From NCBI GenBank assembly GCA_021234155.1, contig JAJEKV010000062.1, positions 3,445,305-3,509,304 on the forward strand: DNA of 64,000 nt, in the 5' to 3' direction. The position numbers were made by a program, and so were the translations under genes. This DNA is from Isoetes taiwanensis. Taxonomy: Eukaryota > Streptophyta > Lycopodiopsida > Isoetales > Isoetaceae. Positions 1-64,000 of the stretch are shown here, piece by piece (within the stretch, counting starts at the first letter, position 1; each line of letters opens with the position of its first letter). The notes under the pieces are model-generated. The model saw only the letters and a program-made list of their open reading frames with translations, had not been told where the DNA came from and made no database searches.

Positions 1-514
1 CACTAAGGTGGACGAAAAAAATGCTTTGCATATGTCGAATTGACTTACCGGATTCCGAGAGCATGTCATTTCATTTGCAATAATGGCCGTCGTTATTGCC
101 ATCCCTTGAGCCTCGGCTCGAACCCCGGAAGAACTTTATTCGACACATGAATTTTCCGATAACTCACGATAGTGAATAACTTATTTCGTTTCACCGCCCT
201 TGGCGTGAAAGGCGCATTTCATGAACCTAAAGATGCCATCGTCTCATTTGCGATCATGGGTCGCACATACCATCGGCCCTATCTCCGGCAGCACCAACAA
301 GTACTCTTCACTGGTACATATATGACAGCTCGATGAGATATACCATTGCTGCCGACATGCAGGTACCGTCTACATGGATCATGCAGGTTGCTGCAGCTTT
401 GAATGTCGTCAATCCATAATGCGTTAGAGAATTGAGAACAATAAAAGGTTACATCCCGCACCCACAAAACTCACCCTTGCAGATCCTCCCACATCGGACG
501 AAATAGCTGCTATC
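1..514 (+). pseudogene. Helitron N-terminal region, frameshifted
   Basis: Pieces of the usual Helitron N-terminal region can be read, but in changing frames. About 181-275 reads as an NNLFRFTALGVKG...SFAIMGRTYHR-like stretch (frame 1). About 285-416 reads LHWYIYDSSMRYTIA...VVNP in frame 3 and ends at the TAA at 417-419. From 428 a third frame runs on through LADPPTSDEIAAI into the long frame at 515. An active Helitron would have one continuous frame, so at least two frameshifts and one stop have inactivated it. The 5' terminus is not visible and probably lies left of the window. The assignment rests on the order of family-typical motifs. Confidence 0.6.
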
Positions 515-3500
515 GTGCATGCCAATAACAGCGTTACCATAAAACCTAGAACGGCGATGATTTGGATGCGGCATGACCACGAGCCCGTATTCCTGAGTAT
601 CCTCGACCCTACATACGAGCCACTTCAATATCCGTTATTCTTCCCACATGGAACACTGGGATGGCACCCACACAATGACCAAAACATGTCCCAAATAGAT
701 TGGTATCGAACTAGACTACTCCATGAACCGCGGTTTTCACAACTAGGCAGATTGTGTGGTGAGTACCTTGTCGACATGTACTCCAGAGTCGAAGAAGAGC
801 GCCTTAACTATATTGTAACTGAGGGATATCGACGAAACCTGACGCAACACGAAGACGACTTCAATGACGATGAAGATCCCGATGCGCATTACAAAACCCT
901 ACCAGCATCCTTCCTAGGTTCTAGACGATGGTGTGCTGTTCAAGTAGCAGATGCTCTTGCGCTTGCAAGGGTCAAAGGAAGACCAAGCTTCTTCATAACA
1001 ATGACGACGAATCCAGCATGGCCAGAAATAAAATGTAGACTACGCCCAGGGCAAAATGCATCCGACAACCCTATGGTGGTTGTTCGAGCGTGTCATGAAA
1101 GAGTCCAACATACAAAAAACATTATTCGAAAGTATCTCGGACCCTTATCCTATATGATGCACGTCATTGAATTTCAAAAACGCGGATTGCCCCACGGACA
1201 TATCGTTGTAAAAACAGAGCACGAGATCCCAATAGACATGATCGATAATCTAATCTCTGCAGAACTACCGGCAGATCCCACACTGAGAGCTCAGGTCGAG
1301 AAGTATATGATTCATAGACACACGAAACGTTGCCTTAAAGAAAATAACAAGTGCTGCTACAACTACCCAAAACCGTTGAATCCAACAACATACATCGACG
1401 AGAAAGGATACGTACAATATAGACGACGAACAGAAGCAGACGTGAACGTTGTTCCATACATCCCATTTCTATTAAGAGAACTGGACTGTCATGTCTATGC
1501 AGACATTGCATCAACCGTACATGTATTTGCATATCTCTATGGCTACATATACAAGGGCTTCGACATGACTCGTTTTCACATCGATTCTGGAAAACAGACA
1601 TCCACCACAAATATTCCGAACCAACCTACTGTACCCAACAGTGCTAGCCAAAACCACACCAAGAACGAAATCCAAGATTATATCTCTGCACGATACCTAT
1701 CATCCATGGAGGCCACATGGAGAATCATGTCTTATCACATGACAGAAAAGCATCCTTCCGTAAAATGTCTTCCCCTACATTTAGAAGGGTACAACAGACA
1801 TTGTTTCAGAAACACATCCACGAACACTGGGATCTCTTTATTAGACAGATACTTCTTACGACCACTTGATTCCAGATTTGATCACATTACTTACATTGAA
1901 TATAACGAACAGTATACCTCGACCATCTACAAGCCAACCATCGCCCTTAGACCAACAGATTATCTAGAACAAAAAGCCACGGGTGCAATCCAAAATGTCA
2001 TACACGAGAGAAGCAGAGGTCAATTAATCTGTAGAATACGATTACTACTTCCAAAGGTTGGAGAAGCGTTCTACCTAAGACTCATCCTACTCCACAAAGC
2101 TGCACGAACTTGGGACGAACTCAAAATCCATGAGCAGAAACAATACGAAACATACGAAGAAGCCGCCCAGGCCATGGGACTAATAGCACCAGCAACTGAA
2201 GCCATAGCAGTAATGCAGGAGGCAATCTCATGCTTGCAAACTCCATCACAGCTACGATTTCTATTCGCACTCTTAATATTAGATTCTGGACCAGCACTCC
2301 AGCTATGGGAAACATTTCAAGACCACATGATAGCCGACTTTCTCCAACAATATTCAGGAAACCAATCCGCCGCCGTCAATGAAAGCCTCCTTGCTATCAA
2401 CAACATTTTAATTCAACACGGAACCGACGTCGCAGCCTTCGGTCTATCTACACCCAGCATCCCATCCAAAGAAGTACAGAACGAACTCAACAAATTTCCC
2501 GATCACGAAGAGTACCTTATAAAGAGCTCAACTATGTTACAGACCATGAACCAAAACCAGACCTCAATCTACACCTATATATGTGAACTTATCAATAACA
2601 AGAACTGCCCAAGTCCAATCTTTGTATACGGAAAAGCAGGAACTGGGAAAACATACGTACTTAATGCCATCTGTCTCTACGTACGAGGATTAAACCAGAT
2701 AATCTTACCGTGTGCCACAACAGCGCTAGCATCACTGCAATACTCTGCTGGGAGGACTGCACACTCTTTATTTCAAATACCTATCATCGACAACAATATT
2801 GGCATCCATTCGCTACTCGATCCTCATTCCCCAAGAGCTGCACTGATCAAGACTGCAACAGCGATCATATGGGATGAATTCCCCATGGCAAACAGAGCAG
2901 TCATAGAAGCAGTTGATATCCTTCTGCAGAACATAACAGGCACAGGCAGTCCATTCGGAGGAAAACTGTTCATAGCAGCCGGAGACTTTCGTCAAATCGC
3001 TCCTGTCGTCAAGCGAGGAGGGAGAACAGCAACAATAAACGCATCCATACTATCCTCCCACTTGTGGAGCCACTTCAAAGTCCTAGAGCTTAACGAACCC
3101 GTAAGGAACGCAACCGACCCAGACCTCATACAATTCGTCGACGATATCGGGGAGGGGCGTCTTCTCAACGACATCCCACTGACGCTCTTCAAGACAACCA
3201 CCAAAATAGAAGATGCCATCAGCTTCTTATACAACGCGTACATATTATTAGCACCCACAATATGCGAGAAGAGAGCATTCCTGTCCCCAAAAAACATCCC
3301 CGTTGACGAATTCAACATCGAAATCATACGAATGATCTCAACAGATTCCAGAAGCTACTTTAGCGTCGACAGACTCACCGAAAACGACCAGACCATCGAG
3401 GACCATCCAATGGCAACGACAGACTTCCTCAACGGCTACAAACACCTAGCGCTTCCACAACACGAACTCCAACTGAAAGTCAACACCATATGCCACATCA

Positions 3501-3910
3501 CAAAGACACTAGACAAAGACAGAGGACTCGTAAAAAACGCCAGAGTCATAGTATGCTCAATGCATGCCAAGTTCGTGACCGTGAAAGTTCTAACGGGGCA
3601 ACCACAGCACGTGGGCAACGTACACCCCATTTCCCGAGTCGACTTCTTCTACCAGCCGGACAACTGGCCCTGGACAATCCACAGACGACAACTACCACTG
3701 CGACCCGCGTATTCAACAACGTTCCACAGCTGCCTAGGACTCACCCTCGACAAAATAGTCCTCGACCTGCGCACTGAAGTCTTCACACACGGACAACTAT
3801 ACACGGCGCTCACACGCATACGAAAGAAAGAAGACGTGCTCATCCTTCTCGACGAGTCCAACACCAGCAAGACCACAACAAACGTCGTCTACAAGGAACT
3901 GCTTCCATAA
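515..3910 (+). CDS. Helitron Rep-helicase (rolling-circle transposase), 5' part lost
   Basis: Helitron replication initiator fused to a Pif1-type helicase, which nicks and unwinds DNA in rolling-circle transposition. The 1131-codon frame begins at a GTG and is open upstream to 428, so 515 is not a true start. Residue positions from 515: Helitron-like N domain about 1-200; HUH metal site GLPHGH at 224-229; cysteine/basic segment 273-305; tyrosine motif YLYGYIYKG at 340-348 (candidate nicking tyrosines 340, 344, 346); Walker A GKAGTGKT at 706-713; Walker B WDE near 786-788; GDFRQ at 823-827; C-terminal FTHGQLYTALTRIR. Odd point: the usual Pif1 K-S-Q-G-Q-T motif reads HSCLGLT near 1071-1077, losing the Lys, Ser and Gln. 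The helicase half is intact, but the broken N-terminus makes this a non-functional copy. Confidence 0.9.
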   Translation: MHANNSVTIKPRTAMIWMRHDHEPVFLSILDPTYEPLQYPLFFPHGTLGWHPHNDQNMSQIDWYRTRLLHEPRFSQLGRLCGEYLVDMYSRVEEERLNYIVTEGYRRNLTQHEDDFNDDEDPDAHYKTLPASFLGSRRWCAVQVADALALARVKGRPSFFITMTTNPAWPEIKCRLRPGQNASDNPMVVVRACHERVQHTKNIIRKYLGPLSYMMHVIEFQKRGLPHGHIVVKTEHEIPIDMIDNLISAELPADPTLRAQVEKYMIHRHTKRCLKENNKCCYNYPKPLNPTTYIDEKGYVQYRRRTEADVNVVPYIPFLLRELDCHVYADIASTVHVFAYLYGYIYKGFDMTRFHIDSGKQTSTTNIPNQPTVPNSASQNHTKNEIQDYISARYLSSMEATWRIMSYHMTEKHPSVKCLPLHLEGYNRHCFRNTSTNTGISLLDRYFLRPLDSRFDHITYIEYNEQYTSTIYKPTIALRPTDYLEQKATGAIQNVIHERSRGQLICRIRLLLPKVGEAFYLRLILLHKAARTWDELKIHEQKQYETYEEAAQAMGLIAPATEAIAVMQEAISCLQTPSQLRFLFALLILDSGPALQLWETFQDHMIADFLQQYSGNQSAAVNESLLAINNILIQHGTDVAAFGLSTPSIPSKEVQNELNKFPDHEEYLIKSSTMLQTMNQNQTSIYTYICELINNKNCPSPIFVYGKAGTGKTYVLNAICLYVRGLNQIILPCATTALASLQYSAGRTAHSLFQIPIIDNNIGIHSLLDPHSPRAALIKTATAIIWDEFPMANRAVIEAVDILLQNITGTGSPFGGKLFIAAGDFRQIAPVVKRGGRTATINASILSSHLWSHFKVLELNEPVRNATDPDLIQFVDDIGEGRLLNDIPLTLFKTTTKIEDAISFLYNAYILLAPTICEKRAFLSPKNIPVDEFNIEIIRMISTDSRSYFSVDRLTENDQTIEDHPMATTDFLNGYKHLALPQHELQLKVNTICHITKTLDKDRGLVKNARVIVCSMHAKFVTVKVLTGQPQHVGNVHPISRVDFFYQPDNWPWTIHRRQLPLRPAYSTTFHSCLGLTLDKIVLDLRTEVFTHGQLYTALTRIRKKEDVLILLDESNTSKTTTNVVYKELLP

Positions 3911-3924
3911 AGAAGGTGCGTACC

Positions 3925-4015
3925 AAAAAAAAAAAAAAAAAAAAAAAAACACTCCCTCCATCTCATGCCGGGATGTAGATGGAGCACCGATCCCCGGAGT
4001 CGATGCTCCCTCTAC
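3925..4015 (+). repeat. A25 tract and GC-rich hairpin after the Helitron frame
   Basis: An uninterrupted run of about 25 A starts 15 bases after the stop codon. It is followed by a hairpin at 3975-4015 whose arms GTAGATGGAGCA and TGCTCCCTCTAC pair at 11 of 12 positions around a 17-base loop. Helitrons usually end with a short GC-rich hairpin and CTRR; a hairpin is present, but no clear CTRR terminus was placed. An A-tract this close to the stop could mark a retroposed transcript or an unrelated insertion. Confidence 0.45.
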
Positions 4016-4092
4016 ACCGTGGCGCCCTTTATCGGCGGTCCGCACGGGTTCGACTCGAGGGGGGTGCAGCGCCCGCACGTATGGGCCAAATT

Positions 4093-4143
4093 CTTGTATA
4101 TAGATATAGATATAGATATATAGATATAGATATAGATATAGAT
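4093..4143. repeat. (ATAGAT)n microsatellite
   Basis: About eight copies of ATAGAT with one phase slip, ending directly at the left arm of the foldback element. Confidence 0.85.
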
Positions 4144-4687
4144 TATTATATTATGAGTTTGATTTGTTAGGGCCCGAAGGGCCCAAAATTTTTTTTCATA
4201 TAACAAACAACACATAACTTAATTAACACAAACCATTGCATTTAACCATTTAAATTAAAATCCCCCTGAAACCCCCTTTGGTTTGGGTGCATATTCACGG
4301 GGGGTGACTCAGGGCATCGAGAGTCGTTGGATAGGCATATTCACCCTTTATTAGTAATCTACACGTGTATAAAGTTCCTCGTTTGTGGGGTATCCATGTC
4401 ACGAAATTTGCTATCTTGTATAGCAAGATTTGCAAAATACTATAAGATTTGAGGTAATATACTACATGGTGTTGATTTCGTGTACATGCTAAACATAATT
4501 TTAGGGGCTCTACCATTTGCACGTCACCCCCCGTGTGAATATGCACCCAAACCAAAGGGGGTTTCAGGGGGATTTTAATTTAAATGGTTAAATGCAATGG
4601 TTTGTGTTAATTAAGTTATGTGTTGTTTGTTATATGAAAAAAATTTTTCTCTTCGGCCCTAATAAATCAAACTCATAATATAATAAT
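4142..4687. mobile_element. Foldback MITE with about 165-bp inverted repeats
   Basis: The left arm (4142-4308) is the near-perfect reverse complement of the right arm (4523-4687). The inner 110 bases, ending in GGGGGGTGAC and opposite GTCACCCCCC, match almost completely; the outer parts differ by a few changes around GGGCCCGAAGGGCCC against CTTCGGCCC. The 214-bp centre has no coding sequence. Both outer ends are AT-rich, so a target duplication cannot be delimited. The layout is that of a MITE or foldback element mobilised in trans. The superfamily is unknown. Confidence 0.8.
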
Positions 4688-4930
4688 ATAATATAATAAA
4701 ATAATATAATATAATTTATTATGTGAGCTTATAATATGGGATTTGAACCCATTATGTCTGCCCATCTATATCTTTGCAAGCGTGTAAACATACCACATGA
4801 ATATATACTTCCAAAATAGATTTCTTCAAAATGCTTTTGAAGAATGCTTTTGTGAATGCTTTTAAAGAATGCTTTTACATTGCATACTAAGTTGATAGGT
4901 GGCCTTGTACCATGTTAGGAAAGTCTGTTG

Positions 4931-5085
4931 CATCACATAACTCCGTATGAGATGCATAAAGATTTGCTAGCAATAGGTATGGAGAAGCATTGCATCATAT
5001 AATTCCGTACCAGATGCATAACAATTTGCTGGCAATACATATGGAGAAGCATAGCAATACATATGGAGAAGCATTGCCTGGATAT
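4931..5085. repeat. Tandem duplication (about 62 bp) in the PPR relic
   Basis: Segments 4931-4993 and 4995-5056 are about 85 percent alike, each running from ATCA(C/T)ATAA(C/T)TCCGTA to ATGGAGAAGCAT. A third partial unit of 21 bases follows, with CAATACATATGGAGAAGCAT repeated. On the minus strand the unit encodes the NASPYVLL-like part of the PPR E motif, so the duplication lies inside that pseudogene. Confidence 0.7.
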
Positions 5086-5700
5086 AATTGAGATTGAGAG
5101 ACAAACTCTGCAACACGTGCTCTCGTGCTGCTTCCTCTAGATGAACATGAATTCTGCACTTTTTTTTGCAGCGTTTCCCATGACGTAATATTAGGTTCAA
5201 AAGGTATATTTGAAAAAAAAAGCATTTGCTTTATCCAACCATACAGCCTGTATGAGAAGATCAATTATGCAGTTGTATTCCATGATCTTCCCACATGCTT
5301 ATGAGATTTTAACAGCCTTCATCCTAAAGCATGCAAAAATCAGCCCTAACGAGAAAGCATCCTAAGCCTTCATCACATCGCAATCATTGCTGTCCAAGAA
5401 ACCAAGTCATGCCGGTGAATGTTCTTAAAAAGTATAATAGCATCCTCTACACTTCCAGATCTGGCATACATACTGATCAGTGCAAAACAAAACAACCCAG
5501 AAACTCTAAGAGAAATGTCGGTTTTGAAAAGCATACAACATTGAAGTTGTCACTATTGGAAAGTGCAATGGAGCACAATGATCTCGTGAAAAAAATAGAC
5601 AACACACAGGCCAATCTCTGCAAACAAATCTCATCATCAGCATATTGCAATGTCTGAAATCTCATCATTTTTCTGCTGAGCAAAAACCCCTATTTCGAGC
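4967..5700 (-). pseudogene. PLS-class PPR protein, E-domain relic
   Basis: Minus-strand reading gives a PPR motif LISMYARSGSVEDA followed by DLVSWTAMI (about 5480-5375), ended by tandem TGA codons. The E domain follows in other frames: YNCIIDLL...LDKANAF, then IPFEPNITSWETL (about 5284-5170), then NASPYVLL. Plant PLS-class PPR proteins act in RNA editing in mitochondria and plastids, and the E motif is needed for editing. No DYW motif was found. Frameshifts, stops and an internal tandem duplication show a dead copy. Upstream sequence to about 5700 stays weakly readable in one minus frame but shows no clear PPR motif. Confidence 0.65.
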
Positions 5701-6064
5701 AAGCCTTGCAGCAAAAAACAAGGGAAAATATGGCAGTCTTTTTAAAGATGGCAGATCCTTTCCATTTAAGCCAGATCATGGGAGTCTAAATACTTACCCA
5801 AGATGCAAACCACTTTTCTGCTGCTTTTAAGGAGGCAGTACTTCAAATCCCTCAAATGGACGTTTTTTCATCAGTTTTCTTCAAGTCATGCAAAGGCCTG
5901 TTGCAGCACAAATAAGAGATGCATAATTGAAGTTAATACTTTGATGGACATAGATTAGTTAGGAAAACAAGATGGAAAAGCCCTATCAAAGAATAGATGA
6001 CCTGGCTAATAACTCCAGCGATGGTGTCTGCCCTGTTGCTATATCAACTGCTCTTCGGAGGTGG
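5700..6064. other. Unassigned stretch between PPR and LRR-malectin relics
   Basis: No recognisable coding motif, repeat or RNA gene was seen. It could hold intron or linker sequence of either flanking pseudogene. Confidence 0.4.
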
Positions 6065-6375
6065 TCAAATGACTTGCAGGTAGGTCGAAAATGATGATTC
6101 AACCTCTAGATGCAGCCCTGTTGATACCTCTGTGCTATCTGCTACAAAAGTCTCGCCATCAAATTTGACCTCCGGGCCTCCTGCATTAATCCTGAAAGCC
6201 CCTCCCGGATCTAAAACTCCTTCTCTTTCACAGAAGCCAGGTGCCGCTTGGAACCTGTTAAAAAGTTATGCGGCACTGCTAAGCTTGCCGAAATTGTGCC
6301 TTGCAGACGGTAGTGGCCTAGAAGCAGGAATTGAAGATTGGGCACTGCTAAGCTTGCCGGAATGTTTCCACCCAT
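6065..6375 (-). pseudogene. LRR-malectin receptor kinase fragment
   Basis: Minus-strand codons from 6375 to 6211 read as two leucine-rich repeats: GGNIPASLAVPNLQFLLLG, then LQGTISASLA and HNFLTGS. In a second frame, from about 6250 to the TGA at 6065-6067, the sequence reads DPGGAFRINAGGPEV followed by FDGETFVADS, the start of a malectin-like domain (family signature INxGG). LRRs followed by malectin are the ectodomain order of LRR-VIII type plant receptor kinases. No transmembrane or kinase part is present. The frame change and short length indicate a pseudogene, although an exon boundary could explain the shift. Confidence 0.5.
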
Positions 6376-6399
6376 GGAAAACCCTAAACTGATGGCCTA

Positions 6400-7330
6400 A
6401 CCCTAAACTGAAGGGCCTCGAGCACTGCATGATCAAATAAATTAAAAAATAGTTCTATAATGGTAATATAAAAATGAAGCAAGATAAAAAATGGATAAAC
6501 ACGTACACAACCACACGATCTCCCTCTTGTTCTTTTAATCAACGGTCAAAAAAAGGGCGCGCTCTAGAAGTACTATTTAGTACAGGCAGACGAATACGGC
6601 GACCAAATCATAGCAAAACCATTGAAAAAAAAGTATAAAAACATAAAAAAAACCCCCTGTTATTATGCTACATATTCCCTTTTAAAAAGTACAGTAACTT
6701 TTTAACAATACTCCAAAACCACAGACCTTCAAAAGAGAGTACACCAATGACAGAATTACCAATGCCCCAAATGCTATAATAGGGCTAAAAACTGGAAACA
6801 GTACAATCTGCAAATAGGCAAAATCTGCAAATAGGCAAAATAGGCAAATGCAGCTTGTTGCAGACGTGGAGGGAAGATATAATGCTTAGAAAAATGGTGG
6901 CAAGAACTCACCAGTGCGCACAGTCTGCGTTACTTCGTGAGTAAAAAGTGGGAGAGTAATGACCTGAAGAATAAAACATCATTGCAATTAGTATTGGTAA
7001 GAACAACTTCGGATTCTTGCTTTGTTTCCATCCTCACATGCCGCCCAGCTGAAAAGCTCCACAGCTCCAAAGATCCGACCCAGCGCAAGAGCCAGAAGCG
7101 CGAAACTGAGTTTCGTATCCAAAATTCGTCGTCATTCAATGGTGTCGGCTCGGCCAACTCCAAAAAAATTGAATTAAATGTTGGGGGATGCCGCAAGGGG
7201 GAACTCAGGCCAGAAGGGAACGCCGCATGCGTCTGCACTGTGGCGTTCCAGGCACATTTCCCAACCCCTTGCTATTTTAAAAAAGAAGATAAGACTCGTA
7301 CCATCGAGATATTTATGGAACCTTAGAAAA
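6400..7330. other. No assignable gene
   Basis: AT-rich sequence with overlapping frames on both strands at 6930-7326 (102 codons minus, 129 plus). Neither shows a domain I recognise. At 6810-6845 the motif GCAAATAGGCAAAAT is repeated three times. Confidence 0.3.
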
Positions 7331-7390
7331 GGTTGAGATCCTATAATTGGCCCACATACCTTTACCTTTTTCCCAAAAGGCTCCTTAATC

Positions 7391-7565
7391 CCTATATAAG
7401 GGGAAGAGGCGCGCTTATTGGATTCAGTTCAATCTCCATTCCCTTGTCTGCTCCTTCAACTGCTCCTTCAATTACCTCTTGCCACCTTCCATAAACTTTG
7501 TATTTGTTTCTTAGAGAGGATTCTCTAAGAATTGATGATCCTAAACTCCTTCTTGCTTGATGTAA
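7391..7565 (+). promoter_or_regulatory. Candidate promoter and leader
   Basis: A strong TATA box, CCTATATAAGGGG (TATATAAG at 7393-7400), is followed by a pyrimidine-rich leader with two CTGCTCCTTCAA(C/T) copies near 7449-7470. The arrangement resembles an LTR or pararetrovirus-type promoter. No tRNA primer-binding site or partner repeat was found, and the following frames have no recognised domain. Confidence 0.35.
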
Positions 7566-7859
7566 ATTGTGCATGGACTATCTTGGAGATTCTCGCTTTT
7601 GCAAGCCCGGTTGGGTGGAGAGCTTTGGACTAGAGGCCTGGTTTGGTTTTTAGAGAACCTTGAATGTTTTATTGCTGGTTTAGAATGGTTAATGATTACA
7701 TGTTTAATTTTTTATTTTTGGCTAACTCGTGATCCGTATCACTGTTCAAAGCCCACAATTGGAATTACTGCTGGATCATAAATGCACACAATACGATTTT
7801 CAAATATAGCAAATTTCTTAACTGCCATTCTAAACAACTTTGTGGCTGTTTGGTCTGAT

Positions 7860-8910
7860 GTGTGTTACTAGAACACAGCTGAAATCAGAATATGGTTGAA
7901 GGAGAAGGTCAACCCTTGTTGGATGGTTAATTGGACGTATGATGTGGTTCTGAACCTTCCCAAGAAAATCAAGAATGTGTTTGCCGCTGACATAACTAGA
8001 TGTTATGAAAATATCCCAATTAGTGGAGAAGAAGGTATTATAGAAATAATTGAGGATGTTGCAGACTTAATATGAGATTATATGAGGTACAAGAAACCAC
8101 TCACCTAGCTTGTAGTGAAGAGCAAATTGGGTACATATTGCATAAAATGGGAAAAAGTTAATTCTGATTTGTCTAACAAGAAAATTGTGGTGAAGAAGAA
8201 GAAGGAGAATTTCAAAAAAATTAATAACTGGCTTCTTGGCCATTGCTTCTTGCAAATGGGGAAATCAATCTGGAGGCAATGCAGGGGCATATCTATGGGG
8301 TTCTCATGCAGTCCTACATGGTGCAATATGTATCTGGCCTGATACGAGCTGAGATTTATTAGAAAACTTGCTCATCTTAACAGATTAAATGATATACCCA
8401 GGTTTCAGCATGCATCCAGATATATAGATGACCTGAACATCATCAATGGCAAGAATATAAGTGAGTTCTTTTCTAAGGAGTCTATTTGCTCCATATATAA
8501 TATGGAGCACCTTGGAATAAAAGATAAAACGGAGTATGTAAAAGATACTGCTTTGGGATACATGGTTAATTTCCTGACCATCACTATAATGGTTAGGGAT
8601 CACAACAGTGGATTATTCTCTTATGCTAGGTATGATAAAAGGGTGAAGCTTCCTTTCAAAGTCAACAAATTCATCAAAGCTTCTAGGTGCAGATCGTATG
8701 GACAGGCTCCCAGAATCATCACTTCTCAGATCTTTCCTTATGTGTATGCACACTCCAATCCAGTAACTACTGCAGAGGATGTATTAGGTTTAATCAGGGC
8801 CTTTTGCAACATGGATTTCTCAAAATAGATATTAATAGAATCATGTTGAAGACGCTAAGACAAAATAGTTTTCCAGGGCTACCGAGGACTCTTAAAAGAT
8901 TACTGTAAGC
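7860..8910 (+). pseudogene. Penelope-like element reverse transcriptase
   Basis: One frame from about 7875 to the TAG at 8826-8828 carries motifs of Penelope-like reverse transcriptase in the right order: FAADITRCYENIP (about 7990), GISMGFSCSPTWCN (about 8286), catalytic RYIDDL (8418-8435), the GYMVNFLTI hydrophobic block, and YDKR (about 8629), which is typical of PLE thumb regions. The frame is interrupted only by TGA at 8073, TAG at 8106 and TGA at 8340, with no frameshift, so decay is modest. A further readable stretch to about 8908 (MLKTLRQNSFPGL) is in another frame. No GIY-YIG endonuclease, terminal repeats or telomeric sequence were seen. Confidence 0.7.
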
Positions 8911-9374
8911 TTTCTGTATACTGATATCGCATTGTTCAGGTTATTAGAATAGATTCATATATAGGGAGGGAAGGATTCCTATGTTGCAATGGGGCCCTAC
9001 TCTCCCTGTTGTAATATAATTTACATTCTGCATGGGATGTACTAAAAAATGTAAAATTTAAGGGGGGCCCCTGAACTACACTACGAAAGGAGGCATGATT
9101 TTTTTGTGTAAATCTAGACATAATGGCCATTTAATTCTCACCCAGACTTGGTTGCACACATTAGAAAACTAAGATATATTGGGGTGACTTGGAAATTATT
9201 GCATGTGATATTGGACTATAGGGGTTAATGTGCATGTGTAATCCCTTAATATTTGGAACTCGTATTTGATGTTTGGATGGCCTCACCAAATAGTATGGTG
9301 CCCCAAACCATGGAAATGGTATATTATGATAAAAATCCTCATATTTTTGAATTATAGAATTTCAGACCTAAACA
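8911..9374. other. No assignable feature
   Basis: AT-rich non-coding sequence downstream of the Penelope-like fragment. No terminal repeat of that element was recognised. Confidence 0.4.
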
Positions 9375-9935
9375 GTGAGCATGGCGGTCGATGTGCATGT
9401 TGACAGGATGATTAGACAAAGTGTACACAACAAGCTGCTAGGCATCAACAGATGGATCCGAACTATTTGCATCTTAGGGTTTCTGGTATGGAAATATCTT
9501 CGGTGCCTTCGATTTATAAGAAGATGCACAGTTTTAAGATTTAGGGTTTGTACTTGCAATGCTATCCTAGCCGATTGTTGGCTCATGGGAAGAAAGAAAG
9601 ATGGATTGAATAAATCCACTATAGCTAAGCTAGAAATGGAAAAAAACAAGGTAGAAAAGAGGAGGAAAATCTTCGATTTCCATAAGCCAGCTAAGGGGCT
9701 TAACATCAGGACTGGCAATTAGAACAGGCAAGAGGATGTGGGCAGCAATGCACAAATCGTGCATGGTTGTAATGAAAGTGTCACTGGTGTTCTAGTTAAT
9801 GTGGCTGAGAAAGGCAAAGATAAGGAAGATGCCCAGGAAATTGTAGTTGAAGATAGTTGTATTGGCAATATGCATGAAAATCCGGAGCCTACTAATGCTG
9901 ATCTTAACCAGAAGGTTTGCTGTAGATGTTCATAA
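9375..9935 (+). pseudogene. Unrecognised ORF with one in-frame stop
   Basis: A single frame runs from an ATG at 9375 to the TAA at 9933, broken only by TAG at 9720-9722. The first part is basic, with a lysine/arginine-rich helix (KSTIAKLEMEKNKVEKRRK) before FHKPAKGLNI; the second part is acidic with CCRC near the end. I do not recognise the family. An ATG here is plausible, but no promoter motif was identified. It could be a host exon, a LINE ORF1 remnant or chance. Confidence 0.3.
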
Positions 9936-11504
9936 GATTTTGGCCGAAGGTTGGGTTGGGCGATTGCTTTTTTTTTTTTCTAAGTGGGTTTTATTCCAAT
10001 GGTTCAATTTTGGCTATTTTCTTAGTTTCCTTCCTATGATCTCGCGGGACAGGGGCCGGATTCATGGATCTGGAAGTGGCTGCAGCAGAGTTGCCGGAGT
10101 TGGCTGGGTTGCTTCTAGTTTTGTGCAGGGCTCCATATGCTTTACAGGGCATCTGATTTACGGTTGCATCTGGGTCTTGCATTGAAAAGCAGTTGTTTCC
10201 TTTTTTATGAGGGCCGATTCATGCATCTGCCCTCATTTGCAAATCTTGGGCTGCACAGTCCGAAGCTTCAGGCTGCTCGGAGTTCTGATCATATCCGAGA
10301 GCAGATCCGGACGATCTTCGCAGCAAAGCGACGCCCTTGTCTTCCTCGCTTGACGATCTTCTGCTATCTCTGCAGAGTTGCCTCTTTAGCAATCTTCCGA
10401 AGCTATCTTCGGACTGTGCTTGGCGATCTTCTGCTTAGCAGCGATGCCGCTTGCCTCTTTAGCTCTTTTTGGCTCTGCTAGCAGCGATGCCTGCCTGTTT
10501 GCCCTCACCGGAGCTTATCAGGTTCAGGCTTGAACGAACCACCGAAATGCGCATGTATTTGCACATTTTGGTGTATCCAATGTTTATACGTCATAATTCA
10601 ATGGTTTAACAATGTTTCAAACTTAAAAAAAATACAAAAAGGTTACACTTAGCGATAAGGTTACACTTAGCGATAAGATTCAGGTTTGAATAGTTAATTT
10701 GGCAACTTTTGGCTTTACCCTTTCTAGGCTAATGTTCAAATGGTTTTGCTACAGGTAACCGAGTCTATCCTTCCATTCCATACAAGGATATGCCTGCTAC
10801 TTTTTGGTGCTCTCTAAACTTTACTGAAGTTCTAAATCAGCATAATAAGACTTGGTATACCTCAATGTTTTAAGACAGCGTATTGCCGAAAAATGCTATA
10901 TTTCTGTTTTAACTACCAGCATATGAGATTTTGTGCTTTGTTGCTCAAGGATGTTGTTTATGTTTTGACTACTAGATTTGTTGTGCGTTAAGGACCTAAA
11001 CTATTACACCTATTAAGGATTTGGATGACTATGGTATTTCTAAAGACTGATGACAAAATTATTTGTAGCGCCTTAAATGGCTTTAACTCTGTTAGTTATG
11101 TGATGCCATGGGATTTCATAGCTAAAGGAAAAAATTAATAGAATCATATTACATGCTTTTGTTTTTTGATATTATTGTATCTTATTCATTTCTATTCTTC
11201 TCAAAAAGAATCTAATTTGGTGTTTAATGAGATTATTTCAAAATGAACAAAGTTGTTCAAATGAAGTGACTTATATTATTTTCTAAGAACATCCATATCA
11301 GGGGCTAGATGTAGATTGCACTTGTCTATTTCTAATTTTTTCAAATGGAACTATAAGGCCTAAGACTGTTGTTTCCTATGGTCTTAATAGACTCAAAGAG
11401 TTTTTTTTTTAATAAGCATTTGGATGCAGATAATCAACATGGATAGGAACGCAGGCAAAGCCATTTGGAGAGCAAGATACAAGGATAACAAATAAGATAC
11501 TCTA
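9936..11504. other. No assignable gene; short local repeats
   Basis: Around 10290-10500 the text repeats GATCTTC, GCAGCGATGCC and TTGCCTCTTTAGC several times, as in a region built by local duplication. An 18-bp tandem repeat GGTTACACTTAGCGATAA lies at 10641-10658 and 10659-10676. The rest, to about 11.5 kb, is AT-rich with no feature recognised. Confidence 0.4.
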
Positions 11505-12129
11505 ATTCTAGAATGGGACTCGCATGAAACCAACAAACCGAACTTGCTTCTCATTCATCTCAGCAGATTTTCTACAATGGTGGATAGTGGGTAGCCGCAC
11601 ACATGCGAACTACCCATAAAAAATAAAGGGAAAATCCAATTATATCATTTGGACCCCAACAAAATACAATGCTAATAGAGACTGGGCTAGTGTACCTGCC
11701 GAAAGCTTATCACCGGGATTAAAAAACCCCGCCCTTTCGGGTTTTCGAGGAAAAACCCTAGTGATAAGCCTTCGGCAAGGGGCTTGGACAAACGTAAGGC
11801 ATAAAAATCGCTCCCAAAACCCACGAATGGAAAAGTCGAAACAGATGCCGCTCGCTAACCTGTACCTGCACATCACCAACAAAACAACAAGACAAAACAA
11901 ACCTCACAGAGTGGAGGGGCTGATTACGCGCGTGCCACGCGATAAAAATACAATAACAAAGAAGGGGGGGAGGGTGGGTTCAAAGAGAATAAGGTACTGC
12001 TGAGAGAGAAGAGGAAGCGCCGATGAGAAGTCGAAGCAGAAACGCGCCTAAAATAGCGAACTCCCAAATAGAACGGGCATGCGCCGCCCCCATGCATGCA
12101 AAACATGCATGCTCGTCCCATTCTAGAAT
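11505..12129 (-). repeat. Hairpin-rich repeat family, copy 1
   Basis: Read on the minus strand, this is a relative of the repeat at 46719-47445. Its ends are a 22-bp inverted pair, ATTCTAGAATGGGAC-GA-GCATG against ATTCTAGAATGGGAC-TC-GCATG (11505-11526 and 12108-12129). Inside, in minus-strand order, are CATGCATG palindromes, the CGCGTGGCACGCG palindrome, CCTC...GAGG, then hairpin I (11769-11705, arms GCTTATCAC/GTGATAAGC), hairpin II (11657-11628, TCCAA/TTGGA) and hairpin III (11615-11589, GGGTAG/CTACCC). A further hairpin, GATCCGA/TCGGATC, lies just outside at 12133-12152. The frames inside are not shared with the other copy, so this does not look protein-coding. It may be a non-autonomous transposon or a structured RNA gene. 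Confidence 0.65.
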
Positions 12130-12152
12130 GGCGATCCGATGTCTCGGATCGA

Positions 12153-13172
12153 TGGGATCAGTGGAATTTAGGGCACATGGTTAACATATTATGGACTTGC
12201 AGAAAATCATGTTATAGAATAATATATTAATTATAGAAGATATGGATGCAGATAACCCAAGGCATATGGCATGTTCTTAAGGGCAAGTATAAGGTGGCCA
12301 TCTAGTACGAAATTAAGGATAATATGATAAATAATAGATTGAGATGAGCCATGGTGGAAACATATTTTATGAAGAAAATAAGATACTACTAATCATTAAC
12401 AAGAATGGTTTTGATAAAATACAGATATGGCGGACAAAAGAAGATTCGAATATACAGAAAACTGAATCTGACCCTCGAAATCATTGTTACAATTGGAGGA
12501 TGGGTAGGCATGGGTCGTACCAAACTAGACAGTCGGATATGGCATGGAAATAGATATGACGATGCACACCCGTAGTACTGTCGGTAGCAAGGACATGACT
12601 TCTGCTTTTTAGGGTTTATAGGAAATGCTTATATAGACATAAATGCATTGCTCAAACAAAAGAACAGAGCTATTCCATGCTGGATCATACGACCCCTAAT
12701 ATAGGCAGAAAGAAAGGGGATCTTAATATGGCTACAAGATAGAGGATTGTTGAGGAAAAGTAGAAGTTAGGCAATAAAAAGATATAACCATCATTCAATT
12801 AAATTGGGATTATGTCTATTCCAAAATCGCGCCGTATAAGCATTGTATTGACCATTATATTGAATTAACCACACTTTTGCACTGTGTTCATTTTCGGGCT
12901 AGGAAGATGCATTTTATGTTAAAATGCAAAGGCATTCAAATATTCGATGCAAATGACCCATATTATGACAGAATGTTGGCAATAGAAAAAGCAGGAAATT
13001 GCTTATTAATTCGCACATTCACGGACGACAACGAAATCTAAACATTGAAATTGTAATGCTTTACGAATAAATAACGCAAGCAAGTTGCTACAAAGCGAGA
13101 TTTTTTTAGGGTTCAAATCGAAGGTGGCGCGATTTGCTTGGCATAAATAACGCATTATAATAGAACATAATC
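12153..13172. other. No assignable gene
   Basis: AT-rich sequence with only short frames. One GGCGCGATTT half-site of the palindrome family seen at 14-20 kb occurs near 13125. Confidence 0.4.
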
Positions 13173-13406
13173 TTAAAAACTAATCCGATTCATCGCCGCC
13201 AGCGCCGCAGCGTCCCGAGATCCCGGCCGATCATGAACAAACCATGCTCGATTCCATATAAGATGGATTACAACATCAAAGGGATCAGGATAGAAGCGGA
13301 CGGGATTCATAGCAACGACATCAAGCCAGTCCTGAAGTTCTATTTCTAGCTCGCGGCACCTGCAGAGGTCCGCATGGTTCATCTTGCAGGTAATAGAATG
13401 TGCCAT
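13173..13406 (-). CDS. Small uncharacterised protein, 77 codons
   Basis: An ATG at 13406 opens a 77-codon frame (MAHSITCKMNHADLCRCREL...). It has a cysteine-rich start (C-x6-C-x-C), a tryptophan-rich centre (DWLDVVAMN, LIWNRAWFVHD) and an Ala-rich end, closed by TAA. A canonical TATA box stands about 55 bases upstream on the same strand, supporting transcription. I do not recognise the family. It may be an independent small gene or the last exon of the minus-strand locus upstream. Confidence 0.4.
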   Translation of the reverse strand: MAHSITCKMNHADLCRCRELEIELQDWLDVVAMNPVRFYPDPFDVVIHLIWNRAWFVHDRPGSRDAAALAAMNRISF

Positions 13407-13461
13407 AATAACAAGCAGAAGGCAGAGACCGAAGCCGATGGTTTGCCAATTTCATGCATGC

Positions 13462-13470
13462 CTATTTATA
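13462..13470 (-). promoter_or_regulatory. TATA box for the 77-codon ORF
   Basis: The minus strand reads GTGTATAAATAGGCATGC, a textbook plant TATA element, 56 bases before the ATG at 13406. Confidence 0.5.
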
Positions 13471-14014
13471 CACACCTAAATTATTGACAGTAGATACATA
13501 CAAATTATTGCAAGTATAGCAAACCATACACATAATATAAAAAACAATACGCATTATGTAACCAATAATGCTGATATATAAGAACACAATATATATTCAA
13601 AACCTTTTCGTAAAGTATATTTCATATTCAAAACTTTTTGGAAAGTGTATTTCCCGTGATACATATATAAAAAAAAGTTCCCTTTCTAGAACGATCTTCT
13701 CTAGGTCCCCCGCCAATTTCCCTGTCCGATTAATGGGTATAGTGTTTGTATCTCTTCTAATCGCTTTTCCCCTGAAGCTATTTCGCGGCAAGATACCGAC
13801 AAAACGAAGCAGAAGTCATCTTTTGTCAAAATCTTCGGGATGATAGGATGGTGGATTTAGTGATCGTGGACTGATTGAAGCAACACTTCAAAGCGCCATC
13901 ATCAACTATAATGATGTCTTCCTTCTCCGAACGCCCAAGTCATCCATCATGTCGCCAAGCATTTCACAAATATTTTTTTACCCGTAGGATCCTTCGGGTT
14001 ATTGAATGACTTAC

Positions 14015-14280
14015 ATTTGCTCGATCCCAAACAGATGCCCAATCTCTATGTAACTCGGGAACTACTCTCAAAACTTCCTCAGATATTTCTATTCTCCATC
14101 GACGACCAAATTGCAATAAACCAAATAAAGTGAAAGCTTGGTCTAACATCTCCTTCAGATACGGTGACGGATATGCCCATTTCAGATATGTCTCAAATGG
14201 TTTCGTGCATACCATGATAAAGGGAATTGTGCTTTAGGTAACGCTTTTGCGCAGCACTCCATTCAAATCGAACACCAGAA
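14015..14280 (-). other. Candidate exon with GTAAGT donor
   Basis: The minus strand reads PFETYLKWAYPSPYLKEM, then a leucine-rich segment, ending DWASVWDRAN immediately before GTAAGT at 14014-14009. The intron upstream (about 14290-14452) opens with a GTATGT donor and holds three copies of the GGCGCG palindrome family. Confidence 0.4.
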
Positions 14281-14328
14281 TTTTGAGGAAACTAGATTAG
14301 GTCTCAGAATAATAAAGCACACACTTGT

Positions 14329-14440
14329 GCCCGGCGCGATTTTCAATTCTCGTTTGAATAATTGAAATCGCTACCGGCGCGCATTTTCAATTTGGTTTGA
14401 AGAATTGAAATCGCTACCGGGCGCGATTTTCATTTCGCTT
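14329..14440. repeat. Palindrome-family tandem repeat (14.3 kb cluster)
   Basis: About 2.5 copies of a unit of roughly 47 bp, AATTGAAATCGCTACCGG followed by CGCGATTTTCAATT. It contains half or full GGCGCG palindromes at 14334, 14368 and 14416. It lies within an apparent intron of the minus-strand locus. Confidence 0.6.
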
Positions 14441-15038
14441 GATTAACATACCTTTTCGTTCCTCGCTCAACATCCGCAATGATGAGCTTATTCTCGGCCG
14501 TCTTCGGATTCCGCCGGTGTCGACCACATCACTTAGTGTTTGAACTATGGTTGATACTTCATTACTCTTTATGCTAACCCGACTCGAAGCTTTCGGAATC
14601 CATCAGATCATCTAGGATTTTGTCTTCTTCGCTTATGCTACCTACATCCACTTCCGCCGATTTTTCAATGTGATTGGAATGAAAGGCACGCCTCTACCGC
14701 ATAGTTAAGCCGCCGCTTGTCGATATTCTTCTTTATGCCCTCTAGATGCTTTCTCATTTCTTCCCGGCTCTGCTGACCCGGTCTGCGCGGTAATGGGACT
14801 TAGAGCTGGAAGCTTTATTTTTTGCACTACCTAACGGACCCCTAGGTGCCACCTCTAGCACTTTCGAAAAAATATCAAAGGAAGTCCTTGGCTTGACCAT
14901 CGAGACCACACTTTGGCATTTCCTAGCTAGCTTCAGAGCTTCCCACCGACATAACCTTCAACATGAAACTCCCAACACGTAGACTCTAAAGGGCGAAGTC
15001 TTCAATCGAAAACTCGAAGGGCCAAAGAAAACCCGTAC

Positions 15039-15818
15039 TTATTCAGCCTCCCTTATCGCCGTCAAGTAGCTCATACTTGATTGGTGAATTAAGGGCGATT
15101 GGTCGACCTGCTTTTCTTTTTCCTCTTCCTCTTCGATCCTCTTCAAAGTCCACATCGCATAGTCTCCTTCCCTTTGTCTTGACATTGGATTCGACATAAA
15201 AATATTTTTCAATAGGGGTTCATCTAGCCGATAGCACCGCCAAGCAATCTTCTCACCTTCCGGTTTCCCCCTTGAGTCTTTCATATTCTTTATCATCCAT
15301 AATGGCTATCATAAGGACTAGCACATGTGAGATCTTACTTTCGGCAATTAAACTCACTATCTTTGTTTTCATCTATCATTCCGCTTGCCTCATCACTTTA
15401 ATGCATTCGACATCATTTGCAGCAGCTAGTGCATATGCGTAGGACATGTCGGAGTGGCAAACTGTCACGATAGTATAATGCATCTCAGTCGTCAAACCAC
15501 CGCATGTGTTGAAGAAGGTGCTGTAATCATCTGTCCATCTCGTGCCCACGGCTATCAAGAACAAATAGAGTGATGTCGGTTGGCCCTTCACCCACCCTCC
15601 GGCATGGCACATTTATAACCGTGGACACCTTATAGAAAAAAAGGAGACTCGTTTCTGCCGTCTTCTTCACCAAAGCAACTTTTCTTTTTAGGTCGACGCA
15701 ACTTTCGTCGTGAATCCTTAAGAGTTGCCACATTCTTCGCCTTTTTCTGCTTCACAAAATCTTTTGACCAGAATACATATTTCTTAATGTCATCATTAGA
15801 TACGTTGTACTTTTGCAT
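15039..15818 (-). other. Candidate exons of the minus-strand locus
   Basis: Three overlapping minus-strand readings: KYNVSNDDIKKYVFWSKDF (15818 onward), GEGPTDITLFVLDSRGHEMD (about 15590-15530) passing by frameshift into TRWTDDYSTFFNTCGGLTTE and the Ala-rich YALAAANDVECIKV (to 15376), and KIAWRCYRLDEPLL (15296-15039). Codon patterns look real, but at least two frameshifts are needed. Confidence 0.35.
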
Positions 15819-15933
15819 TAAGCCTATCTCTCGATAACATCATGTCTCCCCGAGAGCCTTTTGCGGTTCTTCGCCCAATGCCTTTTTTCAGACTTTCATA
15901 TTTTTATCGATTCGCATGCATCTTCAAAAGATG

Positions 15934-16404
15934 TCAAGTGCTTTGTCGCAGACGTTTTTTGTAGATAACTTCCTTTTTCTCGATGCAACTATCTAGAATA
16001 GAGATTAATTCTGCCAGATCATCCAATCCTTGTGCCTTTCTCATTTTTGTGATATGTATATCAAAAATAGACGTTATCTTGAGGGAAACCCGCCATAACG
16101 AATCGGCAACTTCTTTTCCGAATAGGCGTCCCAAAATTCGTTCCACTTTTCCCATACCTGGTCAGAAGAAAAAACAATCTTGCAGGCATCCTTTGGCACC
16201 GTTTGCTCTTCTGTGCCAGCTTGTGCATCCCCTTTTTTCTTCTTTGATCTAGTGCCCTTGGTCTTGTCCTGTATTATGGTTTGGCACAGTGTCCTTTCTA
16301 GTAATTTGAATTCGGCACTCTTAGATTGCCCTTGTCTGGTCGGCATTGGTTTTCCATATTCGATCCATTGGTTACGAGCGTGCCGCAACTGCTCCACATA
16401 CGGA
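15934..16404 (-). other. Candidate exon of the minus-strand locus
   Basis: It starts after a TTGCAG acceptor at 16405 with PYVEQLRHARNQWIEYGKP. A lysine-rich linker and VWEKWNEFWDAYSEKKLPI follow. Reading then continues in a second frame (KITSIFDIHITKMRKAQ) to LRQST and a stop. A one-base frameshift near 16085 separates the two readings. Confidence 0.4.
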
Positions 16405-16449
16405 CTGCAAAATATGGGCCGTTAGATAAAAAAAATAGACAGGCCGTGA

Positions 16450-16730
16450 AAGTAACAATATAAAAGCGCCAGCGGGCGTTTCGCATCCGACGGATTTACA
16501 AAGAACGGCGCCGGGCGCGATTTCTTCACGATGAAGAATTCGCGCCAGGCGCGTTTCTTGTAAATCCATCACAATAACAACATAAAAAGCTGGCGCCCGG
16601 TAGCGTTTTAATAATCACGTATTTAAAAACGCACCTGGGCGCCATCTCTTCATGTATGCCATATGAAGAAATCGGCGCCCGGGCTTTTTGTAAAATACGC
16701 GGATTAGATTAAAACGCCACCGGGCGCATT
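16450..16730. repeat. Palindrome-family cluster (16.5 kb)
   Basis: Seven GCGCC/GGCGC-type palindromes in 280 bp, including CGCCGGGCGCG (about 16509), CGCGCCAGGCGCG (about 16541), GGCGCCCGG and CACCGGGCGC. Most are flanked by A/T-rich AAATC or GATTT. They sit inside the intron between exons ending at 16762 and starting at 16404. Confidence 0.65.
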
Positions 16731-16761
16731 TTGGAACGCTATGTGTGGGAAAATAAAATAC

Positions 16762-17882
16762 CTTTTGTATAGGAATGTCTTTTCCCATGTCATTCAAGAT
16801 GGCCGATTTCGCTAATTTCGGCTGGCCGTTGTTGAGCCACCGAGGAACCAGGCAATTTCGACCAATACAGTCTATATAGAATAACCGATTTCCGTTTTTG
16901 TGCTTGATCGATCAAAACCTTCAGCCTCCAATCGAATCGCTGGCCATCTATTATCATGAAGTGAATATCGAGGTTGCCAATTAAATCTTCAAGTTTATTC
17001 CATATCAACACCTTCTTCGTCTTCATATCAAAAGGCACCACATCGGCCGACATTGGCACTCGGCCCCGGTTTTCTATCATCTTTGTTGACTATTTCCATT
17101 GCGGCCGCTTGTCGTGATCTTCGCCGACAAACATAGCCGCCGTGGACCAAAAGCCCTGTCGACATGGATAGGATCGCGGAAGCTAAGGCCCGTGGATACT
17201 TGTCGCATATTTTTGAGTTTGCTCATGGCCTCTAACTGTCTCGCCTTTGTCATCATCACTAGTCATATCCGTAATGCCTAGAACGCCCGGTGTTTCCCGG
17301 CTCTAGAACTTGCATCTTCCTTCTCTTTTAAAGCTTGTAGGTACGTGACTAGTCGACGGACTTTATCTTGATTGCTCTCCTCACACGGAGAGACCTTCAC
17401 ATATTGTTTTGGTGTCAATAGATCACCACCGACCAACCAAATTTGAAGAGGTTATCTTCGCCTCATCCGTTCTTAGGGCGATCTCCTTAAAGGGCGGCAT
17501 CGCAATAATTTAACTTCTTCAATACTTTTTTTTTTTTTCGACCGCTTCAAGTAATAACGGAACAAGTAAGAATCGCCCCGTTCTTCAGATGTGATCGTAA
17601 TACCTTGTTTCTTCATTTGATCTGTTTCCTTAACTCTAGACATGAAAATCGATCCGTCTTTCCGCTAGTCTTGAAGATCTCCACATACCATTCAAAGCCC
17701 TCGGTAGATCTTCTTCGACATGGAGGCTCTACCCGAGCCTTCATTATTCCTGGTCAGATCGCCAATGGTCACAACGTGTGCCAAACGCAAGAATCGATAC
17801 ATCTTCATCCGTTTTGGTTTTTTTGCGGCAGATGTCCTCGACCGCGCAAGCAGCTTTTTTCTTTTCACAATTTTAGAAGATC
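16762..17882 (-). other. Candidate exon(s) of the minus-strand locus
   Basis: It begins after a TTTCAG acceptor at 17883-17885 with a strongly basic stretch (KIVKRKKLLARSRTS), passes through several frame changes, and includes the clean segment at 17080-16790 with VPFDMKTKKVLIWNKLEDLI and FMIIDGQRFDWRLKVLI. It ends at an AAAAG|GTATTT donor at 16760-16762. The clean segment looks like a folded alpha/beta domain, but I cannot name it. Confidence 0.4.
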
Positions 17883-17984
17883 CTGAAAGTTACAATCATG
17901 TGGTGAGTAATGAAATCGCGCCAAAAACATAAATTGTACACAGGAAAAGTAGCAGAGACAACAAAAAACAATCATCTCTACATT

Positions 17985-18006
17985 ATAAATCGCGCCGAGC
18001 GCGTTT
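17985..18006. repeat. Palindrome-family site
   Basis: AAATCGCGCCGAGCGCGTTT, an almost perfect full-length copy of the palindrome, in the intron following the candidate first exon. Confidence 0.6.
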
Positions 18007-18364
18007 TTAAGAGGGGCCCTACAGACACTTCTCTTTTATAAGAGACATACTAGGCTACAAAAAAGACTTGTCAAAAGAACTGGAGAATACAGAACAAAAG
18101 TATAAACAAACAAGTCTGCAAGAAACTATAATTAAACGGTCTACATTATACAAAATGGAGAATACAAAACAAAAAACACAGAGTACAGGAGAAGATTATA
18201 ACAAAAAACACACAAAACAAGGTAGTAAAAGCAGTAGAAATGACACAGAAACAATATAAAAGGTAGAAAATACACAGAGACACGCATACACAGAAAATAC
18301 ATCCTAAAAACCTAACAAAAAAAGGGACACAGAAATCAATTACAAAACAAAAAACAGATCAATT

Positions 18365-18487
18365 ACCTGAGGCGCTTGTTGGATTTGTGCTTTCGCTTGT
18401 TCAGAAACCTCCGTGCCCGGATTTGTGCTTTGGCTGTCGCCCACCTCTACCAGCGCCTCGGCCGCGCCCAGATCCTCTAGACGCCAT
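18365..18487 (-). other. Candidate first exon, Gly/Arg-rich
   Basis: The ATG at 18487 begins MASRGSGRGRGAGRGGRQ, an RG-rich tail common at the start of nucleic-acid-binding proteins. The frame stops at 18401; another frame of the same exon is open to a CAG|GTAATT donor at 18364-18365. Either the first frame was damaged or the second is the coding one. Confidence 0.35.
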
Positions 18488-18770
18488 AGAACTGCAAGTG
18501 CGGATAGTATGAGACTGGGGTTTTGGTTTGAACTTATATGTATGCGTTCATAATCTAGGCCGCCGATTTACAAACCGTAGAATTCAAATTCAAGCGTCCT
18601 TTTAAATTTATACATTTAATTAACCGTTTGTCCGGCCATTTACAAATTTAAATTGTGTTTTTCTTTTTAGTGCAATTTCAAGATAACAATTAATTATTAA
18701 TTTCAAGAAACGATATGTGGCAATCTACTATCACCTAATCGGCCACCTACTATCGAGCCCAAGATCATTC

Positions 18771-18919
18771 CTACTATCGAGTGCCCAAGAACAATCGACT
18801 ATCGAGCCCAAGATCCGTTCGATCGATCAAGATTCGTTCAATCCCATTCGATCGATCGAGCCTTCAATCCATTCGATCGAGCCGCCTTCAATTCCCATTC
18901 GATGTCGGGCCGAACTATG
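18771..18919 (+). other. Candidate 5' exon with GTGAGT donor
   Basis: A plus-strand leader built from repeated TCGATCGA and CCATTCGATCGAGCC words (about 18815-18900) ends with ATGTCGGGCCGAACTATG at 18902-18919, directly before GTGAGT. This could be a first exon encoding only MSGRTM before splicing. Whether it joins the exon at 19149 is unknown. Confidence 0.3.
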
Positions 18920-19148
18920 GTGAGTGTGATTCCATTCAATGCATTCTCTTGTTCTCTATTTTTCGTCCCTCTATTTTTACAATCCATTCGGTTCTTTATC
19001 GCTAATGGGGAGAAGAATGCTATATTTTAACAAAGAAACTTGAAGCCGAGTAGGCTCATGTAAAATCGAAGATCTGAATCCAAGTTCTATGTGTCATGGT
19101 GTTCCTCTTGGAAACTTTTTTTAAGATTTCCATTATAAACCTGCAATT

Positions 19149-19247
19149 ATGAAGATGAGGCTCTTCCAAGAAGACATCCCGGTGCATATACGGCTTGGTG
19201 AAAGTGTGGGCACATTTGTAGCATGGCCAAAAGAACGTCGAAAAAAG
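19149..19247 (+). other. Candidate exon, CACTA-associated domain type
   Basis: Thirty-three codons from an ATG to an AAAAAG|GTATGT donor. The core IPVHIRLGESVGTFVAWPK resembles the G-x-x-x-G(T/S)F(V/L)xWPK signature of the En/Spm (CACTA) transposase-associated region found beside Ulp1-like domains in plant elements. That is resemblance by eye only. If right, it supports a CACTA-like origin for the palindrome-bearing locus. Confidence 0.35.
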
Positions 19248-19487
19248 GTATGTATATTTGGATATTCAAAAAGAATGAATATATCATAACATCTGCGTGA
19301 TGTTGTGAATTTTGAATTCTGCGGATGTTCTTTAGCCAAATATATCATCCCCATGAAACTACACATTAATGAAAATATGTAGTTTCTTGGGGTTGGTCAT
19401 AATCGGGTGGAGGGCATCAAAAGGATTCAATGTTTTCGACATTGCATAAAAAACATAATAAACTAATGACAGAAAAGTATAGTGCAA

Positions 19488-19576
19488 AATTGCGCCAGGC
19501 GCGAGTTTGTATTCATATTCCAAAAAAGTGTATGTACATTTCTTCTTCTACAAAAATGCGCCAGGCGCGAATTCTT
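19488..19576. repeat. Palindrome-family sites (19.5 kb)
   Basis: Two copies of TGCGCCAGGCGCGA about 68 bp apart, just past the end of the minus-strand reading frame that stops at 19584. Confidence 0.65.
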
Positions 19577-19583
19577 TCTATCT

Positions 19584-20216
19584 CTACAATCTGTCACATA
19601 GGCCCACTTCATCGGCCCAATACCGCAAAAAGTCCCACCTGTACCACTGTGATATGACAGGATCCTCATCTTCCCTGCGAATGTCGAGTCTCCAAACCAG
19701 AGTGTTGTATCGATCCTTGATACTATAAATCAAATCCTCGTACTTATTTGTTGGCATGAGCCTTACTAAGAGCATGAGGAGCCGCATATGTCCATGCGAT
19801 GGAAGTGTTCCCATGGCCCCATGGTTCGAAAATAGGGGAGTTCCTCCCCTAAAAATCCGCCCACTTGTGTTAAATTCCGATTCTCTTGAAAATTTTCCGG
19901 CAATATTCCGGCAAAAATTAACAAATTTTCGGCAAAATACACTAAAAACTACACTAACATATATTTTTTCCGGTAGCCTCAAATAGCTAACGGCATTTTT
20001 ACTGGTTAGACTCATTGCTATTTTCGAGCCCTGCATGGCCCCTGATACAGACTGTCTAATGGAATCTCCAACTCTCTTTGAACGTTTTGAACATCACAAT
20101 CAAGTAATATCTTGTACAGGGTCCAGAGTTGATGGTCGTCCAGGGGAAGTGTATTTGAACTAGAACCATCCAGTGTAGGATCAGCCAGTGTCCATGCATA
20201 AGGAAAATCCATGGCA
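19584..20216 (-). pseudogene. Minus-strand exon split by a hAT MITE
   Basis: After a TTCTAG acceptor at 20217 the exon reads from ATG at 20212 through LPLDDHQLWTLYKILLDCDV and LEIPLDSLYQG, then is interrupted by the MITE. Beyond it the sequence resumes in another frame with PTNKYEDLIYSIKDRYNT and RRWD-like tryptophan-rich residues, ending RYWADEVGLCDRL at TAG 19584. The family is not recognised. The 150-codon frame reading through the MITE is an artefact of the insertion. Confidence 0.4.
19820..20033. mobile_element. hAT-type MITE, 214 bp, with 8-bp target duplication
   Basis: The ends are CATGGTTCGAAAATAG on the left and, reverse complemented, CAGGGCTCGAAAATAG on the right: 16-bp terminal inverted repeats with two mismatches and the CAGGG start typical of hAT elements. 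The flanking octamers CATGGCCC at 19812-19819 and 20034-20041 are identical, the 8-bp duplication expected of hAT transposition. There is no coding capacity. Confidence 0.9.
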
Positions 20217-20289
20217 CTAGAACGAGAGAAATTAAGTAATTAGCAAATGATATATATTTCTCTCCCCAGTAGAAGGATTCTGAACATAC

Positions 20290-20470
20290 ATAATTCAAAA
20301 CGCGCCAGGCGCGTTTGCTTTGTTTTTTTCACAGATCTATTTCACACGCGCCTGGCGCGATTTGTATAGAACCGTATGAAATAGAAAAGCCAAACTAAAA
20401 GCAGCGCCGGGCGCTTTGATTAACCTAGTGGAAAATTGGAAACAAAAATAGAAATCGCCAAGCGATTTCT
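20290..20470. repeat. Palindrome-family cluster (20.4 kb)
   Basis: Four sites: ACGCGCCAGGCGCGTTT (about 20298), ACGCGCCTGGCGCGATTT (about 20345), AGCGCCGGGCGCTTTG (about 20403) and a decayed ATCGCCAAGCGATTT (about 20454). They lie in the apparent intron upstream of the exon starting at 20216. Confidence 0.65.
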
Positions 20471-20615
20471 CCCATTCTAACATATTATTCTAACGAATGC
20501 ATAATGAGAATACATTATTTTAGTTCAATATTTAGTTCATTGTTTTAGTTCATTATTTAGAAGATGATAGAGGAAGAGCTAGTGAAATAGAATAAGAGCG
20601 CATCTGAAAAATCAT

Positions 20616-20910
20616 ATAAGCAAGATCATAGAGCGGATAGATCATAGATCATAGAGCAGATAGATCATAGATCATAGAGCAGATAGATCATAGATCATAG
20701 AGCAGATAGATCATAGAGCAGATAGATCATAGATCATAGATCATAGATCATAGAGCAAGATCATAGAGCAGATAGATCATAGATCATAGATCATTATTTA
20801 CTTCATTATTTTAGATCATTAATTAGAACAGATAGAGGAAGAGCTAGTGAAATAGAATAAGAGCAGATCATATAGGCAAGATCACAGAACAAGATCATAG
20901 AGCAGGATCT
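20616..20910. repeat. Tandem repeat of AGATAGATCATAGATCATAGAGC
   Basis: Roughly ten irregular copies of a 12-23 bp unit made of GATCATAGAGCA and GATAGATCATA, with an internal segment (GAGGAAGAGCTAGTGAAATAGAATAAGAGC) occurring on both sides at about 20570 and 20833. Confidence 0.8.
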
Positions 20911-21029
20911 ATATATGAAGGTGGTAGGGCAATTTAGGACACATGCATGTAAAAGTAAATAACATGCTTTATGTAAAATACCTACTTTATGTAAAATATG
21001 TGAAATACTAACCTATTTCTCGTTTCAGA

Positions 21030-21600
21030 CCGAGAATTGAGCCTTTGCCTTCGAAAAAAACCAAAAGATCGAAAACCAAAGTTGATTTGATTCGAGAAGC
21101 CGAGAAGCCGAGAAGCTTTAACACAAAAAACCAAAGTTATTCAAAGTCAGAGAGATTGTAGAGAGCCGAAAAACCAAAAAAGCCAAAAAAGCCTACAAAC
21201 CTTTGAGCCGAAAACACCTTTGAGCCGAAAACCCTAAAGCAGATGATTGTAGAAGCCGAAAAACTCGAAAAGCCGAAGTTTAAAGCATATAGAAGCCGGT
21301 TTAAAGCGATAGAAGTTTAAAATAAGAACACAATACAGATAGAAGCCGAGAAGCAGATAGAATTCGGGATTGAAGCAGATTGAAGCGCCTAGATAGCCAG
21401 ATTGAAGCAGATAGATAGCCAGAAAAGCAGATAGGTCGAAAGCAGATAGGTCGAAAGCGCAGTTCGAAAAGCATACCGAAGCGCAGCTCGAAGCGCAGCT
21501 AGTAAGAGAAGATCGAAAGAAAAGATCGAAAGCGCACAGAAGTTCGAAAGAGAGACAGAAAAGCTGGAAAAGTTCGAAAGGGATTGTAAACTAGAAATAA
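21030..21600. repeat. Purine-rich degenerate repeat region
   Basis: Dominated by imperfect copies of AAGCCGAAAA/GAAGCCGAGAAGC and GATCGAAAG words on the plus strand. It begins after CGTTTCAG, which could be a splice acceptor. No domain is recognisable; compositional bias makes the open minus frame at 21389-21631 unconvincing. Confidence 0.6.
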
Positions 21601-21654
21601 TAACTGCTTTAAAAAATTCGTACCGCGCCATAATAACTGCCGCGAAAATTTATT

Positions 21655-22075
21655 GCAAGGGTTATAAGTTATAAGATTTAAGGTTATAAGTTAAGGTTAA
21701 TAGTTTTAAGGTTATAAGTTAAGGTTATAAGTTAAGGTTAATAAGTTAAAGTTAATAATTTTAAGGTTTATAAGTTAAGGTTATTAGTTAAGGTTAATAT
21801 TTTTAAGTTCATAAATAAGGTTATAAGTTTAAAAGTTTATGAATTTGAATTTAGAAGTTTTAAGTTTTAGAAGTTTTAAGGTTATATTTATTGAAGGTTT
21901 GAAGTTTTAACCTTAAAACTTCTAACCTTAAAAGTGCTAACCTATAATAAGCTTTAAAGTTGTTTCTAAGGTTACAACATTTAAGGTTATTATAAGTTAA
22001 TATATTATAGGTTAACTTATTACTATTATAGATTAAGTTATTATAGGTTATTAAGGTTATTATTAAGGTTAACTT
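21655..22075. repeat. (AAGGTTATAAGTTA)n degenerate tandem array
   Basis: About 25 imperfect copies of AAGGTTATAAGTT and AAGGTTAATA, with an inverted segment near 21910-21950 (AACCTTAAAACTTCTAACCTT) that could pair with the flanking array. Confidence 0.8.
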
Positions 22076-22155
22076 TCATTTAAGAACATGTTAGGGAGAT
22101 GTTATTTGGATATGCTAACTTACTATAAGTTTTTTATGCATTTTAGGTCAATGGC

Positions 22156-25040
22156 ATGCAAAATGCTAAATCCCCCAAGGCCCCCAATGATGGTGATCAA
22201 GGCAAGGATGACAAAGATGATGGCAAAGGAAAGGAAAAGACCTCAAATGAAAAGGATGATGCCAAAGGTAAGGAAATTGTACTTTATAATTCCAGTCGAT
22301 TGGAAAAACAAAAAGGTCAAGATCCCGCATGCATGCAATGAGAGGGAGAGGGAGAAGGGATTATTGTTCTAGCAGATCCTATCAATGCAAAGTGAATGAT
22401 GAAAGATTAGGGGAGGACAGGTTAGGTGTGGCAATCTCAAAATTATATGACAATTGGAAGGAAAAGGGTTGAGGGCAAACAAGAATGCCTTGCTTGTGTG
22501 AAGCAACTAGAGGTTCCAACTATTGTTGCATGGCCTAGGGACAAGATTCAACCTGGAGGGGAACTACACGTTTCCTATAGATGTAGAACCATTGTCAATA
22601 ATGTTCACACAAGTGTAGCAAGAGGCCACTTCCAACTTTCAAACATTATCCCACCAAAAGATGCAAGTCGATTATGATTGTTCTCCGAAGCCTTGATGAA
22701 GGTTAGAGGAAGTGAATGTTGTTGGGCCTCAGTATTAGAATGTTCACAATAGAGGAGATGGTGGCAAGCAAAGAGCTACATATCAGGAACATAAGTGTGA
22801 TAGCAGAGGAATTTCATGTACACCATATTTGGCTATGCAATTGGGATGAAAGATCAAAGAAGAAAAGATTCCCATTGAATGGAAAGTGGATATGTTCAAA
22901 AGCATGGATGTCTATACATGGAATTCCAACCTCTTCTTGGCATAACCGGCAAAAGAGACATGAAAATGGTAGTAAAATTGCATTGCATGGGAACACCGGC
23001 ACGGTAAGGCCTACCTCAAGAACTATAGTGCAAAGGAAATATTTGAAAGATATGTGGATTTCAATGCGTAAAACATGCCACATAAGAGTAAGAAGGATGA
23101 ACAGTGGTAGAGTTATTGTTGAAAAGAGATTGCCATCCCATTGTACCCTTAAGAGCATATTAGAGAAAATAAATGCATTGCTTGAGAACTTGGAGTGGCC
23201 TCTATATATCCCCAGTTTTAGTAGGCTATGGAATAAGCATTTCAAGCATGTGACCATAGCAACTTCAAACAACTTTGCCAAGTGCAATTTATGTGCTAAT
23301 TTGAAGGAGACACTAGATAAGACCGCGGCAACCAAGTCTAAGGGCAAAGATAAAGGGAACATATGAAGGACCATATGACGGATCAACTATCATGTAGATC
23401 AACTTATTGGATGTGGAGGACCTTATCAAGAATGGAACCTAATAACTATCTATGTATTATACATGATAAAATGGACCAACAGAAGACTTGTCTTCCACAA
23501 TTCAAGTACATTCCTAAGTCATGTGGAAGATCATACCCTTTGCAGATTTCAATGACTGGGGCAATATTGCATGGGCAGTCTCAGACCTATTATGGCCATT
23601 TCAGTTTAGAGTTGTGGAGTGATGCTCCGATTTTCACATTGGGAGTATCATGAGGTGTTTAAGAAACTATGAGAAGGGTTACAATGGTCACCCTATGGGA
23701 TCCTACACTAGCCAGGCACTACATAGTGCATTGTTGGATGGAACCCTAATAGTATTGAAAAGTTTAGCAAGGCAAGATTTAGGAGGAATGGACCTAATGA
23801 ACATGTTGGAGCTTCAACATCTCGTGCTAAACCTCGAGATCTGCCCAGAAAGCTCCTCTTGCAACTAGATAATTGTGTTTGGTCAAAATAAGAACAGGTG
23901 GATGTTTTCTTTCCTATCCTACTTACCGGTTTGTGGGTATTTTTGAAAGAGTCAATTTGGGGTTCCTAATGCCCGGACATACTCATGAGGATGTGGATGC
24001 ATTGTTTGGAAAATATAGTCATGTATTGAGACAGCAGACAGTTACCAACTTTCCCAGGCTATTGGAAATATTTCATGGATGTACAAATCCATCTCCTATA
24101 GGATCTATCATAGAAGAAGTGCCTGATTGGAAGAGTTTTGTGGATGGTTATGCTCTCGACATGGAAGGTCATTCTAGACCTCTTCAATTCACTTTTTGGG
24201 TGAGAGAAGGGATTCCAATCATGCAATGGAAAATGAGACCTTCGGAGGAGATGTGGAGAGGTGGGGCAGAAATTTGGCTTGAGGGATGCAAATGGCAAGC
24301 CTATGATACCTCCTGGTCAACCAAAAGCTCTAAAACCAACTGAAGAAGTCAAGCAATTGGGCTTGACTAAGGATGGCATCAATGACTACATCAAGCATTG
24401 GCAAACTAATTCAGATGACACTAATCGTGCATTGATAGATTATTGGAAGAAGGTGATCAACTTGTTGGATGAGGTAGACACATCCTCAGAAGAGCTGCTA
24501 GAAGGGTGGTTCCCTAAAAGTAAGTGGAAAACATTAGCTGGTGCTGACGAAGATGATGGTACCATTAGTAGCATTGTGAAGGCATATGCTCCTCCTCAAT
24601 CTGATAAACACTATGTTGGTCCTAAGAAGGATAGGCCAAAATATTTAGGCATGGATTGTTATGAACCTTCTACTGACGTGGAGTGCCACCAATTTGTAGT
24701 AGTAAAACTAGCAGATCTAGAGACCTATCCAGTGTGGTTGGGATACACTATCTCGGATATTTGCAAAGAAGAAGGTGATGTTAACTTCAATAAGGTGCGC
24801 GTGGAATGGTGGTGTCCAGTACATCAGTTGAGTAATGTCACCGATAAAGAAAGATATTCAGATTGTTGGACAAAGAGGTGGAGGAGAAATCCAAGTGATC
24901 CTGATCTTTGGCTAGACATTGAAACCGTATTGTACTCGTGGACTCCAAAAACTATTCCTAGTAAAACAGCGAGAGTTACAATACCTCAGGATGTAAGGAA
25001 TAAGGTTCTCATATCCTTGGGGATGCTAGTGGAAAAATGA
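22156..25040 (+). pseudogene. DUF7869-like, transposase-related gene, decayed
   Basis: Reading in order: an Asp/Lys-rich tail (22156-22340); a segment with LACVKQLEVPTIVAWPRD (22426-22677); a cysteine segment with SRLWNKHFKHVTIATSNNFA...KCNLC (about 23215-23300); IIHDKMDQQKTCLPQF (about 23456); LDNCVW followed in other frames by NKNRWMFSFLSYLP and GFLMPGHTHEDVDALF (about 23860-24010); then the C-terminal frame. The D-x-MDQ-KT, LDN...NKN and GHTHED motifs in this order match the DUF7869 family, found in many eukaryotes and suspected to be a DDE-type transposase core; the enzymatic role is inference. At least four frameshifts make it inactive. Confidence 0.6.
24261..25040 (+). CDS. C-terminal open frame of the DUF7869-like gene
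   Basis: A 259-codon uninterrupted frame. It overlaps the preceding GHTHED-bearing frame (to 24343) and is shifted against it, so it was probably once continuous with it. It contains LTKDGINDYIKHWQ, acidic DEDDGTISS, a central domain with YLGMDCYEPSTDVECHQFVV (an apparent BAH-like beta segment), VEWWCPVHQL and the end VRNKVLISLGMLVEK, then TGA. This is the best-preserved part of the locus. Its function is unknown; similar C-terminal extensions may read chromatin or DNA, but that is speculation. Confidence 0.5.
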   Translation: MGQKFGLRDANGKPMIPPGQPKALKPTEEVKQLGLTKDGINDYIKHWQTNSDDTNRALIDYWKKVINLLDEVDTSSEELLEGWFPKSKWKTLAGADEDDGTISSIVKAYAPPQSDKHYVGPKKDRPKYLGMDCYEPSTDVECHQFVVVKLADLETYPVWLGYTISDICKEEGDVNFNKVRVEWWCPVHQLSNVTDKERYSDCWTKRWRRNPSDPDLWLDIETVLYSWTPKTIPSKTARVTIPQDVRNKVLISLGMLVEK

Positions 25041-25309
25041 AAAACAGTTACTATGTATCTTTTCTACAGTTAAAGTTGTGTACTACTTGAGTTCCATGAT
25101 ATATGATTTTGTAATTTGAAGTTAAGGTGTGAATTTATATTCCCATGTGTGATTATATGTTAACGTCTATTCTAGTCTAAGGGCAACAAAGTTACTAAAA
25201 AAGTGAATTTATCAAAGTTACTAAAAAAGTGCAATATAAAATTTATCCCAAAATTAAGACATAATCCCAATTTAATTGAATGATGGTTATATTTCAATAT
25301 AGAACTTCT

Positions 25310-25467
25310 GCAGTTTCTTCCAAATGTAGTGGTGCAGGGCAGAAGAATGCAGAGATAGATGGTAGTGGGGTGGAGAAAGAAATGACTGCTACCAAAGGCA
25401 AACTCAAGCACAAAGCCATGGAGGATCCTTCTGGGAAGGGAAGATAAGCCAAGGAGGCTGTAGATCT
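25310..25467 (+). pseudogene. Lys/Glu-rich ORF, left part, interrupted by the chromovirus
   Basis: After a TTCTGCAG possible acceptor the frame reads SSKCSGAGQKNAEIDGSGVE and KLKHKAMEDPSGKGR, one TAA, then KEAVDL up to the chromovirus insertion. Across the 13-kb insertion the same frame resumes at 38465 (NKADNMEDGMEF), so the target was one continuous reading frame. Composition resembles the Lys/Asp-rich segment at 22156, and it may belong to the DUF7869-like locus. Confidence 0.5.
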
Positions 25468-25556
25468 TGTGACGGTCCAGGGGAATATACGCCATAAATA
25501 CGTATATTCCTGGATCCGTCACCATACAGGTCTATCTTCATAGCCTTGTATACCAT
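25468..25556 (+). repeat. Start of 5' LTR (LTR A), diverging after about 88 bp
   Basis: Bases 25468-25550 match the start of LTR C (36840 onward) with one substitution (CAGGTC for CAAGTC). The first 57 bp form a long hairpin, GTGACGGTCCAGG...AATATACG facing CGTATATTCC...CCGTCAC. After ACCATAGA the sequence is unrelated to LTR B or C. Confidence 0.75.
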
Positions 25557-25884
25557 AGAATGGGTCGAAGAATCATACCAATCGGAGACCCGAGTGAAAA
25601 ATGGTGCAAATCCATAATTAGCACTTCAAACCATTAGAAAATTCGAAAAATTTTAGGTATAATACGAATTAATACAGGATTAATACATATCTTAATAATT
25701 AAATAATTACTAAATATGGTGTAATTAATAAGGGGGGGCTAATAGATAGGGGTAATTATGGTGAGAGAATATTCCTAGGGACCCTCCTTTTTAAATATTT
25801 GACACCTCATTCTCTCTCTCCAACCTTCCACCTCCACCTCTCTCTTGCTTTCCTTTACGCCACCCATTTCCCGAACAAGAAGAC
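25557..25884 (+). promoter_or_regulatory. Leader before the H3-like sequence
   Basis: AT-rich sequence with a TATA-like TTTTTAAATATTT at about 25788-25800, followed by a pyrimidine-rich leader (CTCATTCTCTCTCTCCAACC...CTCTCTTGC) up to the ATG at 25885. This could be the promoter of a histone-type gene or the U3/R region of a variant LTR. Confidence 0.35.
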
Positions 25885-26971
25885 ATGGCTCGCACCAAGC
25901 AAACCCCACAGAAGGCCCGGCCCTAGGCCCACCCTCTCCATGGCAAGCAGTGCAGGCATGGCACGCCAAGAAGGTCCCCGAAAGCACCTTCGGCCGAGGC
26001 CAGGCGACGACGGAAGTCCCCCGCCAGCCAAAGAAGAAGCCAATAAGCCTCCTTCCATGATGCCGAGGAGAGTCCCAGCAGCAGTTCTCCGTCGGCAGGT
26101 ACTCAGAGAACCGGCGAGTCTCGCCATTTCGGGCCCCTGACATCGGGTGGAAGAAGAGGTGGAAGAACAGCACAACAACGTGTAGGGGAAGCGTGGTCCT
26201 TCAAGCACCAAAGAAGAAGGGCAAGGAGAAAGTCGCTGAGTGGCCGGGAGGAGAGGGCCGCCAGGGAAGAAGAGGGAGCGGAGCGGAGTTGAGGCAGCAG
26301 TGAAAGGAGAACGAAGAGGAAGAACGATAGGCCTCACCGGACCGGCCGCCATAGAGGAGCCCGGGAGGAAGAGGAGGCACAGGAGGGCGGTAGTGGAGAA
26401 GAGGAGGAGGAGCAAAGATCGTGACTCGGACGCCGTGCCACCCTACCCAGTGGGCCGAACCACCAAAAGTGGTGAAGAAGCGTAAGGTGGAGGGCATTCG
26501 CGGGCCCGACAGATCGCTAATTGGGTAAAAAAATGGCGATACAAGGAGTACTCCGCCGCTGGACGAGGTACAACGATTGGTATTGCCGCCAGAGGTGCAA
26601 ATGGTTGTGGAGGGCGGCAGTCAAGAAGAACCAGCCCGGGCCACCCCCACCTAGACCGAAAAACCCAAGAGGGGTTCACCACGGGCCTAACAAAGACGCA
26701 TCGGGTGTTTAGGAGATTAAGCACTTCCGTGATGTGCACAAATCTCCCGATAAGGAAGGCCTTCGAAAGCGCCTCCTTAGGGAAGTAATGCAGAGTTAGG
26801 ACCGATTATAGGGTTACCCCTCTAATGACCCGCCCCCCCGCAAGAGGTCGCCGGGCGTAGCTGGTGCAGCTCTTCGAGGAAGGGAACCTCTGTGCAATCC
26901 ATGCTAAGCGAGTCACCCTCATGCCGAAGGACATTCACTTAGCACGGAGGATCCGCAGGGAGAGGCCCTAG
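25885..26971 (+). pseudogene. Histone H3 / CENH3-like pseudogene
   Basis: The ATG at 25885 begins MARTKQTPQKARP, nearly the canonical H3 start, then meets TAG. The far end, about 26862-26968, reads [16 protein letters not shown] then [19 protein letters not shown] and TAG, clearly the H3 alpha-2/alpha-3 C-terminus. Between them, EIKHFRDVHKSPDKEGLRKR and LLREVMQ (about 26714-26798) align with the H3 alpha-N/alpha-1 region, and CAAGAGGTCGCC gives the QEVA of alpha-2. The N-terminal part is very long (about 270 codons before alpha-N, against 40-60 normally), Arg/Pro/Gly-rich and frameshifted, so the tail is expanded or has taken an insertion. A divergent tail would suit CENH3, but the core is too degraded to decide. 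Confidence 0.65.
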
Positions 26972-27202
26972 GCCTCAAATTTTGTAAATTTTGTTAGAAA
27001 AGTTAAATTTTCATGTAACTGTGTTTCTTATTAATATAAAAGTTATTTTCCCCTGTAATTAGAAAAATGTTGGATGCTTGAAATTTAGGAAATAGAACCC
27101 AATTGTGGTAGAACTCTTCATAGCATGCTTAGGAATACCCTAGAAATCATAACTACAACGAAAATTTGGCAAAAAAAAATCATAAAAAAAAGCAAAAATT
27201 GG

Positions 27203-27475
27203 GCCAACCGGGTGAGACCGCGCCAATGGCCTCTGCGTCCGCGACGCGGGCGCGTTTCGCGCGGATTCACCCGACTGCCCCAAAAACATGCTTTTAGATG
27301 TCAGTTTTGCTCAAAATAAGTTGCTAGTTAGCTTAGAATCGGCCCAATTAGCCATGTTAGCATCTTGAAATTCCCAAAAATCACCAAAAATGGCTCCAAA
27401 ATAGGCCAACCGGGTGAGACCGCGCCAAACGCGTCTGCGTCCGCGACGCGGAGGCCATCCGCGCGGATTCACCCG
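27203..27475. repeat. Two CpG-rich palindromic repeats 200 bp apart
   Basis: Segments 27203-27273 and 27404-27475 share GCCAACCGGGTGAGACCGCG, then GCGTCCGCGACGCGG and GCGCGGATTCACCCG. Each has complementary ends (CGGGTGA/TCACCCG) and an internal CGTCCGCGACG palindrome, so each can fold on itself. They stand out from AT-rich surroundings. Confidence 0.7.
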
Positions 27476-27657
27476 GGTCAGCCCATTTTTGACCCAAATT
27501 AGCCAAATTTGATCCAACAAATTGCCATGTAGTGTTTCTTGCTTTGTTTTGCTTAAGTTTGCACTTCATGGTAGTTCATTTGGACACCCAGAGCCATAGA
27601 ACCAAGGCTGTCTTAGGTAGGTACCTTTTTGCACGAACCCCGAGGTCACCCATAGTC

Positions 27658-27667
27658 TATAAAAATA
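27658..27667 (+). promoter_or_regulatory. TATA box before the accessory ORF
   Basis: TATAAAAATA in CATAGTCTATAAAAATAGG lies 118 bp upstream of the ATG at 27776, a normal plant spacing allowing for a leader. Confidence 0.4.
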
Positions 27668-27775
27668 GGTCTCATTTGCCATTTTTCCTTCTACAGAACT
27701 GCTCCCAGCCCCTTAGGCGATTTTCTGAAACCCCACTGATCCTTGCAAGCCATTTTCTGCACCCTTTCCTACTCA

Positions 27776-28207
27776 ATGGCGCCCAGCAACTTTGAGAGGT
27801 GGTACAATGCTGCAAGCCATATCCATCAGCTTCCTGTAGATCAAGCCTTCTCTGTGTTCGACCACTTGTTTGATCTGCATGCAACTCTGACTAGAACACC
27901 CTACTACACAGACATTATGTGCCAATATGACCAGCAAGTCCTGCCTTGGGAAGTTAGACTGCCCCCTAGGGGAGGGAGTTGGGTTTCTCTTGAGTCACTC
28001 ATCCAAGCCTTAAGTCGAGAATTGGGAGGATCCAAGGGCAAGAAGCAACTATGGGATAGGACTAGGACCATGCCCGATTACATGACCTGCAGACATAATA
28101 GGCATAGGTACCTTTCGTCCCAGACAGCCCTTGCCCTTTTCATGCACTATAAGTCAATCAACAAAGTAGGGGAACCTTCTGTTCAGCCCTTAGACTTAGC
28201 CACTTGA
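27776..28207 (+). CDS. Accessory ORF of the retroelement, unknown
   Basis: An ATG start gives 143 codons, MAPSNFERWYNAASHIHQ onward, with a helical Leu/His-rich N-terminus, PWEVRLPPRGGSWVSLESLI, a basic KGKKQLWDRTR segment and LSSQTALALFMHYKSI. It stops at TGA. It lies upstream of gag inside the chromovirus, where most elements have only a leader. No retroviral motif or known domain is recognised. A TATA box upstream suggests it could be separately transcribed. It may be a captured host gene or an element-specific accessory gene. Confidence 0.45.
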   Translation: MAPSNFERWYNAASHIHQLPVDQAFSVFDHLFDLHATLTRTPYYTDIMCQYDQQVLPWEVRLPPRGGSWVSLESLIQALSRELGGSKGKKQLWDRTRTMPDYMTCRHNRHRYLSSQTALALFMHYKSINKVGEPSVQPLDLAT

Positions 28208-29307
28208 TACCAGAGGGCCCGTGATCAAATCCTCGAATATAGAGTCCTCCGCCTATGAATACCATGGCACGACGCCGGGGGCACCATCTCCGCAGATTCA
28301 CGAAGACTACGAAAGACTAGGGGAGCAAAACCCGTAATGGGAGAATAGGGAGGCAACAAGGATGCAGAGGTACATGTCGAGGCACGGGCGACGACATCGA
28401 AGAGCTACCGAGCCTCCGGCTCGGCATCACATCCTGTCATGGCCGATAGTCATCGACGGGAGGAGTACATTTTTGCAAACGACATCCTCAACTTGTCAGA
28501 TTGCCAGAAGTGGTCTTCGAATCATTTAACTCTTAGGCATGATAGCACATGGCAAGAGCCAGACTTCATCGACTACTCATACCGTGAGATTCCAAGGAGC
28601 TAGCTGAGAGACACTCTTATCTTTGGGGAGACAATGTCGGACATAGCAGCCTCATCGCCAGATAAGGGAGATCTATCGACAAACAGAACCTATCATCTCG
28701 TGAGGAGGAGTTCCAAGCAGATCTGAGCACACTCTACAAGCCGGGGAGGGGCCCAAGCTCAAGCTTCCACAGGGCCGAGCCAGAGCATGAGGGAAGGGTC
28801 CAAAGGCATCAACTTGGACAACGAACCAAAGATGTGGAGAGATCATGAAGATCTTATGGCGGTGGATGCCTACGGGCGAAGCAACTCAAAGGAAGGGCAA
28901 TCGGATCGCGAGGTATAGGGAAGGGCACGCGACGCCGCTACTATCTTCCGACCCTCGACCAAGGGCAAATGATAGTTTTCCGCAAGGAGTTCAGCCCAAG
29001 GGGGAAGAACTGTGGCACTTCTCATAAGCTCTCGGGCCGGGCAAAGATTCGAAGATATAGCCCATGCCGACCACATTATCCTTTTCAACAGGGCCGTCAA
29101 GGCCCATTGCCTCGACTTTGCGAGAGGGCACCTTAGGGATGCAACACTTTTCAGTGGTAGCAAAGAATAAAGACCGTAACTTCCGTAACCGGAGATGGCC
29201 CGAGCACTTGAAGGAAGATCGACAAGGAACATCTTGCGCAACCTCGGCAAAGGCCTCCGATTCAGGGATGTCAAGAACTTCTTCAGGCTTTCGGGAGGCC
29301 ATTGAAT
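28208..29307 (+). pseudogene. Decayed continuation of the accessory ORF
   Basis: Protein-like segments persist past the TGA in shifting frames: YQRARDQILEYRVL (about 28211), ANDILNLSDCQKWSSNHLTL (about 28477), DFIDYSYREIP, DHIILFNRAVKAHCLDFARG (about 29072), and ILRNLGKGLRFRDVKNFF (about 29235), closing near 29307. Together they suggest an original protein of roughly 500 residues. No domain is recognised. Confidence 0.35.
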
Positions 29308-29530
29308 AGTTGTAAAATTTTCTTAAGTTGTGTGCTAAATGTTTTCTTATACCCATTGTGCTAAGACATATCTACCCTATCATGTAATCCTTATGTATTA
29401 ATGGCTATTAACTGTTTTATAAATGCAAAGTTTTGTATGATTTCTTTATAACTAATAAAGATAATTCAATTACAAGTAAGATTGATCAACATCTAACCCA
29501 AATAACATGTATTGATGATCAATCCTTGCA
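29308..29530 (+). other. AT-rich gap ending in a CTTGCAG acceptor
   Basis: AT-rich non-coding sequence with AATAAAG near 29455 and a clear TCCTTGCAG acceptor at about 29523-29531, immediately before gag-like coding sequence. It may be an intron or the junction between accessory ORF and gag. Confidence 0.4.
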
Positions 29531-29593
29531 GCAAGGAACTCAAGTGCAGGATCTCAAGACCAGCACCGACAACGCAATTGGGTACCAAGGAAT

Positions 29594-30088
29594 TTGTTTG
29601 GCAGAGAACAAGAAGACTTCGAGCAGGATATGTCACCAGAGGCAGTCAACGCAAGGTTGGTGCAGATGAGGAACCAGATGCAACACCTCATCAACTGGGC
29701 GACACCCCTGATGAACGCACAGGAAGATGGTCCTCCACCTCCACCTTGTGTTCCGGGAGGTGACGAAGGCCCTCAGCAGGAAGGGGAGGGCAACCAGGGG
29801 AACGTCAGGGATAGGAGAAGGAAGAGAAGAACCAGGAGCCCATCATCATCTAGCTCCACCATCGCACGCTTCTTCCAAGAAGGGACAGCTCTATTCGACG
29901 GTCGGTCCGACACATCTAGAGTAAGGAAAAGGGCAAGAAAGACGGATGACTATCAGAAAAAGGTGGATAGTGCTATGAGCAACGATGGAAGACAAGGAAG
30001 CCGGGCCGCCTCGTGGAAAGACAGATCGTGCATGGAGGTGAAGCATGGCTTGATGAAATGGAAGAATTTGGTAACTCCTACCAGATGA
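29594..30088 (+). pseudogene. Gag N-terminal part of the chromovirus
   Basis: The frame reads FGREQEDFEQDMSPEAVNAR, LVQMRNQMQHLINWA, a proline run (PPPPPCVPGG), Glu/Gln-rich and Arg/Ser-rich parts (RRRKRRTRSPSSSSS), and FFQEGTALFDGRSD. This is the composition of a Ty3/gypsy gag N-terminus. It ends at TGA 30086; gag continues in other frames, so it is broken. Confidence 0.5.
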
Positions 30089-30900
30089 AAGACAAGGACA
30101 TAGGGAAAGTTGCTACAGCTAACCTTATTGGACCGCAAGGGATGGTGGAAGGGATATGCTAAGTCTAACAAGCCGAAGAGGAACAATTGCAGTGTTTAAG
30201 ACCTTCAAGAAGGCTTTTTCCAAGAAGCACTATGTGCCAAGGTCTCATACTAGTAGACAGATCCAAATAGTTTTTTGTGTTGAATCGTGGTAGCTTATCG
30301 CTGGCTAAGTATACCGAAGAATTCATGAGGCTTAGGCTCCATGTTCCCGAGTCTCTCGAAAAGGCAAGCGGTGGATACCTACATTGAGGGGTTGAACAAA
30401 GAATATCAAGAGGCTTGTGAGAGCAATCAACCCAAGGTCGGTCTGCAGAGGTCAAGATAAAGCTATAAGTTTGAGGAGGCACCAAAGAACTCCAGCAGAG
30501 AAGTAGTCAACCTTCGGGGTAAGAGTTCAGGGCAAGATCGTGGGCAATATCGTGGTAAGCAATCAGCAGCCACACCATCGAGGCCAGCAAAGCAAGGTAA
30601 GAGTCGAACAAAGCTTTTGGGGACCGAAGCCACGTAATGCATCGTGGGGTTTTGCTCTTAAAAGCCCTAGACAGACTGGCCAAGGAGAAAGAGACAGAAT
30701 GCATTGAGAAAAGTTATGCTTGTGTGCTTCCGGCCCAGTGGCAATCAACACATGATTGTCCATTCGTCATGCAAAACCTTGGCGTAACTTATGGATTGGG
30801 ATTCCCCAACGTAGTTTTATTTAAGACGACACAGCCAGGAGGCCCGTGACTTCATAGATGGTGAGTGCCACATATGTGCAAACATTGAGTCGTGATATTG
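30089..30900 (+). pseudogene. Gag capsid and C-terminal remnants
   Basis: Frame-hopping segments match Ty3/gypsy capsid: LAKYTEEFMRLRLHVPES (about 30303), VDTYIEGLNKEYQEA (about 30374), then a charged stretch with SSGQDRGQYRGKQ (about 30525). A CCHC zinc knuckle is not intact; only a ACVLPAQWQSTHDCPF-like Cys/His remnant appears near 30722-30766. Confidence 0.5.
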
Positions 30901-30939
30901 AGAGTCACCGACCGTCATCGCGGCTGATGGGATCATAGA

Positions 30940-31510
30940 TAGTAATCCATATGTAGTCCTCATAGATACAGGTAGCTCTCACAATTTTGCATCTCCTAGG
31001 TTGGCTGCCTTAATGAAGAACAAGGTATTGAAGTCTAAGCCAAGGCCAGTAGCTATGGCAAACGGCGCCATTCGGCACACAAGGGGCAGGAGAATCATCT
31101 TTGACATAGACCTTAGTGGGGCTAAGTGGCCGATGGGAGCGGAAGTCATGGATATCGGGAAATACGATCTTATAGTGGGGATGGAATTCTTGAAGCCAGC
31201 CAAAGCCATGATTGATTGCGACCGGAACGAAGTCACCATGACGGCACCAGACGGCAGCAAATTGATAGTGAAAGGTAAGAAGCTAGATTCTCCCATGCAG
31301 TGTATCTCTTTGAAGCAGCTAAGGAAGAGTATAGAAAGGAATAAGGTGGACTACATCTTGAGGATGGAATCAGTTGAGCCGGGCAAGCAGGATGGAAGTG
31401 ATCCAAAGGGAAATCAATTGCCCAGGCAGATAGCAAGGCTTATTTCCGAATTCAAGGATGTATTCCGGATGAAAACCGCGTACCGCCACCTTATAGGGTG
31501 TGGAATGTGA
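30940..31510 (+). pseudogene. Aspartic protease and RT linker of the chromovirus
   Basis: The retropepsin active site reads VVLIDTGSSHNFAS (about 30953-30990), followed in frame by LAALMKNKVL, IIFDIDLSGAKWPMG and the flap-distal YDLIVGMEFL. The Asp-Thr-Gly triad is intact. The frame continues into the linker (LISEFKDVF) before RT and stops at TGA 31508. It processes the Gag-Pol polyprotein in active elements; here it is separated from RT by frameshifts. Confidence 0.8.
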
Positions 31511-31813
31511 GATCACGCTGGCTCCGTGATGCTTAAGCCTACCAAGAAGGCCATATAGAATGAGCACCCTGAATTGATTGAGCTCAAGAAGCGGCTTCAG
31601 GAATTGCTTGAGCTTGGCTTTATAAGAGCAAGTGTGTCTCCTTCTGAGCACCTATACTCTTTTGTGAAGAAGAAAGATGGGAGCTTAAGAATGTGCATAG
31701 ACTATCGCCCACCAATAAGCGCACGATAAAGAACAAATATGCATTGCCAAGGGCGAGATGACCTAATGGACCCGCTTACAAGGAGCAAAGGTATTCTCTA
31801 AAATTGATTTGAG
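31511..31813 (+). pseudogene. RT N-terminal fingers, frameshifted
   Basis: Readable pieces include [20 protein letters not shown] (about 31580) then [23 protein letters not shown], and KIDLRWGYH at about 31801 just before the long frame. These are the conserved Ty3/gypsy fingers motifs (GxIRxSxSPxxxP, KKKDGSxRMCxDYR, KIDLRxGYHQ). A one-base frameshift near 31828 separates them from the polymerase frame. Confidence 0.75.
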
Positions 31814-34333
31814 GTGGGGATACCATCGATAAGAATAAAAGAAGAGGATATCCATAAGACCGCTTTCAGAACGCGGTATGGTCATTTTGAGTTTATAGTA
31901 ATGCCCTTTGGACTATCGAACGCTCCAGCAACGTTTATGCGCCTCATGAACGACATCTTCAGAGACTTCTTGGATGAGTTTGTTATTGTCTTCTTCGACG
32001 ACATTCTAATCTACAGCAAGTCCCTCGAGGAGCATTGTCAGCATCTCAGGAAAGTGTTGGAGAAGTTGAGACGTCATCGGTTGTATGGGAAGCTCTCCAA
32101 ATGCCACTTTGCAACAGGCCGAGTGGAATATTTGGGGCATGTTGTAACATCCGAGGGAATTTCCACAGATCCATCTAAGATAGAGGCAATAGTTGATTGG
32201 CCAGCTCCAAGGAATGTGGCAGAAGTGAGAAGCTTTCTTGGGTTAGCGGGATATTACAGAAAGTTCGTGAAGGACTTTGCTAAGTGGGCGTCCCCTTTGT
32301 CGGACCTCACCAAGGCCAAGAAGATTAAGGATTGGACTAGTCATTGGTTAGAGAAAGTCCAAGCTTCCTTCGAGAAGCTTAAGGAGGCCTTAACAACAGC
32401 ACCAGTGCTTGTTCTCCCGGATCCGAGTAAAGATAAGTTGGTAGCAACAGATGCAAGTAAGATAGCAACAGGAGCAGTCTTGATGCAAGAAGGAAGGGTA
32501 GTCGCCTACGACTCGAAGAAGATGAACGACGCCGAGCAACGCTACCCAACCCATGATCAGGAGCTGCTAGCCATTGTCAGGGCATTAAGGATATGGAGGC
32601 ATTATTTGCTGGGGAGGAAGTTTCAGTTGGATACTGATCACCAGAGTCTGCAGTATCTTTTTACCCAGCCACTCCTCAATTTAAGGCAAAGGAGGTGGAT
32701 GGAATTTCTTGAGGAGTATGATTTTGATATTGTATATAAGCCCGGCAAGCTTAATGTTGTAGCAGATGCCCTCTCCAGGAGACCATTTCAGACAAGAACG
32801 CATTGTAATGCGATTTCCACTCTTTCGAGTGAGTTTGGCAAGAAGATTGGGGAGTCCTTGCCAACCGATGTGGACTTCAAGGAGGTGTGGGAAAGCCTCT
32901 CCAAGGAAGCCAGAACAGATAAAGAGCGGGAAGCCTTCAAGCATTATAAGAAGGAAGGCAACCTGTTGTATCACAAGCATAAGTTGTGTGTGCCCGAATC
33001 ATCAGGAGTAAGGAAGCTAATTCTTCATGACACACATAACAGCCCAATAGCAGGGCATGCTGGCTTCATGAAGACCTATTTCAAGATTCGAAGTAGTTAC
33101 TTCTGGCCAGGAATGAAGAGGCAGATAGCTGCATATATTCGGGATTGCCAGTTATGTCAGCAGACCAAAGCGGAGCAACTTCGGATTCCAGGTGCTTTAG
33201 AGCCATTGGGGGTGCCAAATGCGAAGTGGGAGGTCATAAGCATGGATTTCATTACAGGGCTCCCTAGAACTCTTCGAGGCAAGGATGCATTGATGGTTGT
33301 CGTGGACAAGTTATCTAAGATGGCACATTTTGTGCCTTGCAAGACTACTGACACCGCATTAGATACTGCCAAGTTATTTGTAAGGGAGATTTTTAGACTC
33401 CATGGCATGCCTCGGGAGATAATATCTGATAGAGATTCTAAGTTTATGAGTGCCTTTTGGCAGGATCTCTTTAGCACCATTCAGACGAAGCTCTCCATGA
33501 GCACGGCATATCATCCCCAAACAGATGGCCAGACGGAGAGGACGAATCGGATCATTGAAGACATGCTTCGAAGCTATGTGTGGAACAAGCAGTCCAAGTG
33601 GGATGAGTACATCCACTTGGTGGAATTCGCCTACAATAGTGCCAAGCAAGAGTCATCTCAGATGTCTCCGTTTATGGTAAATTACGGGTACCAGTGCTTA
33701 ACCCCGGATACCTGGCACAATCCTGTGTCGAAGGTGGAAGTATCCCAGCAGATGTTAGGGGATATGCAGCAGCTAGTGGAAGAAGTAAGGGGTTACTTAT
33801 TGGCAGCAAGAAGTCGGCAGAAGAGTGTAGCCGACAAGCACAGGACCGTAAGAGAGTTCAAGGTAGGCGATAGCGTTTGGTTGAAGATCAAGGTGAAGCA
33901 AGCCAAGCTTCGGATTGGGAGTTGTAAGAAGCTTGCCCCTAGGTGGGCTGGTCCGTTCAAGATTTTGGAGAGAGTGGGCTCTCAAGCCTACAAGTTGGAT
34001 CTTCCGGCCCATCTCAAAGTTCACAAGGTCTTCCACGTAAGTTTATTAAAAAGGCACAATCCTAACCCTGAGGAGGTTTTGGATACTCCAACCTTGTTGG
34101 AAATGACGGAGGAGCAAGTAGAAATAGTGCCTGAATTACTTCTTGATAAGTCATTCAAGAAGACTAGGAGGTCTCAGTTCCTCCAATATTTGGTTAAGTG
34201 GAAGCACTTGCCCGTGGAAGATGCGACATGGGTATTGAAGCAAGATTTGGAGAAGCAATACCCAGAGTTTATGAAGGAGTTTGATGGGCGAGTCGTCTCC
34301 GACTTGGTCGACCCCGACTTGCCAGGTGGTTAG
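31814..34333 (+). CDS. Chromovirus Pol: RT, RNase H, integrase, chromodomain
   Basis: An 839-codon frame without stops. The GTG at 31814 is only where the frame opens. Residues: RT palm [12 protein letters not shown] 30-41 and catalytic FFDD 60-63; RNase H catalytic D213, E250, D273 or D275, D318; integrase zinc site H408, H415, C445, C448; integrase triad D478, D539, E575 (the last in TDGQTERTN); GPF module WAGPF 711-715; chromodomain about 771-823 with [10 protein letters not shown] and [11 protein letters not shown]. The C-terminal chromodomain after GPF defines a chromovirus and usually guides integration to heterochromatin. RT N-terminal fingers are lost by frameshift, so the protein as read would be inactive. 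Confidence 0.95.
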
Positions 34334-34404
34334 CTAGTATGTTGTTAGTTAGCCTTAAGCCTGGCGCATGCATTCTAGTTAATAGGGTGCATGTGCCAGA
34401 ACCT
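34334..34404 (+). other. Start of the 3' untranslated region of Pol
   Basis: Seventy bases after the TAG stop, without coding features, leading into the hairpin array. Confidence 0.5.
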
Positions 34405-34800
34405 TGGATCGTGTGGGCGATGATGGGATACGCCTTTAGGGCATTCTCTAGGCCACACGCACCAAGAGGTGCACATGACCATTAGGGTCATGTGAGTGAG
34501 GAATGAGGCATGGTGGGCGATGATGGGACATCGATCGGATGATCTCTATGCCACGATGCGGGGTACGCACACCTGGCCGTAGGAGGGTCATGGTGAAGGT
34601 TAAAGTGATCATGCGCGATGATGGGATCGTGAGACGTTCCCTAGCTTCAAACCCGTGGGGCATGATGCACTAGGGGTACTTGGCACCGGGTAACCGAGTA
34701 CAAGGTAGCACTCGATCATGGGCGATGATGGGAGCATCTTAAATGATCCTTAAGCTCAAATCCGAAAGGGCCATGATCTTGGGCAAGGTAGTAGGACAAC
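34405..34800 (+). repeat. Four tandem hairpin repeats of about 100 bp
   Basis: The core GCGATGATGGGA occurs at 34417, 34517, 34615 and 34722. In each unit the bases just before the core pair with bases 30-55 nt after it, but the paired sequences differ: CGTGTGG/CCACACG; GGCATGG/TCTATGCC; AGTG-ATCATGC/GCATGATGCACT (one bulge); GATCATGG/CCATGATC. A further hairpin CACATGACC/GGTCATGTG (34472-34494) lies between units 1 and 2. Conserved single-stranded core with variable but complementary stems indicates selection on structure. It lies between the pol stop and the polypurine tract. Confidence 0.75.
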
Positions 34801-35180
34801 CTTGAGTCAAGAGTTCGACTCAAGGAGGTAAGGGGGTGGTCCCCTAAAACCACAAATTATTAACTAAACTAATGTAATGTGCTCCTTTTGCAGGCAAGTA
34901 GAAGGTGGACTTCAACTAGGAGCGCATTACGAGAAGATATGGGGAGCCATAATTTAGATTATGAACCCTAATAACTCTTACAATAATGTTTTGAATTATC
35001 GTAAGAAATAACCGTGTTAAGGCTATATAATTTTGTATAAGTACAAATATAGCCTAAATTTTGACTTGAACTAATAAAACTTGATTACTATAATAAACTA
35101 AAGGTTATGACATGTTGTTGTTGCTTCAGGGGGCATAAGGTGGGTTCGTCACCTTAGCGCAATCTTTGAGGACGAAAGCA
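34801..35180 (+). other. Non-coding 3' region before the polypurine tract
   Basis: AT-rich sequence containing a possible intron-like ACTAAACTAATGTAATGTGCTCCTTTTGCAG (acceptor near 34894) and no recognised coding region. Confidence 0.4.
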
Positions 35181-35194
35181 TTGGGGGGGGAGAA
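35181..35194 (+). promoter_or_regulatory. Polypurine tract
   Basis: TTGGGGGGGGAGAA directly precedes the TGTGAC start of LTR B. It is the expected plus-strand primer of an LTR retrotransposon. Confidence 0.85.
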
Positions 35195-36839
35195 TGTGAC
35201 GGTCCGGGAAATATCGCCATAAATACGTATATTCTCGGATCGTCACCATACAAGTCTATCTTCATAGCCTTGTATACCATAGATTGTGGCACTAGGGGCA
35301 TGGCCAAGTTATTCTCATAACTTAGCCAACCATAGGTTAGACCATTATCCACGTGGCCTCAACCTATTGGGCACTGCCACCACACGGGGACTCACCCAAT
35401 TGGTGCCACGTGGCATCCTAGGTGGACCCTAACTTATTTAGGCCTAAACCCTAACCCTAGGCCTCTTTTCCAGCCCTAACACCCAGAGACTCACCTACTC
35501 GTTCGAAACCCCGTTTCGAACATCGTTTGCTGTGGCATAGACTGGTGCAGCAGCCCCAGCAGGGTAGACTCGTTCTTGGAGCAAGACCAGCATCGCGAGA
35601 GTCGGAGACCATGGAGGCAATACCGGATCTGGAGGGAGAGCTTGAGAGCGGTATGTAGGATAGTAGTTGTGATAGCTCATCCGGAATTAGCATTCCAATT
35701 GGTGCTAGTATCTTGTATCTAGAGTAGAGCCATCCTAGAACCGTATTTAACATCTTGAACCCTAATCAACGAACCCTAACCATTAGTTAGATTGTATGAT
35801 TAGGTTAAGATGTTCTTCTTATGATTATTCTCATGATATGATGATTATGTGATGATGGTTGATCATGTTTGCTCCTCTTGTATTGGGAAGGGGGGTAGAG
35901 ACCTAGAGCCATATGTAGTATGTTCCTAGAGTAGATCCCTTAGTTCCTATTAGTTGCGGCACGTGCATAGGAGCCCACCGGGCTATCGAGGCTATGACAT
36001 GACTCAGCACCATACGGGGGGGGCCGGAGGGAATGTGGAGGGAGAATCCCTGCCAAAGTGGGGGCCGGGGGATCCCATAGTGAGCTAGGCTTATGGTGGG
36101 TCACGCCCGTGTGGGGCGAGCATGGGTCCGACACCTCCACGGGCAGCGGTGTGCCTCTGCCTCGGGAGCTGCAAGTGTTGGCTTGGCTCTCGTTTTGGGG
36201 GTTAAGTCGGGTGCGAATCGTGTGTCGCCACGCGATTCTCTAGCCACCCACGGAACCTCTAGACCACAGGAAGGGGAGATGCAACCCTTCTGCCTCATCG
36301 GACCCGGGGAGATGCAACCTAGAGTAGTCCCGATGGGTGATGCCATGGGATTATTATCCGGAAGGCTAGAGTCATGCGAGCCTGATTTAGCCCATCTGCA
36401 AAGTATGCACAGGAGGGGTGGATGGAGTGGTCAACCCTAGCCATTGTTCTATGCCAGCCCTCGTCATTGCCATGACTCGGTCTGCTCTATCCTGAGGCCT
36501 AGCCGGTCAGTCATCCTCCTTACGAGTCTGAGCCGGGGTAGGAGCTCTCATGTTTTACGGTTTGTGTTTATCATCTTTGTATTGGTATATGGGTGATGCA
36601 CTACCCTTCGAGGTAGTATTTGTATATGTTTGATGCTAGTTCTGACGTGTTATCGCGTCCGCTGTTATAGGAGCCCATAGGGGAAGGGCGCGCAAGACAC
36701 CTTCGTATTCCCTCCCCGCACTAGGGATCACCTCAGAGTGCGGGGTAGACGAAGGGCCCGTGCGGTTGTTGAGCCGGACGGGGGATTTCCTGCCGAGTGT
36801 ACGGCTGGGCGCCGTATGTTTAGCAGAAATGTGACGGTC
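35195..36839 (+). repeat. 3' LTR, first copy (LTR B)
   Basis: It starts TGTGACGGTCCGGG after the polypurine tract and is collinear with LTR C over its whole length, with scattered indels. The terminal GGGAGCGTCACA is missing; it ends GTTTAGCAG followed by AAA and then the TGTG of LTR C. Telo-box-like AAACCCTAACCCTAG occurs near 35447-35460 and AACCCTAA again near 35757-35780. No ORF shared with LTR C is convincing. Confidence 0.85.
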
Positions 36840-38464
36840 CAGGGGAATATACGCCATAAATACGTATATTCCTGGATCCGTCACCATACAAGTCTATCTT
36901 CATAGCCTTGTATACCATAGATTGTGGCACTAGGGGGCATGGCCAAGTTATTCTCATAACTTAGCCAACCATAGGTTAGACCATTATCCACGTGGCCTCA
37001 ACCTATTGGGCACCCGCCACACAGGACTCACCCAATTGGTGCCACGTGGCATCCTAGGTGGACCTAACTTATTTAGGCCTAAACCCTAACCCTAGACCTC
37101 TTTTCCAGCCCTAACACCCAGAGACTCACCTACTCGTTCGAAACCCCGTTTCGAACATCGTTTGGTGCAGCAGCCCCAGCAGGGTAGACTCGTTCTTGGA
37201 GCAAGACCAGCATCGCGAGAGTCGGAGACCATGGAGGCACACGGATCTGGAGGGAGAGCTTCAGGAGCAGGTATGTAGGATAGTAGTTGTGATAGCTCAT
37301 CTGGAATTAGCATTCCAGCTGTGCTAGTATCTTGTATCTAGAGTAGAGCCATCCTAGAACCCGTATTTAACATCTTGAACCCTAATCAACGAACCCTAAC
37401 CATTAGTTAGATTGTATGATTAGGTTAAGATGTTCTTCTTATGATTATTCTCATGATATGATGATTATGTGATGATGGTTGATCATGTTTGCTCCTCTTG
37501 TATTGGGAAGGGGGGTAGAGACCTAGGGCCATATGTAGTATGTTCCTAGAGTAGATCCCTTAGTTCCTATTAGTTGCTGGGCTGTGCATAGGAGCCCACC
37601 GGGCTATCGAGGCTATGACATGACTCAAGCACCATACAAGCGGGCCGAGGAAATGTGGAGGAGGATCCCTGCCGAAAGTGGGGGCTTGAGGGGGATCCCA
37701 TAGTGAGCTAGGCTTATGGTCGGTCACTTCGTGTGGGCCGAGCATGGGTCCGACACCTCCCCGGGGCACCCGGTGTCGCCCCCCGCCTCTCGAGGCTGCA
37801 AGTGTTGGCTTGGCTCTCGTTTTGGGGGGTTAAGTCGGGTACGAATCGTGTGTCGCCACGATTCTCTAGCCACCCACGGAACCTCTAGACCCTGGGAAGG
37901 GGAGATGCAACCCTTCCTGCCTCATCGGACCAGGGAGATGCAACCTGGAGTAGTCCTGATGGGTGATGCCATGGGATTGCGTATCCGGAAGGCTAGAGTC
38001 ATGCCAGAGCCTGATTTAGCCCATCGCAAAGTATGCCGGGAGGGGCGGATGGAGTGGTCAACCCTAGCCATTGTTCTATGCCAGCCCCTCGTCATTGCCA
38101 TGACTTCGGTGCGCTCTATCACGAGGCCCTGGCGGGCGGTCATCCTCCCACGAGTGCGAGGCGGGTAGGAGCTCTCATGTTTTACGGTTTGTGTTTATCA
38201 TCTTTGTATTGGTATATGGGTGATGCACTACCCTTCGAGGTAGTATTTGTATATGTTTGATGCTAGTTCTAACGTGTTATCGCTTCCGCTGTTATAGGAG
38301 CCCATAGGGGAAGGGCGCGCAAGACGCCTTCGTATTCCCTCCCCGCACTAGGGATCACCTCAGAGTGCGGGGTAGACGAAGGGCCCGTGCGGTTGTTGAG
38401 CCGGACGGGGGATTTCCTGCCGAGTGTACGGCTGGGCGCCGTATGTTTAGCAGGGAGCGTCACA
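36840..38464 (+). repeat. 3' LTR, second copy (LTR C)
   Basis: It starts TGTGACGGTCCAGGGG, identical to the left end LTR A, and ends GGGAGCGTCACA, giving inverted TGTGACG/CGTCACA termini. It is followed by the target duplication GATCT. LTR C is closer to A than to B in the first 85 bp, so A and C look like the true ends of the insertion and B an internal extra. Confidence 0.85.
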
Positions 38465-38590
38465 GATCTCAACAAGGCAGACAACATGGAGGATGGCATG
38501 GAATTCACATACAACAATAAGATGGCAAGCAGATCTGAAGAAGCCACCATGGAGAAAGCAAACATGAAGGGATGTCCAACAAAGATTTGA
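38465..38590 (+). pseudogene. Right part of the ORF interrupted by the chromovirus
   Basis: Beginning with the duplicated GATCT, the frame reads NKADNMEDGMEFTYNNKMAS then EEATMEKANMKGCPTKI and TGA. Joined to the left part at 25467 the frame is continuous, which dates the insertion after this ORF existed. Confidence 0.55.
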
Positions 38591-38841
38591 TCCAGAATTG
38601 TAAATGGGTGTTGTGCAGATAGTATTAAATCTATTTGTAACTAGTAGATCTAGCAATTCATGAGCAAAAATTCTGCTGATGCATGGGCTTAAATTAGGAA
38701 TATAGAAAACTAGCACAGGGCATGCTAGAAAATAAAACAGATGCCAATGAGCATAGGAAGTAGTTAAGTAAGTGAATTTGGTGGCCGCTAAGGCCATTAT
38801 AAATTGGATAGTAGACTCTATGAATAATTGAAGGCAAATAC

Positions 38842-39232
38842 TTGAAGGCATGCCTACCAAGGTTCCAAAGCAGGTTGCTATCTAGATACAGAACAGGTTC
38901 CCATAAACTGGCAGTAGAAACAGGCAGATGGTCAAAAACCCCAATAGAAGGCCGGGTTTGTCAATCATGCAAAACAGGAGACATTGAAGATGAACAACAT
39001 GTTTTCCTACATTGTCCAGAGTATGTACATATCCGACATGTTTTCGGTATTCAAGTGGTCGATCTTTACTCATTATTTTCTCTTCCACCACTGACATTAG
39101 GACCATATATAAAGGCGGTGGATGCACACCGTTCCTTGTTACAAAAGCTGTAAAAATATTGTTTCATGTGCTCCATGGTCTCTCGAGGCCCAAGAGAGCA
39201 ATAGATATAAATTAAATTAAATTAAATTAATT
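38842..39232 (+). mobile_element. LINE 3' fragment with zinc-finger C-terminus and (TTAAA)n tail
   Basis: The 103-codon frame reads LLSRYRTGSHKLAVETGRW, then C-x2-C-x10-H-x4-C in CQSCKTGDIEDEQHVFLHC, the nucleic-acid-binding C-terminus of LINE-type ORF2. The non-coding 3' end carries GGTCTCTCGAGGCCCAAGAG and finishes with ATTAAATTAAATTAAATTAA (about 39211-39232), a simple-repeat tail. It is 5'-truncated, as LINE insertions commonly are. The same module occurs at 42.3-42.8 and 54.5-55.0 kb. Confidence 0.7.
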
Positions 39233-40577
39233 CAAATGTGAGTAATTTGGCATTATTGCATGAATGCAGGCATGGTGATGGGGATGACCTCAAAGAAATT
39301 TATGACACCTGCTAGTAGCTTAGGCTCTTACCCATTTGCATGGCTAACTGTCCTTTGAATTTACTGCAGGTAACATATTTCTTTGCTCCTTGTTTCGTAT
39401 TATTTTATGGATCTAAAACTTGAAGCTAAATTCTGGATTGATAAAGCAACAATAAATGGCATTGGTTTGAGTAAACTGGCAATAAACTTGTAAGACAGTA
39501 GGGGCATACTGGTGTATTTCCGGGGAAACATTTGAGCAATCCGGGGGAAGTGCTATCGAGACTTTGGTTTATCTAGGCACGTGCTTCGTGAGATGGCTCA
39601 TGCATGTTTGTTGCCCGGAGTAACAAAATCTAGTTGGTAAAGAAGAAAAAATTCGGAAAGATTGGATATGAATGCAATTGAGACGTAATAGGCGATATTC
39701 TCTTTAAATTTCAGTAGTTACACAATGGAACACATGTAAGTTGATGTTTACTTTATTATAATAGTAACTGATAATAATTGATAAGGAAATATGTAATTAT
39801 GTTTTTTAGACAATGGTAGTTTCTACCTTAATAAATATACATGAGGATTTTTAAATTGTAGTGACTGTATGTACTATGGATATCAAGTCTTGACCTAACC
39901 ATAAGACTACTTGATTATGTTTATGACTGCAAATTGAATTTGTTTGTTACCTTCTAAGGTTTCAGGCAAATTGTAGTCTGTTCTAGTTAACCGGAGCAGA
40001 TTAGTTTTTTTTTTTTTAGATCATTATGCAATAATAAAGGTAAATAACCAGTTGCTTATTTATTGGCTATGGTTGCTAAAAATAAATGAGCTTGGAACAT
40101 GCATTTAAAGACTTGAGTATGGAAAGGCCTAATATGGCATAGTTTAAGTGGATTCCATTAAACAAAATTTGGCAAAAACCTCATCTGATAAATATTAAAG
40201 AAATATGAAAAGTCGGACATCGTTTAATTCTTGTCTAAGGCATTAATTTAGAAATATTGCCCATGATTTCTGGCAGACGTGACCTTAGGTATGAGCACAA
40301 TCGTGATCTTAGGGGTTTTGCTCAAAGCAAAGTGTGATGGTCTTGTCTAGTCAGGATCGCAGCAGGATCTTGGAGACTTTATATTCATAGCGTGTCATTT
40401 TATTTGTTTATTGTATGTACTTGAAATGATCCCTCAACAAACAAGTTTTTTTTTAAGGATTTGAGCCTTCATTATCCAGAGAATGGGGACTAAAAACTCA
40501 GTGGAGAGAATGTCCACCAAAGCAAATCCACCCAACTCAAATACAACATCTAAACAGTATGAAGAGCAAGCGAAATC
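39233..40577. other. No assignable feature
   Basis: AT-rich non-coding sequence. No gene, structured RNA or repeat boundary recognised. Confidence 0.45.
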
Positions 40578-40822
40578 TTATGAGTAAGTGTGAATCTGAA
40601 GATAGTGCTCCCAAATATGGCTCTTTACCTCATTAGCAATTGATGAGCACTTGAATGCTTTGACAAGGCATCGGGAAGGACCTGTGCAATTGAACAAGCA
40701 AGACCCTTGAATATGAGAAGATTCTTCCTTTTCCAAATGGACTAGATGATCTATGCTGAAGCCAAATGGAACACCCTTTTTTCTCAATTTTCCCAACCAT
40801 TTAGATAAACTGCTAATAACAC

Positions 40823-41261
40823 CTACTGGCTATTCAAATTGCAATGAAAGAGGCCTTGAAGCCATAACCAAGCATGCCTGACATGTCTACACAGGAAGAA
40901 GCAATGCTCAATTGTCTCGTCCCTCTGTGCACATAGGGGACAAAGTGCAAATACCTCTGGACTGAAATTTGTGCACCAGAATATTAATGCACAGACAACG
41001 ATGAATGACTTGCCACCATAAAACAGATACTTTGGGATGGAGCAATTTATCCCATACCCACTTCCATACTGCTTTTTGCTGGTCCCCAGGAATGACCAAA
41101 GGCCACTTGGATGGAGGCGGGAAGACGTCCGCAACAAGCAAGACCTTGTACATGGAATTCACCAACTTATCTGCTTTGACATGCTCATGAACTACCCAAG
41201 GCGTGGGGTCGCTATTGGAGGAAGAATTGAAGACACCTTTTGCCAAATAGCCCGATCCCAC
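40823..41261 (-). pseudogene. LINE zf-RVT domain
   Basis: The minus strand reads AVWKWVWDKLLHPKVSVLWW, HRCLCINILVHKF and, in a second frame, FALCPLCAQRDETIEHCFFLC and HAWLWLQGLF. This is the zinc-finger domain (zf-RVT type) that follows RT in plant L1-like LINEs: W-x-lP-K...C-x2-C...E-x-x-x-H-x-x-x-x-C. It is the 3' end of the LINE running leftward from 45.3 kb and is frameshifted within the domain. Confidence 0.8.
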
Positions 41262-41490
41262 CTTAAAAGGAGGAACTTAGCTTTAAACTTTCCCATGTCA
41301 GCAAAACTGCCTTTGATTATTATACCAATCAGCTATCATATACACACCTGCTGATCTCCATCGACACTGCGTCAATGGGTGGGCTGAAGATACCAGAAGA
41401 CCACCGTCCAATGGAATTCACCAACAACTTGCAGTAGTGCTAGTGTGCCAACGCAAGATGGTGGAAATGAAACAGAGATTGTACATTCTC

Positions 41491-42155
41491 CTACACAACT
41501 AGCAATCCTCTAAATGGAGAAGCATTAGGGTATGCGGTCAGTGGATAAAACAGATCCCAGGGGAAAAGTGGTCTAACAGATGGAGACCCAAAAGAAATGC
41601 ATATTTGCAAAGACTGATAAACAAGACGGGAACTCGGGGACTCGTCCACATTATTCAAAATTCTCCAAATAAACTTAGAAATTACCAATTTGTTCTGCAA
41701 AAGAAGATTGATCATCCCAAGACCGCCAAAAATGCTTTGGCAACACGTACTTTTTCCAACTGACTTTAACAGCAGCACCCTCCTCTGTTCCCTCCCAAAC
41801 GAAGTTCCTGACAATCCTAATAATAAGTTGTACTTTTGATTGTGGAGCCAACATGAATGAAGCCATATACACATGGGTGCTATTAAGAACTGACTTAACC
41901 ACAACAATTCGTCCTGCCATGGAAAGCTTAGTTGTGGACCACTGAATTAAGGTGTTTTTCTATAGGAACTTGAGTCTGTTGTGTCTTTTCGCCCTTAACC
42001 ACTGCCTCGCATCTCCTGATAAGATATGAATACCTACAGGGATACCAAGAAGTTTGGGTTTCTTTACCATGGGGAAGAATCTTCCATGGATAGGCAGTTA
42101 CACATGGTGGAAATGGAGAGTCCAATGCCCATAGTGCAGTGCACTTCTGTCCCAC
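41491..42155 (-). pseudogene. LINE RT thumb and connection, resumed after nested insertion
   Basis: From about 42150 leftward the reading is QKCTALWALDSPFPP, KPKLLGIPVGIHILSG (about 42060), RQWLRAKRHNRLKF, then MAGRIVVVKSVLNSTHVYMA and SKVQLIIRIVRNFVWEG, FGGLGMINLLLQNKLVISKF. These are the post-palm LSxAGRxxLxxSVL, FxWxG and GGLG motifs of plant LINE RT. Several frameshifts break the frame. Confidence 0.75.
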
Positions 42156-42157
42156 AA

Positions 42158-42845
42158 AATAATAATAATAATAATAATAATATATTAGATCATGCTTCGT
42201 GAAGCCCTTAAGGGCAAGAAGCAGCAATTACAGATGTTTTCCAAAAGGAAAATCTATACCTCACACATAACATTTTAACAACAAGGATCTATGTTGTTCA
42301 ACTTCTAGAAAATATCTACCCAAGGAATTTGAATCTATCTGTAAAAGTGTATAGAAATCTGAAGTACCTATCTGATATCTATCCCGAATTTCCGAATATC
42401 TCGGGCATCTTAAGAAGGTATGTGCTTCATCTTCAACTTGATGTTCATCACATAATGTGCACAAACGTTCCAGTCTAGGAGTACCATTCCAACGGCCAAC
42501 CTCCACATGTAAGCGATGTGAGCTTGTTCTGTACCTTGCTATTGTCCTTCTTATCCATAGTGAATGTGACTTACGCAGGTAATCTTGGTCAGCAAATACA
42601 AGCATGAGATTTACCTCTCGCTTATAAAATTCCATCCTTGACCCCTTCGTCTCCCAAAGCCTCTCCATAACTTTCCCTTGGACTAGATCCCTAATCCCCT
42701 CATCTGTATCCGGCCAATCCTGTTCTTCAATCCCCCATCGTTGAAACCACTGAATAACTTCCCGCATCCAGCCATTATCCTGAGTTATTTCAGTAGCTAC
42801 TACTGGCAGCCTGGATCTGTCAAGTGTTCTGACTCGGGTGATATA
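42158..42845 (-). mobile_element. 5'-truncated LINE fragment nested in another LINE
   Basis: The minus-strand frame 42767-42261 reads MREVIQWFQRWGIEEQDWPD, TIARYRTSSHRLHVEVGRW and the zinc module CTLCDEHQVEDEAHTFLRC, ending at TAA. The 3' end GCCCTTAAGGGCTTCACGAAG leads into a (TTA)n tail (plus strand AATAATAAT at 42158-42182). It sits between the palm and thumb regions of the other LINE, so it inserted later. Target duplications could not be placed with confidence. Confidence 0.75.
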
Positions 42846-43701
42846 GGCTAGGGAAAAAAATCCAACAAGGAAATGACATTCTGCAAATTTTGCTCATCTG
42901 CGCGCAAAAAATAGAAAGTGTCATCCGTATATTGATTACATATCTCCTGCGACCCATTGTTCATAGGAAGTCCATGCAAAATTCCTTGAGCGGCAAGAGA
43001 GAAGACCTGGGCAAGGACCTCTGCCACAACTATAAATAACGATGAAGCTAATGGGAAGCCCTGACGGATGCCACGATCCACCTGAAAGAATGCTGAGGGC
43101 TCCCCTTGGAAGAGAATAGAAGAGCGAGCAGAATAATTAAGCCTCATGACATCATCTATGAATTGGGCATAAAACCAAAGCGTAAGAGACATTTCTCTAA
43201 GAAGGTCCAGTCAACACTGTCGTACGCTTTTGCAAAGTCCAGCTTCAAATATACAATTTTATGGCCCTGAAGTCGAGCTCAATAAATACCTTCATAAGTA
43301 GCAGCAACATTGTTCAATGTGCATCATCTTGGCAGAAATCCTGACTGTGTAGAGGATATTGAATCAGCAAGAATATTTCGAAGCTTTTGTGCATAAGCTT
43401 TGGCAAAATCTTGTATACATAAGATAGCAAGGTAATAGGGCGCCAGTCCGAAATTGATGAAGTCCCCTTCCATTGGGAAATGATAGAAATGTAGCTCGAG
43501 TTAAGAATTTTGTCTAGATGCCTTTACTGCTTGAAATCCTGAAATGCATCGTACACATCATCACCAACCCAATCCCAGAACTCCTGAAAGAACTCCACAA
43601 GAATACCATCAATTCCAGGACACTTTCCTTTCTTCAAAAGGAAGGTAGCAACTAATAAATCATTCACCGTAATCTCTGCTTCTAGAACAACTCTTCGCTC
43701 C
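42846..43701 (-). pseudogene. LINE RT palm
   Basis: The minus strand reads FFQVDRGIRQGFPLASSLFI, then QYTDDTFYFL, the catalytic box in which the usual QYADDT has Thr for Ala. Upstream, toward 43700, CPGIDGILVEFFQEFWD and KAYDSVDWTFL-like remnants are visible in several frames. It belongs to the LINE with endonuclease at 44.1-45.3 kb. Confidence 0.8.
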
Positions 43702-44541
43702 TCAAATATATATCTTTACAAGTAGTGCCTCCTGAAAATCTGATTGGAAGGAAAGGCGACGAGAAGAAAAAAGGGAAGAAAAGTGGCTATGTAGAAAGGA
43801 CTTAAATTGCTCAGGATCAGATATGAGAGGCCCATCTTGAACTTGGAGAGACACCATCGCAAAAGCTTGTCTCCGAATTTTTGCAGCTCTGAAAAAGAAG
43901 CCGGTGCAGCGATCCCGCCTCTTTGAACCATAGCAGGCCCGCTTTAACTCAAGCATGATGAATTTGCTCAGCTTCCATCTGTCTAATGCTGGGAAGAATC
44001 TGCTTCTCCTCTTGGTATCTGATGGTACAACAGACCTGTAAGCCACTAACTGTTGGTACAGAGTAATCAGAATCCCTTGATTAGCAGCAACTCGCTAATG
44101 ACCCCAATTCTTAGCAAAGGACTTCACAGCAGTCAGAGCATCAACAATCCCAGACATTCCTTTCCTTTTCACAAATGCAGAGGACCAAGCTTGCATGCAT
44201 CCATTCTTAAACTCCTCATCCTTCAAGTATGAAGTGTTTAACTTGAAATAAGTCTTGGTCTTGCTATGCGCCCCATCCTGAGAACAAGAGAAATATTGTG
44301 GATTGTGATCTGAAATAGAGTTGTCAAGCATGTTTTGGCGAGAGAAATTATGCAAATATGTAGCTGCCAATGCATTATAATATCCCCTGTCATGACATGC
44401 ATATGCTCTACCAGCTCCAAGCCAGCCATTGCACCAAGTGAAGGTTCCATCACCATCTACCTCTACCAAACCACAGTCATGCACCAAGCGCTGCCATTGT
44501 TCACGTTCAAAGCCTTGGACGATCAACTTCTGCCGCATCAA
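43702..44541 (-). pseudogene. LINE endonuclease C-terminus and EN-RT linker
   Basis: The frame 44541-44095 reads EREQWQRLVHDCGLVEVDGD, GTFTWCNGWLGAGRAYACHDR and NMLDNSISDHNPQYF, matching the APE-type endonuclease end (TW...DR...SDHxP, with the catalytic SDH present). The frame 44046-43702 reads the helical linker (FIMLELKRACYGSKRRDRC, FKSFLHSHFSSLF) that precedes RT. Confidence 0.75.
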
Positions 44542-44929
44542 TCAACTTCTAACTCTGCCATATTGAAGTCACTCACGAACAACCATGCAACATGAATCCC
44601 CAGTCGAACAAGTTTGGATCTCAAAGCAGCCCAGAGTGCACCTCTCTGATAAGGCCTATTCCTGGGAGATTTAATTATAACAAAAGGGATATGCCATCTG
44701 CGTTCAAGGGGTGGCCAAAAATGCCTTTGGTATACTGACTTATGAAAGCTAATTTAACCCCAAAAGTATATAGTTTACCCCAAATAGTGGTAAAAAAAAC
44801 CCCCTAATGGTACGTATGCCTACGTAAAGTGGTCAAAAAAACCCCTATAGTTGAACTCACATGTTCCGCCCAATAAATGTGAATCCCTTGGGGATCTATT
44901 GTGCGCATAACATTCACTAGTCCCCACTC
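44542..44929 (-). pseudogene. Decayed middle of LINE endonuclease
   Basis: ALWAALRSKLVRLGIHVAWL and FVSDFNMAELEVD (GDFN motif variant SDFN) are readable at about 44640-44550 on the minus strand. The stretch 44690-44880 contains AAAAAACCCC blocks and no coding signal and may be a small insertion. Confidence 0.5.
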
Positions 44930-45286
44930 TTATCCCTTATCAAACCACTTGATAATGATCCAGCGATCAAATCTGTCAGCATGAGTGAATATGACTGCTA
45001 TATCATGTCTCCATGTTGTAAGGACCCCCGCTTTTGCCGAGTCTACTGTAGCCACCAAGATGTTATATTGCATACCTACCACAGAAGCTACCTCTTGCAC
45101 ATTCTCCTTTTTGCACTTGTGCTCTTGTAAACAATAGAAATATGAATTCAACCTGGCAAGAGCCATGGAAAGTCTGCTCCTTTTGGTTGGCGAAGAAGCA
45201 ACATCCCGAACATTCCAGGAAACCAGCTTCATAATATAGGGGGTCTGATGGCTGGTGTTCCAAATCCATGGAGTCGCTATTAGCAC
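44930..45286 (-). pseudogene. LINE APE endonuclease N-terminus
   Basis: MKLVSWNVRDVASSPTKRSR at about 45232 is the start signature of plant L1 endonuclease, followed by FYCLQEHKCKKENV carrying the catalytic Glu (LQE). The frame is open for 118 codons. It begins the minus-strand LINE that runs to 40.8 kb. Confidence 0.8.
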
Positions 45287-45289
45287 ATG

Positions 45290-46343
45290 ATGTTTCCACC
45301 TGATCAGCCCAGTTCAGTCCAGATGATGCAGGAAGGGTTGTAACAATGGTAGCCATTGCTGGTTCAACAGGACTAGCACTCTCAGTAAGAAGAGATTGTG
45401 GTGCAACAGACAAGTTGCTGATGCAACATAGGGCTGGTCTCTAAATCAAAGTGAAATCTTAAGCATAATACTCCATGGAAGCATTTATATTTGCATCCCC
45501 AGAACTGGTCCCATACGTTCAAATTGCTATGTCTCATTTTCCTTGGATACTGCAAAATAATAATTTAGTACTATTTATCACATTTTCATGGTGCTTTCAG
45601 TCCGTAAAAGCCATATTTGAGGTTCTTTGTGGCTTCGATTTTCATCCTTACCCAATGTGTAATTTTTCTTGGGTATGGTTGCGAGATTCACATAAATCAT
45701 TAAGGATGCCCAAGAACACCGTCCGTTGTTTGAACCTCCACATACCTTGCTAATGTCCGTATGTTTCCGATGTGGCATGCTAGCTATAATAATTGATTCT
45801 AAACAGATTGGAGGCCCAGAAATTTATTAAAATGGGCTCTTCTAAATACTGCAAAAATATTAAAAGGGTTACTCTCGTAAAATCGCAAAGGTTGGATTGT
45901 AGAGTTTAATCATGTTATAATCATGAAATATTGATATGACCTAGACAAAATTATGATGGAGCAAGATTTATCTAACCTAAGATTAATGGTTGAATTTGAA
46001 GGCTTTACTCAATATGGGATATATCCCATATTGGAGGGAACCGTTATTCGAAAAGGAAAAGTTGCTTCATTGAGGATTCTTTGGATCGATCGGCTCGCCA
46101 TAGCGACCGCATCCTGATCTACAAATATAGAAGAAGGATTTAACATATTGCATCGATGGATTGACGGTGCCTTGCAGGTGTTACAAGACTAATTCTAATG
46201 CTGCTTGGGCTATCGAAGGTGAAGTCAATGCTGCTACAGTGATATGGTCAATACCTCAGCTACAGTGATTTTACTATAGTATGTTAAAGGTTAAGTTATA
46301 AGGTTGGTTCATAAGCTATTAAGACATTTGAATCAAATATGTC
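45290..46343. other. No assignable gene
   Basis: Up to 45.43 kb it may still be LINE 5' leader. The remainder is AT-rich with short frames only. CAGCTACAGTGAT and CTGCTACAGTGAT repeat near 46232-46270. Confidence 0.4.
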
Positions 46344-46716
46344 AACGATCCGCGTAGCGGATCAGGATTCTTATGCAAGACGAGCATGCATGCATTGCAT
46401 GCATCGCATGCATTTTTAGGCCGTTCATCAGGTTAGGGGATCGCTATTTATTGCAGAGTTCTTCATCGACTGTTCATCGGCGCTTTCTCATCTCTCAGCA
46501 GTATCCATGGCTTCTATTCTTTTATCTCATGCGGAGGAGGGGCTTCTTCTTGCATGAGCTACTCTTTCTTAACCATTCCTACCCTTTCTAACCTCTTCTA
46601 TCTTTGCCTTTTTGTCCGGCATAGGACAATTCTTCAACTTTTTTCCTGGGATCTAGTATTTGAAGTTCTCTGGTATCGGGATGTTGTTGTTTTCATGCGA
46701 GTCGCAGAGCAAGAAT
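46344..46716 (+). repeat. Hairpin-rich repeat family, short unit
   Basis: Begins with the hairpin GATCCGC-GTA-GCGGATC (46347-46363), then ATTCTTATGCAAGACGAGCATG and CATGCATG palindromes, and shares GTTCATCGGCGCTTTCTCATC with unit 2. It ends TTTTCATGCGAGTCGCAGAGCAAGAAT. The middle is different: hairpins I-III of the other copies are absent, so it is an internally deleted or divergent member. Confidence 0.6.
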
Positions 46717-46718
46717 GT

Positions 46719-47445
46719 CATCGATCCGCGTAACAGATCGGGATTGTTGCGCAAGACGAGCATGCATGCATTGCATGTATGCATCACATGCATTTTTAGG
46801 CCGTTCATCAGGTTGGGGGATCGCTATATATTGCAGAGTTCTTCATCGACCGTTCATCGGCGCTTTCTCATCTCGCAAAGAAGATCCGCTCCCCCCCTCC
46901 CCTTTAAAATTGTTATTTATATGTTCATTTTTGTTATAATTGTCGCGTGGCACGCGTGACCAGCCCCTCATTTTTTCGAGGTGTAAATATTGTTTTTTTG
47001 TCGCATGGCATTTGTGACCAACCCCTCGCTTTTCGAGGTTTTTTCTCTATTGGTTTTTCTGTTGGTAATGTGCAGGTCCAGGGGTGATGCGTGACTTCGG
47101 TATTCTCTGTGGAGCGTGGGTTTTTTTGTGGGAATGTTTAGCAGCCCTGCGTTGTCCAAGCCCCTTGCCCAGATTTTATCGCTAGGGTTTTTCCTCGAAA
47201 ACCCAAAAGGACAGGGTTTTTTAATCCCGACGATAAGCTCTCGGCAGGTACACTAGCCAACATCTGTAGCACACAATTTTATTTGGGGTCCAGGTCTTAT
47301 AACTGGATATCCCCTATGTTTTTCATTTTTTGGGTAGCCTGCGATGTGCAGCTACCCACCCTATACCATTGTAGAAAAAACTGCTGAGATGAATGAAAAT
47401 CCTAGCTAGATGTTGTTGTTTTCATGCGAGTCACAGAGCAAGAAT
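46719..47445 (+). repeat. Hairpin-rich repeat family, full unit (copy 2)
   Basis: Same order of elements as copy 1 at 11505-12129, opposite orientation. Shared features: CGCGTGGCACGCG (about 46946), CAGCCCCTC...GAGG (twice, the second in a local duplication with GTCGCATGGCATTTGTGAC), GTGCAGGTCCAGG, then hairpin I (47176-47236), hairpin II (47285-47314), hairpin III (47332-47357), CCATTGTAGAAAA, CTGCTGAGATGAATGA and the end TTTTCATGCGAGTC. Stem bases differ from copy 1 in compensating pairs. No common reading frame. Confidence 0.7.
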
Positions 47446-47640
47446 TTGGCTTTTGAATTAATAAAGTTGTGGACATAGATTTGATCTTAAATAGTCTAGA
47501 CAAATTTGATCTATAGCAGTCAAAGCCAAGTCAACATGTCAAGCAGGTTTGGTGCTAACTTGCTTAATGCTATAGAGGTGTTTAAAGGTGAAAGTGGTTT
47601 TCAAATCTTGAAGCAAAGCATCAGAGAAGTTCTAGAATTT
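47446..47640 (+). other. Short gap before the copia fragment
   Basis: Contains GGTGCTAACTTGCTTAATGCT and a readable FKGESGFQILKQSIREVLEF-like stretch just upstream of the copia gag; no LTR recognised. Confidence 0.35.
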
Positions 47641-48870
47641 GAAAATCTATGGACTTGATTGAACCAAGTACAAGTAGGTGTCATGGTACTAATGTTGCCA
47701 TAGGAACATTAAGTGCAGGGGGAACTAGTTCCAGCTCAAATGGAGAAGGTTCTACTTTGGTGGAAGTGCAGGAATTGCTGAAGGGAGCAACAATACTGCA
47801 CAAGCAACATCTGCAACAAGTGTTAAAGTGGATGAACAGCTAAAAATCATGGAAGCACAAGCAATTATTTGCTGCAAGGTTGGTCCAGTGATTAAGCTTA
47901 AACTAAGAGGATTAAGCCTTAGAGAGATGTGGCTATATACGACTAAAAACTATGAAGCTAAAACATCTTCACAAATAGATGTTCTAGAAAAACAATTAAG
48001 GAAGTTGAAATTGCATGACAAGGAAAACATATCAGAATTTCTTGAAAATTTTGATTCCATTATTGCTGATCTAGAAGGGGCAGGTGTAATATTAAATGAA
48101 TAATACCAGCTATTGGCTATCTCTATAGCAGTTTCACACAATGTCTATCTTGCTACATTGTTAAGAAATATTGCAAAATCCAAAGAGCATGCTATTCAAA
48201 TGATAAGGACAGAGTTTGAACAAAAACAAATGGGACACGAAGATGATGAGCAGACCACTGAAGTTCTGTATGCTGGAAAATATAAAGGTAAGAAAAATGA
48301 CAAGGATAGGATTGGTCCATGTTATAACTACAATAATTATGGACATTTGAAGGCTGACTGCCCTAAAACAAGAAAGGACACTGTATGCTATAATTGTGAA
48401 AGAAAAGGGCATCTTGCTTCTAATTGCTCTATCCCTAAGGGTCTGAACTATAAAGGGAGAGGCAGAGGTAGAGGCAATCGAGGGGGATCAGCTACCAGAG
48501 GAAAAGCAGCAGTCAAGAATAATCCATCCCTGAATCTGGCCCAGGATACTCGAGGAGATGAAGATGAACAAAATGAAGATGATGAGGTAATGCGTCCTAA
48601 ACTGTGCCACTTAATGCATGATGCAAATAACCATGATATGATGATTATAGATTTAGGAGCTGAGAGGACAGTGACCTCTTCTTCACGCTTGCTAAAGGAT
48701 TGCAGAGGAGTCAAAGGAGGACATATGTAGTTGGGAAATGGTGAATTACAAGAAATCAAAGACACTGGAATGCTGGAACTATTTGACTTAGAAGGAAAGG
48801 CTGTCAGATTAGGAGAAGTACTTTGTGTACCAGGGCTAGTTAGAAACTTAATCTCAGGGCAATAATTGGG
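47641..48870 (+). pseudogene. Ty1/copia gag and protease fragment
   Basis: Copia gag reads TTKNYEAKTSSQIDVLEKQL, LKLHDKENISEFLENFDSII and, after two stops near 48101, SIAVSHNVYLATLLRNI. Two zinc knuckles follow: CYNYNNYGHLKADC, in which the second Cys is Tyr, and an intact CYNCERKGHLASNC, then a Gly/Arg-rich tail. The protease start MIIDLGAERTVTSS (usual D-S-G-A replaced by D-L-G-A) leads to VLCVPGLVRNLISGQ, after which homology ends. LTRs, integrase and RT are missing. Confidence 0.85.
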
Positions 48871-50421
48871 AATTAATGAGGTTACCTAGGATCATCTGCT
48901 ACTGAAGGTTTTAGGGCCTCTACCTTCCCACATACACAGGAGAGCATAAAATGGAACATCATCATCATAAAAGAGCTGAGATACCGAATAATATCTAATC
49001 TATCTACCTAAACATACATGGTTAGGTTCATTCGTTAAGGCTGGTGATCTTAGGATCTATAGGGCTGCTAAGACTGATCTAACATATTATCCTAGCTCAT
49101 TGCCGGGCTAAGAGTCGGCTTTGCACAAATCGCATATTATCTGATCCCTGGCTTGCTCCAGCTCCCAGAATCGCATCCATGCCTTCGTTCTTGCTGAAGA
49201 CAGCTGCTCCTAAGAGAACTATTGTGCAAATGCGGCTCGGCGGTGCCTGACAATGTGGAATAGCAGCTTAGCGTGGCCAGAATGGCCCAAGGAAGCCAAC
49301 ATGGGTTTTCCCTTTTGTTCCTTTTACATGAACTTTTAGGTTTAGGTTAGAAGGGACCAAGGGGGCTTTACCACTTGGCAAAGGGGTTTAATTGCATACG
49401 TTTAATATACATGTGCAACATACGAGGTTGCCACCTAGGCGCAACTCTTTACGGCTCTCAAGTACTTGTCATGGTGACATGTACGTGTGACGTGGTAGTA
49501 TAATATACGTATTCGGACCGTATGTTATGCTGGAATGTCATAGATAGCTAGAAAAGGCACTTCGACATTGCTATTCATCAACGGAGACATGTCATAAAAT
49601 GTTTTACTCATAAATATGAAGGTTTCCTTATTCATCAATCTCCGTTTAATTGCCAAATAAGCTTTAAAGCAAGCATGAATTAATCAGATTGCTCTGATGG
49701 TCTGAAAGACACTTCTGGCATTAACAAGGCTAAAGTTATAACAATTTGCGATTGTAGCATATATAAATCTTGTTAATGGACTTTGAGAACAAATAATGCT
49801 GCAAACAAAAATACCTTGCATGCTACAGAACTTAATAGGTCCTTGCGTGCTACATAGTTTAGATTCATGCAAGGCACGTGCTGTGGTGTGCAATCTCTTC
49901 TATAAAATAGAGAACAATCTAAAAAAGGGATTCCAAGCATGAAACCAGAATGATAATCTCTTCAAGTGTAAGCAATATTTCTTTGTGTAGCCTCAAAAAG
50001 TATCTCACAACCTGTGCAGCCTTTTTTCCTGTAGTTTAAATATCTGTTAGCTTATATAACATGTAAATCTCATACAAATCACACTTCTTTACCCTTTGGT
50101 TGGTCCTGTGAAGTTATTCTATACAGTCATTTGTTTTCCTTTCAAATCTGCAACATACATTGCAATGTCAGCCTATGTAACATTTGAAGGGGCATGTACG
50201 CTAACTAGATTAACCTTTTCCTTGATCCATTACGAAGTCATCAAACAATAGCTTGTCTTTCTCACCTAGACTATATTGATGTGAGATATAGCGTTATAAG
50301 TAAGAGAAGCCAACGAAATGATTGAGTCAAGAGAAATCTCTTGACTATCCGACAAGTCATAAGTAAATAATGTATGCCTCTTTTTTCCATCTTCATGTGC
50401 ATTATACGACGCAAGATTAAT
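48871..50421. other. No assignable gene
   Basis: Non-coding sequence with no repeat boundary recognised. Only short frames without domain motifs occur on either strand. Confidence 0.45.
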
Positions 50422-53225
50422 TTACATAGCATATGAAGGGCGGCCAGCTAAGTTAATACGTTCTCTACTTTCTTTCCATGACCGTCCAGACTTTATTCGC
50501 ATGTTGAGCACTCTACCTATGTACCAAACATAATCCATAGCATTTCTTCTTAGTTGCACATCTTCTTTGCATGTTCGCTTTCTTGTTTGCATCCTTTGTT
50601 CTCTTTCAACCTCAAAGTACACAGCACAATCTGATCCAATCCCTAGTAGTGTTGCAGCATCTAACTTTTGATCTGAAGTTAGTGGATAGACTTTGGACTT
50701 CACTTTTCTTAATCTATCCTCGGAAAGTCACGGGCTGCCATCAAGTTGGTGCACTAATGTTGCCTTGTAAATCAGCTTGCCATCGATTTCAATTTGTCTT
50801 TCAACTCTTATATCTACACCATACTCTTTCTCGTCCAACATTTCGTCAAACACGTGACTTAATTCTAGTTGTGCAGCAACATCACCATCATCTTTATCTT
50901 CCTTTAATGGTACTTGAGTTCCACCATCATTTTTCAATGTTAAATCAGATTCATCCACCAAATGAGCACTTTCTAATTGTTTGTAATAATCTTGATGAAA
51001 GAAAACTTCGAACTTCCATGGCTCCTCCCACCAATACGTCTCTTTATTGCTGTCATTGCAAGTGATACCTACTGTTTTACACATGCCTTTGGCACATGAG
51101 AACCCCGCTTTCAATGCCTCTACAATTTTGTCATCCGTATTCACATCCATATAATCAGTTAAGTCACAACAAATTTCCTTTTCATCATCTTCGAACCGCT
51201 TTTCCGTAAGTTGCTATACATTCTCTTGCTTAGCATGCGCAGCTGGAAATAACAATTTAGACAATGCTTGAAATTGTGCCACTCAATTTAGGGCACCAAC
51301 ACTCTCCAACAAATCTGCCCCATCGTATGACCGCTTGTTTTGCACCATACCACCAACCTTTGAGAAGAAATTCTCACATGCATCTAATCCTATGCAATGT
51401 AAGGCACAGGTAGGCTACTACAATTGTCTCCAAAATATCGTATTCACAATACTACGCAATGACACGAGAGCTGAACATCCATAAAAGTTTCTCTGTTGAT
51501 AAAATTCTTTTTCAAAGAATGTGTATCATGCTTCAAAATCCATAACCTCCATAACCTAGAAAGACGTAAATTGTTATCTTCCTATCAATTTGTTTGCCAT
51601 AACAAAATATGATAACAAATCTAAGAAAGAAGGAGACAGTTGATGCAACTTCTACTCGAGCTCTTCGGCCCATATAAGGTGACAAAAAATGTCAATGTAG
51701 CTTGAAACAATTGATAAGTACATTTCCATACCAAGAGTTCTCATTGACGGGCTATTGCCACCATTCCTAAGACTTCTTAAGCATGCTTGCACCTTCCTAA
51801 AAGAAATTCATTGTGCTGCTCTACAATTTTGCCTATATTTTCTCTCCACGTCTCCAATTTCTAAACCATACCTTTGACATGTTTTAAATATGTGCCAAAC
51901 ATCATTCAATGTAACCAATTCTGCACCTAAATATAACCTCCTCGATGCATTATCCAATGGATTAACAAGCTTCTTGCCATTATGAATGAAATCTTGGTCA
52001 TATAGACCATATACACCACCTCCATCTTGAATGGCGGCATTGATGACCCATCCTTCCTATGGTATTGCATAACATTTGCCTTGTCCTTTCAGCGTTGTAT
52101 AATCTCCAACCATGCACTTTCTACGCCGAGCATCCCCATCAGAACTATACCCAATAAGTGGCCCAATAACATTCTCTAAATATAGCCTCCGATAATGATG
52201 TATAAGCTGCCATCATTGTCTTACATCTGCTGCATTGAACTTGTTACAAGTGAGTTGAATAACTAATACTAGCTTTGGTAATCTGGCATGTAAAGGGTTC
52301 ACAATGAAAACCCGCCCGTAATGTGCAAGCATATTTTGTTCAAATGATTGTAACCTGTATCTCTAGGTCCGACAACAACTACAAAAGATGAGTCATATTT
52401 ATGGTCTTGCATTGGACCACAAAAACCAATGCGGAAATCATCTCGTGCAACCCAAAGAACGACGCTTTTGATTACAGTTTCATCTTCTGCAACAATTACA
52501 AGTATGTATCCTTCACTCAAGAATAACTCTTTCATATGTTTGCTGTATGTTTGAGATAGGTGTTTGAATGTACTTTCATGGATACCCAATCTATAAACAA
52601 AGTTCTTTCTTGTGGATCTCATTGTCATTAGAACCAGCAAAATTAATAGATAAAAAATTATGCATGCGCCTCCCACCCCGAATTTTTATGGTTTCAAACA
52701 ATTCCTTTGTGGTGCTCTTATGGCACTTTTTATGGCCTAGTCGAATGATGTTCTGAGCAACATCTGTCAAGAAAACCCATAGGCCAGGTTTACCATCAAA
52801 TTTTCCTGCATAATGTGCCTCTATGATATCTGCAAAACTTCATTTCATATTCATGGATTCTGATAAACTTTCTCCAATTGTGCGCGCTCTTACAGAAAAT
52901 GTCACAACTCTCTTTTTACAGAAGAACAACTCCTTCTTCAACCTCCTCACTTCAGTCCTTGCTCCCTTGGCTGTATTAAGCATTTCAATGTGAGTTAAAT
53001 AATCCACTCTTATCTGTGAATTTGGAGCCCTTTCTCCTCTTTTCTTATAGTCCTTACTTTGTTGTTCCACTTTCATATAGAAATTCTTCTCTTTTGGTAT
53101 CTTGGCACAATGTAAACATTGATAATTATCGAACAGTTTACCATCAATACTAATCCCTTGGCATTTTATGTGCCTGAACGCCCCATTAATAATAGTTTCC
53201 TTCCCATTTCTCTCTAGCGAAGCAT
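50422..53225 (-). pseudogene. Decayed gene of an unnamed, widespread family
   Basis: Minus-strand order: KLFDNYQCLHCAKIPKEKNF (about 53135), the ORF 53076-52840 with RRLKKELFFCKKRVV, AHYAGKFDGKPGLW (about 52800), the ORF 52676-52299 with YILVIVAEDETVIKSVVLWV and VVVVGPRDTGYNHLNKICL, then NPLHARLPKLVLV, CNKFNAADV, LENVIGPLIGYSSDGDARRR (about 52150), VYGLYDQDFIHNGKKLVNPL (about 51990), and the Asp/Glu-rich ORFs 51150-50728 and 50703-50422. Similar proteins with AEDET, GYN, NPLH, SDGDxRRR and HNGKKLxNPL motifs occur unannotated in cnidarians, algae and plants; I recall no name. Spaced acidic residues suggest a nuclease or transposase fold, which is inference. Many frameshifts are present. Confidence 0.55.
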
Positions 53226-54367
53226 GCAGATTAGGTTCACAGTAGGTTTACACTTATAGTTGTTTAGGACAATTCAGTACTGCCCCGGAGGACACAACTG
53301 AGTTCGTGTATCCATAGCCTCTTGGAGGTATGACCCCAACAAGCCCACGGAGGCCGTATTCAATAACTCATGCAGTGGCTGGTCAGGCACAACTAACCGA
53401 ACATACAACCCCGGATATGGGCGATGCTGGGCAGATCTGACGGGCATGACATTCGTCTTCAATGGCGTCCTGGTGGCATCACTGACAAGGCCTATCCTCC
53501 CGTGCTTCCCAAGTCCATCGCCCTGTCTCAATGCGGAGATGATGTGCACCCATGCGATGGAAGCTATAAGTCTGCACTTCTTCATGGGCAAATGGGGGCG
53601 CAAGTACTGGTGCAGGCCTCTCGTGAGCGCAGGATTGACTTGCCGTCGATAGTGTGCCATCTTAACGTGTGTCAGAGCATCTGCATCCCAGAGCTTGCCA
53701 AGGAAGCTAGCATCTATCTCACAATGATCAAGAGAAGTTAGTCCTTTGATAAGCCTCTACAGAAAGTAGCTACAGCATTGAAAACGTTTTCTTATAATGC
53801 TTTGATTAACAATCTCTCATCTACGCGAGGTGAATGGTCCATGTAATTGGAAATCCTTTTCATTTTGCCATTATCCAATTCTAAACTAAGACAACCTTTG
53901 GCTAAGAGCTATGATCTGTGCTTCAACAAAGCTCATTATGCTTTTGGATTTCAAAAATGGAGTCAACTAGGTAGATTACATACAACTTTTCTTAAAATCA
54001 TCTCTAATTAGGCATCTCAAACAAATAGGAGCTATAGGGGAGCTATTGTAACAGTGGCTCCAATGCACGTCACAATCCTGAAGAAATGAAAGCATCAGAT
54101 TCAGATGCTGGAATTGCCTTACAAAATACATTGATATATTCTGTATTGACAGAAGCCAAATGAGATCCTGACTTGGTGAGGATCCTAATGCTGCAATCAT
54201 AAGCTAGTGTCATGCAATTGCAGCTCTCAATAGACCATGAAAAAGGGGTCTTCCTGGTAAGAGACTACTTTCAATCATTATGATGTCAGAATACTTGTTG
54301 ATGGCCGAGACTTGAAACCATTGTGCACTCTGCAGCCAATAGCTTGGTATCAATTTCCGAGAGAGAT
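53226..54367. other. Unassigned; overlapping frames at 53.27-53.74 kb
   Basis: Both strands are open at 53274-53741 (128 codons minus, 105 plus). On the plus strand a second frame reads PGYGRCWADLTGMTFVFNG and, further on, SFDKPLQKVATALKTFSYNA and YDLCFNKAHYAFGFQKWSQL, which look protein-like but match nothing I recognise. A plus-strand retroelement remnant is possible. Confidence 0.3.
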
Positions 54368-55025
54368 AGATAGAGAGAGAGAGAGGGAGGGAGGGAGGGA
54401 GGGAGGGAGGGAGGGAGAGAAAAGTGTATTAAGTCTTTGGGAGGCCTCAAAGGCCTAAAAGACAACCAAAATTTTACACAGTATCATAAAAGAGTAGATG
54501 AGATTCATCTAACTCATCGCTCTCACTCAACATATCTTCATCATCTAAGATACTATTTAATCTTCTCAAACAATTCTCTCTACATCTCAGTAATTCTAAT
54601 AAGTATTCCCCAACCTTATCTCCTTCCATATTGAAGAAGGTATGAAGATCTTCAGCGTGAACCCCATGTCGTGCCCTCAAAGAATGATATGCACTACAAC
54701 GAAGCAATGTGTGATCTTCATCTTCTATTTGTTCTTCTCCACAAATCTTGCAATATCTCTCTGCCCTAGGAACAATATGCCCCCATCTCCCAGTTTCCAC
54801 CCCCAGATGATATGAACTTAGACGAATCCTCCCTATTGCATGTCTTTTCTTTATGGAGATATTTTCCTGTAGATATTTCGCCATTTCCAAGCCAGGGTTC
54901 ATGTTTTGCCTGTACATAATCATCTTTGTTTTAGGTTGAGACCACATCTTCTTATATACCTTATCAAAAATCCATTGTCTCAAATTATCCTTTATGAGAA
55001 GGGCATCCTGCCAATCAATATCCCA
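54368..55025 (-). mobile_element. LINE 3' fragment with (CTCC)n tail
   Basis: The minus-strand frame 54983-54474 reads MRQWIFDKVYKKMWSQPKTK, IGRIRLSSYHLGVETGRW and the zinc module CKICGEEQIEDEDHTLLRC, ending with acidic residues and TGA. The 3' end AGGCCTTTGAGGCCTCCCAAAG is followed by CTTAATACACTTTT and a CTCC/CT simple-repeat tail (plus strand GGGAGG at 54368-54420). Same family as the fragments at 38.8 and 42.3 kb but a separate, 5'-truncated insertion. Confidence 0.75.
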
Positions 55026-55031
55026 TTTCTT

Positions 55032-55032
<1 letters not shown>

Positions 55033-55078
<46 letters not shown>

Positions 55079-55287
55079 TAGTTTTAACGTCACGCCACTA
55101 GGCAGCATCCAACTGGACATGTGACCACACACCACACTACATTGCTCGGTTGGGCCCTGCCCCCAACCACCTTATATTGCGTCTGTTGGGATTTGACCCC
55201 CAACAGTACTGAGTGCGATTCTGGACGGTCTCGAACTCGAGACCACATTGCTAAGGAACTAGTGTGTTACCACTAGACCAAACGCCC
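55033..55287 (-). mobile_element. tRNA-derived SINE with (CT)n tail
   Basis: The minus strand begins at 55287 with GGGCGTTTGGTCTAGTGGT, close to the 5' half of plant tRNA-Pro. The A box is TGGTCTAGTGGT (55280-55269) and the B box GAGTTCGAGACC (55238-55227), about 30 bp apart as in tRNA genes. A tRNA-unrelated body of about 140 bp follows, ending in (CT)n (GA repeat on the plus strand, 55033-55076). This is a classic SINE layout. The LINE partner is unknown; the adjacent LINE fragment also ends in a CT-rich simple repeat. Confidence 0.8.
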
Positions 55288-55325
55288 AGAGAATAGAATA
55301 GAATAGAATAGAATAGAATAGAATA
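55287..55325. repeat. (GAATA)n microsatellite
   Basis: About seven tandem copies of GAATA abut the 5' end of the SINE. Confidence 0.85.
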
Positions 55326-55953
55326 TGATTTTATCGTCCATGGAGAAGAGAGAGAGGGGGGGAGGGAGGGAGGGAGAGAGAGAGAGAGTGCCCATAGCCT
55401 TAGATTAGTATGACTAGCAAGCATCCCATTTCTACCGGTGGAAGAACAAAACATGATGAAAGCATACATCTATTAAATATGCTAATAAAGCTAGCAAGTG
55501 ACAACTAAAACCACAAGAGAGGAAAAAAGGAGCTAATAGAATTAGATTGCAAAGAAGCCTTGTTTTCATGGCTTGTTATGCGAATATGATCTTCGCAGTA
55601 GGCTTTTGAAGAAATCGAATGGCCTAAATACCAGATTGACAAAACATGTTTGAGAAATCCACCTCTCTATGCAACTTGGGAGTGGTTTATGGGGAAGTTT
55701 CAATCATGTGGTCGTGGTTGATAATCTACATTAGTTGTCTAGAATCAAAATGGCCAGAAAGGTACTACAGCTAATTGGAAAAAAAAGGGTAAATAACTAT
55801 TTCATTATTACTTATCATGTCTCTAGGCTCTACGTACCAATGTAGTTTGTCCAGAGTTTGCATTTAAATACACAATCCTTGTCATGAAAACTCACAAAAA
55901 TAAAATTTTAACCAACAGCATATCTTACAGAACAAGGGATATTGGAACAATGC
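55326..55953. other. No assignable gene
   Basis: Contains a GAGAGA/GGGAGG purine-rich run at 55343-55387. Otherwise no feature; a P450 upstream exon was looked for and not found. Confidence 0.4.
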
Positions 55954-56255
55954 TCAGATGTCAATGCAGCAGCGTCGATGTAAGGGGCCGGGATTTTGAA
56001 CTGATCCCGTTTGGATCTGGAAGACGGATGTGCCTTGGCTATATGTTGGCGCTGTGCATGGTGCAGCTCACTTTGGCCCGCCTGCTGCAGAGCTTGGATT
56101 GGATTTTGCCGGAAGGGCAGATGCTTGACATGACAGAAACTTTCAAAGGCACTGTGAGATTGGCTCATCCCTTACAGCCCCTTCCCTTCAAAGAAACAGT
56201 AGTGTGGCTAGATATTATTTATAACTGGAGAGAAATATTTTCCATGGCTGGCTGA
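55954..56255 (+). pseudogene. Cytochrome P450 3' exon (plant A-type CYP)
   Basis: From a possible TGCAG acceptor near 55969, the frame reads SSVDVRGRDFELIPFGSGRR, MCLGYMLALCMVQLTLARLL. The heme-binding signature F-x-x-G-x-R-x-C-x-G is intact (FGSGRRMCLG) with the axial cysteine. The C-terminal DMTETFKGTVRLAHPLQPLP follows, then an extra 20 codons before TGA at 56253. VDVRGxDFELIPFGSGRR is typical of the CYP71 clan, but the subfamily cannot be fixed from this piece. Only about 95 residues of a normal 500 are here, with no helix I or K exon nearby. Confidence 0.8.
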
Positions 56256-57313
56256 GGCAGATCATCCCTGACCAGAAGTACCTAAACCATATCGCCCATA
56301 GCTGTAAATTCAAGCATCAAGAGATGCTTTGGTTCTAGACAATCATCTTTATTTAAGTAACATATCCTTATCCATCAACAATGAGTAAGTTAAAATTAAT
56401 AAACTGAATAGTAATGTCTCCACGTGTTAATGTTTTTTCTTGTGCATTGGATGAAGGCACAATCGTGAGAATATGCCAAATCAAGGGCAAGGGATTTTAC
56501 ACCTCACACCCCCGTATAGCACAACGCTCCCCATATGCCATATATACAGGTATAAATATACACTTTCCTTATGGGAAATACAGTGCCATCAACAATTGGC
56601 AAGGCAAGAAAATGTTTTTGCAATCAGTCCAGAAGCTGCACAATCTCTCAGAGCACAATCTACCTGAAGGTGCACAATCTACCAGACCTAAATCAAGATA
56701 GGATATCTGGTAACAAGCACCAAGGATGAAAAATGTTCTCGCAAATCCAAAGGCCAGTGGAAGCAAGCACCGAAGATGATATAAGAGGGCCAAACCATTG
56801 CTCATTCTCTGCTTGCTACAACCGAAATGAAACCAAAGCAAGCATAGACCAATGAAACCTCTCGGCTACCTAACACCATTCCTCATTCTCTACTTGTTAA
56901 AACAAAAATGTTCACGGCAATGCATCCGAGAAATCGACTCCGGCAAAAGCAGCAAAAGGGGCTTCTACATGACGCAAATTCAGAGAAGAGTTTCCAGCAA
57001 TAATTTGTGCATCCAATGATGCATTTGCAATGGGGAAGAAAAGGCAAGAACTGAAATGGGTGAAGGTCAGAGTTGTCCTCCAAAATCAGAGGCAAGCCCA
57101 AGATGCCATCGCATGCCGATTTGGGCAGAGGCACCATTTGTACGCGTCTCCAGCTGTCCGGCCGCCTGCATCGGGATGTTCTTAGCAGCCCCCGTGAAGC
57201 CAAGAACTGCTATTTCTGACCATGTAGAGCAGAGACAAAAAAAGGAATGCTCCTCAAACCATAGACAAAAAAAATTTGAAGTCCCCCTTTTTCCAGCCCA
57301 CCTACGCCCATTT
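56256..57313. other. P450 downstream region, no gene
   Basis: Segment 56324-56412 (GATGCTTTGGTTCTAGACAA onward to AAATTAATAAACTG) recurs with changes at 57474-57552. A minus-strand frame at about 57220-57060 reads AVLGFTGAAKNIPMQAAGQL, which I cannot assign. Confidence 0.35.
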
Positions 57314-57366
57314 TTTGCTTATGAAAAAACTTCGGATGGCCAGGCTTCCAAGGGAGAACCATCTTG
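57314..57366 (+). repeat. 53-bp sequence duplicated in the nearby gag
   Basis: TTTGCTTATGAAAA...CCATCTTG is identical at all 53 positions to 58803-58855 inside the LTR element 1.4 kb away. The flanks of the two copies differ immediately on both sides. Confidence 0.85.
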
Positions 57367-57909
57367 CCCATTGGAGATGTTCAACATGAGTTCTGATACT
57401 AGGTTGTCTTCTCAATTCGATTCGATAAGAAACAATACTTATCCAAGTTAAGACATGTGGCGATGTGTGTGTGATGCTTTGGTTCTAGGCAATCATCTTT
57501 TTTTAACATATTCTTATGCTTCAATGAGTAAGTTAAAATTAATAAACTGTAATATCGCTCAACATGACAATGACAATGACGATGACAATGACAATGACAA
57601 GTTCAAAAACATGATATTTGATCACATTCATCTTCCTTGATATATTAGCATGATGAATTTATCTGCACTCGATTAGGGTTATGCACTCAAGAATATAAAA
57701 CTGTTTTTAGCTTCAATGTGAGCAAGCGTCATACGAGGCTCAGCACGCCTATTGCATCTGGTCTATGAAGACGCATCCGGTCTCAGGAGACGTTGCAACA
57801 ATCTTTGCAATTCATGAGCAAGTTTGGTTTCCACATTTAAGTTCAACAATGCCCCTAAATGCAATCTCCTTCTACTAAAAATCTTGACAGTAATACGCTT
57901 GCTGCTCTC
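57367..57909. other. Gap before the LTR element
   Basis: Holds a (GACAAT)n-type microsatellite at about 57565-57600 and the second copy of the P450-downstream repeat (57474-57552). The target pentamer CTCTC lies at 57905-57909. Confidence 0.5.
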
Positions 57910-58678
57910 TGATATGAAGCAGGCTAGGGGGAGAGATCCAAAATAAAATGGCTAAGGCAATTCAAGGGGCAATAGTATTCCAATGGGTTATAAGATTTGG
58001 CAAAGGGTGCATACAATTACAAACAACCCATTAAAAGTATGGACAAAAGGGTTTTTATAAATGCAACAAAGGGTTGGGGTCGCGAATGAAAAAGGAAAAA
58101 TAGGAAACGCATCGGCCTTTTACCAGTTTGTTTTGCAAAAGGGGTCGGGTCGAGCTAATCTGGGAAACACCTTTTTCTCAACGGAAAAGGGAGATCGGGA
58201 GGAGACTAGAATAGCCGGAGAAGGAGCCTTTCTTAGAAGAAAAAAGGGCCGATTTGCCCATAAAAGAGGGCGTGGCGTGAGATCAAAACTTCGAGAAGAC
58301 TTACGCCTTTGAACCGACTCGGCAATCCAGGCTCTTAGCTGCTGCTATCAGACTTGACCTCCGGATATTGAAACGAACCTCTAATCTGTACCAAATTTCT
58401 GCCAGTGCATATCCAAGCCTTAATTTGTGTAACTTGAGCTTAAGCAGAATAAGCCTTGATCCATTCTTTTGCTGTTAAAACCCCCTTTGGAATTGGCCTT
58501 AGTTTTTGGATCCGGTTGGGCGGATAAACTGCTGCTTCATTTCCTATTGTGAAAACTCTGTATTCTTGCCCAAGTGTTGAGCAAATCTATAAGTTTAATT
58601 CTAAGTCTTAATCCTTGTCCGTGTTCTTGTTTGATTCCCTGTTGACAGATTTAAGCTGTAACTATTTGAGTTGTATCA
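57910..58678 (+). repeat. 5' LTR of the gag-only element
   Basis: 769 bp, from TGATATGAAGCAGG to GAGTTGTATCA. High identity to the 3' LTR, with small indels mainly near 58270-58440, suggesting a fairly recent insertion. Confidence 0.9.
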
Positions 58679-58680
58679 AG

Positions 58681-58693
58681 TGGTATCAGAGCC
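58681..58693 (+). promoter_or_regulatory. Primer-binding site (initiator tRNA-Met)
   Basis: TGGTATCAGAGCC two bases after the 5' LTR is the standard plant site complementary to the 3' end of initiator tRNA-Met. Confidence 0.95.
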
Positions 58694-58715
58694 TATCGAT
58701 CCCCATACCTGAACA

Positions 58716-58802
58716 ATGGCCCAAAACCGTTTCAACACCTCTGATAGTCAGTATCAGCAAGCTTTAGCCAATGCCAGGCTAGGTTCTATTTTTTTGCTTG
58801 AC
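58716..58802 (+). pseudogene. Gag N-terminus, interrupted by filler
   Basis: The ATG at 58716 reads MAQNRFNTSDSQYQQALANA then RLGSIFLLD, after which the 53-bp filler (58803-58855) is inserted and ends the frame at TGA 58854. Gag resumes in another frame at IASQIALP. Confidence 0.65.
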
Positions 58803-58852
58803 TTTGCTTATGAAAAAACTTCGGATGGCCAGGCTTCCAAGGGAGAACCATC

Positions 58853-59400
58853 TTGATTGCATCCCAGATAGCCTTGCCTACGCCTGCTAATCAGCAGGAA
58901 TATGAAAAGCAGATTGAGCAGTTGGCTATTCTGTACTGTTTCTTACCAGATATTCCCCAGCAGCCACCTCTGCCGAATGATCCTCCACCCCCACCGCCAG
59001 TTAATCCCAGCAAGATTAGAAAATGGTTGGAGAAAGTAGATATGCCTACATTTAAAGGGAGGAGGATAAGACCAATCAAAGTAGTCAGTTTCCTAAGCCA
59101 GTGGGAAAAATTCTTTGATCGAGTGCAAGCAAGCGATGTGGAAAAATTGCAAGCTATGGATAGCTATTTGAAAGACCAAGCCCAAGCCTGGTGGCAAGGT
59201 CGACGAGAGTGTAATCCTAAGATAGACACATGAGAAAGATTCAAGAAAGCATTTGAATCGCAATATCTTCCTTCTAATTATCAAAGTGAGCTAAGAAGAG
59301 TATGGGATCAACTGAAACAGCAAGACAAGGAAACAATCCAGTCTTACACCTCAAAGTTTACCCATTTGGCCGCACTGATAAGGAACCTAGATGGGGAAGA
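58853..59400 (+). pseudogene. Gag capsid part
   Basis: The frame reads RKWLEKVDMPTFKG, VVSFLSQWEKFFDRVQ, YLKDQAQAWWQGR, then a single TGA at 59231-59233 where related gags have Trp (TWERF). The same frame continues RFKKAFESQYLPSNYQSELR, RVWDQLKQQDKETIQSYTSK, FTHLAALI. This is the retrotransposon gag fold of Ty3/gypsy elements. A 27-bp tandem duplication (ACTGATAAGGAACCTAGATGG at about 59374 and 59401) adds to the damage. Confidence 0.8.
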
Positions 59401-59993
59401 ACTGATAAGGAACCTAGATGGTGTAAAGATGACATATATGCAGAATTGGAGATCCTAAATCCTGCAGATTTACATGGGGCTATAAAGATGGCATCTGCAG
59501 TAGAAAGAAAGTTGGATCCCAAAACGCGAAAGTTAGATATTTGGGACGAGGGTACCTCTGACGAAGAGAGTAAGAAGAAAGAGAAGAAAAATGGGAATAA
59601 AGATTCTGATAGACAGTTCAAAAGAAAAAGATACAATGGAAGGTACAACGGAGAGAACAATGGGCCTAAAAGAAGGCAAGAGGAAGCTGACACCTCAAAT
59701 AAGAAGAATGAACCAAAAAGAGGATGCTTTAGATGCGGAGGAAAGCATTTATTAAGAATTGCCCTTTTGGAGAGGGGGGTATTACAAAAGTTGAACCTCC
59801 TAAATCCCAGCATACAATTCAGATGCATGCTTTAGAAGCGCCTAAGCCCGTGGAGCCAATAGTTGAGACTTCGAAGGGGGGAGAGACCTCAAAGGTGGGA
59901 GAGGAGCGAAGAAGAGTAAGCTTCCATGACGACGAGCGAGAGAAAGCTGCCGCTAAGGAGAAGAGATGGCTCCAGATGGGAACTCTAGGATGA
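59401..59993 (+). pseudogene. Gag C-terminus with zinc knuckle
   Basis: The frame reads ILNPADLHGAIKMASAVERK, acidic DEGTSDEESKKKEKK and basic RRQEEADTSNKKNEPKRG, then CFRCGGKH. By frameshift into the overlapping frame it becomes FIKNCPFGEGG. The knuckle would be C-x2-C-x3-H-x4-C, one residue short of the standard C-x2-C-x4-H-x4-C. The second frame ends at TGA 59991. Confidence 0.75.
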
Positions 59994-60457
59994 ACAACTG
60001 GTAACCTCTCTTTTTGGAGAGATTACGGAAGCTTTTGTAAGTGGAATTCTTTATTAGGTATAAAGAGTAGGATTTTCAAGGTTGAATTTCTTTATTTGGT
60101 ATAAGGAATAGATACTTTGAATGTGTATACCATGGTAGATTAGTGACTACGATTGCAACGTAGCCGGCTTGAACATGGTATACTAGTTGTGAATGCCTCT
60201 TGGAAGATTAGTGGTTGTGACTGCACTGCAGCACAATCGGCTTGACAAGAGAGCATAAGATGTAATTCTTGGAAGATTAGTAATTGTGGTTGCAACACAA
60301 TTGGCTTGACAAATTACATCTGTACCTTGGAGGTACGAAGGGTATTCAGGTACTTTGGTAGTACAAGAATACCCGTAACTATTTCTGAGTTGTGCAGGAA
60401 TAAGATATCTTTGGAACCTTGTTGATCGTGGGCGATCAACCTTAAGAAGGGATGGAT
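59994..60457 (+). other. Non-coding 3' interior and polypurine tract
   Basis: Repetitive text (TTGGAAGATTAGT, CGGCTTGAACA, CCTTGGAGGTACGAAGG) without coding. It ends AAGAAGGGATGGAT, a short purine tract directly before the 3' LTR. Confidence 0.6.
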
Positions 60458-61233
60458 TGATATGAAGTAGGCTAGGGGGAGTGATCCAAAATAAAATGGC
60501 TAAGGCAATTCAAGGGGCAATAGTATTCCAATGGGTTATAAGATTTGGCAAAGGGTGCATACAATTACAAACAACCCATTAAAAGTATGGACAAAAGGGT
60601 TTTTATAAATGCAAAAAAGGGTTGGGGTCGCGGATGAAAAAGGAAAAAATAGGAAACGCATCGGCCTTTTACCAGATTGTTTAGCAAAAGGGGTCGGGTC
60701 GAGCTAATCTGGGAAACACCTTTTTCTCAACGGAAAAGGGAGATCGGGAGGAGACTAGAATAGCCGGAGAAGGAGCCTTTCTCAGAAGAAAAAAGGGCCG
60801 ATTTGCCCATAAAAGAGGACATCGGCGTAGATCAAAAACTCAGAAGACTTCTGCCTTGAACTTCGACTCCAGCAATCCGGCTCTTAGCTGCTGCTATCAG
60901 ACTTGACCTCCGGATATTGAAACGAACCTCTAATGCGTACGGGGTTTACGCAAGATATCCAAGCCTTAACTACGTATGTCGGATGGTCTTGAGCTTAAGC
61001 AGAATAAGCCTTGATCCATTCTTTTGCTGTTAAAACCCCCTTTGGAATTGGCCTTAGTTTTTGGATCCGGTTGGGCGGATAAACTGCTGATTCATTTCCT
61101 ATTGTGGAAACTCTGTATTCTTGCCCAAGTGTTGAGCAAATCTATAAGTTTAATTCTAAGTCTTAATCCTTGTCCGTGTTCTTGTTTGATTCCCTGTTGA
61201 CGGATTTAAGCTGTAACTATTTGAGTTGTATCA
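60458..61233 (+). repeat. 3' LTR of the gag-only element
   Basis: 776 bp, from TGATATGAAGTAGG to GAGTTGTATCA, followed by the target duplication CTCTC. Confidence 0.9.
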
Positions 61234-61238
61234 CTCTC

Positions 61239-61882
61239 TTTTCGTTTGGGTCCCATAGGCCAATTGGTCTCCAGAACTTATTTGCAATAGAGTAGGTTGT
61301 TAGAAAAACCTTGCTTAGACTAAACTTATAGACCACATCTTTATTATGAGGAAACCCTTAAATTTGAGCACATGCCAACTATGTAAAAGCTTATATAATT
61401 TAGGGTTCAACAGGAATTCCATGTTATAGACATGTGTAACTATATAAAAAAAAAAAAAAAAAAAAAAACAAGGTGCTGCGCACGGAGGGTTGCCCTCCAT
61501 GGCCGGAGGGTGAAGTGGCTTAAATTGTACTTTATAATCAATCAAAATTGCTATTTTAAAACATTGACATTTTGTGAAGGTGATGGTGCCCATTTTCATC
61601 ACTAACTCCTCCTTAGATGTTGAGCTCCTCTTGGACTAGGATCCAGCTGGACACATGGACTCTGGAGTTTCGGTGTAACATATTGGCATTCGATTGATTT
61701 CTCGATTATTGATATTATGAGGCATACTCAACACCAAGATTCTTTTCGGATGACTGTTTTTGCTTGTTATTTGACCAGTCCAAGCCCAATTCTCTGGAGC
61801 AATGTCGAGCCCCGCTCGCAACCGAGGAAAAGGTAGCGCTGTGAAAGAGACCCATCAAGAAAACTAGAACAATAGAACAAAC
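61239..61882. other. Gap with an A-tract
   Basis: An A-run of about 24 at 61445-61468, interrupted near its end by a C, is followed by GGAGGGTTGCCCTCC (hairpin). The minus strand at 61.6-61.9 kb may be the R-U5 part of the LTR-like promoter described next. Confidence 0.4.
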
Positions 61883-62094
61883 TTTATTGCACCCTTTTTG
61901 GTTGGAAAAGCCCCAACCGTGGCTCACATATTTATAGTCCAAACTACCCCTTCGCCACTCAGCGCCACGTCATCGCCACATCATCGCACCTCATCGCCAC
62001 GTCAGCACACCTCTTGAATTTCGTATGCCACCTAGGCGGATCGCCCTCGTGGCACCTTGCCACGTCATCACATGCCACTGGTCACGCCACGTCA
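61883..62094 (-). promoter_or_regulatory. LTR-like promoter with four CCACGTCA sites
   Basis: On the minus strand, four perfect TGACGTGG sites (plus-strand CCACGTCA at 61965, 61997, 62060 and 62087) precede a TATA box TATAAATA (61936-61929), and AATAAA follows about 45 bp later (61888-61883). TGACGTGG is a hybrid C/G-box bound by plant bZIP factors. TATA followed closely by a poly(A) signal is typical of LTR U3-R regions. No matching second LTR is in the window. Confidence 0.45.
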
Positions 62095-62103
62095 TCAGGC
62101 AAA

Positions 62104-62216
62104 AAAGGCGCGATTTTGTGGTTCTTCAACCCTTTGGCAAAAGATTTTGGAAGGGAATTGAACCCGACACCTATCCATTAGGAAGCAAAGGTCTTGCCAA
62201 CTCCACTACCATTACG
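62104..62216 (-). mobile_element. tRNA-related pol III unit (SINE-like)
   Basis: The minus strand has A box TAGTGGAGTTGG (62208-62197) and B box GGTTCAATTCC (62164-62154), 33 bp apart, within a tRNA-like context (CCTTTGCTTCCTAATGG in the anticodon-arm position). A pol III terminator TTTTTT lies at 62106-62101. The acceptor arm does not pair, so this is not a functional tRNA; a SINE head or tRNA pseudogene fits. Confidence 0.55.
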
Positions 62217-63332
62217 TTTTTAAAATAATTAGACTTTGTTCTTTCTTAAGAGCTTTATTTTTTTCCTTAATTTTGTTCTTTCTTCTTCTCTGTTTTGCGT
62301 TTTGCAGCAGAAGATCGGCCCTACGTCTTTGGGATCGAATCTTGCGAGAGATGGCTTGACTTCTTCCCAATCAACCCACTGGCGGCATTACGATGTAATT
62401 TGCGGCATGGCCATGGCACGATATTGATCAAATCCGGCCTGATCCATGCATGCTTTTTCCCGGAACCGGCCCCTGGCGGACCATAATCACACTTGGGTTT
62501 CCCTTTCCTTTCTTGATTTTTCAATTAGGCCTATTATTACGTACAACAGCCGATTTCTTTGGGTTTAGCTTTCCTCTTGTGGTTTCTTTCCATAAAACCT
62601 ACCGCCCGCCTAAGAATCGACCATGCACCGTTTCCCTTAAGGCCGATTTCTCCCCGATCTTCTTCCCTTTTCATCTTATTTTCTTTTCCCTCCTCACGTC
62701 TTGCCAGAGTCGGATTAGGGCATGGCGGATCCCCTGCTCTTTAATACGGCAGCATCTCCTTCGATCTGCTCCTCCGTTCGTGCCCTTTTAATTTAGGCTT
62801 ATCTTTTCCCTTTAACTTCCTTGATCAATCTCCACCCTTCATTTATTTTTTCTCCTCTTCATAGATCATAGCCAATAATAAGAAAATTCCTTCTTGCCCC
62901 TTGCTCATACATTCTCCCCTACGTTCCTTAGGAGGCTTCTCATAAGACTTCCATACGCCATTTTTTTCTAACAATGTCTTGTGCTTCCAATACTGCTCAC
63001 ATGTTCCCTTACGTTTCTCCTTCCATCCATGTTTTCTTTACATGGTAATTTCTCAAGGTCCATCCCTTGAGTTGATTTTGTTTGGCTTCCTTGCCATTCC
63101 AAGGGTCCTTCCCTCGTTCTCTTTTACAACTTTCCTTTTCTTCTTTTTGTTCCCCGCGCTGTATGCTGGGTACTCTCACTATCACCATCGCTTCTTGCAA
63201 TTGCCGTGATAATTCTCTCAAGATCACCATATTCCCCTAGCAATTTTCTTATTGCTAGCATTTTTTCAAATTTCCTTACTCATTTTGCAATCGACATGGT
63301 TCGGGGGAAAAATGTTCCTCGTCCCGAGGAAC
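62217..63332. other. Pyrimidine-rich region, no gene recognised
   Basis: The plus strand is T/C-rich throughout, with short frames only. A 7-bp hairpin TTCCTCG-TCC-CGAGGAA lies at 63315-63331, just past the stop of the right-edge ORF. It could be the 3' untranslated and polypurine region of a minus-strand retroelement ending in the LTR-like promoter; inference only. Confidence 0.35.
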
Positions 63333-64000
63333 TTAACTGTTGAAATTGCCCCCTGGATCCCATAGCTTCCAGCCCACTCTTGGCCATGTAGAAATCATCA
63401 TTCCTCCATGAGCCTCATGCTTGTCCTTGTCGTTCAAGTGCACCTTGGCTTGTAGATCCTTACGCCCCATCCATTCCAGATCCTTATCCAGCCAATTTAA
63501 GTTCTTTTGATGCAACTCCATGTAACCTTTAAACTTGGCTCCCAATAATATTAGCATCCTTAGCTCGCATTCCATTTTTTGAATCTGAGACATCTCCTCC
63601 TTGACTTCCTTCTCCAGACTTAATAATGTCCCCTCTAGCTCTGGCCCCAACATAACAACCTCGTCCTTACACTTCTCCTCCATACTGGAATTAAATTTAA
63701 ATTCCCATAGCCACTCCTTGAATATATCGAAATATTGAGAATCGACAGCCTTTTCGTCCGTCCCTTGCAACTCCTCTCTTGTAGCTTCCACTTCAACAGA
63801 TAACTCCACCATAACTCCCGACATGACTAGCTTTTGAATAACATCTTGATCGCGTTTCTCGTCATCCTCTATTTCCTTCTTAATATGTTCATGTAGGCGT
63901 GTTGATTTGTTCTCTTTTTCAATCACATCCATTTCGCATACGTGCTCCTCTCCTTGGCAATCAACCTTATTGCTCACGTTAGCTTGATGCGGCTTTTCAA
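63333..64000 (-). CDS. Acidic coiled-coil-like ORF, cut by window edge
   Basis: The frame is open from the right edge to TGA 63333 (at least 222 codons); the first listed codon at 63977 is not a true start. It is rich in Glu, Lys, Leu and Met with heptad-like stretches (EVEATREELQ, LLSLEKEVKEEMSQIQKME, LRMLILLGAKFKGYMEL) that suggest coiled coil, and ends WPRVGWKLWDPGGNFNS. No domain is recognised. It may be a gag-like or host structural protein; most of it lies outside the window. Confidence 0.45.
   Translation of the reverse strand, partial: EKPHQANVSNKVDCQGEEHVCEMDVIEKENKSTRLHEHIKKEIEDDEKRDQDVIQKLVMSGVMVELSVEVEATREELQGTDEKAVDSQYFDIFKEWLWEFKFNSSMEEKCKDEVVMLGPELEGTLLSLEKEVKEEMSQIQKMECELRMLILLGAKFKGYMELHQKNLNWLDKDLEWMGRKDLQAKVHLNDKDKHEAHGGMMISTWPRVGWKLWDPGGNFNS

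Follow-up and report, generated by a model that had tools for sequence, protein, structure and literature searches.

Helitron2 elements were defined by Bao and Jurka (2013; PMC3627910), and in the parts of that description compared here they carry short asymmetric terminal inverted repeats (8–15 bp), of which one copy lies 0–2 bp from a 5′ end that has a T and the inner copy lies 20–30 bp from the 3′ end, directly upstream of a hairpin. The same parts describe compensatory changes in two related elements, short non-autonomous Chlamydomonas copies of 657 and 673 bp, exceptions in Chlamydomonas to the missing target duplication, and a target duplication in 1 of 200 copies of one family (PMC3627910). 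The sections on FoHeli of Fusarium oxysporum likewise report asymmetric inverted repeats and terminal hairpins, two subgroups that insert after ...AT, and elements with repeated ends, ascribed to self-insertion, in which short 5′ pieces (under 200 bp) are repeated (PMC5148889). DINE-1 of Drosophila, as presented in the passages used, has subterminal inverted repeats, high copy number, a variable middle, a preference for insertion at TT and, past the 3′ repeat, a stem-loop whose sequence varies by species while its pairing is kept (PMC2374699).

The hairpin-rich repeats of Isoetes taiwanensis analyzed here, which are present at very high copy number in its 1.66-Gb genome, are very probably a non-autonomous, non-coding family of Helitron2-like rolling-circle transposons. 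Apart from the FoHeli 5′ pieces and the TT preference of DINE-1, the features listed above have their likeness in this family; its borders, AT target and anatomy agree with published descriptions of Helitron2-type elements, and earlier work on Helitron2 and DINE-1 has already reported paired changes in terminal hairpins. Less usual among such elements are internal hairpins with compensated changes and the pairing of a short unit (A) with a long unit (B). Compared with the Helitron2 description, as far as it was drawn on, this family has a weak 5′ hairpin, compensated internal hairpins and an A+B dimer in both subfamilies, and its coding partner was not found at the nuclease-helicase (RepHel) loci examined. 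Unlike FoHeli in the sections compared, this family has a complete short unit, bearing its own two ends, ahead of the long unit, and the DINE-1 passages describe no constant pairing of a short with a long unit.

Units, borders and terminal structures

The window, the whole 64,000-nucleotide stretch that was analyzed, was originally predicted to hold two copies of the repeat, at 11505–12129 and 46719–47445. Both are real and homologous repeats (73% identity over a 468-column alignment), but their borders lie elsewhere. The first is a full-length subfamily 1 unit, B1, of about 660 bp (11505–12158, minus strand), extending 29 bases further on the left, while the second is the right half of a dimer (46339–47445, plus strand) made of the short subfamily 2 unit A2 (46339–46716, plus; the predicted "46344 unit") and the long unit B2 (46715–47445, plus), which have the AT at 46715–46716 in common. 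A2 and B2 have about 160 bases on the left and 37 on the right in common, the middle of A2 being its own. Consensus identity between the two subfamilies is 74% for B1 and B2 and 69% for A1 and A2. Most of the best 40 genome copies span positions 13 to about 666 of the B1 query, corresponding to 12158 to 11505, and among 16 fetched subfamily 1 copies the left border was identical in all and the right border clean in 14. In subfamily 2 similarity ends at the same two points in nearly all 30 loci (the exceptions being L010 and L011; borders of L025 were not obtained). After motif and length filters these 30 loci yielded 28 B2 and 12 A2 units, and 16 subfamily 1 loci together with the window yielded 17 B1 and 7 A1 units. 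Since scored copies were the best 40 per query, the divergence figures below favor young copies.

The inverted repeats of the fetched relatives are asymmetric, just one end has a hairpin beyond the inner repeat, and both borders carry AT. In the consensuses the inverted repeat is 10–15 bases long (ATTCTAGAAT... or ATTCTTGCAC) and lies outside a GA/GA internal loop, with the inner copy 26–29 bases from the end and an 8-pair stem between it and the 3′ end in both subfamilies. In B1, on the minus strand, the outer copy GTCCCATTCTAGAAT stands at the very end (11505–11519), followed at the other side by the inner copy ATTCTAGAATGGGAC (12115–12129) and the terminal hairpin CGATCCGA-GACA-TCGGATCG (12132–12151). 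The corresponding hairpin of A2, GATCCGC-GTA-GCGGATC (46347–46363, plus), is also outside the inner repeat and is the 3′ terminal hairpin in the Helitron direction (minus strand), which on the Helitron2 reading would be the strand opposite to the orientation originally used. The predicted pairing of the ends around a GA/GA loop occurs in all three units and is longer than had been claimed. The predicted change from GATCCGA/TCGGATC to GATCCGC/GCGGATC is likewise present, with full compensation in A2 and a one-sided change (one G-T pair) in the B2 consensus, but in copy 2 itself this hairpin is broken at two pairs (GATCCGC...ACAGATC). With RNA parameters the 5′ terminal hairpin, which in Helitron2 involves the 5′ inverted repeat, is weak in subfamily 2 (−3.3 kcal/mol) and unconvincing in subfamily 1 (−1.9 kcal/mol). 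Canonical Helitron1 (5′ TC, 3′ CTRR, no terminal inverted repeats) was rejected, as the family has inverted repeats and a 3′ end other than CTRR; a 5′ TC could still apply because the exact cut within ATTC is ambiguous.

Insertion sites, tandem units and the coding partner

Insertion is not at TT, as in Helentron/DINE-1 elements; AT stands at both borders, although the border counts lean towards AT because the motif matches used contain it, and some left borders in subfamily 2 are A/B joints. The base left of AT in subfamily 1 was A in 7, T in 5 and G in 4 of 16 cases, and the right border was missing from the count in 3 of 30 subfamily 2 loci. One empty site was found, an unoccupied stretch of the window (4358–4563, plus) that is homologous (86%) to the joined flanks of locus L026. 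AAT occurs once there and at both borders of the filled site, with no longer target duplication; by itself the empty site fits insertion between A and T as well as it fits a duplication of 2 bp. To our knowledge, Helitrons in general are as a rule without constant target duplication. None was apparent at the empty site or by eye in the flanks, against which stands a 9-base direct repeat, GAATGTGCT, on both sides of L029. A SINE or other retroposon was rejected on the absence by eye, except for the L029 repeat, of variable target duplications and an A-rich tail in the flanks, and on the empty site. An LTR retrotransposon was considered for the zinc-knuckle open reading frame at 48104–48730, downstream of copy 2, and rejected as the 30 loci have independent flanks.

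The A+B arrangement was seen in 21 of the 40 best-scored subfamily 2 copies, two of them with a partial A, and in 13 of the 40 best-scored copies of subfamily 1. Its units are arranged head-to-tail with a single AT common to both at the joints. An (A-B)x3 array was also found, whose units diverge unequally (88.8–98.9%), which suggests repeated insertion and not one rolling-circle multimer. The AT borders, inverted repeats and short size would suit a miniature DNA transposon of the cut-and-paste type that duplicates a 2-bp AT target, and such a duplication is compatible with the empty site, but the inner repeat sits 26–29 bases inside one end, with the hairpin beyond it, and head-to-tail units are joined by a single AT, which makes that origin very unlikely.

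RepHel genes are numerous in the genome (at least 150 matches, all above the Pfam cut-off, with 150 scored of 1813 candidates). The family ends were absent from three RepHel loci of 9.9 kb and from the window's RepHel with 4 kb upstream, and were not found at 30 further RepHel loci, where about 1.5 kb on each side was covered; L031, L033 and L057 carry weak end-like motifs at five edits. A pattern for an autonomous partner, in which the shared left end may not be followed by A or B sequence and which covers only relatives with the exact 24-mer followed by two purines, gave no matches. Exact searches with one motif in a viral and one in a prokaryote collection gave 0 matches. The best named matches of the window's RepHel reading frame are fungal, though the host is a lycophyte. 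This missing autonomous element, at the loci examined, and the single empty site count against the Helitron2 reading. Replitrons, whose coding members carry a Y1 HUH transposase gene, form a second group of eukaryotic HUH elements that is frequent in non-seed plants and has short direct repeats at its ends or close to them. The AT at both ends here might mark a non-autonomous member of that group, yet there is only a slender chance of this given the abundance of RepHel genes and an asymmetric inverted repeat with a one-sided terminal hairpin, the pattern published for Helitron2 in the parts compared.

Compensated changes between subfamilies and decay within them

Compensated stem changes separate the two source subfamilies. 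The predicted changes in hairpin I (TTATCA/TGATAA to TTATCG/CGATAA), hairpin II (TCCAA/TTGGA to TCCAG/CTGGA) and hairpin III (outer GGGTAG/CTACCC, inner CGCA/TGCG to CTGC/GCAG) were all recovered, both in the window and in the subfamily consensuses. Hairpin I, with stem TGCCGAAGGCTTATCAC/GTGATAAGCTTTCGGCA in B1 (11697–11777, minus) and its counterpart in B2 (47166–47246, plus), has two compensated pairs with unchanged, one-sided and one broken pair between them. In a hand table of 75 pairs, which illustrates and does not test since the pairs were picked by pairing, 54 are the same, 17 changed on both sides, 2 are one-sided and 2 unpaired in one subfamily. That paired changes exceed chance held for the B1-consensus fold, where 14 compensated double changes (4 involving a G-T pair) compare with a shuffle mean of 4.8 and were reached by 0 of 1000 shuffles, and less well for the reciprocal B2 fold (8 against 4.4 expected, reached by 68 of 1000). 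Of four fold directions, covariation was strong in one, in the orientation originally used, and weaker in the other three, which tells against the Helitron2 reading, as does the absence of any role for internal hairpins in the portions of the Helitron descriptions compared.

The compensated changes of the internal hairpins may also have arisen in a transposon by template switching between hairpin arms during single-strand replication, and not by selection, a less likely though not negligible possibility. Six adjoining pairs of the A hairpin differ on both sides (CCAGGCA/TGCCTGG to CTCATGC/GCATGAG), as from one templated event, and shuffles fold as well as the middle of A. The compensated pairs of hairpin I, however, are interspersed with others and look stepwise, and the terminal hairpins show a pattern that is ascribed to function in the published work, as far as it was compared.

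The original prediction offered a structured non-coding RNA or a transposon recognized through hairpins. A family of host RNA genes, with copies kept for RNA function, would account for the compensated changes between subfamilies, for the folding of the B consensuses, which on both strands surpasses that of dinucleotide shuffles (z −5.0 to −6.55), and for a TATA-like stretch, read by eye, near 46825. Within subfamilies, however, divergence in the stems of each consensus fold is 0.0089 against 0.0090 in loops for B1 (17 copies) and 0.0296 against 0.0232 for B2 (28 copies). Stems thus change at least as fast as loops, and the copies are therefore not kept as host RNAs; the window has no Rfam match at gathering scores, and this origin is extremely unlikely. 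Pair-breaking changes make up 35 of 59 single stem changes in B1 and 208 of 360 in B2, raw shares with no null behind them. Because whole units beat shuffles on both strands, folding energy does not distinguish RNA from single-stranded DNA. At relaxed scores the best Rfam hit fell on hairpin I (mir-9413, 29.7 bits where gathering requires 100) and was set aside as a generic long stem, and a retrozyme or hammerhead element was rejected, with no Rfam family at gathering score and none of the 3+3 relaxed hits over the copies being a ribozyme; no tRNAs were found. The claim that no reading frame is shared needs amending, as both copies have one and the same frame open for about 35 codons across hairpin I, with amino-acid changes; no homologue of a protein from this frame was found with the copy 2 query. 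It is the transposon reading that fits the borders, the AT target, the anatomy and the compensated changes between source subfamilies.

A proposed role for a folded strand in transposition

In the proposed Helitron2-like cycle, the 5′ end carries the inverted repeat ATTCTAGAATGGGAC or ATTCTTGCAC, whose partner lies 26–29 bases from the 3′ end with the hairpin between partner and end. A RepHel protein (HUH nuclease-helicase) made elsewhere would nick the 5′ end and copy one strand by rolling circle, halting at the 3′ hairpin, and read-through past the first stop would move A+B as one unit. What is read may be the paired ends and hairpins of the single strand, and because that folded strand would be read, pairing would be kept in source elements while sequence drifts. 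The mobile versions do seem to preserve their hairpins, whereas copies that stay behind decay without constraint; if selection is the cause of the compensated changes, it acts on source elements. It is rather improbable, though conceivable, that the whole internal hairpin set must stay folded in source elements for movement, with the ends of short and long units changing together. In that case the fold of the single strand, or of its transcript, would be read from one end to the other, for instance as a guide or scaffold for a nuclease or, for the rolling-circle machinery, as a packaging signal.

The family is a very abundant case in which source elements are separated by compensated changes and their copies decay as plain DNA, and that contrast gives an easy means of distinguishing "selected to jump" from "selected as host RNA." Should selection on the internal hairpins be confirmed in additional subfamilies, movement of the Helitron type would depend on structure other than that of the ends as well.

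Units and subfamilies of the repeat family

The repeat family is represented by three units inside the window. One of these, copy 1 of the original prediction, is a long unit of subfamily 1 (B1; 11505-12158, minus strand), and the other two form a head-to-tail pair in which a short unit (A2; 46339-46716) stands to the left of a long unit (B2; 46715-47445), with the dinucleotide AT common to both at their joint. Copy 2 of the original prediction (46719-47445, plus strand) is real but does not stand alone, as it is the right-hand unit of this pair. The hairpins and changed stem pairs that were named are present in the window sequence, including the outer hairpin, although two of that hairpin's pairs are broken in copy 2 itself.

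A search of the genome (1,658,258,908 bases, 1110 contigs) gave 3867 first-look candidates with copy 2 as query and 3424 candidates with copy 1. The 40 scored relatives of copy 2 are mostly full length with 89-92% identity, and the 40 scored relatives of copy 1 all have 96-98% identity (the window's own copy excepted in each case); they constitute the older subfamily 2 and the younger subfamily 1, respectively. Among the scored copies, 21 of 40 in subfamily 2 have unit A directly upstream of B (A being partial in two of them), as do 13 of 40 in subfamily 1. Between subfamilies, the B consensus sequences are identical at 480 of 649 ungapped positions and those of A at 244 of 354. Inside one subfamily, A and B have ∼160-180 bases in common at the left and 36-41 at the right, which means that the two units have changed their ends in step. 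In one head-to-tail array of three A-B pairs (L071 and L081; G000:C963:11935277-11939300), the final unit of which is incomplete, identity to the consensus ranges from 88.8 to 98.9%, and this uneven divergence suggests repeated insertion beside older copies.

The window also contains an open Ty3/gypsy pol frame (31808-34333, plus strand) with reverse transcriptase, RNase H, integrase and chromodomain; a 1.6 kb tandem direct duplication (35193-36826 and 36828-38453, 93% identity), a 95-base piece of which recurs at 25468-25562; an open frame (23873-24343, plus strand) with a Pfam DUF7869 match (E 1.1e-20); and direct repeats of ∼775 bases (57910-58678 and 60458-61233, 93.5% identity) that are possibly the LTRs of one element.

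Compensated changes between subfamilies and decay of copies

Covariation was tested on stems from one consensus fold with a span of up to 150 bases, and as the null the other subfamily's aligned letters were redealt 1000 times among positions with the same reference base. On the B1 fold in the finding's orientation (the strand opposite to the Helitron direction) there are 14 compensated double changes, four of them involving a G-T pair (shuffle mean 4.8; 0/1000 reach 14), and 26 broken pairs (shuffle mean 51; 0/1000 as low). The opposite strand of B1 gives nine compensated changes (15/1000 reach this) and 27 broken pairs (0/1000 as low). Corresponding values for B2 are eight (68/1000) and 32 (0/1000) in the finding's orientation, and four (357/1000) and 30 (23/1000) on the opposite strand; for A1, six (49/1000) and 21 (70/1000), and eight (1/1000) and 17 (57/1000); and for A2, five (214/1000) and 12 (0/1000), and four (108/1000) and 22 (305/1000). 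Covariation therefore gives strong support in one direction, whereas in the others the support ranges from moderate to none. In the terminal inverted repeat, which lies beyond the 150-base span, three of ten pairs have changed on both sides. Whole units fold better than dinucleotide shuffles whichever strand is taken (z −3.65 to −6.55); the central part of B does so too (z −2.5 to −4.6), while that of A folds no better than its shuffles.

Individual copies, by comparison, decay as plain DNA. Stem and loop divergence is 0.0089 and 0.0090 in B1 (17 copies), 0.0296 and 0.0232 in B2 (28 copies), 0.0061 and 0.0057 in A1 (seven copies) and 0.0343 and 0.0361 in A2 (12 copies), with CpG positions changing faster throughout (0.0163, 0.0495, 0.0097 and 0.0571, respectively). 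Single stem changes that keep or break the pair number 24 and 35 in B1, 152 and 208 in B2, 6 and 3 in A1, and 38 and 48 in A2; the double changes number 6 and 2 in B2, 2 and 1 in A2, and zero of either kind in B1 and A1. If selection is the cause, the constraint applies to the source elements from which copies arise.

Ends, borders and target site

Across 30 loci of subfamily 2, similarity ends at the same two points in almost every case, L010 and L011 being exceptions. The ends of subfamily 2, as in A2, are AATGTCATCGATTCGCGTAGCGAATCGACATTCTTGCACAAGACGAGCATGC at the left and GCATGCGAGTCGCAGTGCAAGAAT at the right, the B2 consensus having a G-T pair in the terminal hairpin, and those of subfamily 1 are ATCCCATCGATCCGAGACATCGGATCGCCATTCTAGAATGGGACGAGCATGC and CATGCGAGTCCCATTCTAGAAT. 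An inverted repeat 10-15 bases long is present in both subfamilies; in the finding's orientation, its right copy is terminal and its left copy lies 26-29 bases inward with a hairpin outside it. Of the borders counted, 45 of 46 on the left and 42 of 42 on the right carry AT, figures that lean on a search motif itself containing AT, include some A/B joints on the left and leave out the right border of three of the 30 subfamily-2 loci. When joined, the flanks of one copy (L026) match at 86% an unoccupied stretch of the window (4358-4563), where AAT occurs once. This stretch is in the interior of a foldback repeat (4139-4690) with ∼170-base arms of 94% identity.

Because the AT counts depend on the motif used, slightly more weight goes to a miniature cut-and-paste DNA transposon, an explanation that we still consider improbable, and slightly less to a Helitron2-like element. 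A 9-base direct repeat, GAATGTGCT, flanks the element at L029 on both sides, the sole duplication-like flank seen by eye among the subfamily-2 flanks inspected. Since Helitron2 copies with target duplications are on record in Chlamydomonas, according to a passage of PMC3627910, this repeat is unexplained rather than fatal to the Helitron2 reading.

Likeness to Helitron2 and DINE-1

Read on the opposite strand, the inverted repeat is 5′-terminal and its partner stands 26-29 bases short of the 3′ end, with the hairpin between the partner and that end. This is the layout of inverted repeat and 3′ hairpin given in excerpts on Helitron2 anatomy (PMC3627910, PMC5148889), although the 5′ hairpin is weak in the repeat family, and the plan is identical to that outlined for Drosophila DINE-1. 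For the terminal stem of DINE-1, compensatory changes were inferred by its authors, who also saw a possible role as a replication terminator (PMC2374699). It is therefore proposed that the family, very probably Helitron2-like, moves by rolling-circle transposition. A RepHel (the HUH nuclease-helicase of Helitrons) made elsewhere would drive the transposition, and the end hairpins would be read on the single strand.

The window has an open RepHel ORF of its own (428-3910, plus strand; 1160 aa, Helitron_like_N and PIF1), at which the ends of the repeat family were looked for and are absent, and no autonomous partner was found among the RepHel loci examined. Among named matches, the best for this ORF are with the fungi Cetraspora pellucida (47%) and Fusarium oxysporum (40%), while nine sampled RepHel ORFs from elsewhere in the genome are nearest to flowering-plant proteins among ten reference proteins, hand-picked from the matches to the window ORF. 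Transfer between fungus and plant is possible for the window ORF.

Neither the compensated internal hairpins nor the A and B pair with co-changing ends appears in the portions of the Helitron2 and DINE-1 descriptions compared.
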